A stretch of DNA of 64,000 nucleotides from an uncultured Rhodobacter sp. (GTDB taxonomy: Bacteria > Pseudomonadota > Alphaproteobacteria > Rhodobacterales > Rhodobacteraceae). Of this stretch, positions 1-64,000 are shown in pieces. The position numbers and the translations under genes are program-made. Within the stretch, counting starts at the first letter, position 1, and each line of letters begins with the position of its first letter. The notes under the pieces were generated by a model. It was not told the DNA's origin. It searched no databases and saw only the letters and a list, made by a program, of their open reading frames with translations. The DNA is taken from contig CAMFII010000003.1 of assembly GCA_945952585.1 (NCBI GenBank), positions 186,001-250,000 of the forward strand. The letters are read 5' to 3'.

Positions 1-639
1 GGCTTCAAGGGCACAATCCTGGTCGAGCCGAAGCCGCAGGAGCCGTCGAAGCACCAGTACGACTACGACGCGGCAACCTGCTTTGGCTTCCTGCAGAAAT
101 ACGGCCTGGAAAAGGAAGTGAAGCTGAACCTTGAGCAGGGTCACGCCATCCTTGCCGGCCACAGCTTCGAGCACGAGATTGCCACGGCGGCGGCGCTTGG
201 CGTCTTCGGGTCGATCGACATGAACCGCAACGACTACCAGTCGGGCTGGGACACCGACCAGTTCCCCAACAACGTGCCTGAAGTGGCCCTGGCCTATTAC
301 GAGATCCTCAAGGCCGGGGGATTCACAACTGGCGGCACCAACTTCGATGCCAAGATCCGTCGCCAGTCGATCGACCCTGCTGATCTGATCCTTGCGCATA
401 TGGGCGCCATGGATGTCTGTGCCCGCGGGCTGAAGGCGGCGGCGGCCCTGCTGGACTCTGGAGAAATGGAGGCGGCGAAGAAAGCGCGCTATGCTGGCTG
501 GGATACCCCGGCGGCAAAGGCGATGCTGGGCTCGAGTCTGGATGCCATCGCGGCCGAAGTGCTGGCCAAGGACATCCGCCCCGAGCCGCGCTCTGGCCGG
601 CAGGAACGGCTGGAGAACCTCTGGAACCGCTTCGTCTGA
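1..639 (+). CDS. xylA: Xylose isomerase, C-terminal part (5' end outside window)
   Basis: The frame is open from base 1 to the TGA at 637-639, so this is about 212 residues of the usual 435-440. The enzyme interconverts D-xylose and D-xylulose in the cytoplasm. The segment matches the C-terminal half of class II XylA. It has the substrate-side EPKPQEP stretch, the E-x-x-H metal pair in LEQGHA, the GSIDMNR aspartate, the metal-2 aspartates in GWDTDQFPN, and the NFDAK aspartate. It ends in the typical [10 protein letters not shown] tail. One oddity is that the widely conserved EANHA motif reads EQGHA, although the metal ligands are kept. The start and any upstream xylose genes lie outside the window. 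Confidence 0.95.
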
Positions 640-706
640 CTGCTAGAACAGGCACAATGGGGCGGCGGCCATGCGGCTGCCGCCCGCACCATTTCGGGAG
701 AGCCGC

Positions 707-1738
707 ATGACCTACATCCCCGCCGCCAACCGCTATGACCGGATGATCTACCGCCGTTGCGGCGCATCCGGACTGAAGCTGCCTGCGATCTCGCTCGGGC
801 TGTGGCACAATTTCGGCCACGATACGCCGCACCAGACGAAGCGGGCGATCTGCCAGGCGGCCTTCGATCACGGGATTACCCATTTCGACCTTGCCAACAA
901 CTACGGCCCTCCGCCCGGCAGCGCGGAAGAAGCGTTCGGCGAGATCCTGAAGACCGATTTCCGCGGACTTAGAGACGAAATCATCATTTCGTCGAAAGCC
1001 GGCTACCTGATGTGGGACGGTCCTTATGGCGAATGGGGCAGCCGCAAGTATCTGATCGCGTCCTGCGACCAGTCGCTGAAGCGGATGGGCGTCGATTATG
1101 TCGACATCTTCTATTCGCACCGCTTCGATCCCGAGACGCCGCTGGAAGAGACGATGATGGCGCTGGATCATATCGTGCGGTCCGGGCGCGCGCTTTATGT
1201 AGGGCTATCGTCCTACAACTCGGAAAAGACCCGGGCGGCTGCTGCGATCCTGAAGGATCTCGGCACTCCCTGCCTGATCCACCAGCCAAGCTACAACATT
1301 CTCAACCGCTGGGTCGAAACCGACGGACTGAAGACCACGCTGCAAGAGCTGGGGATCGGGTCCATTGCCTTTACGCCGCTGGCGCAAGGGATCCTGACCG
1401 GCAAGTACCTGAAAGGCGTGCCGGAAGGCAGCCGTGCATCGCAGGGAAAAAGCCTTGATCCGACGATCATCACACCCCGCGCGATCGAGTCGGTGAAAAA
1501 GCTCGATGCGATGGCCAAGGCCCGCGGCCAGACGCTGGCGCAACTGGCGCTGGCCTGGGTCCTGCGGGAAGGAGGCATCACCTCGGCGCTGATCGGGGCG
1601 TCCAGGCCGGAACAGGTCGTGGATTGTGCGGGGGCGATCGGCAATCTGGATTTCACGGCCGATGAACTTGCCCGGATCGACCAGATCGCGGAAGAAAGGG
1701 ATGTGAACCTCTGGGCAAAATCCTCGCAGACGGACTGA
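707..1738 (+). CDS. Aldo/keto reductase, YghZ/L-glyceraldehyde-3-phosphate reductase type
   Basis: 343 residues, a full-length (alpha/beta)8 aldo/keto reductase. The opening YxxMxYRRCGxSGLKLP and SLGLWHNFG are characteristic of the YghZ/KCNAB-like AKR14 group, which in E. coli reduces L-glyceraldehyde-3-phosphate and methylglyoxal with NADPH. The catalytic tetrad is visible: Asp and Tyr in DLANNYG, Lys in SSKAGY and His in YSHRFD. The C-terminal GASRPEQV is the usual NADPH-binding loop. I chose the ATG at 707 because CGGGAG lies 6 nt upstream and homologues begin with a short MxYxPAxxRY segment; the frame is open to 671. It follows xylA by 67 bp on the same strand, so co-transcription with sugar genes is possible. 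Confidence 0.88.
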   Translation: MTYIPAANRYDRMIYRRCGASGLKLPAISLGLWHNFGHDTPHQTKRAICQAAFDHGITHFDLANNYGPPPGSAEEAFGEILKTDFRGLRDEIIISSKAGYLMWDGPYGEWGSRKYLIASCDQSLKRMGVDYVDIFYSHRFDPETPLEETMMALDHIVRSGRALYVGLSSYNSEKTRAAAAILKDLGTPCLIHQPSYNILNRWVETDGLKTTLQELGIGSIAFTPLAQGILTGKYLKGVPEGSRASQGKSLDPTIITPRAIESVKKLDAMAKARGQTLAQLALAWVLREGGITSALIGASRPEQVVDCAGAIGNLDFTADELARIDQIAEERDVNLWAKSSQTD

Positions 1739-1808
1739 TGCCGGGATGGACGGAACCGGAGTGCCGATCTAGCTGTTTCTTCTGCGGCGGAAGATCCGCC
1801 CTCGCGAG

Positions 1809-3650
1809 GTGGTCCCGATTCCTGCCAACAGCACCGACACTGCCCCGGCCTGGTCTGGCGACTTCCGCCGGTTCACCCTGACGCAGCTGGCCGCGATTGT
1901 CGTTGTCGCGGCCGTCCTGCATGTCGCCCATGAAGTTTTTCTGCCGCTGGCCATCGCCATGCTGATCGCCTTCGCGCTCAGCCCGGTCGTGGCCATGCTG
2001 CGCCGGGCCGGCATGCCGCAACTCCTGACGGTCATATCCGTCGTGGTGGCAGCCTTCGTGGTGATTTCGCTGTTCCTCCTGATCGTGGTGGGTCAGCTGG
2101 GCGAGCTTGCCACCAACCTTCCGACGTTTCAGGCGAACATCATCGCCAAGGTCGATGCGATCCGGGATGCAGGAAGCGGAAATGGCGTGCTGTCACGGCT
2201 CACCGACATGCTGGCGGCCATCAACCAGGAAATCGGCGCGGTGGTCCCTTCGCCAGCCGATTCTTCGATCCCGCCTGCACATCCACGGCAGCCCCTGCCG
2301 GTCGAGATCATCGAATCCCAGCATCCGCTCGAACTGCTGTCGAGCCTTGTCCTGCCGCTCATCAGCCCGATCGCGACGATAGGCCTGGTCTTCGTGGTCG
2401 TGATCTTCATGCTGCTCGAGCAGGACGAGCTGCGGGACAGGTTCATTCGTCTTGTCGGGTCCAATGACCTGCACCGGACGACCGAGCTGCTGGAAGAAGC
2501 GGGTGGCCGGGTGGCCAATTACCTGCTGATGCAGCTTCTGGTGAACACGATCTACGCCCTGCCGATCGGCATCGGGCTGTGGTTCATCGGGGTTCCCAAC
2601 GCGCTGCTTTGGGGGATGCTGACGCTGGTCCTGCGCTTCGTGCCCTATATCGGGTCAGTGCTGGCGGCCGCGTTTCCGCTGTTTTTGGCCTTCGCAGTGT
2701 CGCCGGGATGGGAAGCCGTGCTGTGGACGGCCGCGCTTTTTGCCGTGGTCGAGCTTGTCACAAGCAACGTGATCGAACCGTGGCTTTATGGCTCGCGCAC
2801 CGGGGTCAGCCCGTTGGCCATCATCATCGCCGCGATCTTCTGGACTTTCATCTGGGGGACGCCCGGACTGGTCCTGTCCACGCCGCTGACGGTGTGCCTT
2901 GTGGTCCTGGGGCGGCATGTTCCGCAGTTTGAGTTGTTCGGCATCCTTTTCGGCGATGAGCCCGTTCTCGAACCCAAGGCGCGGCTGTATCAGCGCCTGC
3001 TTGCCGGCGATGCGGTCGAGGCGACCAGCCGCGCCGAGGAAGAGCTGGAACAGATGCCGCTGGCCGATTTCTACGAAAAGGTTGGACTGCCGGCCCTGCA
3101 ACTGGGCCAGCTTGACCTGGATCGCGGATTGCTCACGGCGGAACAGCAAGACCGGCTTGCCGATGCCGCGATGGCGATGATCGAGGATCTCGAGGTCGTG
3201 GCGGCCGAGGAACTCGCGGCCCGCGAAGGGCCGGTGAATGCTGGCCTGTCCGTTGTCTGCATCGGAGGGCGGAGCAGGCTGGACGAGATTTCAGCGGCGA
3301 TACTTGCGCAAACCCTTCGATCCTATGGCATCGACGGACGGGTTCAGTCGAGGCTGGGCCTGACGACCGGGCGCAGCCAACCGTCGGATTTTGCCGGCGC
3401 GCATTGCGTCATGCTGTGCTTCCTCGACCCCAATCCATCGCGGGTTTCGCTGATTCACCTGCGCCGGCTGCGGACCGCCGCGCCAGACCTGCGTATCGGC
3501 GTCGTCCTGTGGCAGTTCGAGCAAGGAGCCGGGCCGCAAAGCGCGCCCTCGAAACAGCGTGAGGCAAAGCAGTTGGGCGCGGACTTTGTGGCTACGGATC
3601 GCGCGGGCATCGTTGCGCAGGTTGTTCCCGGCGGACCTGAGTCAGCCTGA
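1809..3650 (+). CDS. AI-2E family (PerM/TqsA-like) transporter with long C-terminal cytoplasmic domain
   Basis: 613 residues starting at GTG, with GCGAG just upstream. Residues about 20-85 hold two or three membrane helices and about 175-390 hold the remaining ones. These carry family signatures such as FVPYIGSVLAA, the SNVIEPWLYG loop and WGTPGLVLSTPLTVCLVVLGRH. Known relatives export autoinducer-2 or act as Na+/H+ antiporters, so the substrate here is unknown. Typical family members end near residue 380. Here about 220 further soluble residues follow, first a helical part and then a Rossmann-like alpha/beta part starting at GLSVVCIGG. The gene meets ubiG tail-to-tail with a 6-bp gap. Confidence 0.85.
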   Translation: MVPIPANSTDTAPAWSGDFRRFTLTQLAAIVVVAAVLHVAHEVFLPLAIAMLIAFALSPVVAMLRRAGMPQLLTVISVVVAAFVVISLFLLIVVGQLGELATNLPTFQANIIAKVDAIRDAGSGNGVLSRLTDMLAAINQEIGAVVPSPADSSIPPAHPRQPLPVEIIESQHPLELLSSLVLPLISPIATIGLVFVVVIFMLLEQDELRDRFIRLVGSNDLHRTTELLEEAGGRVANYLLMQLLVNTIYALPIGIGLWFIGVPNALLWGMLTLVLRFVPYIGSVLAAAFPLFLAFAVSPGWEAVLWTAALFAVVELVTSNVIEPWLYGSRTGVSPLAIIIAAIFWTFIWGTPGLVLSTPLTVCLVVLGRHVPQFELFGILFGDEPVLEPKARLYQRLLAGDAVEATSRAEEELEQMPLADFYEKVGLPALQLGQLDLDRGLLTAEQQDRLADAAMAMIEDLEVVAAEELAAREGPVNAGLSVVCIGGRSRLDEISAAILAQTLRSYGIDGRVQSRLGLTTGRSQPSDFAGAHCVMLCFLDPNPSRVSLIHLRRLRTAAPDLRIGVVLWQFEQGAGPQSAPSKQREAKQLGADFVATDRAGIVAQVVPGGPESA

Positions 3651-3656
3651 TCGCGG

Positions 3657-4400
3657 TCAGGCCTGGCGTTTCACGCTTGCAGTGACGTAGTTCACCGAAA
3701 GGTCGCGCGACGACAGGCTCCAATTCCAGCTGAGCGGGTTGAAGACCATGCCCTTGCGGTCCACCGGATCGAGGCCGGCCTTGCGGATCAGATCGTAAAG
3801 CTCGTCCGGGGTGATGAACTTCGCCCAGTCATGGGTGCCCTTCGGCAGCCAGCGCATTATCTGTTCGGCCCCGACAATGGCCATGAGATAGCTTTTCGGG
3901 TTGCGGTTGAGGGTCGAGCAGATCATCAGCCCACCGGGCTTCAACAGTGTCTGGCACGCCGTCAGGTAGGCGAGCGGGTCGGCCACATGCTCGACCACTT
4001 CCATGTTCAGCACGACGTCGAAGCGTTCGCCTGCTGCTGCCAGGTCCTCGGCCGTGGTATGGCGATAGTCGATCGACAAACCCGACTGTTCGGCGTGAAG
4101 CCGGGCAACCGGAATATTGCGCGCTGCCGCGTCTGCACCGATGACTTCGGCGCCGAGCCGGGCCATCGGCTCGGACAGCAGCCCGCCGCCACAGCCGATA
4201 TCGAGCAGGCGCAGACCAGCGAAGGGGTGAGGCGCGGTGAGGTCGCGATCGAACTCAGCAGCGATCTGGGTGGTGATGTAATCCAGCCGGCAGGGATTCA
4301 GCATGTGCAGCGGCTTGAACTTGCCGGTCGGGTCCCACCATTCGGCCGCCATCGCTTCGAACTTGGCGACTTCGCCGGGATCGATGGTGCTGACGGTCAT
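3657..4400 (-). CDS. ubiG: Bifunctional 2-polyprenyl-6-hydroxyphenol methylase / 3-demethylubiquinol 3-O-methyltransferase
   Basis: 247 residues. UbiG performs both O-methylations of ubiquinone biosynthesis with SAM at the inner membrane face. Diagnostic features are the N-terminal [25 protein letters not shown], here residues about 13-37, the SAM motif [11 protein letters not shown], and the acidic post-I VIGAD. Also present are the LNMEVVEHV motif and the late [10 protein letters not shown] and LPKGTHDW segments. I chose the ATG at 4400, preceded by AGGAAAT, over an upstream in-frame start at 4436 that would add 12 unconserved residues. It is divergent from pip, with 59 bp between the starts. 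Confidence 0.95.
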
Positions 4401-4420
4401 GGCAATTTCCTGCGTTTGGT

Positions 4421-4460
4421 TTGTAGCGAGACGCACTTTCGGCGTTATATAGTGCGAACA
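4421..4460 (+). promoter_or_regulatory. Candidate promoter giving a leaderless pip transcript
   Basis: TATATA at 4446-4451 ends 8 bp before the pip ATG at 4460, with TTGTAG at 4421-4426 as a possible -35 at 19-bp spacing. A start about 7 nt after the -10 would fall on or next to the ATG. No Shine-Dalgarno precedes that ATG. TATATA is self-complementary, so it could also serve ubiG on the other strand. This is inference from motif spacing only. Confidence 0.4.
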
Positions 4461-5428
4461 TGGACCAGAGATCAGGCCAAAAGCGCGCAGTCGAGTTCCT
4501 TTATCCGCCGATCGAGCCCTTCGATCAGCGCGTGATCGACATGGGCGACGGGCACCGGATCTATGTCGAACAGTGCGGGCAGCCGACCGGCAAGCCGGTC
4601 ATCGTCCTGCATGGTGGCCCCGGCGGCGGCTGCAGCCCGGCGATGCGCAGGTATTTCGATCCCACGGTCTATCGCGTCGTGCTTTTTGATCAGCGTGGCT
4701 GCGGCCGGTCACGGCCTCATGCCAGCGTCAATGACAACACCACCTGGCATCTGGTCTCGGATATCGAGACGATCCGCGAAGCGCTTGGCATCGACCGCTG
4801 GATGGCCTTTGGCGGCAGCTGGGGCGCGACACTTGCCCTGATTTACGCGATCAGCCATCCCGATCGGGTGGAGCACCTGGTACTGCGTGGGGTCTTCCTG
4901 ATGACCCAGGACGAGCTTCGCTGGTTCTATGGCGGCGGGGCCGGGGCCTTCTATCCCGATCTCTGGGCGCGGTTCGTCGGACAGATCCCCGAAAATGAGC
5001 GCGACGACTTGATCGGCGCCTATCACCGCCGTCTCTTCTCGGGCGACCTGATGGAAGAGACCCGGTTTGGCCGCGCCTGGGCGAACTGGGAAAACGCGCT
5101 TGCCTCGGTCCATTTCGAGGCAGGCCTGGGTGAAAGCCCGGCGGAATATGCCCGCGCCTTTGCCCGGCTGGAGAACCACTATTTCCAGAATGCCGGATTT
5201 CTGAAGCATGACGGCTGGATCCTGGCGAACCGAGCGCGGATCGAACATATCCCGGCGCATATCGTCCAGGGTCGCTTCGACATGATCTGCCCGCCAAAGG
5301 CGGCGTGGCAGTTGAGCCAGGGATGGGCCCGGGCCAACCTGCGGCTCGTGCCGCTGGCCGGACATGCCCTGTCAGAGCCCGGGATCAGCGCGGAACTCGT
5401 CCGCGTCACGGACAGCCTGCGCGTCTGA
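4460..5428 (+). CDS. pip: Proline iminopeptidase (alpha/beta hydrolase, S33 family)
   Basis: 322 residues, the usual size for the monomeric cytoplasmic enzyme that removes N-terminal proline from peptides. The oxyanion segment HGGPGGG is at 51-57. [13 protein letters not shown] is typical of Pip, and the nucleophile elbow GGSWG puts the catalytic serine at position 120. The acid is expected in [10 protein letters not shown] and the catalytic histidine in LAGHALSEP near the end. The start has no Shine-Dalgarno and sits just after a -10-like TATATA, so translation may be leaderless. It diverges from ubiG. Confidence 0.93.
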
Positions 5429-5496
5429 TCTGCCTGTCATCGGCCTGTCACCGTTTAGGGTCTAGACCGCCCCGCAGAGCGATGCGGAGACAGCAG

Positions 5497-6123
5497 ATGA
5501 CCCAAGCCGGCTACGACCTCGAGGAAGCCTATGAGATCAACGGGCCCGAGGATGCCCGCCGCATGTACGGCGACTGGGCCGCGACCTATGACGAAAGCTT
5601 TGGCGCTGCATGGGGCTATATCGCCCCGCGCGAGATTGCCGCGATCCTGAAGGCCGAGTTTGCCGGTGACGAGCCGATCCTGGATGCCGGAGCCGGAACC
5701 GGGCTGGTTGGCGAGCACCTGCGCGACCTGACGGTCGATGCCTTCGACATCACGCCGGAGATGCTGGATCAGGCGCGGGCCAAGGGGATCTACCGGGACT
5801 GCATCCTCGGCGATCTGACCAAGCCCATCGCTTTGCCTGATGGCGTATATGGCGCGGTCATTTCCTGCGGGACCTTCACCCATGGCCATGTCGGCCCGGA
5901 ATGCCTGCCGGAACTCCTGCGGATCACCCGCCCCGGCGCGCTGTTCGTCTGCGGAACGATCCCCGCCGTACTGGACGGCGCGCGCTTCGGCTCTGAACTG
6001 GCGAAACTGGTGGCTCAGGAGCTGATCGAGCCGGTCCGCTTCCGCGATATCCCGATCTATGAAGGGGCGAACCACCCGCACAGGGACGATCGCGGGCTGG
6101 TGATCGTGTTCCGCAAGCGCTGA
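5497..6123 (+). CDS. Class I SAM-dependent methyltransferase, substrate unknown
   Basis: 208 residues. It has a Rossmann methyltransferase core: [14 protein letters not shown] is motif [16 protein letters not shown] is motif II, and [13 protein letters not shown] with [12 protein letters not shown] gives the later strands. The N-terminal [18 protein letters not shown] is the usual first helix of the Methyltransf_25/11 group with no assigned substrate. I prefer the ATG at 5497, 6 nt after GGAGA, over an in-frame ATG at 5482. The frame is open far upstream into pip, but that is high-GC overrun. It is last before the rimP operon and nothing nearby hints at its substrate. Confidence 0.78.
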
Positions 6124-6223
6124 AGCGATCAGGGCGGAAAACCCCTTGTCGATTCGGCGGCAGGGGACTATATGCGCCTCAACAGCTGTTTCGGGGTCCA
6201 AACTCGAGACTACCGAAGGACGC

Positions 6224-6247
6224 AACGGGCCGCTGCGGCCCGTTTTT
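6224..6247 (+). terminator. Intrinsic terminator or leader attenuator upstream of rimP
   Basis: A perfect 9-bp stem (6224-6232 with 6236-6244), a 3-nt loop, and then a T-rich stretch interrupted by CA. It lies between the methyltransferase and rimP, 17 bp before the rimP ATG. It may end upstream transcription or act as an attenuator in the rimP-nusA-infB leader, which in other bacteria is controlled by NusA itself. The second role is a guess. Confidence 0.7.
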
Positions 6248-6263
6248 CATTTCTAGGGTACCG

Positions 6264-6878
6264 ATGACCGATCTCATCGCGAAAACCGCCATCGACCGCC
6301 GCCTGGCCGAGATCGTGACTCCTGCGATCGAGGATCTGGGCTTTGAACTGGTGCGCATCCGCCTGATGAGCGGCAAGACGCGCACGTTGCAGATCATGGC
6401 CGACCGCCCCGAAGGCGGGATCGAGGTCGAAGACTGCGCGAAGATTTCCACTGCCGTTTCGGCCATTCTTGATGTCGAGGATCCGATCGAGGACAACTAT
6501 ATCCTTGAGGTGTCCTCGCCCGGCATCGACCGGCCGCTGACCCGGCTGAAGGATTTCGACATGTGGGCCGACTACGAGGCCCGGGTCGAGACGAGCGAAC
6601 TGATCGACGGCCGCCGCCGCTTCAAGGGCATCCTGCGCGGAACGGAAGGCGACGAGATCCTGATCGAGATTGAGGACGGCGCTGAAACCGTGACGATCGG
6701 GCTCAAGTTCGACTGGCTGTCGGACGCCAAGCTGATCCTGACCGACGAGCTGATCGCCGAGATGCTGCGCCAGAGAAAAGCCAGCGGCGTGATCGACGAG
6801 TCGAAGTACGACGAGATCGAAGAAACCGAAGGGGACGACGCCGAGGATGACCTCGACGCGCCCGAGACGAAACACTGA
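6264..6878 (+). CDS. rimP: Ribosome maturation factor RimP
   Basis: 204 residues, on the long side for RimP because of an acidic C-terminal tail ([16 protein letters not shown]). RimP assists 30S subunit maturation. The N-terminal alpha/beta domain shows GFELVRIRL and the downstream [19 protein letters not shown]. The conserved [12 protein letters not shown] stands near residue 85, followed by the SH3-like domain with GRRRFKGIL. It is first in the rimP-nusA-ylxR-infB operon, with nusA starting 21 bp downstream. Confidence 0.96.
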
Positions 6879-6899
6879 GACCTTCCGGGGAGAACCGAC

Positions 6900-8516
6900 A
6901 TGGCGATCACCTCTGCCAACCAGCTTGAACTTCTCCAGACCGCCGAAGCGGTCGCGCGCGAGAAGATGATCGACCCCGACCTGGTGATCCAGGCGATGGA
7001 AGAAAGCCTCGCCCGGGCCGCCAAGTCGCGCTACGGCAGCGAACTCGACATCCGGGTGAAGATCGACCGCAAGACCGGCCGCGCCACCTTTGCCCGCATC
7101 CGCACTGTGGTCGAGGATGAGGCGCTTGAGAACTACCAGGCACAGCTGACCGTCAAGCAGGCCAAGAGCTATCTCGCCGATCCGAAGGTCGGCGACGAGG
7201 TGATCGACGAGGTTCCCCCCGTGGATCTGGGCCGGATCGCCGCGCAGTCGGCCAAGCAGGTCATCCTGCAGAAGGTCCGCGAGGCCGAGCGTGACCGCCA
7301 GTACGAGGAATTCAAGGACCGCAAGGGCACGATCCTGAACGGCACCGTGAAGCGCGAGGAATACGGCAACATCATCATCGACCTGAACGGTCGGGGCGAA
7401 GCCATCCTGCGCCGTAACGAGAAGATCGGCCGCGAAGCCTACCGCATCGGCGACCGTATCCGCGCCTATATCAAGGACGTGCGCCGCGAGGCCCGTGGCC
7501 CGCAGATCTTCCTGTCGCGCACCGCGCCGGAGTTCATGGCCGAACTCTTCAAGATGGAAGTGCCGGAGATCTACGACGGCATCATCGAGATCAAGGCCGT
7601 GGCCCGCGACCCCGGTTCGCGCGCGAAAATCGCCGTCATCAGCTATGACAACTCGATCGACCCGGTCGGCGCCTGCGTCGGTATGCGCGGCAGCCGCGTG
7701 CAGGCCGTGGTGAACGAACTGCAGGGCGAGAAGATCGACATCATCCCGTGGAACCAGGACCAGGCGACGTTCCTCGTGAACGCGCTACAACCGGCCGAGG
7801 TGTCCAAGGTCGTGATCGACGACGATGCCGGCAAGATCGAGGTCGTCGTGCCGGACGAGCAACTGTCGCTCGCCATTGGTCGCCGCGGCCAGAACGTGCG
7901 TCTGGCGAGCCAGCTGACCGGTCTCGACATCGACATCATGACGGAAGCCGACGAATCGGCCCGCCGTCAGGCCGAGTTCACCGAACGCACGAACCTGTTC
8001 ATGGAGACGCTCGACGTCGACGAGATGATGGCGCAGCTCCTCGTCTCCGAAGGCTTCACCAACCTCGAGGAAGTGGCTTACGTCGATATGGACGAGCTTC
8101 TGTCGATCGACGGGTTCGACGAGGGCACCGCCGAGGAACTGCAGGCCCGCGCCCGCGACTATCTGGAAGCCGCGAACAAGAAGGCGATGGAAAACGCCAT
8201 CGCGCTTGGCGTGGACGAAAGCCTCATCAACTTCGAAGGCCTGACGCCGCAGATGCTGGAGGCCCTCGGCAAAGATGGCATCAAGACGCTGGAAGACTTC
8301 GCCACCTGCGCCGACTGGGAATTGGCAGGCGGCTGGACCACGGTGAACGGTCAGCGCGTGAAGGACGAGGGTCTGCTCGAGAAGTTCGACATGAGCCTGG
8401 AAGAGGCGCAGAACCTCGTGATGACCGCCCGCGTCATGCTGGGCTGGGTCGACCCGACCGAGGCGGAAGCCGAAGTCGAAGACGGCTCCGAAGAAGACGA
8501 GGAGGCCGAGGCCTGA
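6900..8516 (+). CDS. nusA: Transcription termination/antitermination factor NusA
   Basis: 538 residues, alphaproteobacterial size. NusA binds RNA polymerase and nascent RNA and modulates pausing, termination and antitermination. Domains in order are the N-terminal polymerase-binding domain (1-125), S1 (about 135-205, [20 protein letters not shown]), KH1 (about 230-280), and KH2 (about 300-350, containing [13 protein letters not shown]). Two helix-hairpin-helix-rich acidic repeats follow from about 370, for example [25 protein letters not shown]. The C-terminus is strongly acidic. A GGGGAGA ribosome-binding site precedes the ATG. Confidence 0.97.
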
Positions 8517-8540
8517 TTTCAGGCCTCGGAGGTGCACCCC

Positions 8541-9176
8541 GTGACGCGCGGCGGTCGGGACAAGGATCGTGAGGATGGGCCGGAACGCCGGTGCATCGTC
8601 ACGGGCGAAAGCCAGCCGAAGACCGGACTGATCCGTTTCGTCACGGGACCGGAAGGGCAGGTCGTGCCGGATGTTCTCGGGCGGCTGCCCGGCCGCGGCT
8701 ACTATGTCAGCGCCGACCGGGCCGCGCTTGAGAAGGCGGTGAAGAAGGGGCTGTTCAGCCGCGCCGCCAAGGCAAGCGTGACGGTTCCGCCGAATCTTGT
8801 CGACGAGATCGAGTCACAGCTTGCACGGCGCGTGATCGATCTTATCTCTCTCGCTCGGAAGGCCGGATCCGCTGTGACCGGCTTCGAGAAGGTGAAGGAC
8901 TGGCTGACCAAGGGCGAAGCCACGATCCTGATCCAGGCCAGCGACGGGTCGGAGCGGGGCAAGTCGAAGCTCCATCCGCCCGATGGGCCCGAGACATTCA
9001 TCGGCTGCCTGACATCCCGGGAATTGGGTTTGTCCTTCGGCCGGGATCATGCCATACACGGCGCGCTTGCGGCTGGCGGACTCACCGAGCGTGTTGTAGA
9101 GGAAGCGGCAAAGCTTGCAGGAATACGCAAGCAGACCGACGGTATGTCCGTCGAAAAGGATACGAAGAACGCATGA
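8541..9176 (+). CDS. RNA-binding protein: YlxR (DUF448) domain plus ribosomal L7Ae-like domain
   Basis: 211 residues. The first about 90 are the YlxR/DUF448 fold, with the signature ERRCIVTGE and then [34 protein letters not shown]. The rest is an L7Ae/L30e-like RNA-binding domain ([20 protein letters not shown]). This fusion sits between nusA and infB in most alphaproteobacteria and is thought to act in RNA or ribosome metabolism; its precise role is not established. I chose the GTG at 8541 because GGAGG at 8528-8532 is 8 nt upstream; an in-frame GTG at 8532 overlaps that site. The gene overlaps infB by 4 bp (ATGA), which implies translational coupling. Confidence 0.9.
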
Positions 9177-11719
9177 GCGATACTGACGGCAAGAAACCTC
9201 TTGGCCTTGGCGGCCCCCGTTCCGGTCAGGTGAAGCAGAGCTTCAGCCACGGCCGGACGAAGAGCGTCGTGGTCGAGACCAAGCGCAAGCGCGTGGTTGC
9301 CCCGCCCAAGCCCGGCACACCCGGGGGCGGAGCGGCGACCGGTGCTGCGCATCTGGGCGATCCGTCGAAACGGCCGGCCGGCATCTCGGATGCCGAAATG
9401 GAACGCCGCCTCGCGGCGCTGCGGAACGCCAAGGCCCGTGAGGCCGGCGAAGCCGCGCAACGCGCTGCCGAGGAGGCCGCTCGCGAAGAAGAGCGTCAGC
9501 GCAAGCGGGAAGAGATCGAGGCGAAGGAACGCGAAGAGCGCGAACGCGCTGCCGCGGCCCGCGCCAAGGCTGAAGAAGAAGAACGTGCCCGCCAGCTGGC
9601 CGAGATTCGCGCCAGCCGCGCGGCCGAGGAACAGAAGCGTCCTGCCAAGACCGAAGCCCGTGCGCCTGCTGCTGCACCGGCCGAAGACGGTCCGGCCCGC
9701 GGTGCTGCCACTGCGCCAGGTTCGGCGAAGCCGGGTCTCAGCCCGCGCAAGACCGATCGCGAGCGGGATGACCGTGGCGGCGACCGCGATGCCCGTGCCA
9801 AGGCCAAGGGTGACAATGATCGCCGCGCCGGCAAGCTGACGCTAACTGCCGCGCTGGATGGCGAAGGTGGGCGGACCCGCAGCCTTGCCGCGATGAAGCG
9901 CAAGCAGGAAAAGGCGCGCCAGAAGGCGATGGGATTCGGCCAGAAGGCCGAGAAGCAGGTGCGTGACGTGCAGCTGCCCGAAACCATCGTCGTTCAGGAG
10001 CTTGCCAACCGCATGGCCGAACGGGCCGCGGACGTGGTCAAGGCCCTGATGAAGATGGGCATGATGGTCACCATGAACCAGACCATCGACGCCGATACCG
10101 CCGAACTGGTGATCGAGGAATTCGGCCACCACGCCGTCCGCGTGACCGATGCCGACGTCGAACAGGCGATCGACAGCGTGGCCGACAAGGCCGAGGACCT
10201 GCAGCCGCGCCCGCCGATCGTCACGATCATGGGCCATGTCGACCACGGCAAGACCTCGCTGCTGGACGCGCTGCGCAAGACCAACGTCGTGTCGGGCGAG
10301 GCCGGCGGTATCACCCAGCATATCGGCGCCTATCAGGTGAAGACCGACAAGGGTGCGGTGCTGACCTTCCTCGACACGCCCGGCCATGCGGCCTTCACCT
10401 CGATGCGTTCGCGTGGCGCGCAGGTGACGGACATCGTCGTTCTGGTGGTGGCGGCGGATGACGCCGTGATGCCGCAGACGATCGAGGCGATCAACCACGC
10501 CAAGGCCGCGAAGGTGCCGATGATAGTGGCGATCAACAAGATCGACAAGCATTCGGCCAACCCCGACAAGGTCCGGACCGACCTGCTGCAGCACGAAGTC
10601 ATCGTCGAGAAGATGTCGGGCGATGTGCTTGACGTCGAGGTTTCGGCGCTGACCGGGCAAGGCCTGGACGAACTGCTGGATGCGATCACGCTGCAGGCAG
10701 AGATCCTTGACCTGCGGGCCAACCCGCATCGTCCGGCGCAAGGTGCGGTGATCGAAGCCAAGCTCGATGTGGGCCGCGGCCCGGTCGCGACGGTTCTGGT
10801 CCAGAACGGCACACTGAAGCGCGGCGACATCTTTGTCGTCGGCGAGCAGTGGGGCAAGGTCCGTGCACTTATCAACGATCGTGGCGAGACGGTTGGCGAA
10901 GCTGGCCCTTCGGTTCCTGTCGAGGTGCTGGGCCTGAACGGCACGCCGCAAGCCGGTGACACGCTGAACGTGGTCGAGACTGAAGCTCAGGCCCGCGAGA
11001 TCGCGACCTATCGCGAGAAGGCGGCCAAGGACAAGCGTGCGGCGGCCGGTGCGGCGACGACGCTGGAGCAGCTGATGGCCAAGGCCAAGGCCGATGCCAA
11101 CGTTGCCGAACTGCCGTTGGTGGTGAAAGCCGACGTTCAGGGTTCAGCGGAAGCGATCGTGCAGGCACTGGAGAAGGTCGGCAACGACGAGGTGCGAGTG
11201 CGCGTGCTCCATTACGGGGTCGGTGCCATCACCGATACCGATGTGGGTCTGGCGGAAGCCTCCAACTGCCCGATCATCGGCTTCAACGTCCGGGCCAATG
11301 CCTCGGCACGGCAAAGCGCGAACCAGAAAGGCGTCGAGATCCGCTATTACAGCGTGATCTACGACCTCGTCGATGATGTGAAAGCCGCCGCGTCGGGCCT
11401 TCTCAAGGCCGAGGTGCGCGAGCACTTCATCGGCTATGCCCAGATCAAGGAGGTCTTCAAGGTCTCTGGCGTGGGCAAGGTCGCGGGTTGCCTTGTCACC
11501 GAGGGTGTGGCGCGGCGTTCGGCGGGCGTACGCCTGCTGCGCGACAACGTCGTCATCCACGAAGGTACGCTCAAGACGCTCAAGCGCTTCAAGGACGAGG
11601 TCAAGGAAGTCATCTCGGGCCAGGAATGCGGCATGGCCTTCGAGAATTACGAAGACATCCGCGAAGGCGACATCATCGAGATCTTCGAGCGCGAGGAGGT
11701 CGAGCGCAAGCTCGCCTGA
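9173..11719 (+). CDS. infB: Translation initiation factor IF-2
   Basis: 848 residues. IF-2 is the GTPase that brings fMet-tRNA to the 30S subunit. Residues about 1-60 carry the IF2-associated segment ([26 protein letters not shown]). About 80-230 is a charged E/K/R/A-rich coiled linker, and about 265-320 is the IF2_N domain ([29 protein letters not shown]). The G domain then begins with G1 [11 protein letters not shown] near 352, [12 protein letters not shown] and SALTG. Domains II, III and the C-terminal tRNA-binding domain follow. It is the last gene of the operon, followed 21 bp later by a strong terminator. Confidence 0.97.
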
Positions 11720-11740
11720 CCGCTTGAAGGATGTGCAAAG

Positions 11741-11772
11741 AAAAAGGCCGGGTCCCAACGCCCGGCCTTTTT
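11741..11772 (+). terminator. Bidirectional intrinsic terminator after infB
   Basis: A perfect 12-bp stem (11741-11752 with 11761-11772) and an 8-nt loop. The stem has an A-run on the left arm and a T-run on the right, so it can end transcription of infB on the plus strand and of the small gene at 11798-11938 on the minus strand. Confidence 0.92.
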
Positions 11773-11797
11773 CATTCCTGCCCGTTTTGCCGCTTGT

Positions 11798-11938
11798 TCA
11801 GGACTTGCGGATCGTCTGAACCGGGAAGCCGACGAATGTCTTCTCATCGACCTTCACCACAACCTTCCCATCAGCGAGTTGGTTGACCAGAACACCCTGA
11901 ACTGAAACGCAGCTCCCCAACGAAATCGTCCTCAGCAT
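11798..11938 (-). CDS. Small conserved-looking protein of unknown function, 46 aa
   Basis: 46 codons from the ATG at 11938. A purine-rich GGGGGAGAGG lies directly upstream, which is a strong ribosome-binding site and the main reason to accept so short a gene. The product begins MLRTISLGSCVSVQGVLV and alternates short beta-strand-like stretches (GKVVVKVDEKTFVGFPV). It has no signal peptide, no membrane segment, and one cysteine. I do not recognise a family. It shares the terminator with convergent infB. Upstream 11939-12033 is AT-rich and contains CATAAT as a possible -10, so it is probably its own transcription unit. Confidence 0.6.
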   Translation of the reverse strand: MLRTISLGSCVSVQGVLVNQLADGKVVVKVDEKTFVGFPVQTIRKS

Positions 11939-12033
11939 TCCTCTCCCCCTTTTGCCGTCATTATGGAAACAATCTAGAACAAGAACGTTCAAGAAATCAT
12001 CACCAAAATTTCATCTATTGGTAGAAAGTAAGC

Positions 12034-12058
12034 AAAAAAAGAAGGCGAACGACCGCCC
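12034..12058 (-). terminator. Intrinsic terminator of the parvulin-argJ-mutT operon
   Basis: Read on the minus strand, a short GC stem (GGCG paired with CGCC around a 6-nt loop) is followed by TTCTTTTTTT. It lies 17 bp beyond the mutT stop. A second small hairpin, a 6-bp stem with a GAAA tetraloop at 12062-12077, covers the mutT stop codon itself. Confidence 0.65.
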
Positions 12059-12074
12059 AACTAATACTTTCGTA

Positions 12075-12473
12075 TTAAAGCCAGTCGCGAAGGATCGGGA
12101 TTAGTGGCAAATCCGCGGGGGGCATAGGGTAGTCCCGCAAGGCCTGCGGGCGTACCCAGGCGAGCTTTTGCCCCTCTCGGGGAGAAGCGATTCCCTCCCA
12201 CCGGCGGCAGGCAAAAAGCGGCATCAGCAGGTGGAAATCCTCGTAGGAATGGCTCGCGAAGGTCAGCGGCGCGAGGCAGCTTTTCCAGGTGTCGATGCCA
12301 AGCTCTTCCTTCAGCTCGCGGATCAGCGCGGCTTCCGGTGTCTCGCCCGGCTCGACCTTCCCGCCCGGAAATTCCCAAAGTCCGGCAAGGGATTTACCCT
12401 CGGGCCGCTGTGCCAGCAGCACGCGGCCCTCGCTGTCGATCAGGGCGACGGCAGAGACGAGGACAACCTTCAC
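12075..12473 (-). CDS. mutT: 8-oxo-dGTP diphosphatase (Nudix hydrolase)
   Basis: 132 residues. MutT removes 8-oxo-dGTP from the nucleotide pool. The Nudix box is complete, GGKVEPGETPEAALIRELKEELGI at residues about 37-60, with every consensus Gly, Glu and Arg present. The preceding LLAQRPEGKSLAGLWEFPGG is typical of MutT rather than other Nudix enzymes. Translation begins at GTG 12473, preceded by AAGGGGA; there is no closer ATG. It is third and last in a minus-strand operon, 11 bp after argJ. Confidence 0.93.
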   Translation of the reverse strand: MKVVLVSAVALIDSEGRVLLAQRPEGKSLAGLWEFPGGKVEPGETPEAALIRELKEELGIDTWKSCLAPLTFASHSYEDFHLLMPLFACRRWEGIASPREGQKLAWVRPQALRDYPMPPADLPLIPILRDWL

Positions 12474-12484
12474 GCCGGTCCCCT

Positions 12485-13834
12485 TCAGGACCGGTAGTCG
12501 GCGTTGATGTCGATGTAGCGATGCGTCAGGTCGCAGGTCCAGACGGTCTTGACGCCCTTGCCAAGGCCAAGGTCCACCGAAACGACCAGTTCGGGCTGTT
12601 TCATGTAGGCCGCGCCGTCTTCTTCGCGGTAGTCCGGCGCGCGCCAGCCCTTCTCGGCGACAAGGATATCGCCAAAGCGGATCGAGAGGCGGTCGCGGTC
12701 GGCTTTCGCCCCGGATTTCCCCACTGCGGCAACAATCCGGCCCCAGTTGGGGTCCTGTCCGGCGATCGCGGTCTTGACCAGCGGTGAGTTGGCGATGCTC
12801 ATCGCGACCTTGTGGGCGTCCTCGGCGCTGGCCGCGCCGGTGACCCGAACCTCGACGAACTTGGTGGCGCCTTCACCGTCGCGGATCACCTGCTGTGCCA
12901 GATCCAGCATCACGCTGCGCAGGGCAGCCTCGAAGGGCTTTGCCGTGGCGGAACGGGCCGTGATCTCGGCCGCTGGACTGCGGCCGGTGGCCGCGACAAT
13001 CAACGCATCCGACGTCGAGGTGTCACTGTCGACCGTGATCGCATTGAAGGTGTCGTCAACCTGACGGGACAACATCTTTTGCAGAAGCGGTGCGGCAATC
13101 TTTGCGTCGGTGAAGATGTAGACCAGCATGGTCGCCATGTCGGGGGCGATCATGCCCGACCCCTTGGCGATTCCCGCGATGCGGATTGGACCGCCCTCCC
13201 CGGCCACGGTCGCCGATGCGCCCTTGGGGAAGGTGTCGGTCGTCATGATCGCCCGGGCGGCCATCGAGATGCCGCCGGCATCAAGGGCCCCGACAGCCTG
13301 GTCCAGGCTCGCGACGATGCGCTCATGGGGCAGAGGTTCGCCGATCACGCCGGTCGACGAGGAAAAGACGCGCGATGCCGGCACGCCCAACGCCTTGGCG
13401 ACCGCCCCCGTCACCGCCTTGACCGAGGCGACACCGGCCTTGCCGGTAAAGGCATTGGCATTGCCCGAATTGACGACGATCGCAGCGCCCGAGCGGGCCG
13501 GAACCGTTGCGGCCAGTTTCTCCTGGCAGTCAAGGACACAGGCCGCGCGGGTGGAGGAACGGGTGAACGCCCCGGCAATCGACGTCCCCGGGGCAAGCCG
13601 CACCAGCATCACGTCGGTGCGGTTGGCATAGCGGACCCCGGCCGCGACGGCGGCGAATTCCACGCCGTCGATCACGGGCAGGTTGGGAAACCCGCCCGCA
13701 GGGGCAAGCGGAGAAACGGGATTGGGCGCCTTGACCTTGGGAAGATCCTGCATCACTTCGCCGACTTTTTCGCGAAGCTTGGCCACCTTCTTCTTCAGAG
13801 CCTTGGCTTCAGCCTTCCAGTCGGTCTTGCCCAT
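12485..13834 (-). CDS. argJ: Bifunctional glutamate N-acetyltransferase / ornithine acetyltransferase
   Basis: 449 residues, about 40 longer than most ArgJ. The enzyme recycles acetyl groups in arginine biosynthesis. It is made as a precursor that self-cleaves before the threonine of GMIAPDMATML, seen here near residue 215. NSGNANAFTGKAG and FSSSTGVIGEPLP are the usual active-site segments. The first about 35 residues (KAEAKALKKKVAKLREKVGEV) form a lysine-rich amphipathic helix absent from most homologues, but the ATG at 13834 has a clear GGAGG. It follows the parvulin gene by 20 bp. Confidence 0.95.
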   Translation of the reverse strand: MGKTDWKAEAKALKKKVAKLREKVGEVMQDLPKVKAPNPVSPLAPAGGFPNLPVIDGVEFAAVAAGVRYANRTDVMLVRLAPGTSIAGAFTRSSTRAACVLDCQEKLAATVPARSGAAIVVNSGNANAFTGKAGVASVKAVTGAVAKALGVPASRVFSSSTGVIGEPLPHERIVASLDQAVGALDAGGISMAARAIMTTDTFPKGASATVAGEGGPIRIAGIAKGSGMIAPDMATMLVYIFTDAKIAAPLLQKMLSRQVDDTFNAITVDSDTSTSDALIVAATGRSPAAEITARSATAKPFEAALRSVMLDLAQQVIRDGEGATKFVEVRVTGAASAEDAHKVAMSIANSPLVKTAIAGQDPNWGRIVAAVGKSGAKADRDRLSIRFGDILVAEKGWRAPDYREEDGAAYMKQPELVVSVDLGLGKGVKTVWTCDLTHRYIDINADYRS

Positions 13835-13854
13835 TCCCGTTCCTCCGCGCCGGA

Positions 13855-14709
13855 TCAGTTCGCGATGAGGTTCTGATCGCGCAGCAGCTTGGGGTCAATC
13901 CCCTCGACCTTTTCGATCTTCGCCGCGTCGGTGATTTCCTTCACCTTCGCCTCGACCGCCTGGTTCTGAAGTTCGTTGGAGAGTTCGGCCTTTACCTCGT
14001 CCAGCGTCGGGACTGCCGCCGGGCGGGTTTCCTCGAGCTTGATGATGTGCCAGCCGAACTGGGTCTGCACCGGGTCCGAGACCTGGCCGGGCTGCATCTT
14101 GACCACCGCGTCCTCGAACGGCTTGACCATCATGCCGACGCCGAACCAGCCAAGATCGCCGCCGCTGGCGGCCGAGCCGTCCGACGAATTGGCCTTGGCG
14201 AGCTCGGCAAAGTCGGCGCCGCCGTCGATCTGCGCCTTGAGATCCTTGGCCTTGGCCTCGTCCGCCACGAGGATATGCGCCGCGTGATACTCCGTGCCCG
14301 GCGTGACCGTGGCATATTTCGCGTCATAGGCCTTTTGCAGGGCCTCGGGGGTCACGGCGGCGGCAGCGGCGGCCTGGACGACGTTGCTTGCCAGATAGCC
14401 CGTGCGGTTGTTTTCGAGGTTGATCTCGTCGGCCTTGGTCAGCTTGCCGTCCAGCGACTGGGCGAGTGCAGTCTGCTGGACCAGCTGGTCGACGATGCCC
14501 TTGAACAGCGCGTCGTCGGGCATGCTCTGGTACTGCTGCGGCAGGCGCTGGCCCAGGGCGATGACCTGGCCGAGGGTGATGTTGGTGCCGTTGACCGTGG
14601 CAACGACCGTATCGGCGGTTTCGCCTTCGGCCATTGCGGGGGCAACCGTGCCCGTGGCAAGCGCCGTGCCCAGGAGCAGAACCGCCCCGTAACCCGCAAG
14701 TTTCCGCAT
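13855..14709 (-). CDS. Periplasmic parvulin-type peptidyl-prolyl cis-trans isomerase
   Basis: 284 residues. An N-terminal signal peptide (MRKLAGYGAVLLLGTALATGTVAPAMA) directs it to the periplasm. A SurA_N-like helical chaperone region (about 30-125) precedes the PpiC rotamase domain (about 130-230). That domain has the markers HAAHILV, DGGADFAELAKANSSDGSAASGGDLGWFG and FGWHIIKLEE. The likely role is folding of outer-membrane or exported proteins. I chose the ATG at 14709 (AGGAGAAGG upstream) because it begins exactly at the signal peptide; a longer frame exists to 14862. It heads the operon with argJ and mutT and diverges from secA, a conserved arrangement in Rhodobacterales. Confidence 0.9.
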   Translation of the reverse strand: MRKLAGYGAVLLLGTALATGTVAPAMAEGETADTVVATVNGTNITLGQVIALGQRLPQQYQSMPDDALFKGIVDQLVQQTALAQSLDGKLTKADEINLENNRTGYLASNVVQAAAAAAVTPEALQKAYDAKYATVTPGTEYHAAHILVADEAKAKDLKAQIDGGADFAELAKANSSDGSAASGGDLGWFGVGMMVKPFEDAVVKMQPGQVSDPVQTQFGWHIIKLEETRPAAVPTLDEVKAELSNELQNQAVEAKVKEITDAAKIEKVEGIDPKLLRDQNLIAN

Positions 14710-14896
14710 ATTCACCTTCTCCTGAACAGGCCGCTTCCCTAAGCGACGTTGACACTCTGGCCCATGCCCCTTACATCGCCTTGGTCGCGTGAGACGGGGC
14801 GCCTGCGCCTTTGTTGGCTCTTCTATGGAAGCCGGTGAGGGCGGGCAAGGCCCGGGCCTCACACGATCTTGTCAGGAACGGCCAGGCGGAGAAAAA

Positions 14897-17608
<2,712 letters not shown>

Positions 17609-17645
17609 CAGCGCGAGATTTGACGAAAGCGTGACCAGAATCGGG

Positions 17646-17669
17646 ATGCGGCGGGGAAACCTGCCGCAT
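17646..17669 (+). terminator. Hairpin after secA, probable terminator
   Basis: A near-perfect 9-bp stem (17646-17654 with 17661-17669) lies 37 bp after the secA stop. The sequence following it is only mildly T-rich, so termination may be partial. Confidence 0.5.
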
Positions 17670-17764
17670 TCTGCGTTTCCACGCTGGAATCAAACCGCCC
17701 TTACGCCACGGATCAGCCGGATTCAGACCCTAGCGTCACAATCTGGGTGGGCCTGGGGTGTCCG

Positions 17765-18730
17765 ATGGAAGACAGGTACAAAAGAGTCCTTCGCATTGCT
17801 GTCGTGATCGGCATCGCGCTTGGGTCAGGCCATGTGGTACAAACCTACACGCCGGAATCGCAGAGCGCCGACAAGACTGCAAAGCCGATTCCCAAGGACA
17901 TTGTCCAACTCTCGGCCGAGTTGCCAAAATCATCTTCGATGTCCGGACCTAGCAATGGCGACGAACTGCCACTGATCGTGCCCGGACAGACGCGCCAGCC
18001 AGAAGCGACGGCGCCAATGGCCCTTCCGCAGCCCGAAGCCCGCGTCGAACTCTCGTCGCCCGACTGCGAGACCGTCCTTGATGTCGCTGTCCAGGCCGGT
18101 GCGATGATGGGTGTCACCTTGACCTCGCCCTGCCGCCCGGAACAACGGGTCGTCCTGCGCCACGCTGCCCTGACGGTCACCTACCGCACCAATGCTGCCG
18201 GTACATTTGTCGCCTCGGTTCCTGCAATGCGTGAATCCGGCGATGTGTCGGTGTTGTTCCGCGATGGAACTACGGCGACGGCCACGGTCGATGTGCCAGA
18301 GGCCGATGCCTATCGTCGGTTCGGCGTACAATGGCTCGGCGGCCAGGCCTTCCAGGTCAACGCGTTCGAGGATGGCGCCGATTTCGGCGATCCCGGCCAC
18401 GTCTCGGCAGCCAATCCGGGCAAGCCGGACAATCATCTCCTGCCTCGGCACGGATTCCTTTCAGTGCTCGGCGATGGTGACGTTCCTGCACCGCTGCTGG
18501 CGGAGATCTACACCTTCCCGACCGGGGCTGCGCGTGTTCCTGTCCTTGTCGAGGCCGCAGTCACCAAGGACACCTGCAACCGCGACCTGGTGGGGGAAAT
18601 GATCGAGTCGCAGAATGGGCAAGTCACCACTTCCGACCTGGCCGTCTCGATGCCGGGCTGCGAGGCGATCGGTCAGTATCTTGAGTTGAAAAATCTGCGG
18701 CCGGGAACGAAACTCGCCGCGGCGGACTAG
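17765..18730 (+). CDS. Membrane-anchored periplasmic protein of unknown function
   Basis: 321 residues. A single hydrophobic N-terminal segment (IAVVIGIALGSGHVVQTY, about 11-28) looks like an uncleaved anchor or poor signal peptide. A Pro/Ser/Glu-rich linker follows to about 95, and then a mostly beta-type domain with four cysteines: SPDCETVLDV, TSPCRPEQRV, DTCNRDL and MPGCEAI. Even numbers of cysteines in an exported domain suggest two disulfides. I do not recognise the family by function. I chose the ATG at 17765; an in-frame GTG 18 bp upstream is possible. It precedes the PstS/OmpA fusion by 57 bp on the same strand, so the two may work together in the envelope. Confidence 0.72.
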   Translation: MEDRYKRVLRIAVVIGIALGSGHVVQTYTPESQSADKTAKPIPKDIVQLSAELPKSSSMSGPSNGDELPLIVPGQTRQPEATAPMALPQPEARVELSSPDCETVLDVAVQAGAMMGVTLTSPCRPEQRVVLRHAALTVTYRTNAAGTFVASVPAMRESGDVSVLFRDGTTATATVDVPEADAYRRFGVQWLGGQAFQVNAFEDGADFGDPGHVSAANPGKPDNHLLPRHGFLSVLGDGDVPAPLLAEIYTFPTGAARVPVLVEAAVTKDTCNRDLVGEMIESQNGQVTTSDLAVSMPGCEAIGQYLELKNLRPGTKLAAAD

Positions 18731-18787
18731 GACCGCTGGCGGGCATTCGAACCGGGGCAGAGGCAGCACTTCTTGAGAGTTTTCCTG

Positions 18788-20293
18788 ATGCGTTGCGCGG
18801 CGGTCTTCGCCGCGCTGGCTTTTTTTTCCGTTGCAGCCTCGGCCCAGGACATCACGCTGACCTCGCGCGATGGAACCTTGGCGCTGAGCGGCAGTCTGCA
18901 AGGATTCGACGGCGAACTTTACCGCATCATGACGCGCTACGGCTTGTTGACCGTCGATGCGCAGGGCGTCATCTGCGACGGTCCGGGATGCCCGGACTTG
19001 ACGAGCTATGTCGCGGAATTGAGGGTGACCGGCAGCCCGGACAAGGGTGCGCGGTTGCTGCCCGGCCTTCTGGCCGCCTTTGCCCAGGCACGCGGTCTGG
19101 TCCTGCGGACCGAGGTGACTGGCAGCGGTGCGGTTCACACCGTCTACGATCCGGACGAGGAGATCGTTCTTGCCCGCTTCACCTTCCAGCCTGCCCCGCC
19201 CGGGCTGGCGATCGAGGCCTTGCGCAACGGGGCGGCGGATTTCGACCTGTCCGATTTGCCCGAACCCGGACTGATCGCCACGACCCTTGGGGTTCAGGCA
19301 CTGGTCGCCGTTGTGTCGCCCGAGAACCCCGTCCCGCAATTGGCGACGGCTGACCTCGCCCGGATCCTGTCTGGCAAGATTACCAACTGGTCCGAACTGG
19401 GCGGGCCGGACATGCCGGTAGCCGTCCATGCGCTGGCCCCACAGTCGGGATTCCGCGGCGCACTGGAAACGCGGCTTGGCCAGCCCATCGCCGCCGGCGA
19501 GACGCATGATGATGCAGCGGCCCTTGCAGCCGCGATCACGCGCGATCCCTGGGGGATTGCAGTGACGACATCGGCGGATGCCGGCATGGCACGGATCCTG
19601 CCGCTGACTGACAGCTGCGGTTTCCTGCTTGAGCCGTCTGCCCTGTCGGTCAAGGCCGAGGATTATCCGCTGGCTCAGCCCTTCTACCTTCTGACCGCAA
19701 AACGCCACCTGCCCCTCGTTGGGCGGGAGTTCGTCGATTTCATCAACTCTCCGGCGGCGAATGCAGCCCTTGCCGATGGGGGCCTTCTTGGCCGAGGCAT
19801 GGAGGAGGTTGATCTTCTCGGCGACGGGCACCGGCTTTCCAATGCGATCCGCGCTGCCGGCGATGTTGGTGTGCCAGAGGCGCAGCGCCTGACATCGGCA
19901 ATGCAGGGGGCCGTTCGACTGTCAGCCACGTTCCGGTTCGAGGATGGCACGAGCCGTCTCGACGTCTCTTCTCGCGATCACCTGGTCGACCTGGTCCGGC
20001 TGATCGAGGCCGGACGCTTCAGTGACCGAGAACTGGTTTTCGTCGGGTTTTCCGATGGGTCGGGCGATCCGGCGGCGAACCTTGACCTGTCGCGCGAACG
20101 GGCCGAAGTGGTGTTCAACGCGGTGGCCGATGCGGTGCCAGACCTCGGCGACCTGCGGGTCAAGACCTCGATCGATGCCTTTGGCGAGGCGTTGCCGATG
20201 GCCTGCGATGAAACTGCGATCGGACGGCAGATCAACCGGCGCGTCGAGGTCTGGCTGCGGGCGCCTAAAGATAGCCCTGCGCCCGAAAACTGA
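18788..20293 (+). CDS. Periplasmic PstS-like phosphate-binding domain fused to C-terminal OmpA peptidoglycan-binding domain
   Basis: 501 residues with a signal peptide ending near AASA. Residues about 25-360 resemble PstS-like/PBP2-type binding proteins: a repeated YGLLTVDAQGVICDG start, LARILSGKITNWSELGG, and AQPFYLLTAKR with REFVDFINSP. Residues about 375-495 are an OmpA-like domain, with TFRFEDGTSRLD, VFVGFSDGSGDPAANLDLSRERAEVVFN and NRRVEVWL. The ligand-binding part would thus be tethered to peptidoglycan. I prefer the ATG at 18788 (GAGAG upstream); a TTG at 18773 is also possible. The last 29 bp overlap the 3' end of convergent radC. Phosphate as ligand is only inferred from the family. 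Confidence 0.8.
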   Translation: MRCAAVFAALAFFSVAASAQDITLTSRDGTLALSGSLQGFDGELYRIMTRYGLLTVDAQGVICDGPGCPDLTSYVAELRVTGSPDKGARLLPGLLAAFAQARGLVLRTEVTGSGAVHTVYDPDEEIVLARFTFQPAPPGLAIEALRNGAADFDLSDLPEPGLIATTLGVQALVAVVSPENPVPQLATADLARILSGKITNWSELGGPDMPVAVHALAPQSGFRGALETRLGQPIAAGETHDDAAALAAAITRDPWGIAVTTSADAGMARILPLTDSCGFLLEPSALSVKAEDYPLAQPFYLLTAKRHLPLVGREFVDFINSPAANAALADGGLLGRGMEEVDLLGDGHRLSNAIRAAGDVGVPEAQRLTSAMQGAVRLSATFRFEDGTSRLDVSSRDHLVDLVRLIEAGRFSDRELVFVGFSDGSGDPAANLDLSRERAEVVFNAVADAVPDLGDLRVKTSIDAFGEALPMACDETAIGRQINRRVEVWLRAPKDSPAPEN

Positions 20294-21029
20294 CCTCGCG
20301 CGACCGGCCGACGATCAGGTGATCGTGCAGCACGATCCCCAGAACCGCGGCCGCATCCTGCACCTGCGCGGTCATGGAAATGTCGGCCTCGGACGGCGTG
20401 GGATCGCCCGATGGATGGTTGTGAACTAGGATCAGCGCGCTCGCGTTCAGTTCCAGTGCCCGCTTCACCACCTCGCGCGGGTAGACGGGCACATGGTCGA
20501 CCGTGCCGCGCGCCTGTTCCTCGTCCGCTATCAGAACGTTCTTGCGATCAAGGAAAAGGATGCGGAACTGCTCCGTTTCCCGGTGCGACATCGCGGTATG
20601 GCAGTAGTCGAGCAGCGCATCCCAGGACGACAGGACGGGGCGATTGATGACGCGCGACCGGGCCATCCGCCGTGCTATCGCCTCGGCCAGTTTGATCCGG
20701 ACCAGCACTGCGTCGCCCACGCCGTCCTGCTGACGCAGCCGCGCCTCGCTTGCCGTGACGACTCCGTTCAGGTCGCCGAAGGCCTCGATCAGCCGATGGG
20801 CCAGCGGCTTCATGTCCTTCTTGGCCATCGCGTCGAAAAGGAGGAGTTCGAGCAACTCGTAGTCCGGAACCGCATCGGCGCCGCCGGCGAGGAAACGCGT
20901 GCGCAGGCGTTCTCGGTGGCCAGCGACGTAGGAGGGCAGGCGCTGTGGCAGCGGCACCGCCTCGGCCTCGTCCCCGAGTTCGGAGAAAAGCGGCAAGGGA
21001 CGATCCGAGAAGGCAGGATTCCGCGTCAT
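20265..21029 (-). CDS. radC: RadC-family JAB-domain protein
   Basis: 254 residues. The N-terminal helix-hairpin region contains PSYVAGHRERLRTRF and ELLELLLF. The C-terminal JAB/MPN domain has the zinc motif in LILVHNHPSGDPTPSEADI (His-x-His, then Ser and Asp). RadC was once called a DNA-repair protein, but its biochemical role remains uncertain. The ATG at 21029 lacks a clear Shine-Dalgarno; a longer in-frame start at 21119 would overlap the preceding methyltransferase. The 3' end overlaps the PstS/OmpA gene tail-to-tail by 29 bp. It follows the 13-gene operon by 53 bp and may receive read-through. Confidence 0.92.
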   Translation of the reverse strand: MTRNPAFSDRPLPLFSELGDEAEAVPLPQRLPSYVAGHRERLRTRFLAGGADAVPDYELLELLLFDAMAKKDMKPLAHRLIEAFGDLNGVVTASEARLRQQDGVGDAVLVRIKLAEAIARRMARSRVINRPVLSSWDALLDYCHTAMSHRETEQFRILFLDRKNVLIADEEQARGTVDHVPVYPREVVKRALELNASALILVHNHPSGDPTPSEADISMTAQVQDAAAVLGIVLHDHLIVGRSREVSFRAQGYL

Positions 21030-21082
21030 TCCGCAACGCTCGCGCGGCGTGATGAAGAAAGTCTTAACGCTCGCTCCGGGGT

Positions 21083-21868
21083 TCAGGCCGGCTTCTGCGC
21101 CTTCAGATGCGTCGGGCAATGCTCACCGGCCTCGAGCACGGGAACCATCCTTTCCCAGATCTCGACATTGTGCGCGACGAAATCCGCACCCAGTTCGCGG
21201 GCGACCTCGGCGCCGAGCGGCCCTCTCAGGCGGTCCAACTCGGCCTTCGCGACCTCGCGATACCAGGCATTTCGGCTGACGATCGCGATCTGCTCGAATC
21301 CGGCCTTGCGCATGGCATCCCCATAGCGGGCGGGCGAGGCCATGCCGAAATCCAGCCCTTCGGCGGCGATATAGGCCGCCATCGCCGGGCTGGGCGTCCC
21401 ATCATGGCCGATCAGCCAGTCCGAGGCTATGAACCAGCCGCCCGGCCTGAGCACGCGGAAGACCTCGCGCATCAGGGCGTGCTTGTCGGGAATATGGACG
21501 ATGGAATCCTTGGAAAAGACGATGTCGAAAGTGTCCGGCGGAAACGGCAGTGGGCCCGGAACGACCTTCACCAGCCCAATGCGTTCGCCCAGCCCGCGCC
21601 GTTCGACCAGTTGGCGGGCATGTCCGATTACGCCATCCTCGACATCGATGCCGGTGACGTAGCCGGCACCGTGGGCTTCGACCAGCGCGACGTCGATGCC
21701 ACCGGCGCCGCAGCCGATATCGAGCACAGACTTGCCCGCGACATCACTGCCCGCCACCAGCCGAGCCACCTCGTCCCGCCCGCCGGGAGACAGGAAGCCT
21801 TCGCCCCAGATCGCCGCGAGGATGCGGACCAGCTTGTCGCTGTAAAGCTCTTCCTCGTGCTCAGCCAT
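21083..21868 (-). CDS. Class I SAM-dependent methyltransferase, last gene of the amine operon
   Basis: 261 residues. Motif I is SVLDIGCGAGGIDVAL, followed by GIDVEDGVIGHARQL, FDIVFSKDSIVHIPDKHALMREVFRVLRPGGWFIASDW. The SKDSIVHIPDK segment resembles small-molecule N-methyltransferases of the phosphoethanolamine/sarcosine type, but this is weak evidence for substrate. I chose the ATG at 21868 over one 24 bp upstream. It overlaps the amidohydrolase by 8 bp and so is translationally coupled to it. A methyl-adding enzyme in an operon otherwise built for demethylation is unusual; it might act in a side reaction or on a related amine. Confidence 0.8.
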   Translation of the reverse strand: MAEHEEELYSDKLVRILAAIWGEGFLSPGGRDEVARLVAGSDVAGKSVLDIGCGAGGIDVALVEAHGAGYVTGIDVEDGVIGHARQLVERRGLGERIGLVKVVPGPLPFPPDTFDIVFSKDSIVHIPDKHALMREVFRVLRPGGWFIASDWLIGHDGTPSPAMAAYIAAEGLDFGMASPARYGDAMRKAGFEQIAIVSRNAWYREVAKAELDRLRGPLGAEVARELGADFVAHNVEIWERMVPVLEAGEHCPTHLKAQKPA

Positions 21869-23495
21869 CGAATCCCCCGTCCCGCCAGACATCGCGCCCC
21901 TTGAAGAGCGTCAGCAGGACCTTGGTCGCCGAAATCTCGTCCGGCGCGCAAGCAAAGATGTCCCGATCCAGCACGATGAGGTCGGCCGAGAACCCCGGCA
22001 AGAGGCGCCCGGTGCAATCGCCCCGCCAGCAGGCGGTCGCAGCATGGGCGGTATAGCCCAGTACGGCCTCCTCCACTGTGAGGCGCTCCTGCGGCAGGAA
22101 CGGTTCTTTCGGGCCCTCGTCGCGCCGTGCCTGCCGGGTTACCGCCGTCTCGATGATCTCGAAGGGGTTCAGGGTCGACACCGGCCAGTCAGAGGACAGG
22201 CACCAGTCGGCCCCTTCGTCCAGCATCCGGCGATAGGCATAGACTTCGGCCCGGCGCCCGGGGCCGATCATGTCCAGCGCGATGTCGGGGATCGTCGGGC
22301 TCAGTTGGGCCCAGAGCGTCTGGATATTCGCCATCGCCCCCACCCGTGCGATGCGGGCAAAGTCGGCGGGATCGACCAGTTGCAGGTGGGTCAACTGGTG
22401 ACAGGCAGGCCAGCGGCCATTGGCGGCAACCGCAGCCTCGAGCCCTTCGATCGCGGTCCGGGCGGCGGCATCGCCGATGACATGGACGTGGATCTGGAAC
22501 CGCGCCGCATCCAGCGCGACCATCAGCGCCTTGGTCTGTTCGGGAGTGAACATGGTCGGGCAGTTTCCGCCCGGCGGATCGGCATAGGGGGCCAGAAGCG
22601 CGGCGGTGCGGTTCTCGAACACGCCATCCATGAAGAACTTGGCCGATTGCACCCAGAAATCCGGCCCGGGATGGGCGGCGCGCATCGCGCTCAGACGAGC
22701 AACGGCTTCCTCGGGCGTGTCGTGTTCCTTGACCAGAGCCGCGCCTGACACCCGCAGGGTCAGTTCACCGCGTACGGCGGCGGTGCCGTAGATGCGGGTT
22801 TCGAGATCGGTTACCCTTGGGTCGATGACGCCGGTAATTCCGTGACGGTTGGCATGGGCCTGCCCGGCACGCAGGCCGTCGAGATAGTTCTCGTCGGTCA
22901 GTTGCGGCAACCGATCCAGCGCCCAGGCGATTGCATCCTCGTGCAGCATCCCCGTGGGTTCGCCTGACCCATCTGTCACGAAATGCCCGTTCACCGGATC
23001 TGGCGTGCCCTTGGTGATCCCGGCGAGTTCGAGCGCCCGCGAATTCAGGCAGGCATTGTGGAAGGAGCTGTCGTAAATCAGCGCGGGCCGGTCCGATACG
23101 ACGGCGTCGATGACATGGCGCGTCAGGTTGTGATCGCCGAAATGGCCCGGTTGCCAGCCGGCGCCGATGACCAGCGGCAGATTCTTGGCGTTAAGGGCAT
23201 GGGTGGAAATGGCCGACTGGAGGTCGCCAATGCTGGCGGCCTCGTAGAGGGGGGCCGCGGTCGCAAGGTCGGTGCCGCCTGAAAGAAGATGGATATGCGG
23301 ATCCTGAAAACCCGGCAGCACGAGCCGCCCACCCGCGTCGAGACGCTTCGCACCGGGATCCGCCAGGGCAAGGACCTCGGCTTCGCGGCCGAGCGCAACG
23401 ATCCGCTCGCCGCGGATCAGCAGGGCTTCGGCCGTCGGTCGCGCGACATCCATCGTCCGGATGCGGGCGTTGAGAACAAGAAGGTCAGTGCTCAT
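21861..23495 (-). CDS. YtcJ-type metal-dependent amidohydrolase
   Basis: 544 residues, the length of YtcJ/NfdA (amidohydrolase_3) enzymes. The TIM-barrel core shows the first metal motif PGFQDPHIHLLSGG (His-x-His), later HVHVIGDAA and THLQLVDPADF histidines, and the C-terminal SSDWPVSTLNPFE aspartate. The composite beta domain (NARIRTMD, ALLIRGERIVALG, GFSADLIVLDRD) flanks it. Relatives hydrolyse exocyclic amide or N-formyl bonds on varied small molecules; the substrate here is unknown. It overlaps the cupin gene by 4 bp and the methyltransferase by 8 bp. It may release an amine or formyl group in the operon's pathway. Confidence 0.87.
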   Translation of the reverse strand: MSTDLLVLNARIRTMDVARPTAEALLIRGERIVALGREAEVLALADPGAKRLDAGGRLVLPGFQDPHIHLLSGGTDLATAAPLYEAASIGDLQSAISTHALNAKNLPLVIGAGWQPGHFGDHNLTRHVIDAVVSDRPALIYDSSFHNACLNSRALELAGITKGTPDPVNGHFVTDGSGEPTGMLHEDAIAWALDRLPQLTDENYLDGLRAGQAHANRHGITGVIDPRVTDLETRIYGTAAVRGELTLRVSGAALVKEHDTPEEAVARLSAMRAAHPGPDFWVQSAKFFMDGVFENRTAALLAPYADPPGGNCPTMFTPEQTKALMVALDAARFQIHVHVIGDAAARTAIEGLEAAVAANGRWPACHQLTHLQLVDPADFARIARVGAMANIQTLWAQLSPTIPDIALDMIGPGRRAEVYAYRRMLDEGADWCLSSDWPVSTLNPFEIIETAVTRQARRDEGPKEPFLPQERLTVEEAVLGYTAHAATACWRGDCTGRLLPGFSADLIVLDRDIFACAPDEISATKVLLTLFKGRDVWRDGGFDG

Positions 23496-24379
23496 TCGAT
23501 GCTTCCCGAAGGCGAAATGCGCAGGGCCTCCAGCCTTGACCAGTCGTCTGCAGGCAGGACTGCGGCAGGTTCCATGACGTCGCGGGTCCAGCCGAAGATG
23601 CAGAGGAAAGGCACCGGGCCGACCTTGGTCAGATGCGGGGCGAAAGGATCGTTCCAGACCGGTTCATGCGCGCGTTTGACGACCAATGGCGTGCCCGGAC
23701 CGAAGCGCCAGCCATGTGGGCCGGTGAGTGGCGCGTAAAGCTCCGGCGCGGCATGGTTATGGTCGCGGTACAGCACATGCGGCGCAATCAGGAACAGGCC
23801 GATGTCGAAATCCTCGGCGGGAACTGGCGCCTCCTGACCGACGAGGCTGGCGAAGGCGTGGCCCTTGCGGAAATCCTCGCCGATCTGGTCCGGAGGATAG
23901 GAGTCGTAGGTGATCCACTGAAGAAGTGGCGCTGCGGCGGCAATTGCTGCGGCAAGCGCAGGGTGGGTTTGGGCCACTTGCGCCAGCGCAAGCTCGAGTT
24001 GGGCAGTCACGACCGCGTTTGCGTGTGGGGGCGAAAGTCTGACTGGGTTGCTGCGCGCCCGGGCCAGCCCCGTGCGCAATTCCCCGACCCCGGGGCAGGC
24101 TAGCCCGGACAAATAGAGATCCACTTCGTCCAGCAGGGCCCAGAAGGTTGCCTCGGGCGACGGGGCGGTCGGTGGCGGCAGGTCGCCGGCAAGACCGCGT
24201 TCGTTCAGCAAGACCATAGGATCCTCTCCATCACGGGGCGAGCAGATACGGAAAACCTCCAGCGCCTCGGGCGAAAGTCGGCCGGCGCGATTAAGCTGCA
24301 TCGCCGCGGCATAGCGCAGGCGGCCGGACCCCGGCACGCCCGGCGCCATTGTCAGCTGTGCAAGGAGGGTATCAGTCAT
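23492..24379 (-). CDS. Cupin of the DMSP-lyase (DddQ/DddL, DDDQL) superfamily
   Basis: 295 residues. The N-terminal about 170 are helical. The C-terminal cupin carries H207-x-H209-x3-E213-x-Y215 in DHNHAAPELYAPLTG, and a second motif with H249 in FAPHLTKVGPVPFLCIFGW. This His/His/Glu/Tyr spacing, plus the downstream His, is the metal and catalytic-Tyr arrangement of cupin DMSP lyases, which cleave dimethylsulfoniopropionate to acrylate and dimethyl sulfide. Many relatives do not act on DMSP, so I assign superfamily only. It lies 3 bp after the last permease gene and overlaps the amidohydrolase by 4 bp. A beta-elimination or isomerisation on an onium compound would fit the setting. Confidence 0.72.
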   Translation of the reverse strand: MTDTLLAQLTMAPGVPGSGRLRYAAAMQLNRAGRLSPEALEVFRICSPRDGEDPMVLLNERGLAGDLPPPTAPSPEATFWALLDEVDLYLSGLACPGVGELRTGLARARSNPVRLSPPHANAVVTAQLELALAQVAQTHPALAAAIAAAAPLLQWITYDSYPPDQIGEDFRKGHAFASLVGQEAPVPAEDFDIGLFLIAPHVLYRDHNHAAPELYAPLTGPHGWRFGPGTPLVVKRAHEPVWNDPFAPHLTKVGPVPFLCIFGWTRDVMEPAAVLPADDWSRLEALRISPSGSIE

Positions 24380-24382
24380 CCT

Positions 24383-25222
24383 TTACTCGTTGGCGCGATA
24401 CGCCAGTCGGATATCCGCGTCGCGGCGCTTCTCGGCGCGGGACATGACGATGCCGGCAATGATGACGCCCAGCCCAACGATGCAGACGATGATCGTGGCG
24501 AGTGCGTTGATGTCCGGTGTCACGCCAAGCTTGACCTTCGACCAGATCAGCAGCGGCAGGGTCGTATTGCCCGGCCCGGTGGTGAAGTTGGTGATGACCA
24601 CGTCATCCAGCGAGATGGTGAAGGCCAGCAGCCAGCCAGACAGGATTGCAGGGCTGATGATCGGCAGGGTGATGTCCTTCATCACCTGCCATGGCTTCGA
24701 TCCAAGGTCCATCGCTGCCTCCTCGATCGACTGATCGGCGGCGATCAGGCGCGAACTCACGATCGTGGCGACGAAGGTCATCGAAAACGTGATGTGGGCG
24801 ATCGTGACGGTTGTGAACCCCCGGCTTGCCGGCCAGCCGATCCACTGGCCCATCAGGATGAACAGCATCAGCGACGAGATGCCGGTGATCACCTCGGGCA
24901 TGATGAGCGGGGCTGTGATCAGGCCCGAGAAAAGCACGCGCCCGCGGAATTTCTTGAACCGCGCCAGAGCGATGCCGGCCATCGTGCCAAGAATTGTTGC
25001 GCACGTGGCGGACAGAAGCGCGATCTGAAGTGAAAGGATCGCCGCGCTGATCACCTGCTTGTTGCTGAACAGCGTGACGTACCACTTGGTCGAGAATCCG
25101 CCCCAGACCGTCGCCAAGCGCGAGGCATTGAAGGAATAGACGATCATCGACAGGATCGGGATGTAGAAGAATGCGAACCCGAAGCAGAGCACGGTGATAA
25201 GGAAGACCGGGCGGCGGTTCAT
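24383..25222 (-). CDS. ABC transporter permease, PotI/PotC type
   Basis: 279 residues with six predicted membrane helices, the first being FLITVLCFGFAFFYIPILSMIVYSF. The EAA loop is in the form EEAAMDLGSKPWQVMKDITLPIISPAILSG, and the typical PotC/I motif SLDDVVITNFTTGPG follows. It forms the inner-membrane channel with the partner permease encoded just upstream (4-bp overlap). PotI-type systems import putrescine, spermidine or other small cationic and zwitterionic amines; the cargo is judged from the neighbouring catabolic genes, not from this sequence. Confidence 0.9.
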   Translation of the reverse strand: MNRRPVFLITVLCFGFAFFYIPILSMIVYSFNASRLATVWGGFSTKWYVTLFSNKQVISAAILSLQIALLSATCATILGTMAGIALARFKKFRGRVLFSGLITAPLIMPEVITGISSLMLFILMGQWIGWPASRGFTTVTIAHITFSMTFVATIVSSRLIAADQSIEEAAMDLGSKPWQVMKDITLPIISPAILSGWLLAFTISLDDVVITNFTTGPGNTTLPLLIWSKVKLGVTPDINALATIIVCIVGLGVIIAGIVMSRAEKRRDADIRLAYRANE

Positions 25223-26175
25223 GGCTCGTCCTTCATCCGTTCTTGGGCCTTTGCGTCGAAATGCGTGTAAAGCATCATCGGCACGACCAGCAGGAGAAGC
25301 AGGGCGACCGCGACGGATGATGCCATCGGCCAGTCGCGCGCACTGGCGAATTCATCCGAAATCACCCGACCGATCATCGGCTGCGAGGAATTGCCCACGA
25401 GCGACGGGATGATCAGCTCACCCGCGGCAGGGATGAAAACCAGCAGCCCGCCCGCGATGATGCCCGGGATCGACAGCGGCAGCGTCACGTCAAGGAAGAC
25501 CTGGAACGGCCGCGAGCCAAGGTCCATCGCCGCCTCGTCCAGCGTCTGGTCCAGTTTTTCCAGATTGGCGAAGAGCGGCAGGATCATGAAGGGCAGGTAG
25601 GAATAGACCATGACAAGCACGACGGCGAAGTTCGTGTTCATCATCGGGATCGACCGGAGCGCCCAGTCGGTGGGCACCACCCAGTTCCAGATCGAGGTCA
25701 GACCACGATTGAACCAGCTGTTGTTGCTCATCAGGCCCATCCACGCATAGACGCGCAGAAGGAACGAGGTCCAGAACGGCAGGATGACCAGCATCAGAAG
25801 GATGTTCCGCCATGCTCGCGACACCCGGGTCAGGCCAAGGGCCATCGGATAGCCGATGAGAAGGCACAGCATCGTGGCCACCAGCGCGTTGACCACCGAG
25901 GTCAGGAAGGCGCGGATGTAGAGACTGTCCTGGAACAGCCGCTTGTAGCCATCGAGGTTGACCAACGGATGTTCGCCCCCGAACGAAAACGGCGGGGCTG
26001 TTGGCGTCCTGGTCGCGAAGCTCATGGCAACGACGATGATGAAGGACAGGAAGAAGAACACCAGCAACCAGATGTAGGGCGTGGCGATGATGACATCTGA
26101 CCAGCCCCGGCGGTTGAACCAGTTGGCCAGTCCCTTGCGCTGTGGCGGCGCGTCGGTCTGTTCGATCACTGCCAT
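25219..26175 (-). CDS. ABC transporter permease, PotH/PotB type
   Basis: 318 residues. After a 25-residue cytoplasmic leader come six membrane helices, the first being IATPYIWLLVFFFLSFIIVVAMSF. The EAA loop reads DEAAMDLGSRPFQVFLDVTLPLSIPGIIAGGLLVF, followed by IPAAGELIIPSLVG, a PotH hallmark. It starts 3 bp after the ATPase gene and overlaps the second permease by 4 bp, so the transporter subunits should be made in balance. Confidence 0.9.
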   Translation of the reverse strand: MAVIEQTDAPPQRKGLANWFNRRGWSDVIIATPYIWLLVFFFLSFIIVVAMSFATRTPTAPPFSFGGEHPLVNLDGYKRLFQDSLYIRAFLTSVVNALVATMLCLLIGYPMALGLTRVSRAWRNILLMLVILPFWTSFLLRVYAWMGLMSNNSWFNRGLTSIWNWVVPTDWALRSIPMMNTNFAVVLVMVYSYLPFMILPLFANLEKLDQTLDEAAMDLGSRPFQVFLDVTLPLSIPGIIAGGLLVFIPAAGELIIPSLVGNSSQPMIGRVISDEFASARDWPMASSVAVALLLLLVVPMMLYTHFDAKAQERMKDEP

Positions 26176-26178
26176 GGG

Positions 26179-27324
26179 CTAGTCCCGCAGCAGGATGGCA
26201 GAGGTTGGATCGAAGCTCAGCCAGACCTGATCTTCCCAGTCAGCCACGCGCTCGTCCTCGCCGACGCGGCGGGCGTTGACCGAGTTCACGGTGACGATCT
26301 GTCCGTCCGGCAAGGCAATGCGGTAAAGCGAGTCCTTGCCAAGGTAGCCGAGACCCGACACCACTCCGCTGAAGGCGTTCGGGTCATCGGGCCGTTCGCG
26401 GCCAAGCAGGATCTTCTCGGGGCGCAGGGCAAGCGTGACCTTTTCGCCCACGGAAAGCCCCGGCACGCTGCGCCCGACCTTTATCCCTCCCATGGCAGGC
26501 ACATCCAGCAGGGCGTTCTGTCCTTCGATCTTGCGGACGGTCGCCTCGAAGGTCGTGATCGACCCGATGAAGCCGGCGACGAAACGGCTGTTCGGGTATT
26601 CGTAGACATCGTTCGGCGTACCGATCTGCCGCACCTGGCCCTTGTCCATGACCGCGATCCGGTCCGACAGGGTCATCGCCTCTTCCTGGTCGTGCGTCAC
26701 GACAACAAAGGTTACACCGGTTTGCGACTGAATGTTCATCAATTCGAACTGCGTGTGTTCGCGCAGTTTCTTGTCGAGCGCCGCGAGCGGCTCATCCAGA
26801 AGCAGAAGTTTCGGCGCCCTGGCAAGGGCACGGGCCAGGGCGACGCGCTGCCGCTGGCCACCCGAGATCTGGTGCGGCTTTCGGTGGGCGAACTGGGTCA
26901 GTTGCACCAGGTCCAGCATCTCGCGCACGCGATCCTTGCGCTGTGCGTCGGTCATCTTTTCATGCTTGAGCCCGTAGGCCACGTTGCGCTCGACCGTCAT
27001 GTGCGGGAAGAGCGCGTAGGACTGGAACATCATGTTGACAGGGCGGTCGTAGGGGGCCACGCCCGTCATGTCTTGCCCGTCGAGCCAGATGCGGCCGGCA
27101 GAGGGATCCTCGAAGCCGGCCAGCATCCGCAGGAGCGTGGTCTTGCCACAGCCGGAGCCGCCCAGAAGGCCGAAGATTTCGCCCTTGCGGATCGATAGCG
27201 AGACATTGTCCACGGCAACGAAGCTGCCGAACCGCTTGGTCACTCCCTCGATGCGAACGAAGGGGTCCGCGCCGGCCGCATCAGCAGGCGCGGTCACGGG
27301 AGTCGGGCTTTGCATCTGCATCAT
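26179..27324 (-). CDS. ABC transporter ATP-binding protein, PotG/PotA type
   Basis: 381 residues. Walker A is LLGGSGCGKTTLL, the Q-loop is MMFQSYALFP, and the ABC signature is HQISGGQRQRVALARALA. Walker B is LLLLDEPLAALDKKLRE, and the H-loop is VTHDQEEAM. The last about 110 residues form the TOBE/regulatory domain typical of Pot-family ATPases. It energises the importer with the adjacent permeases. The ATG at 27324 is followed by a second ATG; either could be used. It lies 8 bp after the binding-protein gene. Confidence 0.92.
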   Translation of the reverse strand: MMQMQSPTPVTAPADAAGADPFVRIEGVTKRFGSFVAVDNVSLSIRKGEIFGLLGGSGCGKTTLLRMLAGFEDPSAGRIWLDGQDMTGVAPYDRPVNMMFQSYALFPHMTVERNVAYGLKHEKMTDAQRKDRVREMLDLVQLTQFAHRKPHQISGGQRQRVALARALARAPKLLLLDEPLAALDKKLREHTQFELMNIQSQTGVTFVVVTHDQEEAMTLSDRIAVMDKGQVRQIGTPNDVYEYPNSRFVAGFIGSITTFEATVRKIEGQNALLDVPAMGGIKVGRSVPGLSVGEKVTLALRPEKILLGRERPDDPNAFSGVVSGLGYLGKDSLYRIALPDGQIVTVNSVNARRVGEDERVADWEDQVWLSFDPTSAILLRD

Positions 27325-27332
27325 TCACCCGA

Positions 27333-28433
27333 TCATTCGGTCTTGATCGCCGTCCAGGCCCGCGTGATCGCACGGTCCTGCTCCTCGTTCAGCGGCTTCG
27401 GGGCCCAGAGGCGCTTGATCGTCTCTTCGTCGGGATAGACTGCCGGGTCGTTCAGGATCGCTGGATCGACGAAGGGTTTCGATGCGAGATTCGCGTTGGC
27501 GTAGGCCGTGTAGTTGGTGCAGGCCGCGATCACCTCGGGCTGCAGCAGGAAGTCGAGGAAAGCATAGGCGTTGTCGACGTTCGGCGCGTCCGACGGAATG
27601 GACATCACGTCGATCCAGGCTGGCGCCCCGGTCTTGGGCACGAAATAGGCCAGGTTCATCTGAACCCCGGCTTCCGCGGCGCGCGACTTGGCGACTGCAT
27701 AATCCCCCGACCAGTTGTTGATGACGCACAGTTCGCCATTGGGAATGGCGTTCAGGTAGTTCTGGTTGTCGAAGGTGCGGATGTATTGGCGGATCGGCTT
27801 GAACGCCTCGACCACCTTGTCATAGTCGGCGACATTCGTCGTATCGCCGTCCAGGCCGAGATAGCGCAACACCATCAGCATGATGTCGGTGGGGCTGTCC
27901 AGGAGCGAGATCCCGCAGTCCGCAAGCTTTGCCGCGTTTTCCGGCTTGAACACGAGATCCATGCTCTGGAGGTCGGCGTCGGGAATGCGCTCTTTCACCA
28001 TGTCGACGTTGTAGGTGAACCCAACCGAGCCCCACATATAGGGAATTGAGTGCTCCGAGCCCGGATCCCAGCCCTCGACGATGCGCAGGATTTCCGGATC
28101 GAGGTTCTTCCAGTTGGGCAATTTCGATTTATCGAGCTTGGTATAGACGCCAGCCTTGATCATCTGGGGCTGCGACATCCCGGCGGTGAAGGCCACATCA
28201 TAACCCGTGCCTCCCGCCAGCATCTTCGCCTGCATCTCTTCGGCGGAGGAGTAGGTGTCGTAGACCACGCCGATTCCTGTGGCAGCTTCGAAATCGGCAA
28301 GGGTGGTTTCGCCGATATAGTCAGCCCAGTTGTAGACATTGACGCTCCCGGCCTGCGCCCAGGAGGGGCGGACGTAGGGCAGCGCAAGTGCGCCGCCCAG
28401 GGCGGTGATGGCCCGACGTCTGTTGAGTTTCAT
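27333..28433 (-). CDS. Periplasmic substrate-binding protein, PotF/PotD type
   Basis: 366 residues. The N-terminus has a twin-arginine-like NRRRAITALGGALALPYV followed by a cleavage-type SWAQA, so export may be by Tat. The mature start VNVYNWADYIGETTLADFEAATGI is diagnostic of the PotD/PotF polyamine group. MWGSVGFTYN and NNWSGDYAVA are family segments. Ligand specificity cannot be assigned: members bind putrescine, spermidine and other organic cations. A GGGGAGAAA site stands 8 nt before the ATG at 28433. It follows the Rieske gene by 54 bp, the largest gap in the operon, which contains a GC hairpin. Confidence 0.9.
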   Translation of the reverse strand: MKLNRRRAITALGGALALPYVRPSWAQAGSVNVYNWADYIGETTLADFEAATGIGVVYDTYSSAEEMQAKMLAGGTGYDVAFTAGMSQPQMIKAGVYTKLDKSKLPNWKNLDPEILRIVEGWDPGSEHSIPYMWGSVGFTYNVDMVKERIPDADLQSMDLVFKPENAAKLADCGISLLDSPTDIMLMVLRYLGLDGDTTNVADYDKVVEAFKPIRQYIRTFDNQNYLNAIPNGELCVINNWSGDYAVAKSRAAEAGVQMNLAYFVPKTGAPAWIDVMSIPSDAPNVDNAYAFLDFLLQPEVIAACTNYTAYANANLASKPFVDPAILNDPAVYPDEETIKRLWAPKPLNEEQDRAITRAWTAIKTE

Positions 28434-28456
28434 CGCATTTCTCCCCGTTGCGCCTT

Positions 28457-28473
28457 GGCCGGGTATCCCGGCC
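28457..28473 (-). repeat. GC hairpin between Rieske and binding-protein genes
   Basis: A perfect 7-bp stem (28457-28463 with 28467-28473) and a 3-nt loop, without a following U-run. A second, AT-rich inverted repeat (CTTAAC and GTTAAG, 28481-28497) overlaps the Rieske stop codon. This could protect a processed mRNA end or lower read-through, giving the catabolic and transport halves different levels. Confidence 0.45.
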
Positions 28474-28487
28474 CGACTTTCTTAACG

Positions 28488-29696
28488 TTATGTTAAGCGC
28501 GGTGTTGCGGCTTCGCCAAGCAATTCCTCGTTAAGTGACGCGACGCGATCTTCCGGAACCTTGTCGCGATGCTCGAGGACGGGCAGCAACCTGCGCAGGT
28601 TGTCATGATGATTCCGGACGCCGAATTCGAGGTCCGACAGGTGGAAGTCGTCGAAGGCGGTCGACATCATCGACTCATCGGACCAGATCGAAAGCTGCTG
28701 ATCCTCGGCGGACGTCTCGCGGTCGATCCGATAGGCCAGATAGCGTGCGATCCGCTGCTGGCGCGATTCATTCGGCCGTCGATAGATGCGGCCGGTCAAC
28801 CGTGTTTCCCTCGGGCCAGTCGGCAAGTCGTGGTAGAACTGCACGCTCTCTGGCGTGAAGATGAAAACGGCGTTGGGGAAGACGCCGTAGTAGTTCCACG
28901 CCTTGCGCAACCTCTCGGGTAGCCAGTCCTGGGTAGGTGAGATCTTCACATAGTTCCGAACCGACCAGAGGCGACCGGGTGCGTCGCCATAGGTCGCGTA
29001 GGAGCTCGCCAGACCGTTGGCGTGAACCACATCGCGATAGGTTCGCCCGTACAGATCCTGAAGGCCGGGATGGGCCATGGCGACGTGGTAGCCTTCGTTG
29101 TCAACGTCGCGGACCGATTTCCAGTTGACCGGCAGCACCGTTTCCCAGCCGGCCTGGGCGACCGGCAGCAGTTCTTCGGCGCGGAAATCGGCAAAGTCCT
29201 GGTCGTAGTCGGCAAGGTATTCGGCCACTGAGGGTTGGGGGCCGGGCAGGAAGCGCAGGAAGATGAAGCCGTGCCAGACCTCCATCTCGATCGGCTTGAG
29301 GGCGAACTTAGAGCGGTCCATGTCGCCGAAAGTCTCGGGCCGGGCCGCTCCGCGCAGGGTGCCGTCCAGATTGTAGACCCAGCCGTGGAAGGGACAGACC
29401 AATGCGCCCTTGCAATGGCCCTGCATGCCATCGACCACGCGCGCCCCACGGTGGCGGCAGAGGTTGTGGAAGGCGCGCACGACAGCATCGCGGCCCCGCA
29501 TGATGATGGCCCGCTCGCCCAGCAGGTCGAAGGCGAACCAGTCGCCCGGCGCCGGTATGTCGTTGACATGGCCAACCAGCTGCCAGTGGTTCAGGAAAAC
29601 ATGCATCCGTTCGAGCTCGAACAGGGCGGGCGAGCTGTAGGCCCAGCCAGGCAAGCCACGACGATCCCAGTCGTTGGGAATGCTGCGCACGTTCAT
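28488..29696 (-). CDS. Rieske non-heme iron oxygenase, alpha subunit (second copy in operon)
   Basis: 402 residues. The Rieske [2Fe-2S] ligands are C80-x-H82 (CRHRG) and C101-x2-H104 (CPFHGW). The catalytic domain has DVDNEGYHVAMAHPGL, giving the bridging Asp and two iron-binding His; the third, acidic ligand lies further on. This family hydroxylates aromatic rings or N-methyl groups, the latter releasing formaldehyde. It is only distantly like its neighbour at 29698-30831. No reductase or ferredoxin gene is in the window, so electrons must come from elsewhere. GGAGG precedes the ATG, one base after the preceding gene ends. Confidence 0.88.
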   Translation of the reverse strand: MNVRSIPNDWDRRGLPGWAYSSPALFELERMHVFLNHWQLVGHVNDIPAPGDWFAFDLLGERAIIMRGRDAVVRAFHNLCRHRGARVVDGMQGHCKGALVCPFHGWVYNLDGTLRGAARPETFGDMDRSKFALKPIEMEVWHGFIFLRFLPGPQPSVAEYLADYDQDFADFRAEELLPVAQAGWETVLPVNWKSVRDVDNEGYHVAMAHPGLQDLYGRTYRDVVHANGLASSYATYGDAPGRLWSVRNYVKISPTQDWLPERLRKAWNYYGVFPNAVFIFTPESVQFYHDLPTGPRETRLTGRIYRRPNESRQQRIARYLAYRIDRETSAEDQQLSIWSDESMMSTAFDDFHLSDLEFGVRNHHDNLRRLLPVLEHRDKVPEDRVASLNEELLGEAATPRLT

Positions 29697-29697
29697 C

Positions 29698-30831
29698 CTA
29701 CACCTCCACGGCCGCGAGACGGCCCAGAACCCATTGATGGAACCGGTGAATGTCGAATTCCTGCGGCATCAGCCGCCCCTTCGAGTATCGCGAAGACTTC
29801 AGCCCGCGCTGGTTCATCTCGCAGGCCGCACCGTCTTCAAGAACCACGGTGGTGGCAAAATCCGTCACTGCGGCGAGGTCGAAGCCCGGCTGGTCAAGCG
29901 TCGTCTGCGGGAAGAGCCATTCGATCGTGAGCTTGGTCTCTTCGGGCCCGATTGGGGTCAGGCTGACGGACCGCGCGTAATCGACATGGGCGACGACGAA
30001 CATGGTCGGGTAGATGGTCACGAAGTTGAAGCCATTGGCCCGTTCCTGCGACGTCAGGCCGGGAAACTCGGGCCCGCAGGGTTCGCCGCTGACAGTCCAG
30101 CTGTGCGCGCCGTCTTTCAACACCGGACCTGTCGGCACCTCGGGCGTCCAGTCAGGAGACTCCGAGGCCGACATGATCCCCTTCTTGTAGATCGGCACCA
30201 TGTCGCACAGGCTCGGGTGAACCGAGGGGCAGTGCAGGCATTCGTTGTAGTTTTCCCAGAAGATCTTCCAGTTGCAGGCCAGCGTCTTTTCCAGCCGGTG
30301 GCCTGTCACGAGTTCTGCCATCGGCCAGTTGTCGAGGGCGTTCAGGCCAAGGTCGGGCGTCAGCTCCGGGGCCTGATCGGCAAGCGACAGGAACAGGAAA
30401 CCGTTCCATTCCTTCACATGCACCGCGAACAGGCTGTGGTCCTCCTTGCGGAAGTCGTCAGTCGGCGTGGCATGGGCGACAGAGACCAGCCGCCCGTCGG
30501 TCGCGTAGGCCCAGGCGTGGTAGGGGCAGGTGATGAGCTTGCCGAGCGGCTTTTCCGCGACAGAGCATAACTCGGCGCCGCGGTGACGGCAGGTGTTGTG
30601 GAAAGCAGTCACCTTGCCGGCCGGATCCCGGCAGAGGATCAGGTTCTCGCCTGCCACCGTGACCCTGCGCATTGTTCCCGGCTTCAGGTCGTTCAGGCGT
30701 CCGGCATAGACCCAGTCCTGCGCCCAGATCGCCCGTCGCTCGCGGTCGAACCAGCCGGCATCGAAATAGGCTGATGCGGGAAGGCTTTCCGGGCAATGGT
30801 TAAGCAGCGGCGATTGGGCATGGACGGTCAT
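29698..30831 (-). CDS. Rieske oxygenase, GbcA/stachydrine-demethylase-like alpha subunit
   Basis: 377 residues. Rieske ligands are C81-x-H83 (CRHRG) and C102-x2-H105 (CPYHAW). The mononuclear iron site is in FWENYNECLHCPSVHPSL (Asn/Glu and two His). The CPYHAWAY form and the NYNECLHCP motif match the group containing glycine betaine demethylase GbcA, choline monooxygenase and stachydrine demethylase, all acting on quaternary amines. This is the best single clue to the operon's substrate class. It sits 9 bp after the GcvT-like gene, a typical partner for capturing released C1 units. The ATG at 30831 is preceded by GAGGTG. Confidence 0.88.
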   Translation of the reverse strand: MTVHAQSPLLNHCPESLPASAYFDAGWFDRERRAIWAQDWVYAGRLNDLKPGTMRRVTVAGENLILCRDPAGKVTAFHNTCRHRGAELCSVAEKPLGKLITCPYHAWAYATDGRLVSVAHATPTDDFRKEDHSLFAVHVKEWNGFLFLSLADQAPELTPDLGLNALDNWPMAELVTGHRLEKTLACNWKIFWENYNECLHCPSVHPSLCDMVPIYKKGIMSASESPDWTPEVPTGPVLKDGAHSWTVSGEPCGPEFPGLTSQERANGFNFVTIYPTMFVVAHVDYARSVSLTPIGPEETKLTIEWLFPQTTLDQPGFDLAAVTDFATTVVLEDGAACEMNQRGLKSSRYSKGRLMPQEFDIHRFHQWVLGRLAAVEV

Positions 30832-30840
30832 CTCGGCACC

Positions 30841-32046
30841 TCAGAACGGGGCCGGCGGTGTCGTCCGCCGGCGGGGTGGCGCGAAGAAGGGGCGTTCGCA
30901 GACGCGGGCAGGCAACATCAGCTTGGCATATTGCAGCTCGCGCAGGGCATAGACCTCGACGAACAGGTTGCCGCTCTCGTGGTAGGGGCGGCGCACCTGG
31001 GCGAGTGCGATATTGCGCTTGGCCGAAGGGGACCAGCAGGCGGCAGTCACGGTGCCGACCTCGGTCTTGCCATTCTGGTAGATGATCGACCCTTCGACCG
31101 AGACGTTGCCGTCGATATCGAGCCCAACCAGCGCCCATTTCGAACTCTTGTTCACTTTTTCCTTCAGCAGGGCCCGGCGGCCGGTGAAGTGGCCCTTGTC
31201 GAAATCCACCATCCATTCGAGGCCCAGCTCGAAGGGCGACCGCGCCCGATCTTCGCGCACGGCCTGGTCCACCGGGATGAAGTCCAAGTTGGTGATGATG
31301 AACCCGGCCTCGATCCGGGCGATGTCGAGGGCATGTGTGCCGATCGGCCGGATGCCCCACGGTGCGCCCGCCGCGAAAAGATGATCCCACAGCGCGATGG
31401 CGTGGGCGGGCGTCGTCCAGAGTTCATAGCCCAGATCGCCCGTGAAGCCGGTACGCGAGATCATCACCTCGCCACCGTCGAAGGGGAACGTCCGCATCCG
31501 GAACGGCTTCAAGTCCGCCACATCGAACCCTGCGGCCTTCAGGACCGAATAGGTGCACGGCCCCTGCAAAGACAGAGCCGCCACGTCTTCCGTTTCTTCG
31601 ACGATCGCGACCTCGTACCCGATCGCGCTGTCCAGGAGCCAGGGCAGGTGTCGCTCCTGGCAGCAGATGCGGTAATCGGTCGGCCCCAGCCGGAACAGCG
31701 TGCCGTCATCGATCACCTTGCCGGCGTCGTCGCACCAGATGGTGTAATGCACGCCGCCGACCGAGAGCTTCGAGGCATTCCGCACCGTCAGCCGGTCAAG
31801 ATAGGCGGCGGCATCGGGGCCGGTCACCCGGTACTTCACCATCGGGCAGAGGTCGTAGACCGAGGCGGTATTGCGGATGGCGCTGTGCTCCATTGCCGTA
31901 TCGCCGAAGCTGAGCGCGGTGGTGTAGCCAGCCCAGGGCCCCCAGTCGTTCAACCGGTTCTCCGCCGCAGTGCGCGGATGGAACGGCGTCTGTTTCAGTG
32001 GCGTCAGGTAATGCAGCCGGGGGTCCGTTGTCTTCATGACGTTCAT
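30841..32046 (-). CDS. GcvT/DmdA-superfamily folate-dependent aminomethyltransferase-like protein
   Basis: 401 residues. The GCV_T fold is recognised from SVYDLCPMVKYRVTGPDAAAYLDRLTVRN, LSLQGP, SRTGFTGDLGYELW and the ALDIARIEAGF segment. The C-terminal barrel includes GRRALL and VGTVTAACWSPSAKRNIALAQV. Members transfer methyl or methylene groups to tetrahydrofolate, as in glycine cleavage T protein, dimethylglycine oxidase and DMSP demethylase. DmdA identity is not supported. The last about 20 residues are Arg/Pro-rich and look like a loose tail. I chose the ATG at 32046 (GGGAGG 7 nt upstream), which overlaps the preceding stop as ATGA. Confidence 0.85.
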   Translation of the reverse strand: MNVMKTTDPRLHYLTPLKQTPFHPRTAAENRLNDWGPWAGYTTALSFGDTAMEHSAIRNTASVYDLCPMVKYRVTGPDAAAYLDRLTVRNASKLSVGGVHYTIWCDDAGKVIDDGTLFRLGPTDYRICCQERHLPWLLDSAIGYEVAIVEETEDVAALSLQGPCTYSVLKAAGFDVADLKPFRMRTFPFDGGEVMISRTGFTGDLGYELWTTPAHAIALWDHLFAAGAPWGIRPIGTHALDIARIEAGFIITNLDFIPVDQAVREDRARSPFELGLEWMVDFDKGHFTGRRALLKEKVNKSSKWALVGLDIDGNVSVEGSIIYQNGKTEVGTVTAACWSPSAKRNIALAQVRRPYHESGNLFVEVYALRELQYAKLMLPARVCERPFFAPPRRRTTPPAPF

Positions 32047-33602
32047 GCCCGGACCTCCCGGAGGATGCGTTCCGCGGCGTTCCAGCCGGCCGCGCCGGAA
32101 ATGCCGCCGCCCGGGTGACACCCCGCGCCGGCGAGCCACAGCCCTTCGATCGGCGTCGCATATTGAGCGATCCCGGCAATGGGCCGCAGGAACAGCATCT
32201 GCTCGACCGACAACTCGCCATGATGCCAGTTGCCGCCGACCATGCCGTAGCGCGCCTCGATATCGTAGGGCATCAGCAGCTCGGCATGGGTGATAAGCGA
32301 CCGGATGCCCGGCGCATGTTCCTCCAGCATCGCCAGAGTGTTCTCCAGCATCTCGGCCCGGGCCGCGTCCGGCCCGGCCTTGGGCTTGTGTGGCGCGAAT
32401 TGCACGACGGCGGAGAGGACGTGCTGCCCGGTCGGGGCAAAGCCCGTTTCATGCGCTGAAGGGATCACGATCTCCATCACCGGGCGCTTCGGCACTTCGC
32501 CGTATTTGACGGCGTTGTAGGCCAGTTCCACCTGGTCGTCCGACGGCGCGATCACAAGGCGCGACTTCAGGTCAGCGCCACGGAAGTCCGGCGCCGCCTT
32601 CAGCGCAAGGTGCAGCTTCGCGGCCGCGCCGCGCGATTTCTGGTCGCCGATGCACTTGACGAATCCGGCGTCGAGATGACGGGGACCAATCAGTTTAAGG
32701 AAAGTGGTCTTCGGGTTCATCGCCGAGACGACGAGTTTCGCCCGCACCTCCTCGCCGTTTGCCAGCGTTACGCCAACTGCCTTGTCGTCCTCGATCAGCA
32801 GGCTGTCGACCGCCGCGCCGGTGCGGACAACAACGCCGGACGCCGCCGCCGACTTCACCATCGCTTCGGCGACCGCAGCCATGCCGCCCTTCGGCAGCGC
32901 CAGCGTGGCGCGTTGGCCCGCAACCTCGCCCGACAAGCGGTTGAGCAGCAGGATCAGCGAATTCGGCGAGCGCGGCCCAAGCCAGGAGCCGAGCGTCGCG
33001 TCGAAGGTCAGCAGGCCCTTCAGCCGCTTGTCCGTCAACTCGTCGTTCACCACGTCATAGACGTTGATGAGGATCATCCGCAGAAACTCGCGGAAATCGG
33101 CCTTGCCGAGCATCCGCAGGTTCAGACCGAACTTCGCGAGCTTGCCGAATTCATTGCCCGCTCCCTTGGCGATGCGCGGCGCGGTAATCTGCTTGAACGG
33201 GGCCAGCACCTCGGCAAAGGACAGGAGCTGCTTGCGCAGGGCCAGCCAGTTCTTGCGGTCGGCGTCCGACAGGTTGCCCTTGATGCTGGCACCTGCCGCG
33301 CCCTCCAGCACCAGATGGTCGCCGGTTGCCGACAGGGCGGTTGAACTGACACTGGACGTCACGAAGCCAAGCCCGTGGCGCGCCAGGTCCATGCCCGACA
33401 TCACCCGGTTGTCGATCTGGTTGGCGACATGCGCGAGGCCGGGCGAACGGAAGCCGGGTGCGAATTCATGCCCCAAAGCCGCACCTCCGGCAGCCGCAGC
33501 GGACTCCAGCACCAGAACCTTGCGGCCCGAGGATTGCAGCCGGTGCGCCGCGGCAAGGCCGTTGGTCCCGCCGCCGATCACGATCACATCAAAGGACGGC
33601 AT
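32043..33602 (-). CDS. FAD-dependent oxidoreductase, phytoene-desaturase/PYROXD2 type (copy 1)
   Basis: 519 residues. The N-terminal dinucleotide fold is VIVIGGGTNGLAAAHRLQSSGRKVLVLESAAAAGGAA, and the C-terminal FAD segment is GLWLAGAGCHPGGGISGAAGWNAA. The family includes carotenoid desaturases, but isolated members in catabolic operons act as amine or C-C dehydrogenases of unknown substrate. No carotenoid genes are nearby, so a pigment role is unlikely. It overlaps copy 2 by 14 bp and the GcvT-like gene by 4 bp. Similarity to copy 2 is clear in architecture and end motifs, but the middle is diverged, suggesting a heterodimer or two successive steps. Confidence 0.85.
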   Translation of the reverse strand: MPSFDVIVIGGGTNGLAAAHRLQSSGRKVLVLESAAAAGGAALGHEFAPGFRSPGLAHVANQIDNRVMSGMDLARHGLGFVTSSVSSTALSATGDHLVLEGAAGASIKGNLSDADRKNWLALRKQLLSFAEVLAPFKQITAPRIAKGAGNEFGKLAKFGLNLRMLGKADFREFLRMILINVYDVVNDELTDKRLKGLLTFDATLGSWLGPRSPNSLILLLNRLSGEVAGQRATLALPKGGMAAVAEAMVKSAAASGVVVRTGAAVDSLLIEDDKAVGVTLANGEEVRAKLVVSAMNPKTTFLKLIGPRHLDAGFVKCIGDQKSRGAAAKLHLALKAAPDFRGADLKSRLVIAPSDDQVELAYNAVKYGEVPKRPVMEIVIPSAHETGFAPTGQHVLSAVVQFAPHKPKAGPDAARAEMLENTLAMLEEHAPGIRSLITHAELLMPYDIEARYGMVGGNWHHGELSVEQMLFLRPIAGIAQYATPIEGLWLAGAGCHPGGGISGAAGWNAAERILREVRA

Positions 33603-35205
33603 AGGCTTCGCTCATGTCTTTGGTCGGCGCGCGCAGGTCGCGCAGGATTTCCGAGGCCGCGTTGCGCCCCGGCGCGCCCATCACGCCGCCGCCCGGATGG
33701 GTGGACGATCCGCAAATCCACAGATCCTTGATCGGGCTGCGATACTGGGCGCAGCCGGGAACCGGACGGTTGAACAGAAGCTGGTCGAAGGTCAGTTCGC
33801 CCTGGAAGATGTTGCCTTCGGTCAGGCCCACTTCCTTCTCCAGTTCGCGCGGCGTGCGGACCTCGACATGCAGGATCGAGTTCTTGAAGCCCGGCGCATA
33901 CTTCTCGATCTGGTCGAGGCAGGCCCTGGCGAACCCGTCGCGGTCGGCATCGGTCCAGTCGTTCCCCTCGATCTTTGGCGGAGCATACTGGACGAAGCAG
34001 GACATGAAGTGCTTGCCCGGCGGGGTCATGGTCGGGTCGATCATCGTCGGGATCATCATGTCCTGGAACGGATCGGCGCTGTAATGACCCGCCTTCCAGT
34101 CGTCGTAGGCGCGTTCCATCTTCTCGATCGAGTCGGTGAAGTGCATGTCGCCCTTCATGTGCGGCGAATTCGGCGGCAGCGCGGTGAAGGTTGGCGCGCA
34201 ATCGAGCGCGATGTTCAGCTTGCCCGAAGACCCTCGGATCTTGAACGCCTTGACGCGCTTGACGAAATCGCCGGGAAGCTCGTCCTCGTCGACATGGCGA
34301 AGGAAGGTGCGCTTGACGTCCATGTTGGAGACGACGCGCTTGCCGTGGACCTCGTCGCCGTTTTCCAGCGCGACGCCGACGGCGCGGCCGTTCCGGATCA
34401 GGATCTTCTCGACCCCGTTGCCCGCGCGCACCTCGCCGCCGGCTGCCTCCAGCGAGGCCTTCAGCGCCTTGGTGATCGACCCCATCCCGCCCCGGGCAAA
34501 GCCCCAGGCGCCGACGTTGCCATCGACATCTCCCATGGCGTGATGCAGCAGCACATAGGCCGTGCCGGGTGACATCGGCCCCAGAGCCGTGCCGATGATC
34601 GAAGCGACGGCCTGATAGGCCTTCACGGTCGGATGCTCGAAATACTCATCCAGGAAGTCGCCGATCGACATCGTCCAGAAGCGGATCATGTCGTACATCG
34701 CCGCTTCCGACAGGCCGAACATCTGCTTGCCTAGCCAGGCAAGCTCCGAAAGGTCTCGCGGGCGGAAACTTGACGGATCGGGGGCGGTGCGCAGCAGCAT
34801 CGGCCGGATGAAGCGGCAATGCCGCAGCACGTCACGAGCGTAACGGTCATAGGCCTCTGCATCGCGCTTGGAATGGCGGGCGAATTCGCGCCGGTTGGCG
34901 TCGTGGTCGCGGTGCATGCCCAGGTAGTCGCCGTTCTCCATGAATACGGCGCCACCTTCGTAGGGCAGGATCTGCAGCCCGAATTTCGGCAGTTCGAGAT
35001 CGCGCATGATCTCGGGACGGAACAGCGAGGCGACGTAAGAACAGTTGGAATAGGTGAAGCCGGGATAGAGCTCACGGCTGACCGCCGCGCCCCCGATCCA
35101 GTCGTTCTTTTCCACGACGCAGACCTTCAGGCCCGCCCGCGCCAGATAGCAGGCCGCGACAAGGCCGTTATGGCCCGCCCCGACGATAACCGCATCGTAG
35201 ATCAT
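33589..35205 (-). CDS. FAD-dependent oxidoreductase, phytoene-desaturase/PYROXD2 type (copy 2)
   Basis: 538 residues. FAD-binding start AVIVGAGHNGLVAACYLARAGLKVCVVEKNDWIGGAA; end motif LWICGSSTHPGGGVMGAPGRNAA. The middle contains GTAYVLLHHAMGDVDGNVGAWGFARGGMGSITKAL, typical of the PYROXD2-like subgroup of NAD(P)/FAD oxidoreductases. The reaction is unknown. It starts at 35205 and overlaps the aminotransferase stop by 4 bp. A weak purine-rich stretch stands upstream, so it probably depends on translational coupling. Confidence 0.86.
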   Translation of the reverse strand: MIYDAVIVGAGHNGLVAACYLARAGLKVCVVEKNDWIGGAAVSRELYPGFTYSNCSYVASLFRPEIMRDLELPKFGLQILPYEGGAVFMENGDYLGMHRDHDANRREFARHSKRDAEAYDRYARDVLRHCRFIRPMLLRTAPDPSSFRPRDLSELAWLGKQMFGLSEAAMYDMIRFWTMSIGDFLDEYFEHPTVKAYQAVASIIGTALGPMSPGTAYVLLHHAMGDVDGNVGAWGFARGGMGSITKALKASLEAAGGEVRAGNGVEKILIRNGRAVGVALENGDEVHGKRVVSNMDVKRTFLRHVDEDELPGDFVKRVKAFKIRGSSGKLNIALDCAPTFTALPPNSPHMKGDMHFTDSIEKMERAYDDWKAGHYSADPFQDMMIPTMIDPTMTPPGKHFMSCFVQYAPPKIEGNDWTDADRDGFARACLDQIEKYAPGFKNSILHVEVRTPRELEKEVGLTEGNIFQGELTFDQLLFNRPVPGCAQYRSPIKDLWICGSSTHPGGGVMGAPGRNAASEILRDLRAPTKDMSEAYAVL

Positions 35206-36554
35206 GCGCGCTTCGCTTCTTCTTCAAAATGCTCGAGTGTCAGGTCAACCGCCGTCTCGACCGCCTTGAGCGTGTCGGTCAGGCAGGTTTCGTCCAGCCC
35301 ATGCGCCTCGCACATGAACCACGGCTCGCGCGAGTCGGGCTCGCAGATCACGCCGAGGTCGTGCAGGAAATAGGCCATCTGGTCGTAGAACGAGTAATCC
35401 GAGGTCTTCCAGTCGCGGTAATTGTCCGGCGGGGTTTCCGCGAAGAACAGGCCGAACATCGACGGGTGGCCGGTGTAGGAGTGGACGATGCCATGGGCGT
35501 CGAGGATCCTCGAGATGCCGCCCTTCAGCCGCTCGCCGTAATTCGCAAGGGTTTCCAGCGCAGGGGTCTCGTCAAGGATGCGCAAGCACTCCTCGGCCGC
35601 CGCGAGCGACACGGAATGCGCCGTGTAGGTGCCGCCATGCGAGGCGCCGCCATACTTGAAGGTGCGCATCACCTCCTCGCGCCCCGCCACGACCGAGATC
35701 GGGTAGCCGTTGGCGACCGCCTTGGCGAAGGTGGTGATGTCGGGTTTCACGCCCATGATCCCCTGGATGCCGCCCTTGCCGACGCGGAACCCGGTTTTGA
35801 CCTCGTCGATGATGAGCATGACGCCGTACTGGTCGCACAGCCTGCGGGCCAGCCGGACATACTCGACCTGGGCGAGGATGCCGCAGCAGTTTCCCTGGAT
35901 CGGCTCGATCAGCATCGCGGCCAGCTTGTCGCCGTGCTTTCGGAACACGTCCTCGAGTCGCTCGAAATCGTTCATCGGCGTGATGTGGGCCAGCTTCTTG
36001 ACGGTCGGCGGGATGCCCTTGCCATAGGGAACAAGCTCGGGATCCTTGTTCGATCCGATGTCCCATTCCTCCATGTTCGACATCCACATCGCCGCGTCGA
36101 ACAGGCCGTGATAGCCGCCTTCGACCAGCAGATAGCTTTCGCGCCCGGTATAGGCGCGGGCCAGCCGCAGGGCCGCCATCACCGCCTCGGTGCCCGAGTT
36201 GGAAAAGCGCACAAGCTCTGCCGCCGGCACCATTTTGGCGATGCGGTCCGCGACGATCAGCTCCCGCTCGGTCGACAGCGCAAAGACGCCGCCGACTGCC
36301 ATGCCCTTGCGGGCGGCTGCGTCCACACGATCATCGGCATATCCCAGGATCGCCGGGCCGTAACCAAGGCGGTAATCTACATAGGCGTTGCCGTCGATGT
36401 CCCAGGTGCGGCCTCCCTTGCCGTGATCGACATAGATCGTCCGGTCGTCGCCCCAGTAACGGAAGGTCGACGAGACCCCGAGCGGCAGCCGTTTCACCGC
36501 TTTCTGGAACTGTGCATTCGACTTCGCGAGGTTTCGCGTTGGCAGGCGGGTCAT
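35202..36554 (-). CDS. Class III PLP-dependent aminotransferase, glutamate-1-semialdehyde-aminomutase-like
   Basis: 450 residues. PLP contacts are SNSGTEA (118-124), D250 in LIIDEVKTGFR, and the Schiff-base lysine K278 in DITTFAKAVANGYP. Overall it resembles HemL, but the usual HemL motif around the lysine (GKIIGGGxP) is replaced. It is therefore likely a catabolic omega-aminotransferase or aminomutase, not the heme enzyme. It is the promoter-proximal gene of the 13-gene operon. I chose the ATG at 36554, with AAGGA about 10 nt upstream and the sequence then matching the family; the frame is open to 36644. Confidence 0.85.
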   Translation of the reverse strand: MTRLPTRNLAKSNAQFQKAVKRLPLGVSSTFRYWGDDRTIYVDHGKGGRTWDIDGNAYVDYRLGYGPAILGYADDRVDAAARKGMAVGGVFALSTERELIVADRIAKMVPAAELVRFSNSGTEAVMAALRLARAYTGRESYLLVEGGYHGLFDAAMWMSNMEEWDIGSNKDPELVPYGKGIPPTVKKLAHITPMNDFERLEDVFRKHGDKLAAMLIEPIQGNCCGILAQVEYVRLARRLCDQYGVMLIIDEVKTGFRVGKGGIQGIMGVKPDITTFAKAVANGYPISVVAGREEVMRTFKYGGASHGGTYTAHSVSLAAAEECLRILDETPALETLANYGERLKGGISRILDAHGIVHSYTGHPSMFGLFFAETPPDNYRDWKTSDYSFYDQMAYFLHDLGVICEPDSREPWFMCEAHGLDETCLTDTLKAVETAVDLTLEHFEEEAKRA

Positions 36555-36610
36555 GAGGTCTGATCCTTGCGACGGGCCGCGTTGCGATGGGCCCTTTTCT
36601 CCCTGATTGA

Positions 36611-36644
36611 TCAAATCATCCGATGATTTTGACTGAACTGTCAA
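36611..36644. promoter_or_regulatory. Candidate TetR/BetI-type operator overlapping the operon promoter
   Basis: Two inverted repeats are adjacent. AAATCAT/ATGATTT with a 3-bp centre lies at 36613-36629, extendable to TCAAATCAT and ATGATTTTGA. TTGAC/GTCAA with a 6-bp centre lies at 36629-36644. On the minus strand TTGACA (36639-36644) and GATGAT (36615-36620) at 18-bp spacing form a plausible promoter for the aminotransferase operon. A repressor bound here would block it. The site also lies 93-126 bp upstream of the regulator's own start, allowing autoregulation. Confidence 0.6.
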
Positions 36645-36736
36645 TCAGAATCTATCTTGACCGCTGCCGCTACCTTGCTCTTTCCTGAGCCGGCGAATGC
36701 CCTATGAAGAGCCAATGATCTTGTCGGGACACAAGT

Positions 36737-37414
36737 ATGGCCGTTGCCCAGTCCATTCCGTCGTCAGAAACGCCCGGGGAAAAGGGTGAGCCGGCTCGCC
36801 GCAAGCAAAGCCGGGAAGAGCGGCGCAGTCAGCTGATCGAAGCAACCATCGAAACCATCGCCCTGCGCGGCTACGCCCGAACGACCTTGAGCGAGGTTGC
36901 AAGGACCGCCGGCCTGTCGCATGGCCTGGTCAATTTCCATTTCGAGACCAAGGAAAAGCTGCTGGAAGAAACCCTCGCCTTCCTGGCCGAGGAATACCGG
37001 GAAAACTGGCAAGCCGCTTTGGCCACTGCGGCCCCGGAACCGGCCTCGCAGCTCGACGCGCTGATCCGGGCTGATTTCGAACCGGCGATCTGCACACCAT
37101 CGCGCTTGTCGGCCTGGTGCGCCTTCTGGGGCGAGGCGCAGAGCCGGCCGCTCTACCAGGAACGCTACGGCGCAAATGACGAAGCCTACAACCGGAACAT
37201 GGAGCAGATCTGTGCCCGTCTGATCGCGACTGGCGGCTACTCGGGGTCGGCCGAGCGGACGGCGCGCGTCGTCCGCGTCACGGTCGAGGGCGTCTGGCTC
37301 GACATGATGACGATGCGCGATCCCTATCCGAGGGAGGAAGGGCTGCGCACTGTGCATACCTGTGCCGCGGCCTTCTTCCCCCGCCATTTCAGCGAAGATG
37401 GGCTGATCGGCTGA
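36737..37414 (+). CDS. TetR-family repressor with BetI-type C-terminal domain
   Basis: 225 residues. The helix-turn-helix is at about 30-80 (RRSQLIEATIETIALRGYARTTLSEVARTAGLSHGLVNFHFETKEKLL). The ligand domain contains RLSAWCAFWGEAQSRPLYQERYGANDEAYN, a pattern typical of the BetI-type TetR_C group. BetI itself responds to choline, and related proteins respond to other amines, which supports a quaternary amine inducer. It is divergent from the 13-gene operon across 182 bp containing the inverted repeats at 36611-36644. The Shine-Dalgarno is weak (CGGGA). Confidence 0.85.
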   Translation: MAVAQSIPSSETPGEKGEPARRKQSREERRSQLIEATIETIALRGYARTTLSEVARTAGLSHGLVNFHFETKEKLLEETLAFLAEEYRENWQAALATAAPEPASQLDALIRADFEPAICTPSRLSAWCAFWGEAQSRPLYQERYGANDEAYNRNMEQICARLIATGGYSGSAERTARVVRVTVEGVWLDMMTMRDPYPREEGLRTVHTCAAAFFPRHFSEDGLIG

Positions 37415-37433
37415 AGGTGGCCCGACAGGGCAT

Positions 37434-38783
37434 TCACAGACTTTCCAGAAAGGCGATCAATGCCGCCCGGTCAGGGGGCGGCATAGCAATGACCCTGTTT
37501 CGGGCCGCCTCCGCCTCGCCACCATGCCAGAGGACGGCCTCGAGAAGCGTCCTTGCACGGCCATCGTGCAGAAAGCGGGTCTGACCGCTTACCGCTTCAG
37601 TCAGGCCGATTCCCCAAAGCGGCGGCGTGCGCCATTCGTTTCCGCTTGCGAGGCCCTCCGACATGCCGTCGGAAAGACCCGGTCCCATGTCATGCAGCAA
37701 GAGGTCGGTGTAAGGCCGGACAGAAATCGTCGTGCCCTGCATCGGAGGGCGGAACCGGAACTCGGGGACGTGACAGGTGCTGCAGCCTGCCTCGGCAAAG
37801 ACGGCCTCACCATGCTGCACCCGGGAAGATGCCAGATCGCGGCGCGGGGGGACGGCAAGGGAAGCGGTGTAGAAGGTCAGATCATCGAGGCTCTTGCTGC
37901 CGACCTCCCTCTGATCGGTGGCGTCCGGTGTCTCTCCGGCGGGGGCCGCCCGACAGGTCAGTTCGGCTTTGGTGCAGTCGCCCCACGCCTCCGGATCCAG
38001 CTTGCTCGAAAGGCCGAGGTCGAGCAGGAGTGCCGTTGCCGTCTGCTGGCGCAGATCGACCGACCCGGCCTTGAGGCCGAACCTGCCCAGTTCTCTTTCT
38101 CCGGCGGGGTTAGCCGGGAAATTGGCCTTCCCCGAGATGCCGTCGCCATCGCGGTCCTCGGGATCGGCATTCGCGAGGATCAAAGGCGCCGGGATTTCGG
38201 CAAGCAGGCCCAAGCCGATCAGCGGCGGGGCGTTGCGCGGAGACACTTCCGTTTCCGGGTGCAACGGACCGAATGCTGGGAAAGTGATCCTGTAGAGCGG
38301 CTCTCGCAGCACGACCGGTGGTTCGTCGCGGATGGGAATCCGGACCTCGCGATAGGTCACGCTGATGCGGCCCTCCGGCGAAAGGCCGGGGGTCGTCAGC
38401 GTCTGAAGCTGCCGACCATAAGTTGGCTCGGGCTCACCGTCGCGCGAAAGACGCAGGACAAACCCCGCTCCCAGGTCAGCCGCATCCTCAGGAGGACGGC
38501 CGCGCCCGTCGCGCAGATGGCAGGATTGGCAACTGCGGGCGTTGAACAGTGGGCCAAGGCCATCGGAGTCCGGATAGGCCGAAGGCGCAGCGACCCAGAG
38601 CTTGCGGAACAGCAGATTGCCGGCGCGAAAACGGGAAAGACCTTGGGCATCGAGCGATGGCGCGGGCTGCGAGAAGGCATTGCGCTGCGCCAAGGAGGCG
38701 TCTTCGGCCGACAGCATGGCCGGCCACGACAAGGCGATCGTGGCCGGAAGGATCATCGAGATGGATGTGGTTCGCCAGCCCAT
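37434..38783 (-). CDS. Di-heme oxidoreductase family (DHOR, DUF1111) periplasmic cytochrome
   Basis: 449 residues with an N-terminal export signal (MILPATIALSWPAMLSAED). Two c-type heme sites are visible: C85-Q-S-C-H89, followed by RDGRGRPP, and a second CSTCH about residue 335, followed by VPEFRF. GPLFNARSC and FLHDGRARTLLEAVLWHGGEAE are DHOR hallmarks. The family is often next to imelysin-type iron-uptake genes, but no imelysin gene is present here. It follows bfr by 12 bp and appears to be the last gene of the hemP-bfd-bfr operon. A periplasmic redox role in iron handling is inferred. The start at 38783 has no clear Shine-Dalgarno; an ATG at 38756 is possible. Confidence 0.85.
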   Translation of the reverse strand: MGWRTTSISMILPATIALSWPAMLSAEDASLAQRNAFSQPAPSLDAQGLSRFRAGNLLFRKLWVAAPSAYPDSDGLGPLFNARSCQSCHLRDGRGRPPEDAADLGAGFVLRLSRDGEPEPTYGRQLQTLTTPGLSPEGRISVTYREVRIPIRDEPPVVLREPLYRITFPAFGPLHPETEVSPRNAPPLIGLGLLAEIPAPLILANADPEDRDGDGISGKANFPANPAGERELGRFGLKAGSVDLRQQTATALLLDLGLSSKLDPEAWGDCTKAELTCRAAPAGETPDATDQREVGSKSLDDLTFYTASLAVPPRRDLASSRVQHGEAVFAEAGCSTCHVPEFRFRPPMQGTTISVRPYTDLLLHDMGPGLSDGMSEGLASGNEWRTPPLWGIGLTEAVSGQTRFLHDGRARTLLEAVLWHGGEAEAARNRVIAMPPPDRAALIAFLESL

Positions 38784-38795
38784 CGGGCGCGGCGA

Positions 38796-39284
38796 TCAGG
38801 ACTCGGCCTGGTTCGCCGGTTTGGCGTTCAGAAGGCCGTAGCGCTCGGCACCGAGGCGGTCGAAAAGGCCAAGCTGCGTTTCGAGGAAATCAATGTGGCC
38901 TTCCTCGTCGGCGATCAGGCTTTCGAACAGCGCCTTCGAGACATAGTCGCCGACCTTTTCGCAATGGTTGCGTGCCTCGATGTAGAGCTTCCGGGCGTCA
39001 TGTTCGCCAGCGAGGTCGGCCTCGAGCGTTTCGCGGATGTTCTGGCCGATCCGGAGGGCATCGAGCCGTTGCAGGTTAGGATGGCCCTCAAGGAAGATGA
39101 TGCGTGCGATCAGGCGGTCGGCATGATGCATCTCCTCGATGCTTTCGGCGCGCGACTTGTCGGCGAGATGGCCGTAGCCCCAATCTTCCTGCAAACGATA
39201 ATGCAACCAGTACTGGCTTACGGCCGTCAATTCAGACCTGAGTGCCGAGTTGAGATACTCGACGACCTTGGCATCACCCTTCAT
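38796..39284 (-). CDS. bfr: Bacterioferritin
   Basis: 162 residues, standard length. It forms the 24-subunit heme-containing iron-storage shell. Ferroxidase ligands are E18 (LRSELTAV), E51 and H54 in [11 protein letters not shown]94, E127 and H130 in [10 protein letters not shown]52 in EEMHH is the heme axial methionine, so this subunit can bind heme. It overlaps bfd by 4 bp (ATGA) and is transcribed with hemP and bfd. Confidence 0.97.
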
Positions 39285-39529
39285 TGTGCTCCCTCTCTCT
39301 TCCTGACACCGGCCCTAAGTCCACGCAGGTCTGCTGGTATTTCGAAACTGGCATCGCTGCGCATGGTTTCAAGGAAAATCGGCATGCAGCCGCCGCAGTC
39401 CGCCCGCTTGCCGAGCGCGCGATAGACTTTGCCTGCAGTGATCACAGTCGAGGCGTCTGCGGCCCGCATCCAGCGAACGGCGGCGCGGATGTCGGTGTCG
39501 GTGATGGCATGGCAGTGGCAGACGATCAT
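39281..39529 (-). CDS. bfd: Bacterioferritin-associated ferredoxin
   Basis: 82 residues, slightly longer than the about 64-residue E. coli protein because of a charged tail. The [2Fe-2S] cysteines are C4 and C6 (CHC) and the C-x2-C in DCGGCMP. Bfd binds bacterioferritin and passes electrons in for iron release. The position immediately before bfr with a 4-bp overlap confirms the assignment. Confidence 0.93.
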
Positions 39530-39567
39530 CGCAGGTTGTCTCTTGCCGGGCAGTGCTGGTGGCGTGC

Positions 39568-39750
39568 TTATTTCGTCAGGATCAGTTTTCCGGCGCGGGT
39601 GATGCGCAGGAAATAGATCTGGCCGTTCAGGGCGATCCGGGCCTGCGATCCGCCGCGCGTCAGTTGTTCGGCGTCATGCAGGGGCAGCTCCTGGGTCACA
39701 GACCGCAACGGCGGCAGGGGAAGCTGCGAGGGGTCGATCCGGGCGTTCAT
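39568..39750 (-). CDS. hemP: Hemin uptake protein HemP/HmuP
   Basis: 60 residues from the ATG at 39750, chosen because GGAGA is 8 nt upstream; an ATG at 39765 has almost no spacing to its purine run. The conserved C-terminal core QARIALNGQIYFLRITRAGKLILTK is the HemP signature. In rhizobia this small protein is an activator of heme-uptake genes. It is first of the hemP-bfd-bfr-DHOR operon and lies 89 bp downstream of a large inverted repeat. Confidence 0.9.
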   Translation of the reverse strand: MNARIDPSQLPLPPLRSVTQELPLHDAEQLTRGGSQARIALNGQIYFLRITRAGKLILTK

Positions 39751-39838
39751 CTGCGGAGTCTCCATCCTGTATGGGAGCGGTCAAAGGCGCGGCATTGGAT
39801 CCGGGCTCACCGAATGGCTGGCTGGGCTGGCTAAACCT

Positions 39839-39879
39839 GACAAAAAGAATATGGCTTGTAAAGACTGATTCTTTTTGTC
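39839..39879. promoter_or_regulatory. Perfect 12-bp inverted repeat upstream of hemP, candidate iron-responsive operator
   Basis: GACAAAAAGAAT (39839-39850) and its exact complement (39868-39879) flank a 17-bp centre. The arms are AT-rich in a GC-rich genome. The site lies between the trhO 3' end and hemP. Centre-to-centre distance of the arms is 29 bp, close to three helical turns. It could bind an iron regulator such as Irr, RirA or Fur, or be a terminator of trhO; there is no clean U-run on the minus strand, which favours an operator. Confidence 0.6.
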
Positions 39880-39896
39880 GGCATTCGGTTGGACGG

Positions 39897-40808
39897 TCAG
39901 CCGGCGGCGGGCCCTAGGTGGCGCTGTCCACGACTTTCCGCGAGCGCCATCTGCCGGTGCCGCTCGCGGAACCGGATGCGGTCCTCGTCGGTGTACTCGT
40001 CCGCGCAGGCAGGGCAGCAGACGCCTTCCTCAAAAGCGGGGTGGCTGCGATCCTGTTCGCTCACCGGGCGGCGGCACGCACCGCAGGTGGTCAGACGACC
40101 TGGAACAAGACCGTGACCGACCGAGACCCGCTGGTCGAAGACAAAGCACTCGCCCTGCCACAGGCTCTGATCCTGAGGAATATCCTCGAGGTATTTCAGT
40201 ATCCCGCCCTTGAGGTGGAAGACCTCGGCTTCGCCCTGACCGAGAAGCCAGTTCGTCGACTTCTCGCAGCGGATGCCGCCGGTGCAGAACATGGCAATGC
40301 GCTTGCCCTCGAACCGTGCGCGGTTCTCGGCCCACCAGTCCGGAAACTGGCGGAAACTGTCGGTGCCGGGATCAATGGCGCCCGCGAAGGTGCCGATCGC
40401 CACCTCATAGGCATTGCGGGTGTCGATGACCACCACATCGGGTTGCCGGATCAGGTCGTTCCAGTCTTCGGGCCGGACATAACGGCCGACCTTCGCGTTG
40501 GGATCGACATCGGGCTGTCCCATGGTGACGATCTCGCGCTTGAGCCGCACTTTCATCCGGCCAAACGGCATGGCCTCGGCGTGGCTCTCCTTCCACTCGA
40601 TATCGGCACAGCCCGGAAGGGCGCGGATATGGGCCAGGAGCCGGTCGATCCCCTCGCGTGGACCGGCGACCGTTCCGTTGATCCCCTCGGGCGCAAGCAG
40701 AAGCGTGCCGCGAACGCCCTCTGCCTCGCATAGAGCGAGAAGCGGGACGCGAAGGGCTGCGGGGTCCTCGAAGCGGGCGAATTGGTAAAGCGCGGCAACG
40801 GTCAGCAT
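39897..40808 (-). CDS. trhO: Oxygen-dependent tRNA uridine(34) hydroxylase, rhodanese family (YceA)
   Basis: 303 residues. TrhO hydroxylates U34 of certain tRNAs to 5-hydroxyuridine using O2. The N-terminal acylphosphatase-like domain (ALYQFARFEDP, EGINGTVAG) is followed by a rhodanese domain. The active loop is CTGGIRCEKSTNWLL and contains the essential cysteine. After that CGACRRPVSEQD and CCPACADEY give a zinc-finger-like C-terminus. I chose the ATG at 40808, where homology starts; a longer frame to 40955 would overlap divergent pncA. It diverges from pncA by 115 bp. Confidence 0.93.
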   Translation of the reverse strand: MLTVAALYQFARFEDPAALRVPLLALCEAEGVRGTLLLAPEGINGTVAGPREGIDRLLAHIRALPGCADIEWKESHAEAMPFGRMKVRLKREIVTMGQPDVDPNAKVGRYVRPEDWNDLIRQPDVVVIDTRNAYEVAIGTFAGAIDPGTDSFRQFPDWWAENRARFEGKRIAMFCTGGIRCEKSTNWLLGQGEAEVFHLKGGILKYLEDIPQDQSLWQGECFVFDQRVSVGHGLVPGRLTTCGACRRPVSEQDRSHPAFEEGVCCPACADEYTDEDRIRFRERHRQMALAESRGQRHLGPAAG

Positions 40809-40923
40809 GGGGCGCTGTTTGAACCTGCGCCAGCTGCTTCGCAAGTCCCTGTTCCGGCAGCGCGGCTTGACGCCTCGCCCCCCCACCCTTACGCAGATTC
40901 GGGAAATCCATGCGGAGGGCGTC

Positions 40924-41532
40924 ATGAGAGCTGCGAACGAGGCGCTCCTTGTCATCGATATTCAGAACGATTTCTGTCCCGGCGGCGCGTTGGCCGTGGC
41001 AGAGGGCGACCTGATCATTCCTCAGGTGAACGCGCTTCTGAAGGAGTTCCACGTCCGGGTCCTGACCCAGGACTGGCATCCCGCGAACCATTCCTCCTTT
41101 GCCGCCAATCACCCCGGCGCGGCTCCGTTCAGCATGGTCGAGATGGATTATGGCCCGCAGGTGCTGTGGCCGGTTCATTGCGTTCAGGGCTCGGCCGGCG
41201 CCGAGTTTCATGCCGGTCTCGACGTGGATCGTGCAGACCTCATCATCCGCAAGGGCTTCCGCGCGGCGATCGACAGCTATTCGGGTTTTTACGAGAATGA
41301 TCGGGTCACCCCGACCGGGCTGGACGGCTACCTCCGGTCGCGCGGGGTAACTGCGGTGACCATCGTCGGCCTGGCCACAGATTTCTGCGTCGCATATTCG
41401 GCGCTGGACGCCGTGGGACATGGGTTCCGGACCACTGTCATCGAAAGTGCCTGCCGAGCGATTGACTTGAACGGTTCGCTCGAAGATGCCCGGCAGCAGA
41501 TGCTGGCGGCGGGCGTGCTGCTGGAGCCCTGA
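40924..41532 (+). CDS. pncA: Nicotinamidase
   Basis: 202 residues. It deamidates nicotinamide to nicotinate. The Asp-Lys-Cys triad is in [14 protein letters not shown] and ATDFCVAYS. The metal-binding [10 protein letters not shown] and the WPVHCVQGS loop are typical. I chose the ATG at 40924, with GGAGG at 40914-40918; the frame is open to 40807. The pncB ATG follows the stop by one base, so the two salvage enzymes are probably coupled. Confidence 0.95.
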
Positions 41533-41533
41533 G

Positions 41534-42826
41534 ATGGTCGATATCGCCACCCGCGTCTATAACCACAAATGGAAGATCGACCCGATCGTCCGGTCGCTGA
41601 TTGACACCGACTTCTACAAGCTGCTGATGTGTCAGTCGATTTTCCGAAATCGGCCTGACACAAATGTCGAGTTTTCCCTCATAAACCGCTCCACGAAGAT
41701 CCGGCTGGCCGAATTGATCGACGAGGGAGAACTGCGCGAACAGCTGGATCATGTCCGCACGTTGCGGCTGTCGCGCGGGGAAAGCACCTGGCTGCGCGGC
41801 AACACCTTCTACGGTAAGCGGCAGATGTTCCGCCCCGACTTCATGGAATGGTTCGAGCATCTCCAGCTTCCGCCTTACCATCTGGAAAAGCGCGACGGCC
41901 AGTATGAGCTGACCTTCGAAGGTCGCTGGCCGGAAGTGATGCTGTGGGAAATCCCGGCCATCGCCATCATCATGGAACTGCGCAGCAGGGCCGTTCTGGA
42001 AAAGCTCGGCCGCTTCGAGTTGCAGGTGCTCTATGCCCGCGCGATGACCAAGCTGTGGGAGAAGATCGAGCATCTGCGTCAGATCGAGGGCTTGCGGATC
42101 GCCGATTTCGGCACGCGGCGACGGCATTCCTTCCTGTGGCAGGACTGGTGCGTGCAGGCGATGATCGAAGGGTTGGAAGCCAAGTTCACCGGCACCTCCA
42201 ATTGCCTGATCGCCATGCGCCGCGAGGTGGAGGCGATCGGCACCAATGCCCATGAACTGCCCATGGTCTATGCCGCATTGGCGGAGACCGATGCCGAGCT
42301 GGCCGAGGCGCCCTACCGCGTGCTTGCCGACTGGCATGAAGAGCATGAAGGCAATCTGCGCATCATCCTGCCCGACACCTACGGCACCGAGGGCTTCCTG
42401 CGGAACGCGCCCGACTGGCTGGCCAGCTGGACAGGCATCCGCATCGATTCCGGCGATCCTGCCACGGGCGCCGAGATCGCGATCAAGTGGTGGCAAGAGC
42501 GTGGGGAAGACCCGCGGCAGAAGCTGGTCATCTTCTCTGACGGTCTCGATGTCGAGAAGATCGAGGAACTGCACCGCCGTTTCGCCGGCCGGGTAAAGGT
42601 CAGCTTCGGCTGGGGCACGATGCTGACCAACGATTTCCGCGGTCTTGTTCCGGGCGACGAACTGGCGCCATTCAGCCTGGTCTGCAAGGCGGTTTCGGCC
42701 AATGGCCGGCCCACGGTGAAGCTATCGGACAACCCCAACAAGGCGATGGGACCGGCCGACGAGATCGAGCGTTACAAGCGGGTCTTCGGCGTCGGCAAGC
42801 AGGTCGCGGCCGAGGTCGTGGTCTAG
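41534..42826 (+). CDS. pncB: Nicotinate phosphoribosyltransferase
   Basis: 430 residues. It converts nicotinate to nicotinate mononucleotide for NAD synthesis, using the product of PncA. Markers are [16 protein letters not shown] at the start, the autophosphorylated-His region [25 protein letters not shown] and [10 protein letters not shown]. The ATG at 41534 uses GGAG within the pncA 3' end. The stop codon is shared in a CTAG palindrome with the convergent arfB stop, a 4-bp tail overlap. Confidence 0.96.
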
Positions 42827-43245
42827 TCTTCAGCCTTCGGCGCGGCACGCCCGGCCTTGATTTCAGACCGGACGGCCTTCGCTTCCAGCCGCCGACGCTG
42901 GCTGCCAAGTGTGGGTTTCGTCGCGATCCGGCGCTTTGGCGCGACCAGCGCCTGACGGATCATCTCAACCAGTCGCTCGCGGGCAAGCTCGCGGTTGCGG
43001 ATCTGGCTGCGGGTTTCCTCGGCACGGATCACGATGGCGCCATCGGTTGTCCAGCGCCGCCCGGCGAGCCGCTTCAGCCGTGCTTTCACCGGGCTGGTCA
43101 GATGCGGCGAGCGTTCCGCCTCGAATCGCAATTCAACAGCCGTCTCGACCTTGTTCACATTCTGCCCACCGGGGCCCGACGAGCGAGAGAACGTCTCGGT
43201 CAGTTCCCAGTCGGCGATGGTCAGGGTGTCGGTGATCCGCAGCAT
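42823..43245 (-). CDS. arfB: Alternative ribosome-rescue peptidyl-tRNA hydrolase ArfB (YaeJ)
   Basis: 140 residues. ArfB releases peptides from ribosomes stalled on broken mRNA. The catalytic GGQ loop is in [23 protein letters not shown]. The basic C-terminal tail ([19 protein letters not shown]) is the part that enters the empty mRNA channel, which separates ArfB from full release factors. I chose the ATG at 43245, where homology begins. Upstream on the same strand, a terminator (43276-43302) ends the small unit at 43375-43495, so arfB needs its own promoter or read-through. Confidence 0.93.
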
Positions 43246-43275
43246 GCGCAGGTTTCCGGGACGGTCGTCCACAAG

Positions 43276-43302
43276 AGAAAGGGTCGCCCCGCGAGGCGAC
43301 CC
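43276..43302 (-). terminator. Intrinsic terminator of the small transcription unit upstream of arfB
   Basis: Minus-strand reading: an 8-bp perfect GC-rich stem (43295-43302 with 43281-43288), a 6-nt loop, then TTTCTCTT. It lies about 75 nt after the 18-codon ORF. Confidence 0.75.
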
Positions 43303-43374
43303 CTTCCGAGTTCAAGGAGATGGGCCAGTTAGGTTTCAAGCCCAATCGCTGGTCTGTTCACACGGGGGCTGCCC

Positions 43375-43431
43375 CTAGCAAACACTCCCTCCGACTGTCC
43401 CGACACCTCTCTCCAATATCCCTCTAGACAC
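43375..43431 (-). CDS. Putative 18-aa peptide behind an extreme Shine-Dalgarno, or small structured RNA
   Basis: GTG at 43431, stop TAG at 43375-43377; product MSRGILERGVGTVGGSVC. The core GGAGG is 7 nt from this GTG, and the flanking 17 nt (43431-43447) are exactly complementary to the conserved 3' end of 16S rRNA. A GGGG/CCCC hairpin begins at the stop codon and a second stem (TGGGC/GCCCA) follows. A 36-codon alternative frame (43329-43439, GTG start) exists, but its start lies inside the Shine-Dalgarno. I do not recognise the peptide. The unit could instead be a regulatory RNA that titrates or recruits 30S subunits. Confidence 0.45.
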   Translation of the reverse strand: MSRGILERGVGTVGGSVC

Positions 43432-43495
43432 TGGATCACCTCCTTTCAATGGGTTGCCGATATACGAATCGTGCCACAGATTTTGTGTTTGTCAA
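43431..43495 (-). promoter_or_regulatory. Promoter and 16S-tail-complementary ribosome binding site of the small unit
   Basis: On the minus strand TTGACA (43495-43490) is a consensus -35. A weak -10 (ACGATT) follows at 17 bp, putting the start near 43460. Only about 12 nt later comes GAAAGGAGGTGATCCAG, complementary to the whole anti-Shine-Dalgarno tail of 16S rRNA. The promoter begins within 10 bp of the yhhQ stop. Confidence 0.55.
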
Positions 43496-43501
43496 AATCT
43501 T

Positions 43502-44125
43502 TCACGCAACCCTTGCGAGCTTTCTCCGAATGAACAGGCGGAACGGCATCAGTGCAACAAAAGCGATCAACAGCTTTACCAGATAGTCCGCGCAGGCCAG
43601 CGAAACCCACAACGGCAGAACTGGCCCCATGCCCAGAAGGGGGATCACCTCGTTGGCCCAGGCCACATCGTTTGCAGGTTCGAGGAAGCTCAGCTGCGCT
43701 GCGAAAGCGATTGAGAAGAACAGCCCGGTATCCAGCACCGAGCTTATGATCGGCGAAACCAGCGGCGGTTTCCACCAGGCGTCGCGGCGCATTCGGTCGA
43801 AGATGGTCACGTCCATCAGCTGCGACGCGAGGAACGCCGCGCCGGAGCCGAGCGCGACGCGGAAACTGACCAACGGTCCGAACTCGCCCTGGATTTGCGA
43901 GCCGATCAGCGAGCAGACGATGCCGGTAAAGAATCCTGCCACGACGACCTTGCGCGCAGCCGATGCTCCGTGGAAGCGGTTCGTCAACTCGTTCACGAGG
44001 AAGGCGAAGGGATAGGTGAATGCGCCCCAGGTCAGCCATTGGCCGAACAGGAATTGCACGAGGATGTTCGAGGCCACGACGATCGCGGCCATGGCCGCAA
44101 CGGCCGGCAGAAGTTTCTTGTCCAT
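43502..44125 (-). CDS. VUT-family transporter (YhhQ-like, queuosine precursor)
   Basis: 207 residues with about six membrane helices. Family features are ASNILVQFL, WGAFTYPFAFLVNELTNRFHGASAARKVV, RVALGSGAAFLASQLMDVTIFDRMR, and SSVLDTGLFFSIAF. E. coli YhhQ imports preQ0/preQ1 for queuosine tRNA modification; this subgroup is assumed to do the same. No preQ1 riboswitch could be recognised in the 82 bp upstream. It stands alone, followed by the small unit at 43276-43495. Confidence 0.88.
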   Translation of the reverse strand: MDKKLLPAVAAMAAIVVASNILVQFLFGQWLTWGAFTYPFAFLVNELTNRFHGASAARKVVVAGFFTGIVCSLIGSQIQGEFGPLVSFRVALGSGAAFLASQLMDVTIFDRMRRDAWWKPPLVSPIISSVLDTGLFFSIAFAAQLSFLEPANDVAWANEVIPLLGMGPVLPLWVSLACADYLVKLLIAFVALMPFRLFIRRKLARVA

Positions 44126-44207
44126 GTCTGATCCGTTTTGACAAGGTAGCGGAGACTTGACCCCGATCCTCGGGGCGCGCCGCCTTACCGCGCCGGGAAG
44201 GGCAAAG

Positions 44208-45104
44208 TCAATCGGGAAGCCGGACCTCGACCAGTTCGGTGCCGCGCGGGTCGATGAAGTTGTCGTCGGAGACCATCGTTGCCCTCAGGCCTCCATCTGC
44301 GGCCCGCCAAACCGCGACGCTTTCCAGATTGCCGAAGCGGCCGGCATCCGACGTAAAGAGCGTCTCACCGGGAAGGACACGTTCGGCCCCGAACGTGAAT
44401 CGGCGCAATCGCGAGACGAAACCGGCAAGACCGCGGAATTGCCGTTCGATCACGTAGAGCCTGCCGTCGGGTCCGATGTCGGCCCCGGCCGGATAAAAGG
44501 TGGCGTCGACCGGCAGGAACCAGGGCCGATCCCAGACCCCGTTTCGAAACCTGAAAAGCGGCGTCAGCCCGTCGCTGCGGGGCGTTTCTTCCGGCAAGGT
44601 ATAGAGCGTCCCTTCAGCATCGACGGCGAGGGATTCCAGCGACCCGTTCGGTAACAGTTCGACGAAGTCCGGGGCAGAGGGCAGCAATGTGCCGCTTTCG
44701 CCCAGTCCCGGAAAACGCATCACGCGTGCGGGCCCCTCGAACGAGACATAGGCGGTGCCATCGGCAGCAATCGCCAGCCCTTCGCTGTCGCGGCTGTCGG
44801 GGGGCATCGGGGTGCCGCTGATTCCGTTCAGTCCGCGGACCGGCGCAGTAGTGATCCGCTCGATCCGGCCCTGTGGGTCGCGGCTGATATCGGCTTCGAC
44901 CCAGGCGCCCCGGTCTGAGAGGGCGACGAGGTGACGGCCTGCGTCGGTAATCTCAAGCCCCGACCATCCGCCGAAGGAGGGGTCATCGCTGGTCCATCGG
45001 AAGTCGTCGATGAATCCCGGCGGATCGGCGCGGTTCACAACCGTCACCGGACCAAGGGCAAGCAGCAGGCCGGCCCCTAGGGCGAGGCGAGTACGCCGGT
45101 GCAT
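44208..45104 (-). CDS. Esterase-like activity of phytase family protein, exported
   Basis: 298 residues. A short signal or anchor (LALGAGLLLALGPVTVV) is followed by a six-bladed beta-propeller-like chain. Repeated segments such as GWSGLEITDAGRHLVALSDRGAW, DSEGLAIAADGTAYVSFEG, NGSLESLAVDAEGTLYTLPEE, and NLESVAVWRAADGG are characteristic of the phytase-like esterase domain (PF13449). The substrate is unknown. Its start overlaps the mepA 3' end by 28 bp, so it is in an operon with MFS and mepA. Confidence 0.82.
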   Translation of the reverse strand: MHRRTRLALGAGLLLALGPVTVVNRADPPGFIDDFRWTSDDPSFGGWSGLEITDAGRHLVALSDRGAWVEADISRDPQGRIERITTAPVRGLNGISGTPMPPDSRDSEGLAIAADGTAYVSFEGPARVMRFPGLGESGTLLPSAPDFVELLPNGSLESLAVDAEGTLYTLPEETPRSDGLTPLFRFRNGVWDRPWFLPVDATFYPAGADIGPDGRLYVIERQFRGLAGFVSRLRRFTFGAERVLPGETLFTSDAGRFGNLESVAVWRAADGGLRATMVSDDNFIDPRGTELVEVRLPD

Positions 45105-45973
45105 TGCTTGGGCAGATCGGCCATCGTGTATTGCCGCGGGCCGCGCTTGGGGGGCGTCGGCTTGGCCGGCTTGGTGGGTTTGGGCGGATTGAGTGCGTCA
45201 GTGACCCACCAGGTCAACGTCTCGTCGCAACCGTCGCCGCCTTTGGACAGTTCCTTGACCGTCGGCGTCTGGGTCTTGCACAGCGTCGCTCCGGGCGGGC
45301 ATTTCAGCCGGACATGGAAGTGTTCGTCATGGCCCCAGTAAGGGCGGATCTTCTGCAACCATTCCTTGTCCCTGCGCTTTGCCGTCCGGCACAGCTCGAT
45401 CTTCACGGGGGCGGTGACGAAAATGCGGTCGACCCGCGGGTCGGAGGCGGCAAGCTTGAGCACCTCGGCATGGGACTGGGTCCAGTTGCCGTTCAGGCTG
45501 CGCTGGTCGGCGCTGCGGACCGAGATCGAGCTGATCGTTTCGCGCTGCTGCCGGCTCAGGTCCAGCCGCGGTGGCGGCAGCATCCAGATATCGACATCGA
45601 GGCCGATCTGGTGGCTTTGATGCCCCGAGGCGGAGGGGCCGCCACGGGGCTGGCCAATGTCCCCGATATAGAGGCCCTTCCAGCCTGCAGCCTGCACCTT
45701 GGCGCTCAGATCCTCGAGATACTGGATGGTGACCGGCATGCCCCAGTTGCGATTGCGGCTAAGGCGCATCGCCTGCCAAGTCGGCCCGGTTTCGGGCAGT
45801 TCCACGAATCCGGCGCCGCAGCCACGTTCATAACTGCCGATCGGCATCGGCAACTGGTCTGACGGCGTATCGACGGCCCCGAACAGCTGTGTGGCAAGCG
45901 GTGCCGCGCTGGCCGGCGCACCGGCAAGCAGCGATGCGAGGGCGAGGCGAATGATCCGGCTGCGCATCGTCAT
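45077..45973 (-). CDS. mepA: Penicillin-insensitive murein endopeptidase
   Basis: 298 residues with a signal peptide (MRSRIIRLALASLLAGAPASA). MepA cleaves D-Ala-meso-DAP cross-links in the periplasm. The LAS-type zinc site is recognised from GGPSASGHQSHQIGLDVDIW (His and Asp ligands) and the later WGHDEHFHVRLKCP. GSYERGCGAGFVELPETGP is the usual N-terminal segment. Six cysteines suggest disulfides, as in E. coli MepA. The start overlaps the MFS stop (ATGA). Confidence 0.95.
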   Translation of the reverse strand: MTMRSRIIRLALASLLAGAPASAAPLATQLFGAVDTPSDQLPMPIGSYERGCGAGFVELPETGPTWQAMRLSRNRNWGMPVTIQYLEDLSAKVQAAGWKGLYIGDIGQPRGGPSASGHQSHQIGLDVDIWMLPPPRLDLSRQQRETISSISVRSADQRSLNGNWTQSHAEVLKLAASDPRVDRIFVTAPVKIELCRTAKRRDKEWLQKIRPYWGHDEHFHVRLKCPPGATLCKTQTPTVKELSKGGDGCDETLTWWVTDALNPPKPTKPAKPTPPKRGPRQYTMADLPKQCTGVLASP

Positions 45974-47307
45974 GGCGTTGCGTGATCTCCTTGCGGGCGA
46001 ACGGGAACAAGAAGAATAAGCCCGATCAGGAACAGAACGACAAGCGGCGTGATGCCCGCCGACTGGCTTTGGCTGATCGAGGTTACGACGCCGATGGCCA
46101 GCGGGGCGATGAAGGAGGTCGCCTTTCCAGCCAGCGCGTAGAGACCAAAGGCTTCGGTGATGCGTTCAGGGTCGGCCTGACGGACCATCATCGTGCGGCT
46201 CGCGGCCTGGATCGACCCGCCTGCGGCCCCGATCAGACCGCCGAGAAGGAAGAAGGCAATATCGGGCAAGTGGCTTTCTGGCCCGACGGCAAGACCGAAG
46301 ACCCCCTCACGCGACACGAAGACGATGCTGATCGCCACGAGTGACAGGATCATCAGGCAGACCATGATCACCGGCTTTGGCCCGAATCGGCTGTCGGCAT
46401 GACCTCCGAGCCAGGTGAAGATCGCGCCGGTGATCGCGGCGAGGATGCCGAAGATGCCAACGAAAGTGACGCTCCACCCAAGAACCCCGGCAGCGTAGAT
46501 GCCGCCGAAGGTGAACATGCCATTGAGCGCGTCACGATAAAGCATCGACGAGATCAGGAAGGCGAACAGGCTGCGCTGACGGGGCAGGGACCGCAAGCTC
46601 TGCTTCAGGTCCGGCCAGGCGCGGCGGGCTGCGGCCGAAACGCTGATCGCGTCGGTCTTCCGAGGTTCGCGCACCCAGAGGAAGAAGGGGATCATGAAGA
46701 CCGCATACCAGATCGCGGTAAAGGGCCCGACAGCGCGCGTCCCTTCGCGGGCTTCCGCATCAAGGCCGAACAGCGGGGAACCGCCGAGCAACGTCTTTCC
46801 TTCGGGGTTTTCGGCCAGGAAGCAGAGCACGAAAATCAGCGACACCACCCCGCCAAGATAGCCGAAGGCCCAGCCGGACCCCGAGATTCGGCCGATCTCC
46901 TCGCGGGTGCCAAGGTCGGGCAACAGGGAGTTGGTGAAGGTGGTGGCGAATTCCATCCCCAGAAGGCCGATGCCAAAGCTCGCCATCACCAGCCAGATGT
47001 TCAGATTGTTGGGCGCGGCATACCACAGGCCCCAGGAGCCGATGATATACATCAGCGAAAACAAAAGGATGAACCGCATCCGTCCACCGGTGTGATCTGC
47101 AATCGTGCCGAGCAGCGGCGAGCCAAGCGCGATGAGGACCCCGGCCGCGCCGATGCCATAACCCCAGATGGTTTGTGCTGCCGTGCCGTCCTTCATGATC
47201 GAGGCCATGTAGGGCGCAAAAATGAAGGTCATCAGCAGCGTGTTGTAGGGCTGGCTGGCCCAATCGAAGAAGAACCAGCCCCAGATGCGGCGCTTTGGTG
47301 TTGTCAT
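45970..47307 (-). CDS. MFS transporter of the UMF1/Atg22-like family
   Basis: 445 residues with about 12 membrane helices. The family start RIWGWFFFDWASQPYNTLLMTFIFAPYM and the GTREEIGRISGSGWAFGYLGGVVSL loop are diagnostic of Atg22-like permeases. GGSIQAASRTMMVRQADPERITEAFGLYALAGKATSFIAPL is the C-terminal signature. The substrate is unknown; vacuolar Atg22 exports amino acids. I chose the ATG at 47307 where homology begins; the frame stays open to 47616. Confidence 0.88.
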   Translation of the reverse strand: MTTPKRRIWGWFFFDWASQPYNTLLMTFIFAPYMASIMKDGTAAQTIWGYGIGAAGVLIALGSPLLGTIADHTGGRMRFILLFSLMYIIGSWGLWYAAPNNLNIWLVMASFGIGLLGMEFATTFTNSLLPDLGTREEIGRISGSGWAFGYLGGVVSLIFVLCFLAENPEGKTLLGGSPLFGLDAEAREGTRAVGPFTAIWYAVFMIPFFLWVREPRKTDAISVSAAARRAWPDLKQSLRSLPRQRSLFAFLISSMLYRDALNGMFTFGGIYAAGVLGWSVTFVGIFGILAAITGAIFTWLGGHADSRFGPKPVIMVCLMILSLVAISIVFVSREGVFGLAVGPESHLPDIAFFLLGGLIGAAGGSIQAASRTMMVRQADPERITEAFGLYALAGKATSFIAPLAIGVVTSISQSQSAGITPLVVLFLIGLILLVPVRPQGDHATP

Positions 47308-47417
47308 GTGCTGCCCCGCCCGCGGCGCCTGTCGCTGCCTGCTCAAGGCGATGAAACAGGCAAAGACCGGCGGGTGCAAGCCGCAAGCCGGCGACGCGGC
47401 CCGATTCCGCCGGGGGC

Positions 47418-47960
47418 TCAGGCTGCGATTTCGGGTCCGGGGGGCCAGGGGCGCTGGGCATCGGCGGCGATCCAGGCCTGAACCCAGTCCGGTAGTGCCG
47501 GACTTTGCGGCGGGGCAGCCATTGCCCGCGCCACCTCGCCCGGCGTCACGATGCCGGTTTTCGACGTAATGGCCATGCGGATCAGGATGTGGTTGGCGCA
47601 TTCGTCGCCCTTCCACATGCTCTGCTCGATGTAGAAAAACCGATTGTCCCAGCCAATGCAGCGGCTACGCATCTCGACCCGTTCGAAGGCGCGGATGCGG
47701 CGACGATACCGGGTCGAGTTGCCGGCCACCGTCATTCCCCAGCCGTTGCGGCGCGCCACCTCGACCAGGCCGGAGCGCAGCGCCAAAGGAAAGCGGCCAA
47801 GGTCGTATAGCGTCAGGGTCCGGCCGTTGTTCAGCTCGCTGAAAATGTCCAGGTCCCAGGGCCAGCAGCGGTGCCACGAGACATGGGTCCCGGTCAGGCT
47901 AAGCGGGGGCTGGTTGCGAACGGATCGCACCTCGAGCAGCATGCGGGCAAAGGGATACAT
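47418..47960 (-). CDS. Acyl-CoA thioesterase-like protein (4HBT/THEM6 type)
   Basis: 180 residues, a hotdog-fold protein. HRCWPWDLDIFSELNNGRTLTLYDLGRFPLALRSGL is the diagnostic helix region, with Asn-Asn-Gly-Arg where thioesterases of this type keep the catalytic acid nearby. RFFYIEQSMWKGDECANHILIRMAI supplies the central strands. The substrate is unassigned. It starts 129 bp from divergent yggT; AAGGCGG precedes the ATG. Confidence 0.78.
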   Translation of the reverse strand: MYPFARMLLEVRSVRNQPPLSLTGTHVSWHRCWPWDLDIFSELNNGRTLTLYDLGRFPLALRSGLVEVARRNGWGMTVAGNSTRYRRRIRAFERVEMRSRCIGWDNRFFYIEQSMWKGDECANHILIRMAITSKTGIVTPGEVARAMAAPPQSPALPDWVQAWIAADAQRPWPPGPEIAA

Positions 47961-48089
47961 CGTCGGCCGCCTTTCTTATCCGCGCTTTCCTCGGGCTGAA
48001 CGCCCACGTCAAGCGAAACGCTGCGGAACCGGTTGCCCTTGGCGCGGCCGCCCTATACCTCTGGCGCATCTTTCATCGCCGGTGGCCGC

Positions 48090-48377
48090 ATGACTTCGCT
48101 GTTTCAGATCCTGCTTCTGCTCCTCGACATCGCCAAGTTCGTGGTGCTCGCGCATATCATCATGAGCTGGCTCATCAATTTCCAGGTGCTGAACCTGCGC
48201 CAACCGATCGTTGCCCAGATCTGGGATGCGCTGAACCGCATCCTCGATCCGGTCTATTCGCGCGTTCGCCAGATCATCCCTGTCATGGGGGGCTTGGACT
48301 TCACCCCCCTTGTCGTTCTGGTTGCGATCTATGCCTTGCGCATCGTGCTGTTCAACAATGCCATGCTTTTCATGTGA
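48090..48377 (+). CDS. YggT family membrane protein
   Basis: 95 residues with two hydrophobic segments (ILLLLLDIAKFVVLAHIIMSWLI and LVVLVAIYALRIVLFNNAML). The family marker NRILDPVYSRVRQIIPVMGGLDFTPLVVL lies between them. YggT proteins are linked to osmotic tolerance and envelope division functions, with mechanism unknown. I chose the ATG at 48090 because the preceding frame has no match. It precedes recQ by 23 bp. Confidence 0.88.
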   Translation: MTSLFQILLLLLDIAKFVVLAHIIMSWLINFQVLNLRQPIVAQIWDALNRILDPVYSRVRQIIPVMGGLDFTPLVVLVAIYALRIVLFNNAMLFM

Positions 48378-48400
48378 TGCCCTGACGGGTGTCCGCGGTG

Positions 48401-50443
48401 ATGAGCGAGCCTGAAGCGCTTTTGCATTCGATCTTCGGATTCTCCGGCTTCCGTCCGGGGCAGGCCGAAATCGTGCAGGCCGTGCTCGCCGGGCGGAACA
48501 CGCTGGCGATCATGCCGACCGGGGGCGGAAAGTCTTTGTGCTTCCAGCTTCCCGCGTTGTGCCGCGAGGGGGTGACCGTCGTGATCTCGCCCCTGATCGC
48601 GCTCATGCGGGACCAGGTCCGGGCGCTCAGGGCTGCAGGGGTCGAAGCGGGCGCGCTGACCTCGGGCAATACCCAAGAAGAGACCGAGGATGTGTTTCAG
48701 GCGTTGGATGAAGGGCGGCTGAAGCTGCTTTACATGGCGCCCGAGCGGCTCGCCTCCGCTGCGACCTTGCCGATGTTGCGCCGGATCGGGACGCGATTGA
48801 TCGCGGTGGATGAAGCGCATTGCGTCAGCCAGTGGGGCCATGATTTCCGTCCCGACTACCTGCGCATCGGCGAGTTGCGGCGCAGCCTGGATGTGCCGCT
48901 CGCGGCCTTCACCGCCACCGCCGACGAGGAGACGCGGGCCGAGATCGTCGCCCGGCTGTTCAACGGCGCTCCGCCCGAGGTGTTCCTGCGCGGCTTCGAC
49001 CGGCCGAACCTGCGGCTTGCCTTCGAGGTGAAGGACCAGCCGCGCCGCCAGATCCTTGATTTCGCCGCCGCCCGCCGAGGGCAATCCGGCATCGTCTATG
49101 CTGCCACGCGTGCCAAGACCGAGACGCTTGCAGCGGCCCTGACTGAAGCCGGGCATTCCGCCTGTTTCTATCACGGCGGCATGGAGGCCGACGAACGCAG
49201 GCGAGTCGAGGTGCGGTTCCAGCAGGAAGACGGGCTGATCGTGGTTGCGACGATCGCCTTCGGCATGGGTATCGACAAGCCCGACATCCGTTGGGTCGCC
49301 CATGCCGACCTGCCAAAATCGATCGAGGCCTATTACCAGGAAATCGGACGGGCCGGGCGCGACAGTGCGCCGTCCGACACGATGACCCTTTACGGGCCCG
49401 AAGATATCCGCCTGCGCCGCGCGCAGATCGACGAGGGGCTGGCACCGCCGGACCGCAAGGCCGCGGATCATGCCCGGCTCAACGCGCTTCTCGGTCTGGC
49501 CGAGGCCACAGGCTGCCGTCGACAGGTCCTGCTGGGGTATTTCGGAGAAGCCTCGGACCCCTGCGGTAACTGCGACCTCTGCGAGCGTCCGCCGGCGCTG
49601 TTCGACGGGACCGAGGCGGTGCGCAAGGCGCTGTCGGCGATCCTGCGCACCGGCGAGTGGTTCGGCACCGGTCACCTGATCGACATCCTGACAGGGAACT
49701 CCACGGAAAAGGTGCGCGAGCGCAAGCATGACGGGCTGCCCACCTTTGGTGTCGGTCGCGATCTGACCAAGCCTGCCTGGACGGCAGTCTTCCGGCAGAT
49801 GATGGGGCGCGACCTTGTTCGGCCCGACCCCGAACGGCATGGCGCGCTTCGCATGACCGATGCGGCCCTGCCCGTGCTGCGTGGCGAGGCGGGCGTCACG
49901 CTCCGGCGCGATACGGTAAGCGACCGACTGAAACCGGTGGTGCGGGCCCTTGTTGCCGACGAGGATGCGCCGCTTCTTTCTGCGCTCAAGGCGAAACGGC
50001 GGGCGCTGGCAGAGGAGGCCGGCGTGCCCGCCTACATCGTCTTTCCTGACCGCACGCTGATCGAGATGGCCGAGCGACGGCCGACGACGCTGGACGAGAT
50101 GGCGCGCATCAGCGGCGTAGGCGCGAAAAAGCTCGAAAGCTTCGGCCTCGCCTTCCTGTCAGTAATCACCGGCGCAGAAACCCCCGCGCTTCATCCGCAA
50201 AGGATGCGGCTTGCCGGGCGTGAAGAAGGCGAGATCTTCGACCGCCTGGCCGAACTGAACATCCGCCTGTCCCGTGGCGAGGATGGCACCGAACGGCCGC
50301 TCTCCTGCACCCAGACCACCTTGCGCAAGATTGCCGAGGCGCGGCCTTCAAGCCTGGCTGACCTTGAGCGGATTTCCGGGGTTGGCCCGCAGAAGGCCGA
50401 GCGCTTTGGCGCGGCCTTCCTTGCAGCGATCGATGGCGACTGA
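48401..50443 (+). CDS. recQ: ATP-dependent DNA helicase RecQ with two HRDC domains
   Basis: 680 residues. The helicase core has FRPGQAEIVQAVLAGR (motif 0), MPTGGGKSLCFQLPA (Walker A), DEAHCVSQWGHDFRPDY (DEAH plus aromatic loop), FTATAD, and QEIGRAGRD. The zinc site is CRRQVLLGYFGE with CGNCDLC, and the winged-helix RQC region follows. Two HRDC domains end the protein, at about 520-590 and 605-680, each with ISGVG. Most RecQ have one, so this is a two-HRDC variant, seen in some bacteria. I chose the ATG at 48401; a GTG at 48389 is possible. Confidence 0.95.
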   Translation: MSEPEALLHSIFGFSGFRPGQAEIVQAVLAGRNTLAIMPTGGGKSLCFQLPALCREGVTVVISPLIALMRDQVRALRAAGVEAGALTSGNTQEETEDVFQALDEGRLKLLYMAPERLASAATLPMLRRIGTRLIAVDEAHCVSQWGHDFRPDYLRIGELRRSLDVPLAAFTATADEETRAEIVARLFNGAPPEVFLRGFDRPNLRLAFEVKDQPRRQILDFAAARRGQSGIVYAATRAKTETLAAALTEAGHSACFYHGGMEADERRRVEVRFQQEDGLIVVATIAFGMGIDKPDIRWVAHADLPKSIEAYYQEIGRAGRDSAPSDTMTLYGPEDIRLRRAQIDEGLAPPDRKAADHARLNALLGLAEATGCRRQVLLGYFGEASDPCGNCDLCERPPALFDGTEAVRKALSAILRTGEWFGTGHLIDILTGNSTEKVRERKHDGLPTFGVGRDLTKPAWTAVFRQMMGRDLVRPDPERHGALRMTDAALPVLRGEAGVTLRRDTVSDRLKPVVRALVADEDAPLLSALKAKRRALAEEAGVPAYIVFPDRTLIEMAERRPTTLDEMARISGVGAKKLESFGLAFLSVITGAETPALHPQRMRLAGREEGEIFDRLAELNIRLSRGEDGTERPLSCTQTTLRKIAEARPSSLADLERISGVGPQKAERFGAAFLAAIDGD

Positions 50444-50454
50444 CGGGCTGCGCC

Positions 50455-51414
50455 TCAGGCCGCGAGGCCCTTCGATCCCATGTCGAGGAACTTCTGCCGG
50501 CGGTCCTTGACCAGCGCGTCCGGCTTCTTGCCGGACAATTCCTTCAGCATCGTCTCGATGGCCTTGCCGACCGCCTCGACGGTTTCCTTGGGCCCGCGCT
50601 GGGCGCCGCCCATCGGTTCCTTGATGATCCGGTCGATCACACCCAGCTTCTGCAGGTCCTGCGCGGTCAGGCGCAGCGCCTCGGCGGCCTCGCGCATCTT
50701 CTCGGCATCCTTCCACAGGATCGAAGCGCAGCCTTCGGGCGAGATCACCGAGTAGATCGAATGTTCCAGCATCGCGATCCGGTTCGCGGTGGCAAAGGCC
50801 ACCGCTCCGCCCGACCCGCCTTCGCCGATCACCACCGACACCAGCGGCACGCCGATGGCTAGGCATTTCGCCGTCGACTGTGCGATCGCCTCGGATTGGC
50901 CACGCTCCTCGGCGCCCTTGCCGGGATAGGCGCCGGGCGTGTCGATCAGCGTGACCACCGGCAGGCCGAACCTGTCGGCAAGGTCCATCAGGCGAATCGC
51001 CTTGCGATAACCCTCCGGCCGCGCCATGCCGAAGTTGCGCTCGATCCGGGTCTTGGTGTCCGATCCCTTCTCGTGCCCGATCACGACGACCGCCTGATCG
51101 TTGAACCGCGCCAGCCCGCCCATAACAGCATGGTCATCGGCGAAGTTGCGGTCGCCGGCGAGCGGCGTGAATTCGGTGAACAGCCCGTCGATGTAATCCT
51201 TGCAATGCGGCCGGTCGGGATGGCGCGCGACCAGGCATTTCCGCCAGGGCGACAGGTCCTTGTAGAGGTCCTTGAGCAGGGTGTCGGCCTTCTTGTCGAG
51301 CGCCGCCGCTTCCTTTTCGACATCCATCTCCTTGTTGGCGCGGCCAAGCGCGCGCAGCTCCTCGGCCTTGCCTTCGATTTCGGCGAGGGGCTTTTCAAAC
51401 TCGAGATAGTTCAT
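50455..51414 (-). CDS. accA: Acetyl-CoA carboxylase carboxyltransferase subunit alpha
   Basis: 319 residues, standard length. AccA with AccD transfers CO2 from biotin to acetyl-CoA, the first step of fatty acid synthesis. It opens with [17 protein letters not shown]. The crotonase-type core shows GRNF-like [41 protein letters not shown] and [35 protein letters not shown] is the carboxybiotin-pocket segment. It is convergent with recQ (11-bp gap). Confidence 0.97.
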
Positions 51415-51525
51415 GTCGGATCACCCTTGAGGAGTCGCCCCTATATGGCCTTGGCGTCCCGGCGATGCAACTCGGCAAGATTTGCCGGTCGGTTTCGTGG
51501 CAAGCCGTCGGACAGGAGACAGACG

Positions 51526-52359
51526 ATGATCCGCCATCACGAGACGCGCCTGAACCGGGTGCTTGACTACATCCACGACAATCCGACGGGCGACCTCTCG
51601 CTTGACCGGCTGGCCGAGGTCGCGGCCTTGAGCCGCTTCCATTTCCACCGGCTCTGGCGCGCCATGACGCGCGAAACGGCGGCCCAGACGGTCCGCCGGA
51701 TGCGGCTGCACCGCGCGGCGGTGGCGCTGGTGTCGGGCAAGACCCCGGTCGCCCGGATTGCGACCGAGGTCGGCTATCCTGATGCCGACAGCTTTTCCCG
51801 CGCCTTTGCCGAGCTTTACGGCCTGCCTCCCACTGCCTACCGGCGTCGCGGCCAACATCGCCCGCCAGTCCTGCCCACCCCGACCGGAGATGCCCCCATG
51901 CCCGATGTCCTTATCCGCACCGAACCTCGCCGCCGCCTCGCCGCAATCGCGCATACTGGCCCCTACCAGGAGATTGGCCGCGCCTTCGAAAAGCTGCACG
52001 CGACGCTGGCGGCCCGCGGGCTCCTTTCGCATGCCACGGAGATGGTCGCGGCGTATTACGACGATCCTGCTTCGGTCCCGCCCGAGCGCCTGCGCGCCCA
52101 TGCCGGGATCACCCTGCCCGATACTGTTGCCCTCGCGGCTCCGCTGGAAGAGGTGGTGATAGACGGTGGCCGCACCGCCATCCTGACCCATCGCGGCCCC
52201 TATGCCGGCCTGCCCGCGAGTTGGGAAGCGGTCTTTGCCTGGCTCGCCGCGAGTGGCGAGATCCCCGCTGACCAGCCCGCTTACGAGCTTTACCGCAACA
52301 CGCCGATGGAGGTTAGGCAGGACGATCTGCTGACCGATCTCTGTGTGCCGCTGAAGTGA
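51526..52359 (+). CDS. AraC-family regulator with C-terminal GyrI-like effector domain
   Basis: 277 residues. Two helix-turn-helix motifs fill about 5-105 (LSLDRLAEVAALSRFHFHRLWRAMTRE and ARIATEVGYPDADSFSRAFAELYGLPPTAYRR). Residues about 120-277 are a GyrI-like/SRPBCC small-molecule domain (LAAIAHTGPYQEIGRAFEKL, TDLCVPLK). Such Rob/SoxS-like fusions usually sense drugs or toxins. The ATG at 51526 follows AGGAG at 51513-51517. The stop abuts the convergent pbpC stop with no gap. The regulated genes are not evident. Confidence 0.87.
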   Translation: MIRHHETRLNRVLDYIHDNPTGDLSLDRLAEVAALSRFHFHRLWRAMTRETAAQTVRRMRLHRAAVALVSGKTPVARIATEVGYPDADSFSRAFAELYGLPPTAYRRRGQHRPPVLPTPTGDAPMPDVLIRTEPRRRLAAIAHTGPYQEIGRAFEKLHATLAARGLLSHATEMVAAYYDDPASVPPERLRAHAGITLPDTVALAAPLEEVVIDGGRTAILTHRGPYAGLPASWEAVFAWLAASGEIPADQPAYELYRNTPMEVRQDDLLTDLCVPLK

Positions 52360-54399
52360 TCAGGGCCGGATGACCTGTACAGTGGTGCGGGCCGACAGTC
52401 CTGCGGCATCGATCACCGACAGGGTGACGAAACCCGTGCCCGGCAGCGTCAGCATCGCCTCGCGCTCCCGGTCGCCGGTCAGGATCGGCAGGCCATCGGC
52501 GAGCCAGGTGAAAGGCGCGGTTCCCCCCGCCACCTTGACCTTAACCGCGTCGCCCATCAGCTCCACCGCAGCGCCATCCGGCGGAAAGGTGACCTGCGGT
52601 GCATCCGCCGCCTCGAAGGCCGCGTGTCGGTTGCGGAACCGTTGCAGCGGCGCCGGCAGCTGCGCGTTCGATACCAGAAGCGTCGCAGGCGGGGGCGGCG
52701 GTAGCGGCGCCAAGGCGGGTTTCAGCCGGTTGAACGCCTGGAACAGCACCGGCGCCGCCAGTTCGGCGCCGAAGATACCCGGCACCGGCGTGCCGTCCGC
52801 CCGACCCATCCATACGCCGATCACATCCTCGCCGTCGAACCCGATCGCCCAGGCGTCGCGGTTGCCGTAGCTCGTCCCGGTCTTGTAGGCGAGCCGGTTG
52901 GCCGGCGCGCCGGGCGGCGGAGCAAGGCCCGACAGGATGTCGCCCACCTCCCAGGCCGCCACTTCGGAGACCACGCGCTGCCCCTCGCTGCCACCCTCGC
53001 CCGTCCAGTAAAGCGGCAAGGCCACGCCGCCCCGTGCAAGGCTCGCGTAAAGCTGGACGAGGTCGGTCAGCGTGACACCGACGCCGCCCAAAGCCACCGC
53101 CAGCCCCGGCTGGTTCCCGGGGATCACCGGCTCGATCCCCGCCCGCCGCATCCCCGCCAGGAGCGCCGAGGGCCCCATCGCCTCGGTCAGCAGCACGGCC
53201 GGGATGTTCAGCGACTGTTGCAACGCATCCCGCACCCGGATCGTGCCGTGCCAGGTCCGGTCGAAGTTCGTCGGCGCATAGCCGTCGAAATTCACCGGCT
53301 GGTCGTCGATCAGCGTCTCGGGATGCGCCAGCCCCTGGTCGAAGGCCAGCGCATAGATCAGCGGCTTCAGCGTCGATCCCGGCGAACGCAGAGCCATCGT
53401 CATGTCGACGAAGCCCTGCCGTGCATCCGCCTGAAACCCCGCCGACCCGACCGAGGCCAGCACCTCGCCCGAACGGTGATCGGCCACGACGATCGCCACC
53501 TGCATCTGGTCGCCCTTGTCGGCCACCGCATCCACCGCAAGTCGTTCCAGCCGCGCCTGCAACCCGGCCTCGGCCGTCAGCACGATGCGTCCGGCCGTCG
53601 GATCGGCGGCGCGCGCCCGGTCCGCCAGGTGCGGCGCCAACGCCGGGAAGGGCAGACGCGCGTCCGGCACCGGCTCGGTCCGCGCTGCGCTGGCCTGATC
53701 GGTGTCGAGGAGTCCTGCCTCGACCGCGCGGGCCAGGACACGGTTCCGCCCCGCCTCTGCCTTCGCCGGAGAGCGGTCGGGCCGTCGCGATTCCGGGGCC
53801 TGCGGAATCGCCACCAGCAGCGCGGCCTCGGCAGGGGTCAGCCGCCGGGGTTCCTTGCCGAAATAGGCGAGGCTCGCCGCCCGCACCCCTTCGAGGTTCC
53901 CGCCATAAGGCGCCAAATGTAAATAAAGGTTCAGGATCTGCGCCTTGGTCAACCGCCGCTCCAGCGCCAGCGCCACCCGCATCTGCCGCAGCTTGCCGCC
54001 GACCTTTCCCGTGCCGCTGTCCTCCAAGAGCCGCGCGACCTGCATGGTCAGCGTCGAGCCGCCCGACACGACATGCCCATAGCGCAGCGCCTGCCCCACC
54101 GCCCGCAGCAGCGCCAATGGATCGACCCCGGCATGATCGTAGAAACGCCCATCCTCGTAGGCCACCAGCATGGCCAGGAACTGCGGATCGACCTGCTCCC
54201 CGTCCACCGCCAGCCGCCAGCGCCCGTCCGCCACCTGGTAGGGCCGCAGCAGCTTGCCGTCGCGGTCCACCACCTCGACCGAGGTCGCGGGCACCAGTGG
54301 CGGCAGGATGGTTGCATCCACCCACTGATCGAACCTGTCGCGCCCGACCGCGGCAAGCCACAAGGCCGCCGCGATCAGGAAGAACCAGCGGGCGCGCAT
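52360..54399 (-). CDS. pbpC: Penicillin-binding protein 1C
   Basis: 679 residues. An N-terminal membrane anchor is followed by the GT51 glycosyltransferase (EDGRFYDHAGVDPLALLRA, GGSTLTMQVARLL). The transpeptidase has the active serine in RSPGSTLKPLIYAL and the KTGTSYGNRDAWAIGFDG motif. The BiPBP_C domain closes the protein, as in E. coli PbpC. It overlaps the stop of the alpha-2-macroglobulin gene by one base (TGATG), the classical yfhM-pbpC pairing. Confidence 0.95.
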   Translation of the reverse strand: MRARWFFLIAAALWLAAVGRDRFDQWVDATILPPLVPATSVEVVDRDGKLLRPYQVADGRWRLAVDGEQVDPQFLAMLVAYEDGRFYDHAGVDPLALLRAVGQALRYGHVVSGGSTLTMQVARLLEDSGTGKVGGKLRQMRVALALERRLTKAQILNLYLHLAPYGGNLEGVRAASLAYFGKEPRRLTPAEAALLVAIPQAPESRRPDRSPAKAEAGRNRVLARAVEAGLLDTDQASAARTEPVPDARLPFPALAPHLADRARAADPTAGRIVLTAEAGLQARLERLAVDAVADKGDQMQVAIVVADHRSGEVLASVGSAGFQADARQGFVDMTMALRSPGSTLKPLIYALAFDQGLAHPETLIDDQPVNFDGYAPTNFDRTWHGTIRVRDALQQSLNIPAVLLTEAMGPSALLAGMRRAGIEPVIPGNQPGLAVALGGVGVTLTDLVQLYASLARGGVALPLYWTGEGGSEGQRVVSEVAAWEVGDILSGLAPPPGAPANRLAYKTGTSYGNRDAWAIGFDGEDVIGVWMGRADGTPVPGIFGAELAAPVLFQAFNRLKPALAPLPPPPPATLLVSNAQLPAPLQRFRNRHAAFEAADAPQVTFPPDGAAVELMGDAVKVKVAGGTAPFTWLADGLPILTGDREREAMLTLPGTGFVTLSVIDAAGLSARTTVQVIRP

Positions 54400-57300
54400 C
54401 AAGGCGTCACGACCACCTCGCCGGCGTCGGACTGGGCCCGGAAGTCGGGCCGGTACATGTCCTCGACCGAGGCAGCGGGCTGGTGGAACTTGCCCGGCGA
54501 CACGGCGCGCACGATGTAGCCCAGCCGGAACGGCGACGCATCGCCGCGGTCCAGCGCCGCCAGGAACCGGTCCTGGCGGAACTCGGCATGGCTCACCTCG
54601 GTCTCAAGGCCAAGGTCATGCAGCGCCGAGATGTCGCCGCCGCGGATCAGGTTCGGGTTGTCGATCTCGAACCCGGCCGGCAGAGGGTCGTTGACCATCA
54701 GCCGCGCCTCGCCGCTGTCATAGGGCGTTACGTCCAGCACCGCGACCAGCCGCGTCCCCGCCTTCACGGTCGAGACGTCAACCGGCTGTCCGTCGAGCGT
54801 GTAGTAGCTCCGCGCGATGGAATAGCCGTTGCCCCCGGCCGCGACCGGCTCCGACGGTACGCCGAAGGCGGTCACGGTCAGCGTCGCCGGCTTGGCCGCC
54901 GTGTTGGCGACCAGCACCGGCTCGGTCACGGCGCTGTCGAGCACCCGCACCAGCGGCCCCTCGACCTTCTGCCCGTTGAGCGTGATGCCCGACCCGTCCG
55001 GCCCGGTCAGGAGCGCGTTCGCCGCCAAAAGCAGCCAGGCGGTTTCCTGCGGTGAGAGGTTGCCCTCGTTCTGCGCCAGCTGCCGCGCAAGTGCGTCGGG
55101 ATCCACCGCGTTCGACCCGGAGCCGACGGCATAGGTCAGCACCGCCGCCGCGTCCCGCCGGTTCGAGCCGAAATCGGCGCGGAAGATCTGGCTGGCCGTA
55201 TCCGGCTGGGCAGCCTTCAGCATTGCCGCGGCCCGCGCGAACATCGCGTCGGCCCGCGTCTGGTCGCCGTAGCTCGCCAGCGCCGCGCCAAGCTGCGCCG
55301 CCGCCATCGGCGTGGCAAAGGCGTCGCCCTTCACGTCGGCATAGTAGCGCAGGTCACCCACCGCCGCCGCTCCCTCGCGGGCCAGAACCATCAGCGCATA
55401 GGCCAGTGCTTCGCCGCCAAGGTCGAAGTCGGGCTGGTAGTTGACCTGGTTGCGCAGGTTGTCCAGCGCCTGGCGGAAGGCGATGTCGGGGACCGCAACG
55501 CCCTGCGCCCGGGCCCGGGACAGGAAGTCAGTGACATAGGAATCCAGCCAGAAATCGCCCGATCCCGGCCCCCAGAGGCCGAAGGCGCCCTCCGCCCCCT
55601 GATTGGTCAGCACTTCCGCCACGGTCTCCTCGATCCGCTGGTGGATGTTGTCCGCCCCCGGCAGGTCCATCGCCTTGGCAAGCTGGTCAAGGTAGAGCAG
55701 CGGCATCGCCTTCGATGTCAGCTGTTCGGTGCAGCCGTAGGGATAGCGGTCGAGGCTGGCGAGGAGCCCCGGCGCGTTCAGCCGAGCGATCGGGCCGACC
55801 GCCAGCGTCGCCTGCGCCGTGCCGGGGATCAGCCCGGCAAAGGCGTTCTGGTCGAAGGTAAAGGTCTGCCCCGGCGCAAGGTCGAACCGGCTGATCCGGG
55901 CAATGGCCGGATCGTTCAACTGTACCGGGATCGTCAGGTCCTTGGTCAGCAGTTTGCCGTCCGGCGTCGTCAGGGCAACGCGGATCGTGTCGATCCCCTC
56001 CTCGCCCGCCGTGATCGGGATCGAGACGACCTGCTTGCCATGCTCGGCCAGGTCGACGCCCGAGGGCACCTCGCCAAGCGTCAGCCCGGCCGAGGTCACG
56101 TCCAGCCCCATCCGTCCGGCAGGGCCGGTCGCGTGGACGATCTCGAGGAGCAGCCGGCTCTCATCCCCCGGCGCGAGGAAGCGCGGCACGCTTGCGGTCA
56201 CCACGACCGGATCGCGCACCAGCACATCGGTGTTGGCCTGCCCGACCCCGGTCTTGGACCAGGCCACCGCCATGACCCGCACCGTGCCGTTGAAGCTTGG
56301 CAGGTCGAAGGTCGCATGAGCCTTGCTATCCGCACCTATCTCGAGCGGGCCTGAGAAGAAAGCGACGAGTTTCTCGGTCGGCGGCGGCGCCTTGAGCTTG
56401 GCCTGCGCCCCGGCATCGCCGCCCGAGCGGACCGTGCCTTCGGCCCCGTTCATCCCGTCGATCAGCCGCCCGTAGAGGTCGCGGATGCCGACCCCCAGCT
56501 TGCGCTGGCCAAAGTAATAGTCCGACGGGTCAGGCGCGGCGAAAGCCGTCAGGTTCAGGATGCCCACATCCACCGCGGCGATGGTGACATAGGCCTGCTC
56601 GCCCGGCTGGACGCCATCCACCTTGACCGCCACATCCATCGGCCCGCGCGGATCGGCCTCTGGCGCTGTCTCGATGCTGGTCGCCAGTTCCCGCTTGCCG
56701 GGCGCGATGCTGGCATAAGCCAGCCCGAGCGCCCGCGACGGGTTCCGCCCCGCCGCCACGTCGATTGGCTTCAGCGCCGAGACGGTGACATAGACCCCGG
56801 CCCCCCAATTGTCGGTGACGGGCAGGTCGATGATGTTCTCGCCGGCCGCGACCTCGACCGTCTTCTTCTCGATCAGCCGGTTCGACAGGACCGTGACCAG
56901 CGCCGTGCCGGCGGCGCGCGGTACGACCCGCAGCTTGGCGGTCTCACCCGGCGCATAGGCCGCCTTGTCGAGCGACAGTTCCAGCATGTCGGGCGTCGTT
57001 GCGGCATCGGCAGTGCCGTACCAACCGGCCGAGAACTTCGCCGAGGTCGCGGCATAGGGTCCGTCCGTCCGTTCCACGACCAGTTCGTAATCGCCCCAGG
57101 TCGTGTTCGCGGCGATCTCGGCCGGATCTTCCCCGGGTGCGGCGGTGCCCTCGGCGACCTTCTGGCGCGAGGTCACTGGCTCCCACTGCCACTGGCCGTA
57201 TTGCTGGTACCACTGGTAGTCGGTGGTCACCCGGTCGACATGCCACTTGACCTGCATCGCCGCGGGCTTGTTGCCCTCGCCGACGCCGATCACGTCGAAC

Positions 57301-59852
57301 ACCGCCTTGCCGTTCTCGGGCAGCACTCCGTCGAAGCGCGGCTTGACCCCGATCATCGGCACGGTCGGCTCCAGCGCCTTGACCACCTCGCGCTCGACCG
57401 GGCGGCCCGAGCCTTCGGCGACCCGGACGGTCAGGCGCAGCTCCAGCGGCCTGGCGGGATCCTCGACTTCGGGGAGCGTCACGTTGAACGTGGCCTTGCC
57501 CTGCTCGTCGGTGCGGATGCCCTCTTCCAGCGGCTGCATCTGCGCCGCGAAAGACTCATCCGCACGGCCGAAGACATAGCCGGGGAAGTCCGCCAGACCG
57601 TTCGCGGCCCTCAGAAGTGCCTCGCCCTCCACCGCAAGGTCGCCGCCCGGCGCCCCGAACAGGTAGCGTGCATCGACCGTCGCCGCGGGCGCGTCACCCA
57701 GCCGGACCGGCGCATCGGCCAGCGCCAGCTTGAAGTCGATCCGCTCGGGCAGGAAATCCTCGACGAGGAAGGTCTTAGTCGCCAGCGCGGGCGCATCGAG
57801 ATCGGAATAGACCTCCATCCGCCAGACCCCGCGCGGCGCCCCGCCCGAGATCGGGAAGGTGAACACATGCCCGCCGGCACCCTGATCCTGCGCCACCTGC
57901 CGCGAGAACTCGATCCCGTCGGGGCGCGAGATAATCGCGGTCAGCGGCAGCCCCTCGACCGAGGTCATCCCGGCATCGCGGGTCAGCGCGGTCGCATTCA
58001 CCGTCTCGCCCGCGCGGTAGGCGCCGCGATCAGTCGTCAGGAACACGTCCACCGCCCCTGCGGCCTCGCGCCCCTCGACGCCGCGATCGGACAGATCGAA
58101 CTCCGGGTCGGTCAGCGACAGGAAGGACATGTCGGTATCGCCGTCGCGGAGGACGACCATCGCCGGCTCGGCCCCGTTCCCGCCGCGGGTCAGGCCCGCA
58201 TCGAAGACCGCGTAGCCCTGATCGTCCGTGGTGGCGCTCGCCAGCACCGCGTTGGCCCGGCTGACGAGGTCGACCGCGACCCCGGCCTTCGGCCCCGCGG
58301 TTTCAAGGCTGCGGACGAAGACATGCAGCCCGTCCGTCCCCGACATCGTCGTCACGCCCATGTCCGAGATCACGAACCACTGCCAGGCGGGCGCGACCGT
58401 GTAGGGGTCCACCCCCGGCGCGGCGGCGCGGAGCGCATAGATCCCCGGCTTCAGCCCCTTGACCGCCTCGTCCATCGGCAGGCGGGTGGTCACGTCCTTG
58501 TTGACCTCCATCACCACGTCGGCCGTGCCGGCCCAGACCTCGGCCCCGACATTGCCCATGAAATCGCTCTCGCTATAGGCATCCAACGGGCCAAGCAGGT
58601 TGTTCTGGATCGCCCGCAGCATGTTGCGGTCCGACACCTCGTACAGCGTCAGGTCCAGCACCTTGGTATTCACCGTCTGCACCGGGATCGCCGCACCGCC
58701 AGCGCGTGGCAGGACGTAGGTCCGCCCGGCAAACCGCGCCGCCGGGCTGCGGTCGCGGACGTATTGGGTGATCGGCACCGACTTCGCCAAGGTCTGCCCG
58801 TCCGCCGCCGGCAGGCCCTGCCGGAAGGTCACGGTCACGCGCTGGCCATGCTCGACGCCCTCGACGCAAAGCTGCCGCCACGCGCCCGGCACCACGGTCA
58901 TCGCCGGGTCGGGCAGCTGCACGAAATTGGCGTAGTCCACACCCTTCTCGACCAGGTCTTCCGAAAAGGTGGCGCAGATCCGCGGCCGGTCCGAATCGCT
59001 TTCGACCGTCGTCTCGGTCACGCGGAACCCGTACTTGCCGATCGCATCGTCCAGCATCGCCTCGGTATCGTCGCGCGGCTGGATGTCCTGGGCCAGCCGC
59101 AACGCCTTCACCATGTCGCTGCCGCGTTCCACGCTTTCCAGCGCCAGCGCCATCTGCACCAGCGCCGAATGCTGCTGCGCGGGATCGGCGCTGCGGAGGT
59201 AGCCGTTCACTGCCGCCGACAGCGAGCGGTCGCGGAAGGACCGCTGGTTGTTGCCGTCCGGCACGCCCGCCGCCAGCAGAAGGCGGGCATATTCCACCCA
59301 CTGATCCGGCGCGTCGGTGAGGTTCAGCGCTGCGCCGACATCGGTCGAGGCTGCGGCCGGGTCGCCGTTCATCTCGGCATCCGACGCTGCCTTCATCAGC
59401 TCGTCCGCCGTCCAGTCGTTGGTGACGTGCTTGTTGGCCAGGTCGACCGCCTGGTCATAGGCCTGGCTCAGGTCGTAGGAGCCGATGAAGGCGCCAAGCT
59501 CGGCCGCGCGGGTGGCGGCGCGGTCGGCTGCCCCGGCCGTCGCGGCGATCACCCGCCCCGAATAGGCGCCGGCATATTGCGCGAGCGGCCCCGCGGCGGA
59601 CTTCGGAAAGCAGGATCCGTTGCGGCTGTTGAAGGTCATCGCCACGCAACTGGTATCGGTCAGGCAGGCGCGCTCGCAGGCCTCGATGGTGGTGTCGAAG
59701 ATCGATTTCAGGTCGCCGCCCGGCATGTCGGCATTTTCCGAAAGCACGAAGCGCCGCTCGGGAATCAGGGGTTGATCCTGCGCCTGTCCGGGCGCCGGCA
59801 TCACGGCAAGACCCACGGCGGCAGCCTGCAACAGCCGGACAAAGGCGCGCAT
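54399..59852 (-). CDS. Bacterial alpha-2-macroglobulin (YfhM-like) with N-terminal PAN/Apple domain
   Basis: 1817 residues. A signal peptide ends at about APGQAQ; no lipobox cysteine follows, unlike lipoprotein E. coli YfhM, so it is probably soluble in the periplasm. Residues about 35-105 form a PAN/Apple-like domain (C-rich; ACERACLTDTSCVAMTFNSRNGSC). MG domains follow, then the thioester motif C1374-T-E-Q1377 in YPYGCTEQLTS, which allows covalent trapping of proteases. The C-terminal complement-like helical domain and receptor-like domain finish the chain. Coupled with PbpC, it is thought to guard the envelope after damage. AGGAGG precedes the ATG. Confidence 0.95.
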   Translation of the reverse strand: MRAFVRLLQAAAVGLAVMPAPGQAQDQPLIPERRFVLSENADMPGGDLKSIFDTTIEACERACLTDTSCVAMTFNSRNGSCFPKSAAGPLAQYAGAYSGRVIAATAGAADRAATRAAELGAFIGSYDLSQAYDQAVDLANKHVTNDWTADELMKAASDAEMNGDPAAASTDVGAALNLTDAPDQWVEYARLLLAAGVPDGNNQRSFRDRSLSAAVNGYLRSADPAQQHSALVQMALALESVERGSDMVKALRLAQDIQPRDDTEAMLDDAIGKYGFRVTETTVESDSDRPRICATFSEDLVEKGVDYANFVQLPDPAMTVVPGAWRQLCVEGVEHGQRVTVTFRQGLPAADGQTLAKSVPITQYVRDRSPAARFAGRTYVLPRAGGAAIPVQTVNTKVLDLTLYEVSDRNMLRAIQNNLLGPLDAYSESDFMGNVGAEVWAGTADVVMEVNKDVTTRLPMDEAVKGLKPGIYALRAAAPGVDPYTVAPAWQWFVISDMGVTTMSGTDGLHVFVRSLETAGPKAGVAVDLVSRANAVLASATTDDQGYAVFDAGLTRGGNGAEPAMVVLRDGDTDMSFLSLTDPEFDLSDRGVEGREAAGAVDVFLTTDRGAYRAGETVNATALTRDAGMTSVEGLPLTAIISRPDGIEFSRQVAQDQGAGGHVFTFPISGGAPRGVWRMEVYSDLDAPALATKTFLVEDFLPERIDFKLALADAPVRLGDAPAATVDARYLFGAPGGDLAVEGEALLRAANGLADFPGYVFGRADESFAAQMQPLEEGIRTDEQGKATFNVTLPEVEDPARPLELRLTVRVAEGSGRPVEREVVKALEPTVPMIGVKPRFDGVLPENGKAVFDVIGVGEGNKPAAMQVKWHVDRVTTDYQWYQQYGQWQWEPVTSRQKVAEGTAAPGEDPAEIAANTTWGDYELVVERTDGPYAATSAKFSAGWYGTADAATTPDMLELSLDKAAYAPGETAKLRVVPRAAGTALVTVLSNRLIEKKTVEVAAGENIIDLPVTDNWGAGVYVTVSALKPIDVAAGRNPSRALGLAYASIAPGKRELATSIETAPEADPRGPMDVAVKVDGVQPGEQAYVTIAAVDVGILNLTAFAAPDPSDYYFGQRKLGVGIRDLYGRLIDGMNGAEGTVRSGGDAGAQAKLKAPPPTEKLVAFFSGPLEIGADSKAHATFDLPSFNGTVRVMAVAWSKTGVGQANTDVLVRDPVVVTASVPRFLAPGDESRLLLEIVHATGPAGRMGLDVTSAGLTLGEVPSGVDLAEHGKQVVSIPITAGEEGIDTIRVALTTPDGKLLTKDLTIPVQLNDPAIARISRFDLAPGQTFTFDQNAFAGLIPGTAQATLAVGPIARLNAPGLLASLDRYPYGCTEQLTSKAMPLLYLDQLAKAMDLPGADNIHQRIEETVAEVLTNQGAEGAFGLWGPGSGDFWLDSYVTDFLSRARAQGVAVPDIAFRQALDNLRNQVNYQPDFDLGGEALAYALMVLAREGAAAVGDLRYYADVKGDAFATPMAAAQLGAALASYGDQTRADAMFARAAAMLKAAQPDTASQIFRADFGSNRRDAAAVLTYAVGSGSNAVDPDALARQLAQNEGNLSPQETAWLLLAANALLTGPDGSGITLNGQKVEGPLVRVLDSAVTEPVLVANTAAKPATLTVTAFGVPSEPVAAGGNGYSIARSYYTLDGQPVDVSTVKAGTRLVAVLDVTPYDSGEARLMVNDPLPAGFEIDNPNLIRGGDISALHDLGLETEVSHAEFRQDRFLAALDRGDASPFRLGYIVRAVSPGKFHQPAASVEDMYRPDFRAQSDAGEVVVTP

Positions 59853-60043
59853 CGAAAAACCTCCTGAAAAGAACGCGGCGAGGATCGCATGACGCCCCGG
59901 ATCGGCGCAAGACTCTGCCCGGGGAGCCGCGGGGAAATCTTGTCCCTCACGGCGTTAAGCCGCGGTTCATCTTGTTCCACCAACTTGCGCTTGCCGGGTG
60001 CAGAAGGGCCCGGCCGCAGGCACGACCCGGAACAAGGCGCGAT

Positions 60044-62596
60044 ATGGACATCGCAGAACGTCTGGCCAAGGAAAGAAGGGGGCGACTGGCGGCGGAACGG
60101 CTTCTGGAACAGAAGCAACGTGAACTCTTCGCCGCGAATGAAAAGCTCGCCCTTCATGCCCGCGCCCTGTCCGACCAGATCGTGGAACAACGGCAGGTGG
60201 TCCGGTCCGCCCTTTCCGAGGCGGAGGAACTGAAGGGGCAGAACAGCCGCTTCCTGACCGATCTGGAGAATGCCCATACGGCGGCGGTGATGGCCGAACG
60301 CCGGCTTTGGGATTCAATCGACATCATTCGCGACGGCTTCGCGGTGTTCGATTCCAACTTGCGGCTGGTCGTGGCCAACAGCGCCTATCTCGACGCCTCG
60401 GACCAGGCAGGTGCTGCGCCCGGGACCAGCTACGAGTCGATCCTGCGCCATGCTGTCGAGCGACGGCTGGTCGATACCGGCGGGCTGGACCCCGAGGGCT
60501 GGATTGCAGCGATGCTCGCCCGTTGGGACGCCGACCCGATCGAGCCGCTGGACATGCGGCTGACGAACGGAACCTGGCTCCGCCTGCAGGATCGTCGCGC
60601 GCGGGGCGGCGACATCGTGACGCTCGCGCTCGACATCACCGACCAGATGCGGATCTGGGCGGCGATCGAGGCGATTCCGGACGGTTTCGTCCTGTTCGAC
60701 CGGGACGAGCGGTTGCTGACCTGCAACCAACGCTACCGCGACCTCTACCCGGAAACGGCGCCGGCGATGGTTCCCGGCGCGACCTTCGAGCAGATCCTGC
60801 GCTACGGGTTGGAACGCGGCCAGCACGCCGATGCCGTGGGGCGGGAAGAAGAGTGGCTGGCCGAGCGGCTGGCCCAGCACCGCAATCCGGTGGCTGTGCA
60901 CGAGCAACAGCTTGGCGACGGTCGCTGGATCCGCGCCCATGATCATCCGACCCCGGACGGGGGGCGGGTCGGCCTGCGCGTGGACATCACCGCGCAAAAG
61001 GAACAACAGGCCGCGCTCGAGGCGGCGCGTCAGGCGGCCGAGGCCGCGAACCGGGCGAAGTCGGCGTTCCTAGCCAACATGAGCCACGAGATCCGGACGC
61101 CCATGAACGGGGTGGTCGGCATGGCCGAGCTTCTCTGCGACACCGCACTGAGCGAGGAACAGCGCCTGTTTGCCGAGACGATCCGCTCGTCGGGCGAGGC
61201 GCTGCTGGTCATCATCAATGACATCCTCGACTATTCGAAGATCGAGGCGGAACGCCTGACGCTGCATCCCGAACCCTTCGATTTGGAGCGGACGATCCAC
61301 GAGGTCGCGATGATCCTGCAGCCCAAGGCGCGTGGGAAGGGCATCGACCTGATGATCGACGTCGACATGTTCTTGCCGACCCGCTACATCGGCGATCCCG
61401 GCCGGATCCGGCAGGTGTTGACCAACCTGATGGGCAACGCGGTGAAGTTCACCGAGACCGGGCATGTTCTGGTCCGTGTCGTGGGGTTCGAGGCGGAACC
61501 GGGGCAACGCCAGCTGCATGTCACGGTCGAGGATACTGGCATCGGGATTCCCGCCGACTACCTCGGTCACATCTTCGGCGAGTTCAATCAGGTCGAGGAA
61601 GAAGCGAACCGCAAGTTCGAGGGGACCGGCCTTGGACTGGCCATCACCGAGCGTCTGGTCGCCCGCATGGGCGGCGAGGTCTGGGTGGAGTCCGAGGTCG
61701 GGCGCGGCTCCTGCTTCGGGTTCCGACTGGTCCTGCCGGTGGCGGAGGAGACGACGGCGATGGTGCCGATCACCCTGCGCCGGGCGCTCGTGGTCGATGA
61801 CCAGCTCATCAACCGGACGATCCTTGAACGGCAGCTCGGCGCCTGCGGTGTCGAGGTGGTCCTGTGCCGGTCGGGTGCCGAGGCGCTGGATCAGTTGCGG
61901 CGGGGCGCGGCATTCGACGTGGTGCTGACCGACCACGAGATGCCGGAAATGGATGGCCTTGCCCTGAGCGTCCGCATCCGCGAGACGGGTGCCGACATTC
62001 CCATCGTTCTTCTGTCATCGAACCCGGCGGCGGCGCGCGAAGGTCGGGGGGCGGATATCCCCGCAGCCGTCCTGCAAAAGCCGATCCTGCGCTCGGACCT
62101 GTTCCGCCGGCTCCAGTCGCTGTCGCGTCCGGCCGAGTCGGTGGCCGAGCCGCCCCTTCCAGCACCTGCGGGGCGGCTGATGCGGGTTCTCGTTGCCGAG
62201 GACAACCGGACCAACCAGCTCGTGTTCCGCAAGATGGTCAAGGATCTCGACATCGACCTGACCTTCGCCGGGAACGGCCGGGAGGCGGTCGACCTTTGGC
62301 AGGACCTCGCACCCGACCTGATCTTCATGGACATCTCGATGCCGGAAATGGATGGCCGCGACGCCGCGCGGGCCATTCGCAAGGCCGAGGACGGGAAGGC
62401 GCATGTGCCGATCATCGCGCTGACCGCCCATGCGATGGACGGCGATGCCGATGGCATCCTTGCCTCGGGGATCGACCACTACATGACCAAGCCGCTGCGC
62501 CGGACGGCCATCCTTGACGCGATCGCGGCGCATTGTCCGCCAAGCGCGCGCGTTCCGGTTCCGGCGAATTCCGATGCGCAGGACAGTGCGGCCTGA
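60044..62596 (+). CDS. Soluble hybrid sensor histidine kinase with two PAS and two receiver domains
   Basis: 850 residues, no membrane helix. Order: coiled coil (about 1-85), PAS-like domain 1 (about 90-205), PAS-like domain 2 (about 205-325), and HisKA with phosphoacceptor H348 in NMSHEIRTPMNG. HATPase_c (about 455-565, N-box NLMGNAVKF and G-boxes) comes next. Receiver 1 has D630 in LTDHEMPEMDG, and receiver 2 has D763 in FMDISMPEMDG with TAHAMDG and MTKPL. It resembles cytoplasmic kinases that sense redox, light or metabolites by PAS; the signal is unknown. No response regulator gene is adjacent. It is divergent from the alpha-2-macroglobulin. Confidence 0.92.
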   Translation: MDIAERLAKERRGRLAAERLLEQKQRELFAANEKLALHARALSDQIVEQRQVVRSALSEAEELKGQNSRFLTDLENAHTAAVMAERRLWDSIDIIRDGFAVFDSNLRLVVANSAYLDASDQAGAAPGTSYESILRHAVERRLVDTGGLDPEGWIAAMLARWDADPIEPLDMRLTNGTWLRLQDRRARGGDIVTLALDITDQMRIWAAIEAIPDGFVLFDRDERLLTCNQRYRDLYPETAPAMVPGATFEQILRYGLERGQHADAVGREEEWLAERLAQHRNPVAVHEQQLGDGRWIRAHDHPTPDGGRVGLRVDITAQKEQQAALEAARQAAEAANRAKSAFLANMSHEIRTPMNGVVGMAELLCDTALSEEQRLFAETIRSSGEALLVIINDILDYSKIEAERLTLHPEPFDLERTIHEVAMILQPKARGKGIDLMIDVDMFLPTRYIGDPGRIRQVLTNLMGNAVKFTETGHVLVRVVGFEAEPGQRQLHVTVEDTGIGIPADYLGHIFGEFNQVEEEANRKFEGTGLGLAITERLVARMGGEVWVESEVGRGSCFGFRLVLPVAEETTAMVPITLRRALVVDDQLINRTILERQLGACGVEVVLCRSGAEALDQLRRGAAFDVVLTDHEMPEMDGLALSVRIRETGADIPIVLLSSNPAAAREGRGADIPAAVLQKPILRSDLFRRLQSLSRPAESVAEPPLPAPAGRLMRVLVAEDNRTNQLVFRKMVKDLDIDLTFAGNGREAVDLWQDLAPDLIFMDISMPEMDGRDAARAIRKAEDGKAHVPIIALTAHAMDGDADGILASGIDHYMTKPLRRTAILDAIAAHCPPSARVPVPANSDAQDSAA

Positions 62597-62617
62597 AGGA
62601 GGGCGCCCTGCGAAGCT

Positions 62618-63223
62618 CTACCACATCGTCGTGGCTGCGCGCCCCGGCCAGTCGCGGTCATAGGCCGTGCCGTCCACGTCTCCTGCGGTGATCTCGCGCA
62701 GCATGTCGCCGACCGTGGGCAGGCCCGCCGACTGATCCCCGCTGGTCCAGAGCGCTGAACGCAAAAGGGCGCGGGCGCATTGCGAATAGACCTCGGCGAT
62801 CCGGATCACGATCACTGAGCGGGGAAGGGCATCGCCCCGGCGAAAGCTCTCACGCAGGTCCGCGTCAAGCGTCAGCCGGCCCGTGCCATTGACGCGCATC
62901 GCGGTGTTGGATCCGGGAATGAGGAACATCAGGCTGACCCGCCCGTCCCGAAGGATATTGCGCAGCGAGTCAATGCGGTCGTTCCCTTTCCAGTCGGGCA
63001 TCGCCAGCGTGCGGTCGTCGAGGATTCGCACCACCGGGCCTTCATCGCCGCGCGGACTGCCGTCTGTCCCTTCCGGCCCGACCGTGGACAGGACGCAGAA
63101 ACACGACCTTTCGATCCAGTCCCGGTAGGCGGCGGTCAGCCTTGGTGTGACCTTGACGGTCGCGGCCTGCCCCGGTGTGCCGTAGGCGGCATGAAGCTGG
63201 TCGAGCGTGGTCAGATAGTCCAT
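62618..63223 (-). CDS. FMN-dependent PPOX-type flavoprotein (MSMEG_1061-like)
   Basis: 201 residues, a split-barrel pyridoxamine-phosphate-oxidase-like fold. SCFCVLSTVGPEGTDGSPRGDEGPVVRILDDRTLAMPDWKGNDRIDSLRNIL is the diagnostic flavin-site region. MRVNGTGRL and VIRIAEVYSQCARALLRSALW finish it. The function is unknown; relatives reduce or bind F420 or FMN-linked compounds. It follows the hybrid kinase convergently (21-bp gap). Confidence 0.85.
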   Translation of the reverse strand: MDYLTTLDQLHAAYGTPGQAATVKVTPRLTAAYRDWIERSCFCVLSTVGPEGTDGSPRGDEGPVVRILDDRTLAMPDWKGNDRIDSLRNILRDGRVSLMFLIPGSNTAMRVNGTGRLTLDADLRESFRRGDALPRSVIVIRIAEVYSQCARALLRSALWTSGDQSAGLPTVGDMLREITAGDVDGTAYDRDWPGRAATTMW

Positions 63224-63309
63224 GTTCCATTTCCCTTTGGTCCGTCAGGGCAGGGCTTTCCGCCCCCGCCGCGGCCCTTACTGGCGTGCGACTCCCCCGC
63301 AGGCTGTTT

Positions 63310-63352
63310 CCGCCAGGAAGAAACCATGATGACGGGTCCACCCTCCTGGCGG
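63310..63352. repeat. 9-bp inverted repeat downstream of plsC
   Basis: Perfect 9-bp arms (63310-63318 and 63344-63352) around 25 bp, in the 165-bp gap between plsC and the PPOX gene. Arms are GC-rich; the long loop argues against a simple terminator. No other feature was seen in this gap. Confidence 0.35.
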
Positions 63353-63388
63353 AGGCCCTCCGGGGCGTGATGGGGCGGTCGCCCTCTC

Positions 63389-64000
63389 TCAGCCTCGGCG
63401 GCTGGTATGTCCCGCGTCGGTCATCAACCGGTTCGAGGCGCCTTCGATCTCGGATTCGAGGCGGGACATGAACTCGGCGTTGGACAGCCCGGCTTCTATG
63501 CGCGGCAGGAACTCGACGACGGCGAGGCCCGGGCGGCGGTAGAGGCCGCGACGCGGCCAGAAGACGCCGACATTGGTCGCCACCGGCACGCAGCCGGTGC
63601 CGAGCTGGTCATAGATCAGGGCCGTGCCGATCTTGTACGGCTTTGTCGCACCGGGGGCGACGCGGGTTCCCTGCGGATAGATGACCAGCTGGCCGGGTTC
63701 TTCCTGGCCGGCCTTCACCGCCTCCATCATCTGGGCGATCGCTTGCCCGCGTTTGCCGCGATCGACCGGCACGCAGCCGACACGCAGCGCGTACCAGCCG
63801 AGGATGGGGGCATAAACCAGTTCCTTTTTCATGATGAACCGGGGTCGCGGCAGCGCCCCGAAGATCATGATGATGTCGAGAAAGGACTGATGCTTTGCCG
63901 CGATCACCACCTCGTCCGTCGGAACCTCGCCGCGCACCTCGGTCTCGATGCCCACCATCCAGCCGGCGGTCCAGCGGACCCACCGCGTATAGGCGCGACA
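63389..64000 (-). CDS. plsC: 1-acyl-sn-glycerol-3-phosphate acyltransferase, N-terminus outside window
   Basis: 204 codons visible, reading off the window edge in frame, so the first 30-40 residues are missing. PlsC makes phosphatidic acid at the inner membrane. The acyltransferase motifs are clear: AAKHQSFLDIIMI is a variant of the usual NHxxxxD motif, with K replacing the usual N. YPQGTR is motif III, and CVPVATNVGVFWPR is motif IV. An upstream hydrophobic stretch precedes motif I. The change to KHQSFLD is common in this clade and keeps the catalytic His and Asp. Confidence 0.9.
   Translation of the reverse strand, partial: CRAYTRWVRWTAGWMVGIETEVRGEVPTDEVVIAAKHQSFLDIIMIFGALPRPRFIMKKELVYAPILGWYALRVGCVPVDRGKRGQAIAQMMEAVKAGQEEPGQLVIYPQGTRVAPGATKPYKIGTALIYDQLGTGCVPVATNVGVFWPRRGLYRRPGLAVVEFLPRIEAGLSNAEFMSRLESEIEGASNRLMTDAGHTSRRG

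What the first reader, a model, noticed from the sequence alone, without database searches (positions are those of the whole stretch)
21083..37414. Thirteen-gene amine catabolic and uptake operon under a BetI-type regulator
Thirteen minus-strand genes overlap or lie within 54 bp of each other. They are a class-III aminotransferase, two flavoproteins, a GcvT-like protein, two Rieske oxygenases, a PotFGHI importer, a DMSP-lyase-family cupin, an amidohydrolase and a methyltransferase. A BetI-type TetR is divergent. I do not know this full combination as a described pathway. A GbcA-like Rieske, a folate methyl acceptor and a BetI-like sensor point to demethylation of a quaternary or N-methylated compound, with the flavoproteins and aminotransferase acting on the freed amine. 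Betaines such as pyridinium betaines (homarine, trigonelline), proline betaine or carnitine-like molecules are candidates only.
Basis: partly seen in the sequence, partly recalled or inferred. Interest (0 to 1): 0.9.

Follow-up and report, generated by a model that had tools for sequence, protein, structure and literature searches.

The report
Conserved methylated-amine uptake and catabolism operon
A tightly packed set of 13 bacterial genes, kept together in related bacteria and sharing its own control switch, probably imports and breaks down a methylated, polyamine-like nitrogen compound whose identity is not yet known.

Summary
In detail: 13 minus-strand genes (21083-36554) with spacings of -32 to +54 bp and a divergent BetI-like TetR. 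The block recurs: Fuscovulum ytuae carries all 13 in the same order, and FAD1-FAD2-GcvT follow each other in 92 of 98 related loci with room to look. A 26-bp palindrome in the divergent promoter (36626-36651) is kept in 22 of 23 operon-type loci; a second copy in this genome sits directly before an unlinked class-III aminotransferase gene.
Best reading: uptake and catabolism of an N-methylated, probably quaternary, amine with a second cationic end, that is a methylated di- or polyamine. The importer keeps the putrescine amine-binding residues but has a changed distal pocket; Rieske 1 has the quaternary-ammonium Cys pair in 20 of 20; related clusters carry PuuC- and PuuA-like genes, an MttB-family gene and a TmpA/butyrobetaine-type dioxygenase, most below equivalog cut-offs. 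The substrate is inferred, not shown; a monocationic betaine is the main rival. No Rieske reductase of the usual kind was found. I found no published pathway.

The parts
35202..36554 (-). A: class-III aminotransferase (GSAM/GntE-like, 450 aa)
   Evidence: PF00202 210.5 bits; NF041362 GntE 443.6 against cut-off 525, hemL 332.7 against 527.3; PLP Lys kept in 32 of 32, window included
33589..35205 (-). B: FAD1, CrtI/CrtO-like flavoprotein, best conserved gene of the module
   Evidence: NF045689 299.6 bits against cut-off 1000; AlphaFold model pLDDT 81.7; nearest folds carotenoid desaturases, then nicotine oxidoreductase and monoamine/putrescine oxidases among others
32043..33602 (-). C: FAD2, related CrtI/CrtO-like flavoprotein
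   Evidence: NF045689 204.2 bits against cut-off 1000; follows B and precedes D in 92 of 98 loci
30841..32046 (-). D: free-standing GcvT-like folate-domain protein (401 aa)
   Evidence: PF01571 197.7 bits; start by ATGA overlap; best solved relative the C-terminal half of TMAO demethylase 9q5a, 183 bits, with VIDDGTLF aligned to VDD/IDD of Tdm and T-protein
29698..30831 (-). E: Rieske oxygenase 1, Group V-type
   Evidence: PF00355, PF00848; Rieske motif and E-C-x-H-C in 20 of 20, window included
28488..29696 (-). F: Rieske oxygenase 2, without the Cys pair
   Evidence: PF00355, PF00848; no Cys pair in 40 of 40, Rieske motif in 39 of 40
27333..28433 (-). G: PotF-like periplasmic binding protein
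   Evidence: NF007962 340.8 bits against cut-off 636; solved SpuD and PotF chains 311-345 bits (the name SpuD is recalled); pocket residues
26179..27324 (-). H: PotG-like ATPase
   Evidence: NF008621 439.8 bits against cut-off 613; TIGR01187 potA over its cut-off, 390.9 against 355.6
25219..26175 (-). I: PotH-like permease
   Evidence: NF007963 284.8 bits against cut-off 489
24383..25222 (-). J: PotI-like permease
   Evidence: NF007889 334.9 bits against cut-off 476
23492..24379 (-). K: DMSP_lyase-family cupin
   Evidence: PF16867 71.9 bits against cut-off 27; HxHxxxExY in 16 of 16, window included; weak match to a DMSP lyase of known structure, 5cu1, 27.8 bits
21861..23495 (-). L: Amidohydro_3 hydrolase
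   Evidence: PF07969 289.2 bits; D-x-H-x-H and H-x-IGD in 9 of 9, window included
21083..21892 (-). M: SAM-dependent methyltransferase
   Evidence: PF08241 70.4 bits; found in 52 of 115 core loci, four duplicate loci counted in the 115
36737..37414 (+). R: BetI-like TetR regulator, divergent
   Evidence: PF13977 and PF00440; TIGR03384 104.3 against cut-off 201.3
36626..36651 (.). Operator-like palindrome ATTCTGATTGACAGTTCAGTCAAAAT (minus strand) in the divergent promoter
   Evidence: 21 of 22 consensus positions; 16 or more of 22 in 22 of 23 type 1 loci, window included

Best explanation
An operon under a BetI-like repressor for uptake and catabolism of an N-methylated, probably quaternary, di- or polyamine: a cation with a free primary ammonium at one end and methylated nitrogen at the other, for example an N-trimethyl-diaminopropane or -putrescine type compound. 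Proposed working: (1) the PotF-like binding protein grips the free ammonium end and lets the methylated end lie in a changed distal pocket; PotG/H/I-like parts import it. (2) A class-III aminotransferase (A, and/or the unlinked one that carries the same operator elsewhere in the genome) removes the terminal amine, and a PuuC/BADH-like aldehyde dehydrogenase encoded elsewhere makes an omega-(methylated-ammonio) acid. (3) Rieske 1, and perhaps Rieske 2, oxidises the quaternary nitrogen. (4) The FAD1/FAD2 pair oxidises the remaining N-methyl groups and the free-standing GcvT-like protein passes the carbon to tetrahydrofolate, a split version, with other flavoproteins, of the plan in which an oxidising domain is fused to a GcvT domain. 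(5) The cupin may eliminate an amine from a beta-ammonio acid to give acrylate, as DMSP lyase does with DMSP. SHOWN by computation: gene content, conservation, family matches and motifs, pocket residues, the conserved palindrome. INFERRED: every reaction, the order of steps, repression, the substrate.
For: Same 13 genes in order in F. ytuae; B-C-D in order in 92 of 98 loci. Binding protein: equivalents of D247, D278, W244, R254 kept and W at 276 in 18 of 18 type 1 relatives, W37, D39, Y314 in 17 of 18 (the other cell an alignment gap), and all of these in 6 of 6 others; E185 is D in 18 of 18, position 87 is L/M/I in 14 of 18, position 88 is S/G/D/A in 18 of 18 (window protein not counted; residue roles from PMC8666671, passages). 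Rieske 1 E-C-x-H-C 20 of 20 (PMC10952381). Related clusters carry PuuC/BADH-like aldehyde dehydrogenases (529-558 bits in four full-length ones, cut-off 850), PuuA-like ligases (209 and 211, cut-off 650), acyl-CoA ligase and dehydrogenase, AcuI (487.9 over cut-off 440), a TmpA/BBOX-like dioxygenase (360.7, cut-off 400) and an MttB-family protein (PF06253 192.3 bits). Of 19 long type 1 loci, 3 hold an aldehyde dehydrogenase 35-38% identical to that of Kiloniella and one a PuuA-like ligase at 39%. The PRK07036-type aminotransferase is in 57 of 111 loci, A in 34, both in none. Operator in 22 of 23 and before an unlinked PRK07036 gene (696.9, cut-off 618) in this genome; a like site stands before that gene in 8 of 12 genomes with the operon and 0 of 5 without (Fisher p 0.029). 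FAD1 model: carotenoid desaturases first, amine oxidases high in the list.
Against: No direct evidence for any substrate. No PF00970 and only one PF00175 protein at E 0.001 in the whole genome, so the usual GbcB/CntB-type reductase seems missing. No aldehyde dehydrogenase in the operon itself; the best PuuC-like one lies on another contig in another catabolic set. In the one type 2 binding protein aligned, the acidic residues at PotF positions 39 and 278 look lost, so the module is not always tied to polyamine-like cations. K, L and M are optional (12, 8 and 9 of 19 long type 1 loci by my gene calls). PotF pocket acids are commonly kept in PotF homologues at large (PMC8666671), so their presence is weak evidence that the ligand is unusual. 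4 of 12 operon genomes lack the site before the unlinked aminotransferase. Neighbour genes were picked because they stood by the core, with no control neighbourhoods; some fit no polyamine reading (TonB receptor, guanidino-acid decarboxylase).
Confidence: 0.5

Rival explanations
1. One reading: catabolism of a monocationic betaine (proline betaine, carnitine- or butyrobetaine-like, pyridinium betaine), with the Pot-type importer simply recruited.
For: Rieske 1 Group V Cys pair; BetI-like regulator; MttB-family and TmpA/BBOX-like genes in relatives; the one type 2 binding protein aligned lacks polyamine-binding acids; a 41% FAD1 homologue beside GcvT, BKACE and hydroxyacyl-CoA dehydrogenase in Shinella sumterensis.
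Against: The window's own binding protein keeps the proximal amine site acids and aromatic box; genes like those of polyamine catabolism in relatives; a class-III aminotransferase in 91 of 111 loci, which betaine routes do not need at the start.
Confidence: 0.27
2. Catabolism of an N-methylated guanidino compound (methylated agmatine or arginine type).
For: A is most like guanitoxin transaminase GntE; beside the core in L149 a 5-guanidino-2-oxopentanoate decarboxylase (686.3 bits, cut-off 500) and a GntC-like PLP enzyme, and two genes of nearly the same sizes in the same places in L151 (not scanned).
Against: Seen only there, at the edge and on the other strand; guanidines need no Group V Rieske; A does not reach the GntE cut-off (443.6 against 525).
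Confidence: 0.1
3. Ordinary polyamine (putrescine/spermidine) catabolism.
For: Pot-type importer and Puu-like or PRK07036-type neighbours.
Against: Does not explain two Rieske oxygenases, the GcvT-like protein, the MttB-family gene or the BBOX-like dioxygenase, nor the altered distal pocket.
Confidence: 0.07
4. Catabolism of a sulfonium compound related to DMSP.
For: DMSP_lyase-family cupin with the metal motif; GcvT-like protein distantly like DmdA (120.1 bits); AcuI-like gene in the genome (422.2 bits against cut-off 440) and AcuI in L137.
Against: The cupin is optional; the GcvT-like protein is much closer to TMAO demethylase (264 bits) than to DmdA; an amine importer and aminotransferases would have no role.
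Confidence: 0.06

Closest known systems
Group V Rieske quaternary-ammonium monooxygenases (CntA, GbcA, Stc2)
   Same: Rieske 1 has the [2Fe-2S] motif, bridging Glu and the adjacent Cys-x-x-Cys (PMC10952381, passages)
   Different: Far under the GbcA equivalog cut-off (160.6 against 670); no CntB/GbcB-type reductase found in the genome; Rieske 2 lacks the Cys pair
TMAO demethylase / dimethylglycine dehydrogenase plan (oxidising domain fused to a GcvT domain)
   Same: D is closest to the GcvT half of TMAO demethylase; likely oxidising partners are encoded next to it
   Different: Not fused; the partners are a pair of CrtI/CrtO-like flavoproteins
PotFGHI putrescine importer
   Same: Full-length match to PotF chains (311-320 bits), proximal acids and aromatic box kept
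   Different: Distal pocket changed (E185D, S87 to mostly hydrophobic, F88 to small); under the PotF equivalog cut-off (340.8 against 636)
Puu and SpuC polyamine catabolism (the labels SpuC and PuuD are recalled)
   Same: PuuA- and PuuC-like genes, a glutamine amidotransferase that could be PuuD-like (154.5 bits to PRK07053, cut-off 250), and PRK07036-type aminotransferases in related clusters
   Different: None of the Puu genes is in the window's operon; the Puu-like matches are under the equivalog cut-offs
DMSP lyases (PF16867 cupins)
   Same: K passes the Pfam cut-off and keeps the metal motif
   Different: In an amine operon; the domain covers only residues 106-259 of 295; activity unknown
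stc/hpb proline-betaine clusters (recalled)
   Same: Rieske plus amine demethylation
   Different: The OYE-type flavoprotein recalled for those clusters is absent from this operon, though an OYE-type gene is in 10 of 115 related loci

Membership tests
Group V Rieske monooxygenase (Rieske 1) | Rieske CxH...CxxH, bridging Glu, adjacent Cys-x-x-Cys | tested here: met
   20 of 20, window protein included; feature from PMC10952381
Group V Rieske monooxygenase (Rieske 2) | Cys-x-x-Cys beside the bridging Glu | tested here: not met
   0 of 40 with 50% identity or more; the paper says the pair is in some Group V enzymes, so this does not exclude Rieske 2 from the group
Group V Rieske system | CntB/GbcB-type FNR reductase | tested here: not met
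   No PF00970 in the genome at E 0.001; one PF00175 protein of 296 aa
Glycine betaine monooxygenase GbcA | NCBIfam equivalog cut-off | tested here: not met
   160.6 (E) and 124.0 (F) against 670
BetI choline repressor | NCBIfam equivalog cut-off | tested here: not met
   104.3 against 201.3
PotF-type polyamine-binding protein | Proximal acids D39/D247 and aromatic box | tested here: met
   residue roles from PMC8666671; S38 is A in the window protein and S or A in type 1 relatives
PotF-type polyamine-binding protein | Distal site as in PotF (E185, S87, F88) | tested here: not met
   E185 is D in 18 of 18; S87 kept in 0 of 18; F88 kept in 0 of 18; D278 is kept
Folate-dependent GcvT family | GCV_T domain with the conserved Asp stretch | tested here: met
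   PF01571 197.7 bits; VIDDGTLF aligned to VDD/IDD in solved relatives; a regex count over relatives failed and is not used
DMSP lyase cupin | PF16867 cut-off and HxHxxxExY metal motif | tested here: met
   the role of the motif is recalled
DMSP lyase cupin | Lyase activity on DMSP | not testable with these tools
   Needs purified protein
GntE / glutamate semialdehyde aminomutase | Equivalog cut-offs | tested here: not met
   443.6 against 525; 332.7 against 527.3
Homarine or trigonelline catabolism | Published marker genes | not tested
   No paper with the genes was seen in two listings

The most novel reading that the evidence does not exclude
A so far undescribed bacterial pathway for quaternary or N-methylated polyamines, built round a new kind of amine demethylase: two CrtI/CrtO-like flavoproteins working as a pair with a separate GcvT-like folate protein. 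In some lineages it ends with a DMSP-lyase-family cupin that makes acrylate from the nitrogen analogue of DMSP, and in others with an acyl-CoA ligase/dehydrogenase route. The cupin (15 of 111 loci) and the dehydrogenase (11) or ligase (6) never share a locus.
Probability: 0.27. Interest if true: 0.8.

Novelty: new variant of a known kind. Interest (0 to 1): 0.6.

Why it matters
The FAD1-FAD2-GcvT core is not confined to one lineage: in the best 80 named loci of a FAD1 scan it is seen in Rhodobacterales, Hyphomicrobiales, Rhodospirillales-like and gammaproteobacterial genomes. No held paper that I found assigns it a substrate. If it handles methylated polyamines it would open a nitrogen and one-carbon sink not covered by marker genes for choline, betaine and TMA, and would give a new enzyme plan for folate-linked demethylation. 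The operator-like site and the binding protein make the question directly testable.

Tried and rejected
Literature: no published cluster with this content found (search listings); homarine genes were not seen in these listings, so homarine could not be tested as such. Looking for a linked Rieske reductase: none; ferredoxin-like PF00111 hits exist elsewhere (5 places) and were not followed. The idea that A and the PRK07036-type enzyme are simple replacements (never together in 111 loci) is weakened by the window's own genome, which has A in the operon and a PRK07036 gene under the same kind of site; two transaminations, one per end, is an alternative. The idea that every cluster handles polyamines was dropped after reading one type 2 binding-protein alignment. 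A regex for the GcvT Asp found nothing in 87 of 101 and was discarded. A first Rieske regex also failed on all and was replaced. My first operator test on the unlinked aminotransferase genes read the wrong strand for five loci and was repeated with another, shorter palindrome. My gene caller missed some genes that tblastn finds (for example C, E, K and R of L001; compare), so presence counts are lower bounds. L166 (ALDH, OYE-like, amidohydrolase paralogue) turned out to be another catabolic cluster. L075, fetched for a 39% methyltransferase relative, holds no such operon, nor does L002.
Full report
What is there. Thirteen minus-strand genes at 21083-36554 form one unit with spacings of -32 to +54 bp, with a TetR gene divergent at 36737-37414. 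From upstream: A class-III aminotransferase, B and C CrtI/CrtO-like flavoproteins, D GcvT-like protein, E and F Rieske oxygenases, G-J a PotFGHI-like importer, K DMSP_lyase-family cupin, L Amidohydro_3, M methyltransferase.

Conservation. In F. ytuae all 13 genes and the TetR stand in the same order. In 394 genomes of the family, 49 hold a FAD1 relative at E 1e-100 or better; 20 of them (own included) at 70% identity or more, 19 at 61-64% and 10 at 37-41% (counted by eye). I fetched the other 19 of the first group and G003 from the window's genus. By tblastn, 5 of these 20 loci (F. ytuae among them) hold all 13 plus TetR and 11 of 20 hold A to J without a gap; several others are cut by contig or stretch ends (counted by eye). 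K, L and M are the variable end. Of the 61-64% group ('type 2') I fetched 11 of 19; they keep B-C-D and mostly M and the regulator, but have another aminotransferase and another binding protein, and in some an OYE-type flavoprotein, further Rieske genes, a PhyH or (L060) an MttB-family gene. A named-genome scan gave 80 loci, among them Mesorhizobium, Shinella, Rhizobium, Kiloniella and gammaproteobacterial MAGs. Over 98 non-duplicate loci with room downstream, B is followed by C and D on the same strand in 92.

What travels with the core. I scanned 20 neighbouring proteins, most from Kiloniella, Aestuariispira and gammaproteobacterial loci: PuuC/BADH-like aldehyde dehydrogenases, PuuA-like ligases (209 and 211 bits, under the cut-off of 650), a glutamine amidotransferase, acyl-CoA dehydrogenase and ligase, enoyl-CoA hydratases, an AcuI over its cut-off (487.9 against 440) and a Fe/2OG enzyme near TmpA and butyrobetaine dioxygenase (360.7 against 400). 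These were chosen because they stood next to the core, and no control neighbourhoods were scanned. Others fit no polyamine reading or fit a rival: a TonB receptor, a guanidino-acid decarboxylase and a GntC-like enzyme in L149, an HpnE-like flavoprotein in L088, and one protein without a match. By blastp, the PRK07036-type aminotransferase (I call it SpuC-like from memory) is in 57 of 111 loci, A in 34, both in none, neither in 20. At least one Rieske, MttB, PhyH or TmpA-like gene is in 60 of 95 loci of 12 kb or more, and a Pot-like ATPase at 40% identity or more in 80 of 95. In the window's own kind (19 long type 1 loci) an aldehyde dehydrogenase at 35-38% to the Kiloniella one is near in 3, and a PuuA-like ligase at 39% in 1.

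The binding protein. Residue roles in PotF come from PMC8666671 (passages): proximal site S38, D39, D247; aromatic box W37, W244, F276; distal S85, S87, A182, E185, D278, L348. I mapped these by hand from the alignment. In 18 type 1 relatives D247, D278, W244, R254 and W276 are invariant and W37, D39 and Y314 are kept in 17, the other cell being a gap; E185 is D in all, S87 is never kept (L/M/I in 14), and F88 is S, G, D or A in all. In 6 more distant relatives the D39, D247, D278 and aromatic residues are also kept, but S87 and F88 mostly remain as in PotF (4 and 5 of 6). I read this as a ligand with a free ammonium at one end and a bulkier, less polar group at the other. PMC8666671 reports that D39, D247, D278 and E185 are 96% or more conserved in 250 PotF homologues, so keeping the acids is not special, while E185 changed to D in every type 1 protein is. 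The one type 2 binding protein aligned (L058) looks to have lost the acids at positions 39 and 278.

Demethylation. PMC10952381 (abstract and passages) names a Cys-x-x-Cys next to the catalytic iron as a mark of some Group V, quaternary-ammonium, Rieske enzymes. Rieske 1 has it in 20 of 20, Rieske 2 in 0 of 40. The GcvT-like protein is closest to the folate half of TMAO demethylase. The FAD1 model (pLDDT 81.7, low at 464-479 and 501-507) matches carotenoid desaturases first, with nicotine oxidoreductase, monoamine oxidases and putrescine oxidase among the best 50, together with other members of the superfamily. This allows but does not prove amine oxidation.

Regulation. A palindrome, ATTCTGATTGAC-N4-CAGTCAGAAT in consensus, lies between A and R (36626-36651, 21 of 22 positions). 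Scored on the promoter region it reaches 16 or more of 22 in 22 of 23 type 1 loci (window included), 1 of 12 type 2 and 7 of 27 other loci; no shuffle (20 per locus) passed 15. The consensus was written from the same loci, so the type 1 count is partly circular; the sharp drop in type 2 is the informative part. In the window's genome a 19-position pattern with up to 3 mismatches occurs three times: here, upstream of an isolated aminotransferase gene (2 mismatches, C11), and once at C4 with 3 mismatches (not followed); the reversed control pattern occurs zero times. The unlinked gene is a PRK07036 equivalog (696.9 against 618) and 47% identical to the aminotransferase inside type 2 clusters. 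Among 30 genomes, 11 of 15 with the operon and 5 of 15 without have this gene at E 1e-120; a palindrome scoring 11 or more of 14 stands upstream in 8 of 12 operon genomes (own included) and in 0 of 5 others (Fisher p 0.029, no correction for kinship, pattern chosen after seeing the first site). Three of the five negatives are in the same genus with 81-82% identical genes. Absence of the operon in the 15 controls rests on the Rieske 1 search.

Reading. Importer, aminotransferases, flavoproteins, quaternary-amine-type oxygenase and folate protein fit an N-methylated, dicationic amine best. The order of steps is open; the cupin step to acrylate rests only on family membership, the metal motif, and the finding that cupin loci (15 of 111) and acyl-CoA dehydrogenase (11) or ligase (6) loci do not overlap, which also follows lineage. 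The main gap is the electron source for the Rieske proteins.

Verdict. A real, conserved, probably co-regulated catabolic operon of unknown substrate. New variant of a known kind, with a possibly new demethylase module.

Noticed in passing
window 37434-38783 (-): Di-haem oxidoreductase (DHOR, PF06537, 274.3 bits) directly beyond the regulator.
   Followed up: no
window 20265-21119 (-): RadC-like gene whose longest ORF overlaps the end of the operon by 37 bp; a later start is likely.
   Followed up: no
L057-L066, L071, L074: Type 2 clusters: same B-C-D core but PotD-like binding protein and PRK07036-type aminotransferase, in some with methyltransferase M, an OYE-type flavoprotein, PhyH or an MttB-family gene; probably another methylated amine.
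   Followed up: partly
L149:18285-21058 and L151:11492-14271: In L149 a 5-guanidino-2-oxopentanoate decarboxylase and a GntC-like PLP enzyme beside the core; two genes of nearly the same sizes in the same places in L151 (not scanned).
   Followed up: no
L076: Shinella sumterensis plasmid: a 41% FAD1 homologue next to GcvT, BKACE, hydroxyacyl-CoA dehydrogenase and enoyl-CoA hydratase, a carnitine-like setting.
   Followed up: no
L166 (G000:C1:302000-318000): Own genome: PuuC-like ALDH, LysR, OYE-like flavoprotein, Amidohydro_3 paralogue (30% to L), DUF1028 and a Liv-type importer together.
   Followed up: partly
whole genome G000: Seven PF00848 match places (six proteins by position) but no PF00970 reductase domain at E 0.001; the Rieske electron donor is unexplained.
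   Followed up: partly
L072:20383-20628 and 33 other loci: A small (about 81 aa) protein without a Pfam match right after GcvT, found in 34 of 115 core loci, most of them rhizobial.
   Followed up: no
L163 / G000:C11:90104-90126: Second operator-like site of the genome, directly before an isolated PRK07036-type aminotransferase gene.
   Followed up: yes
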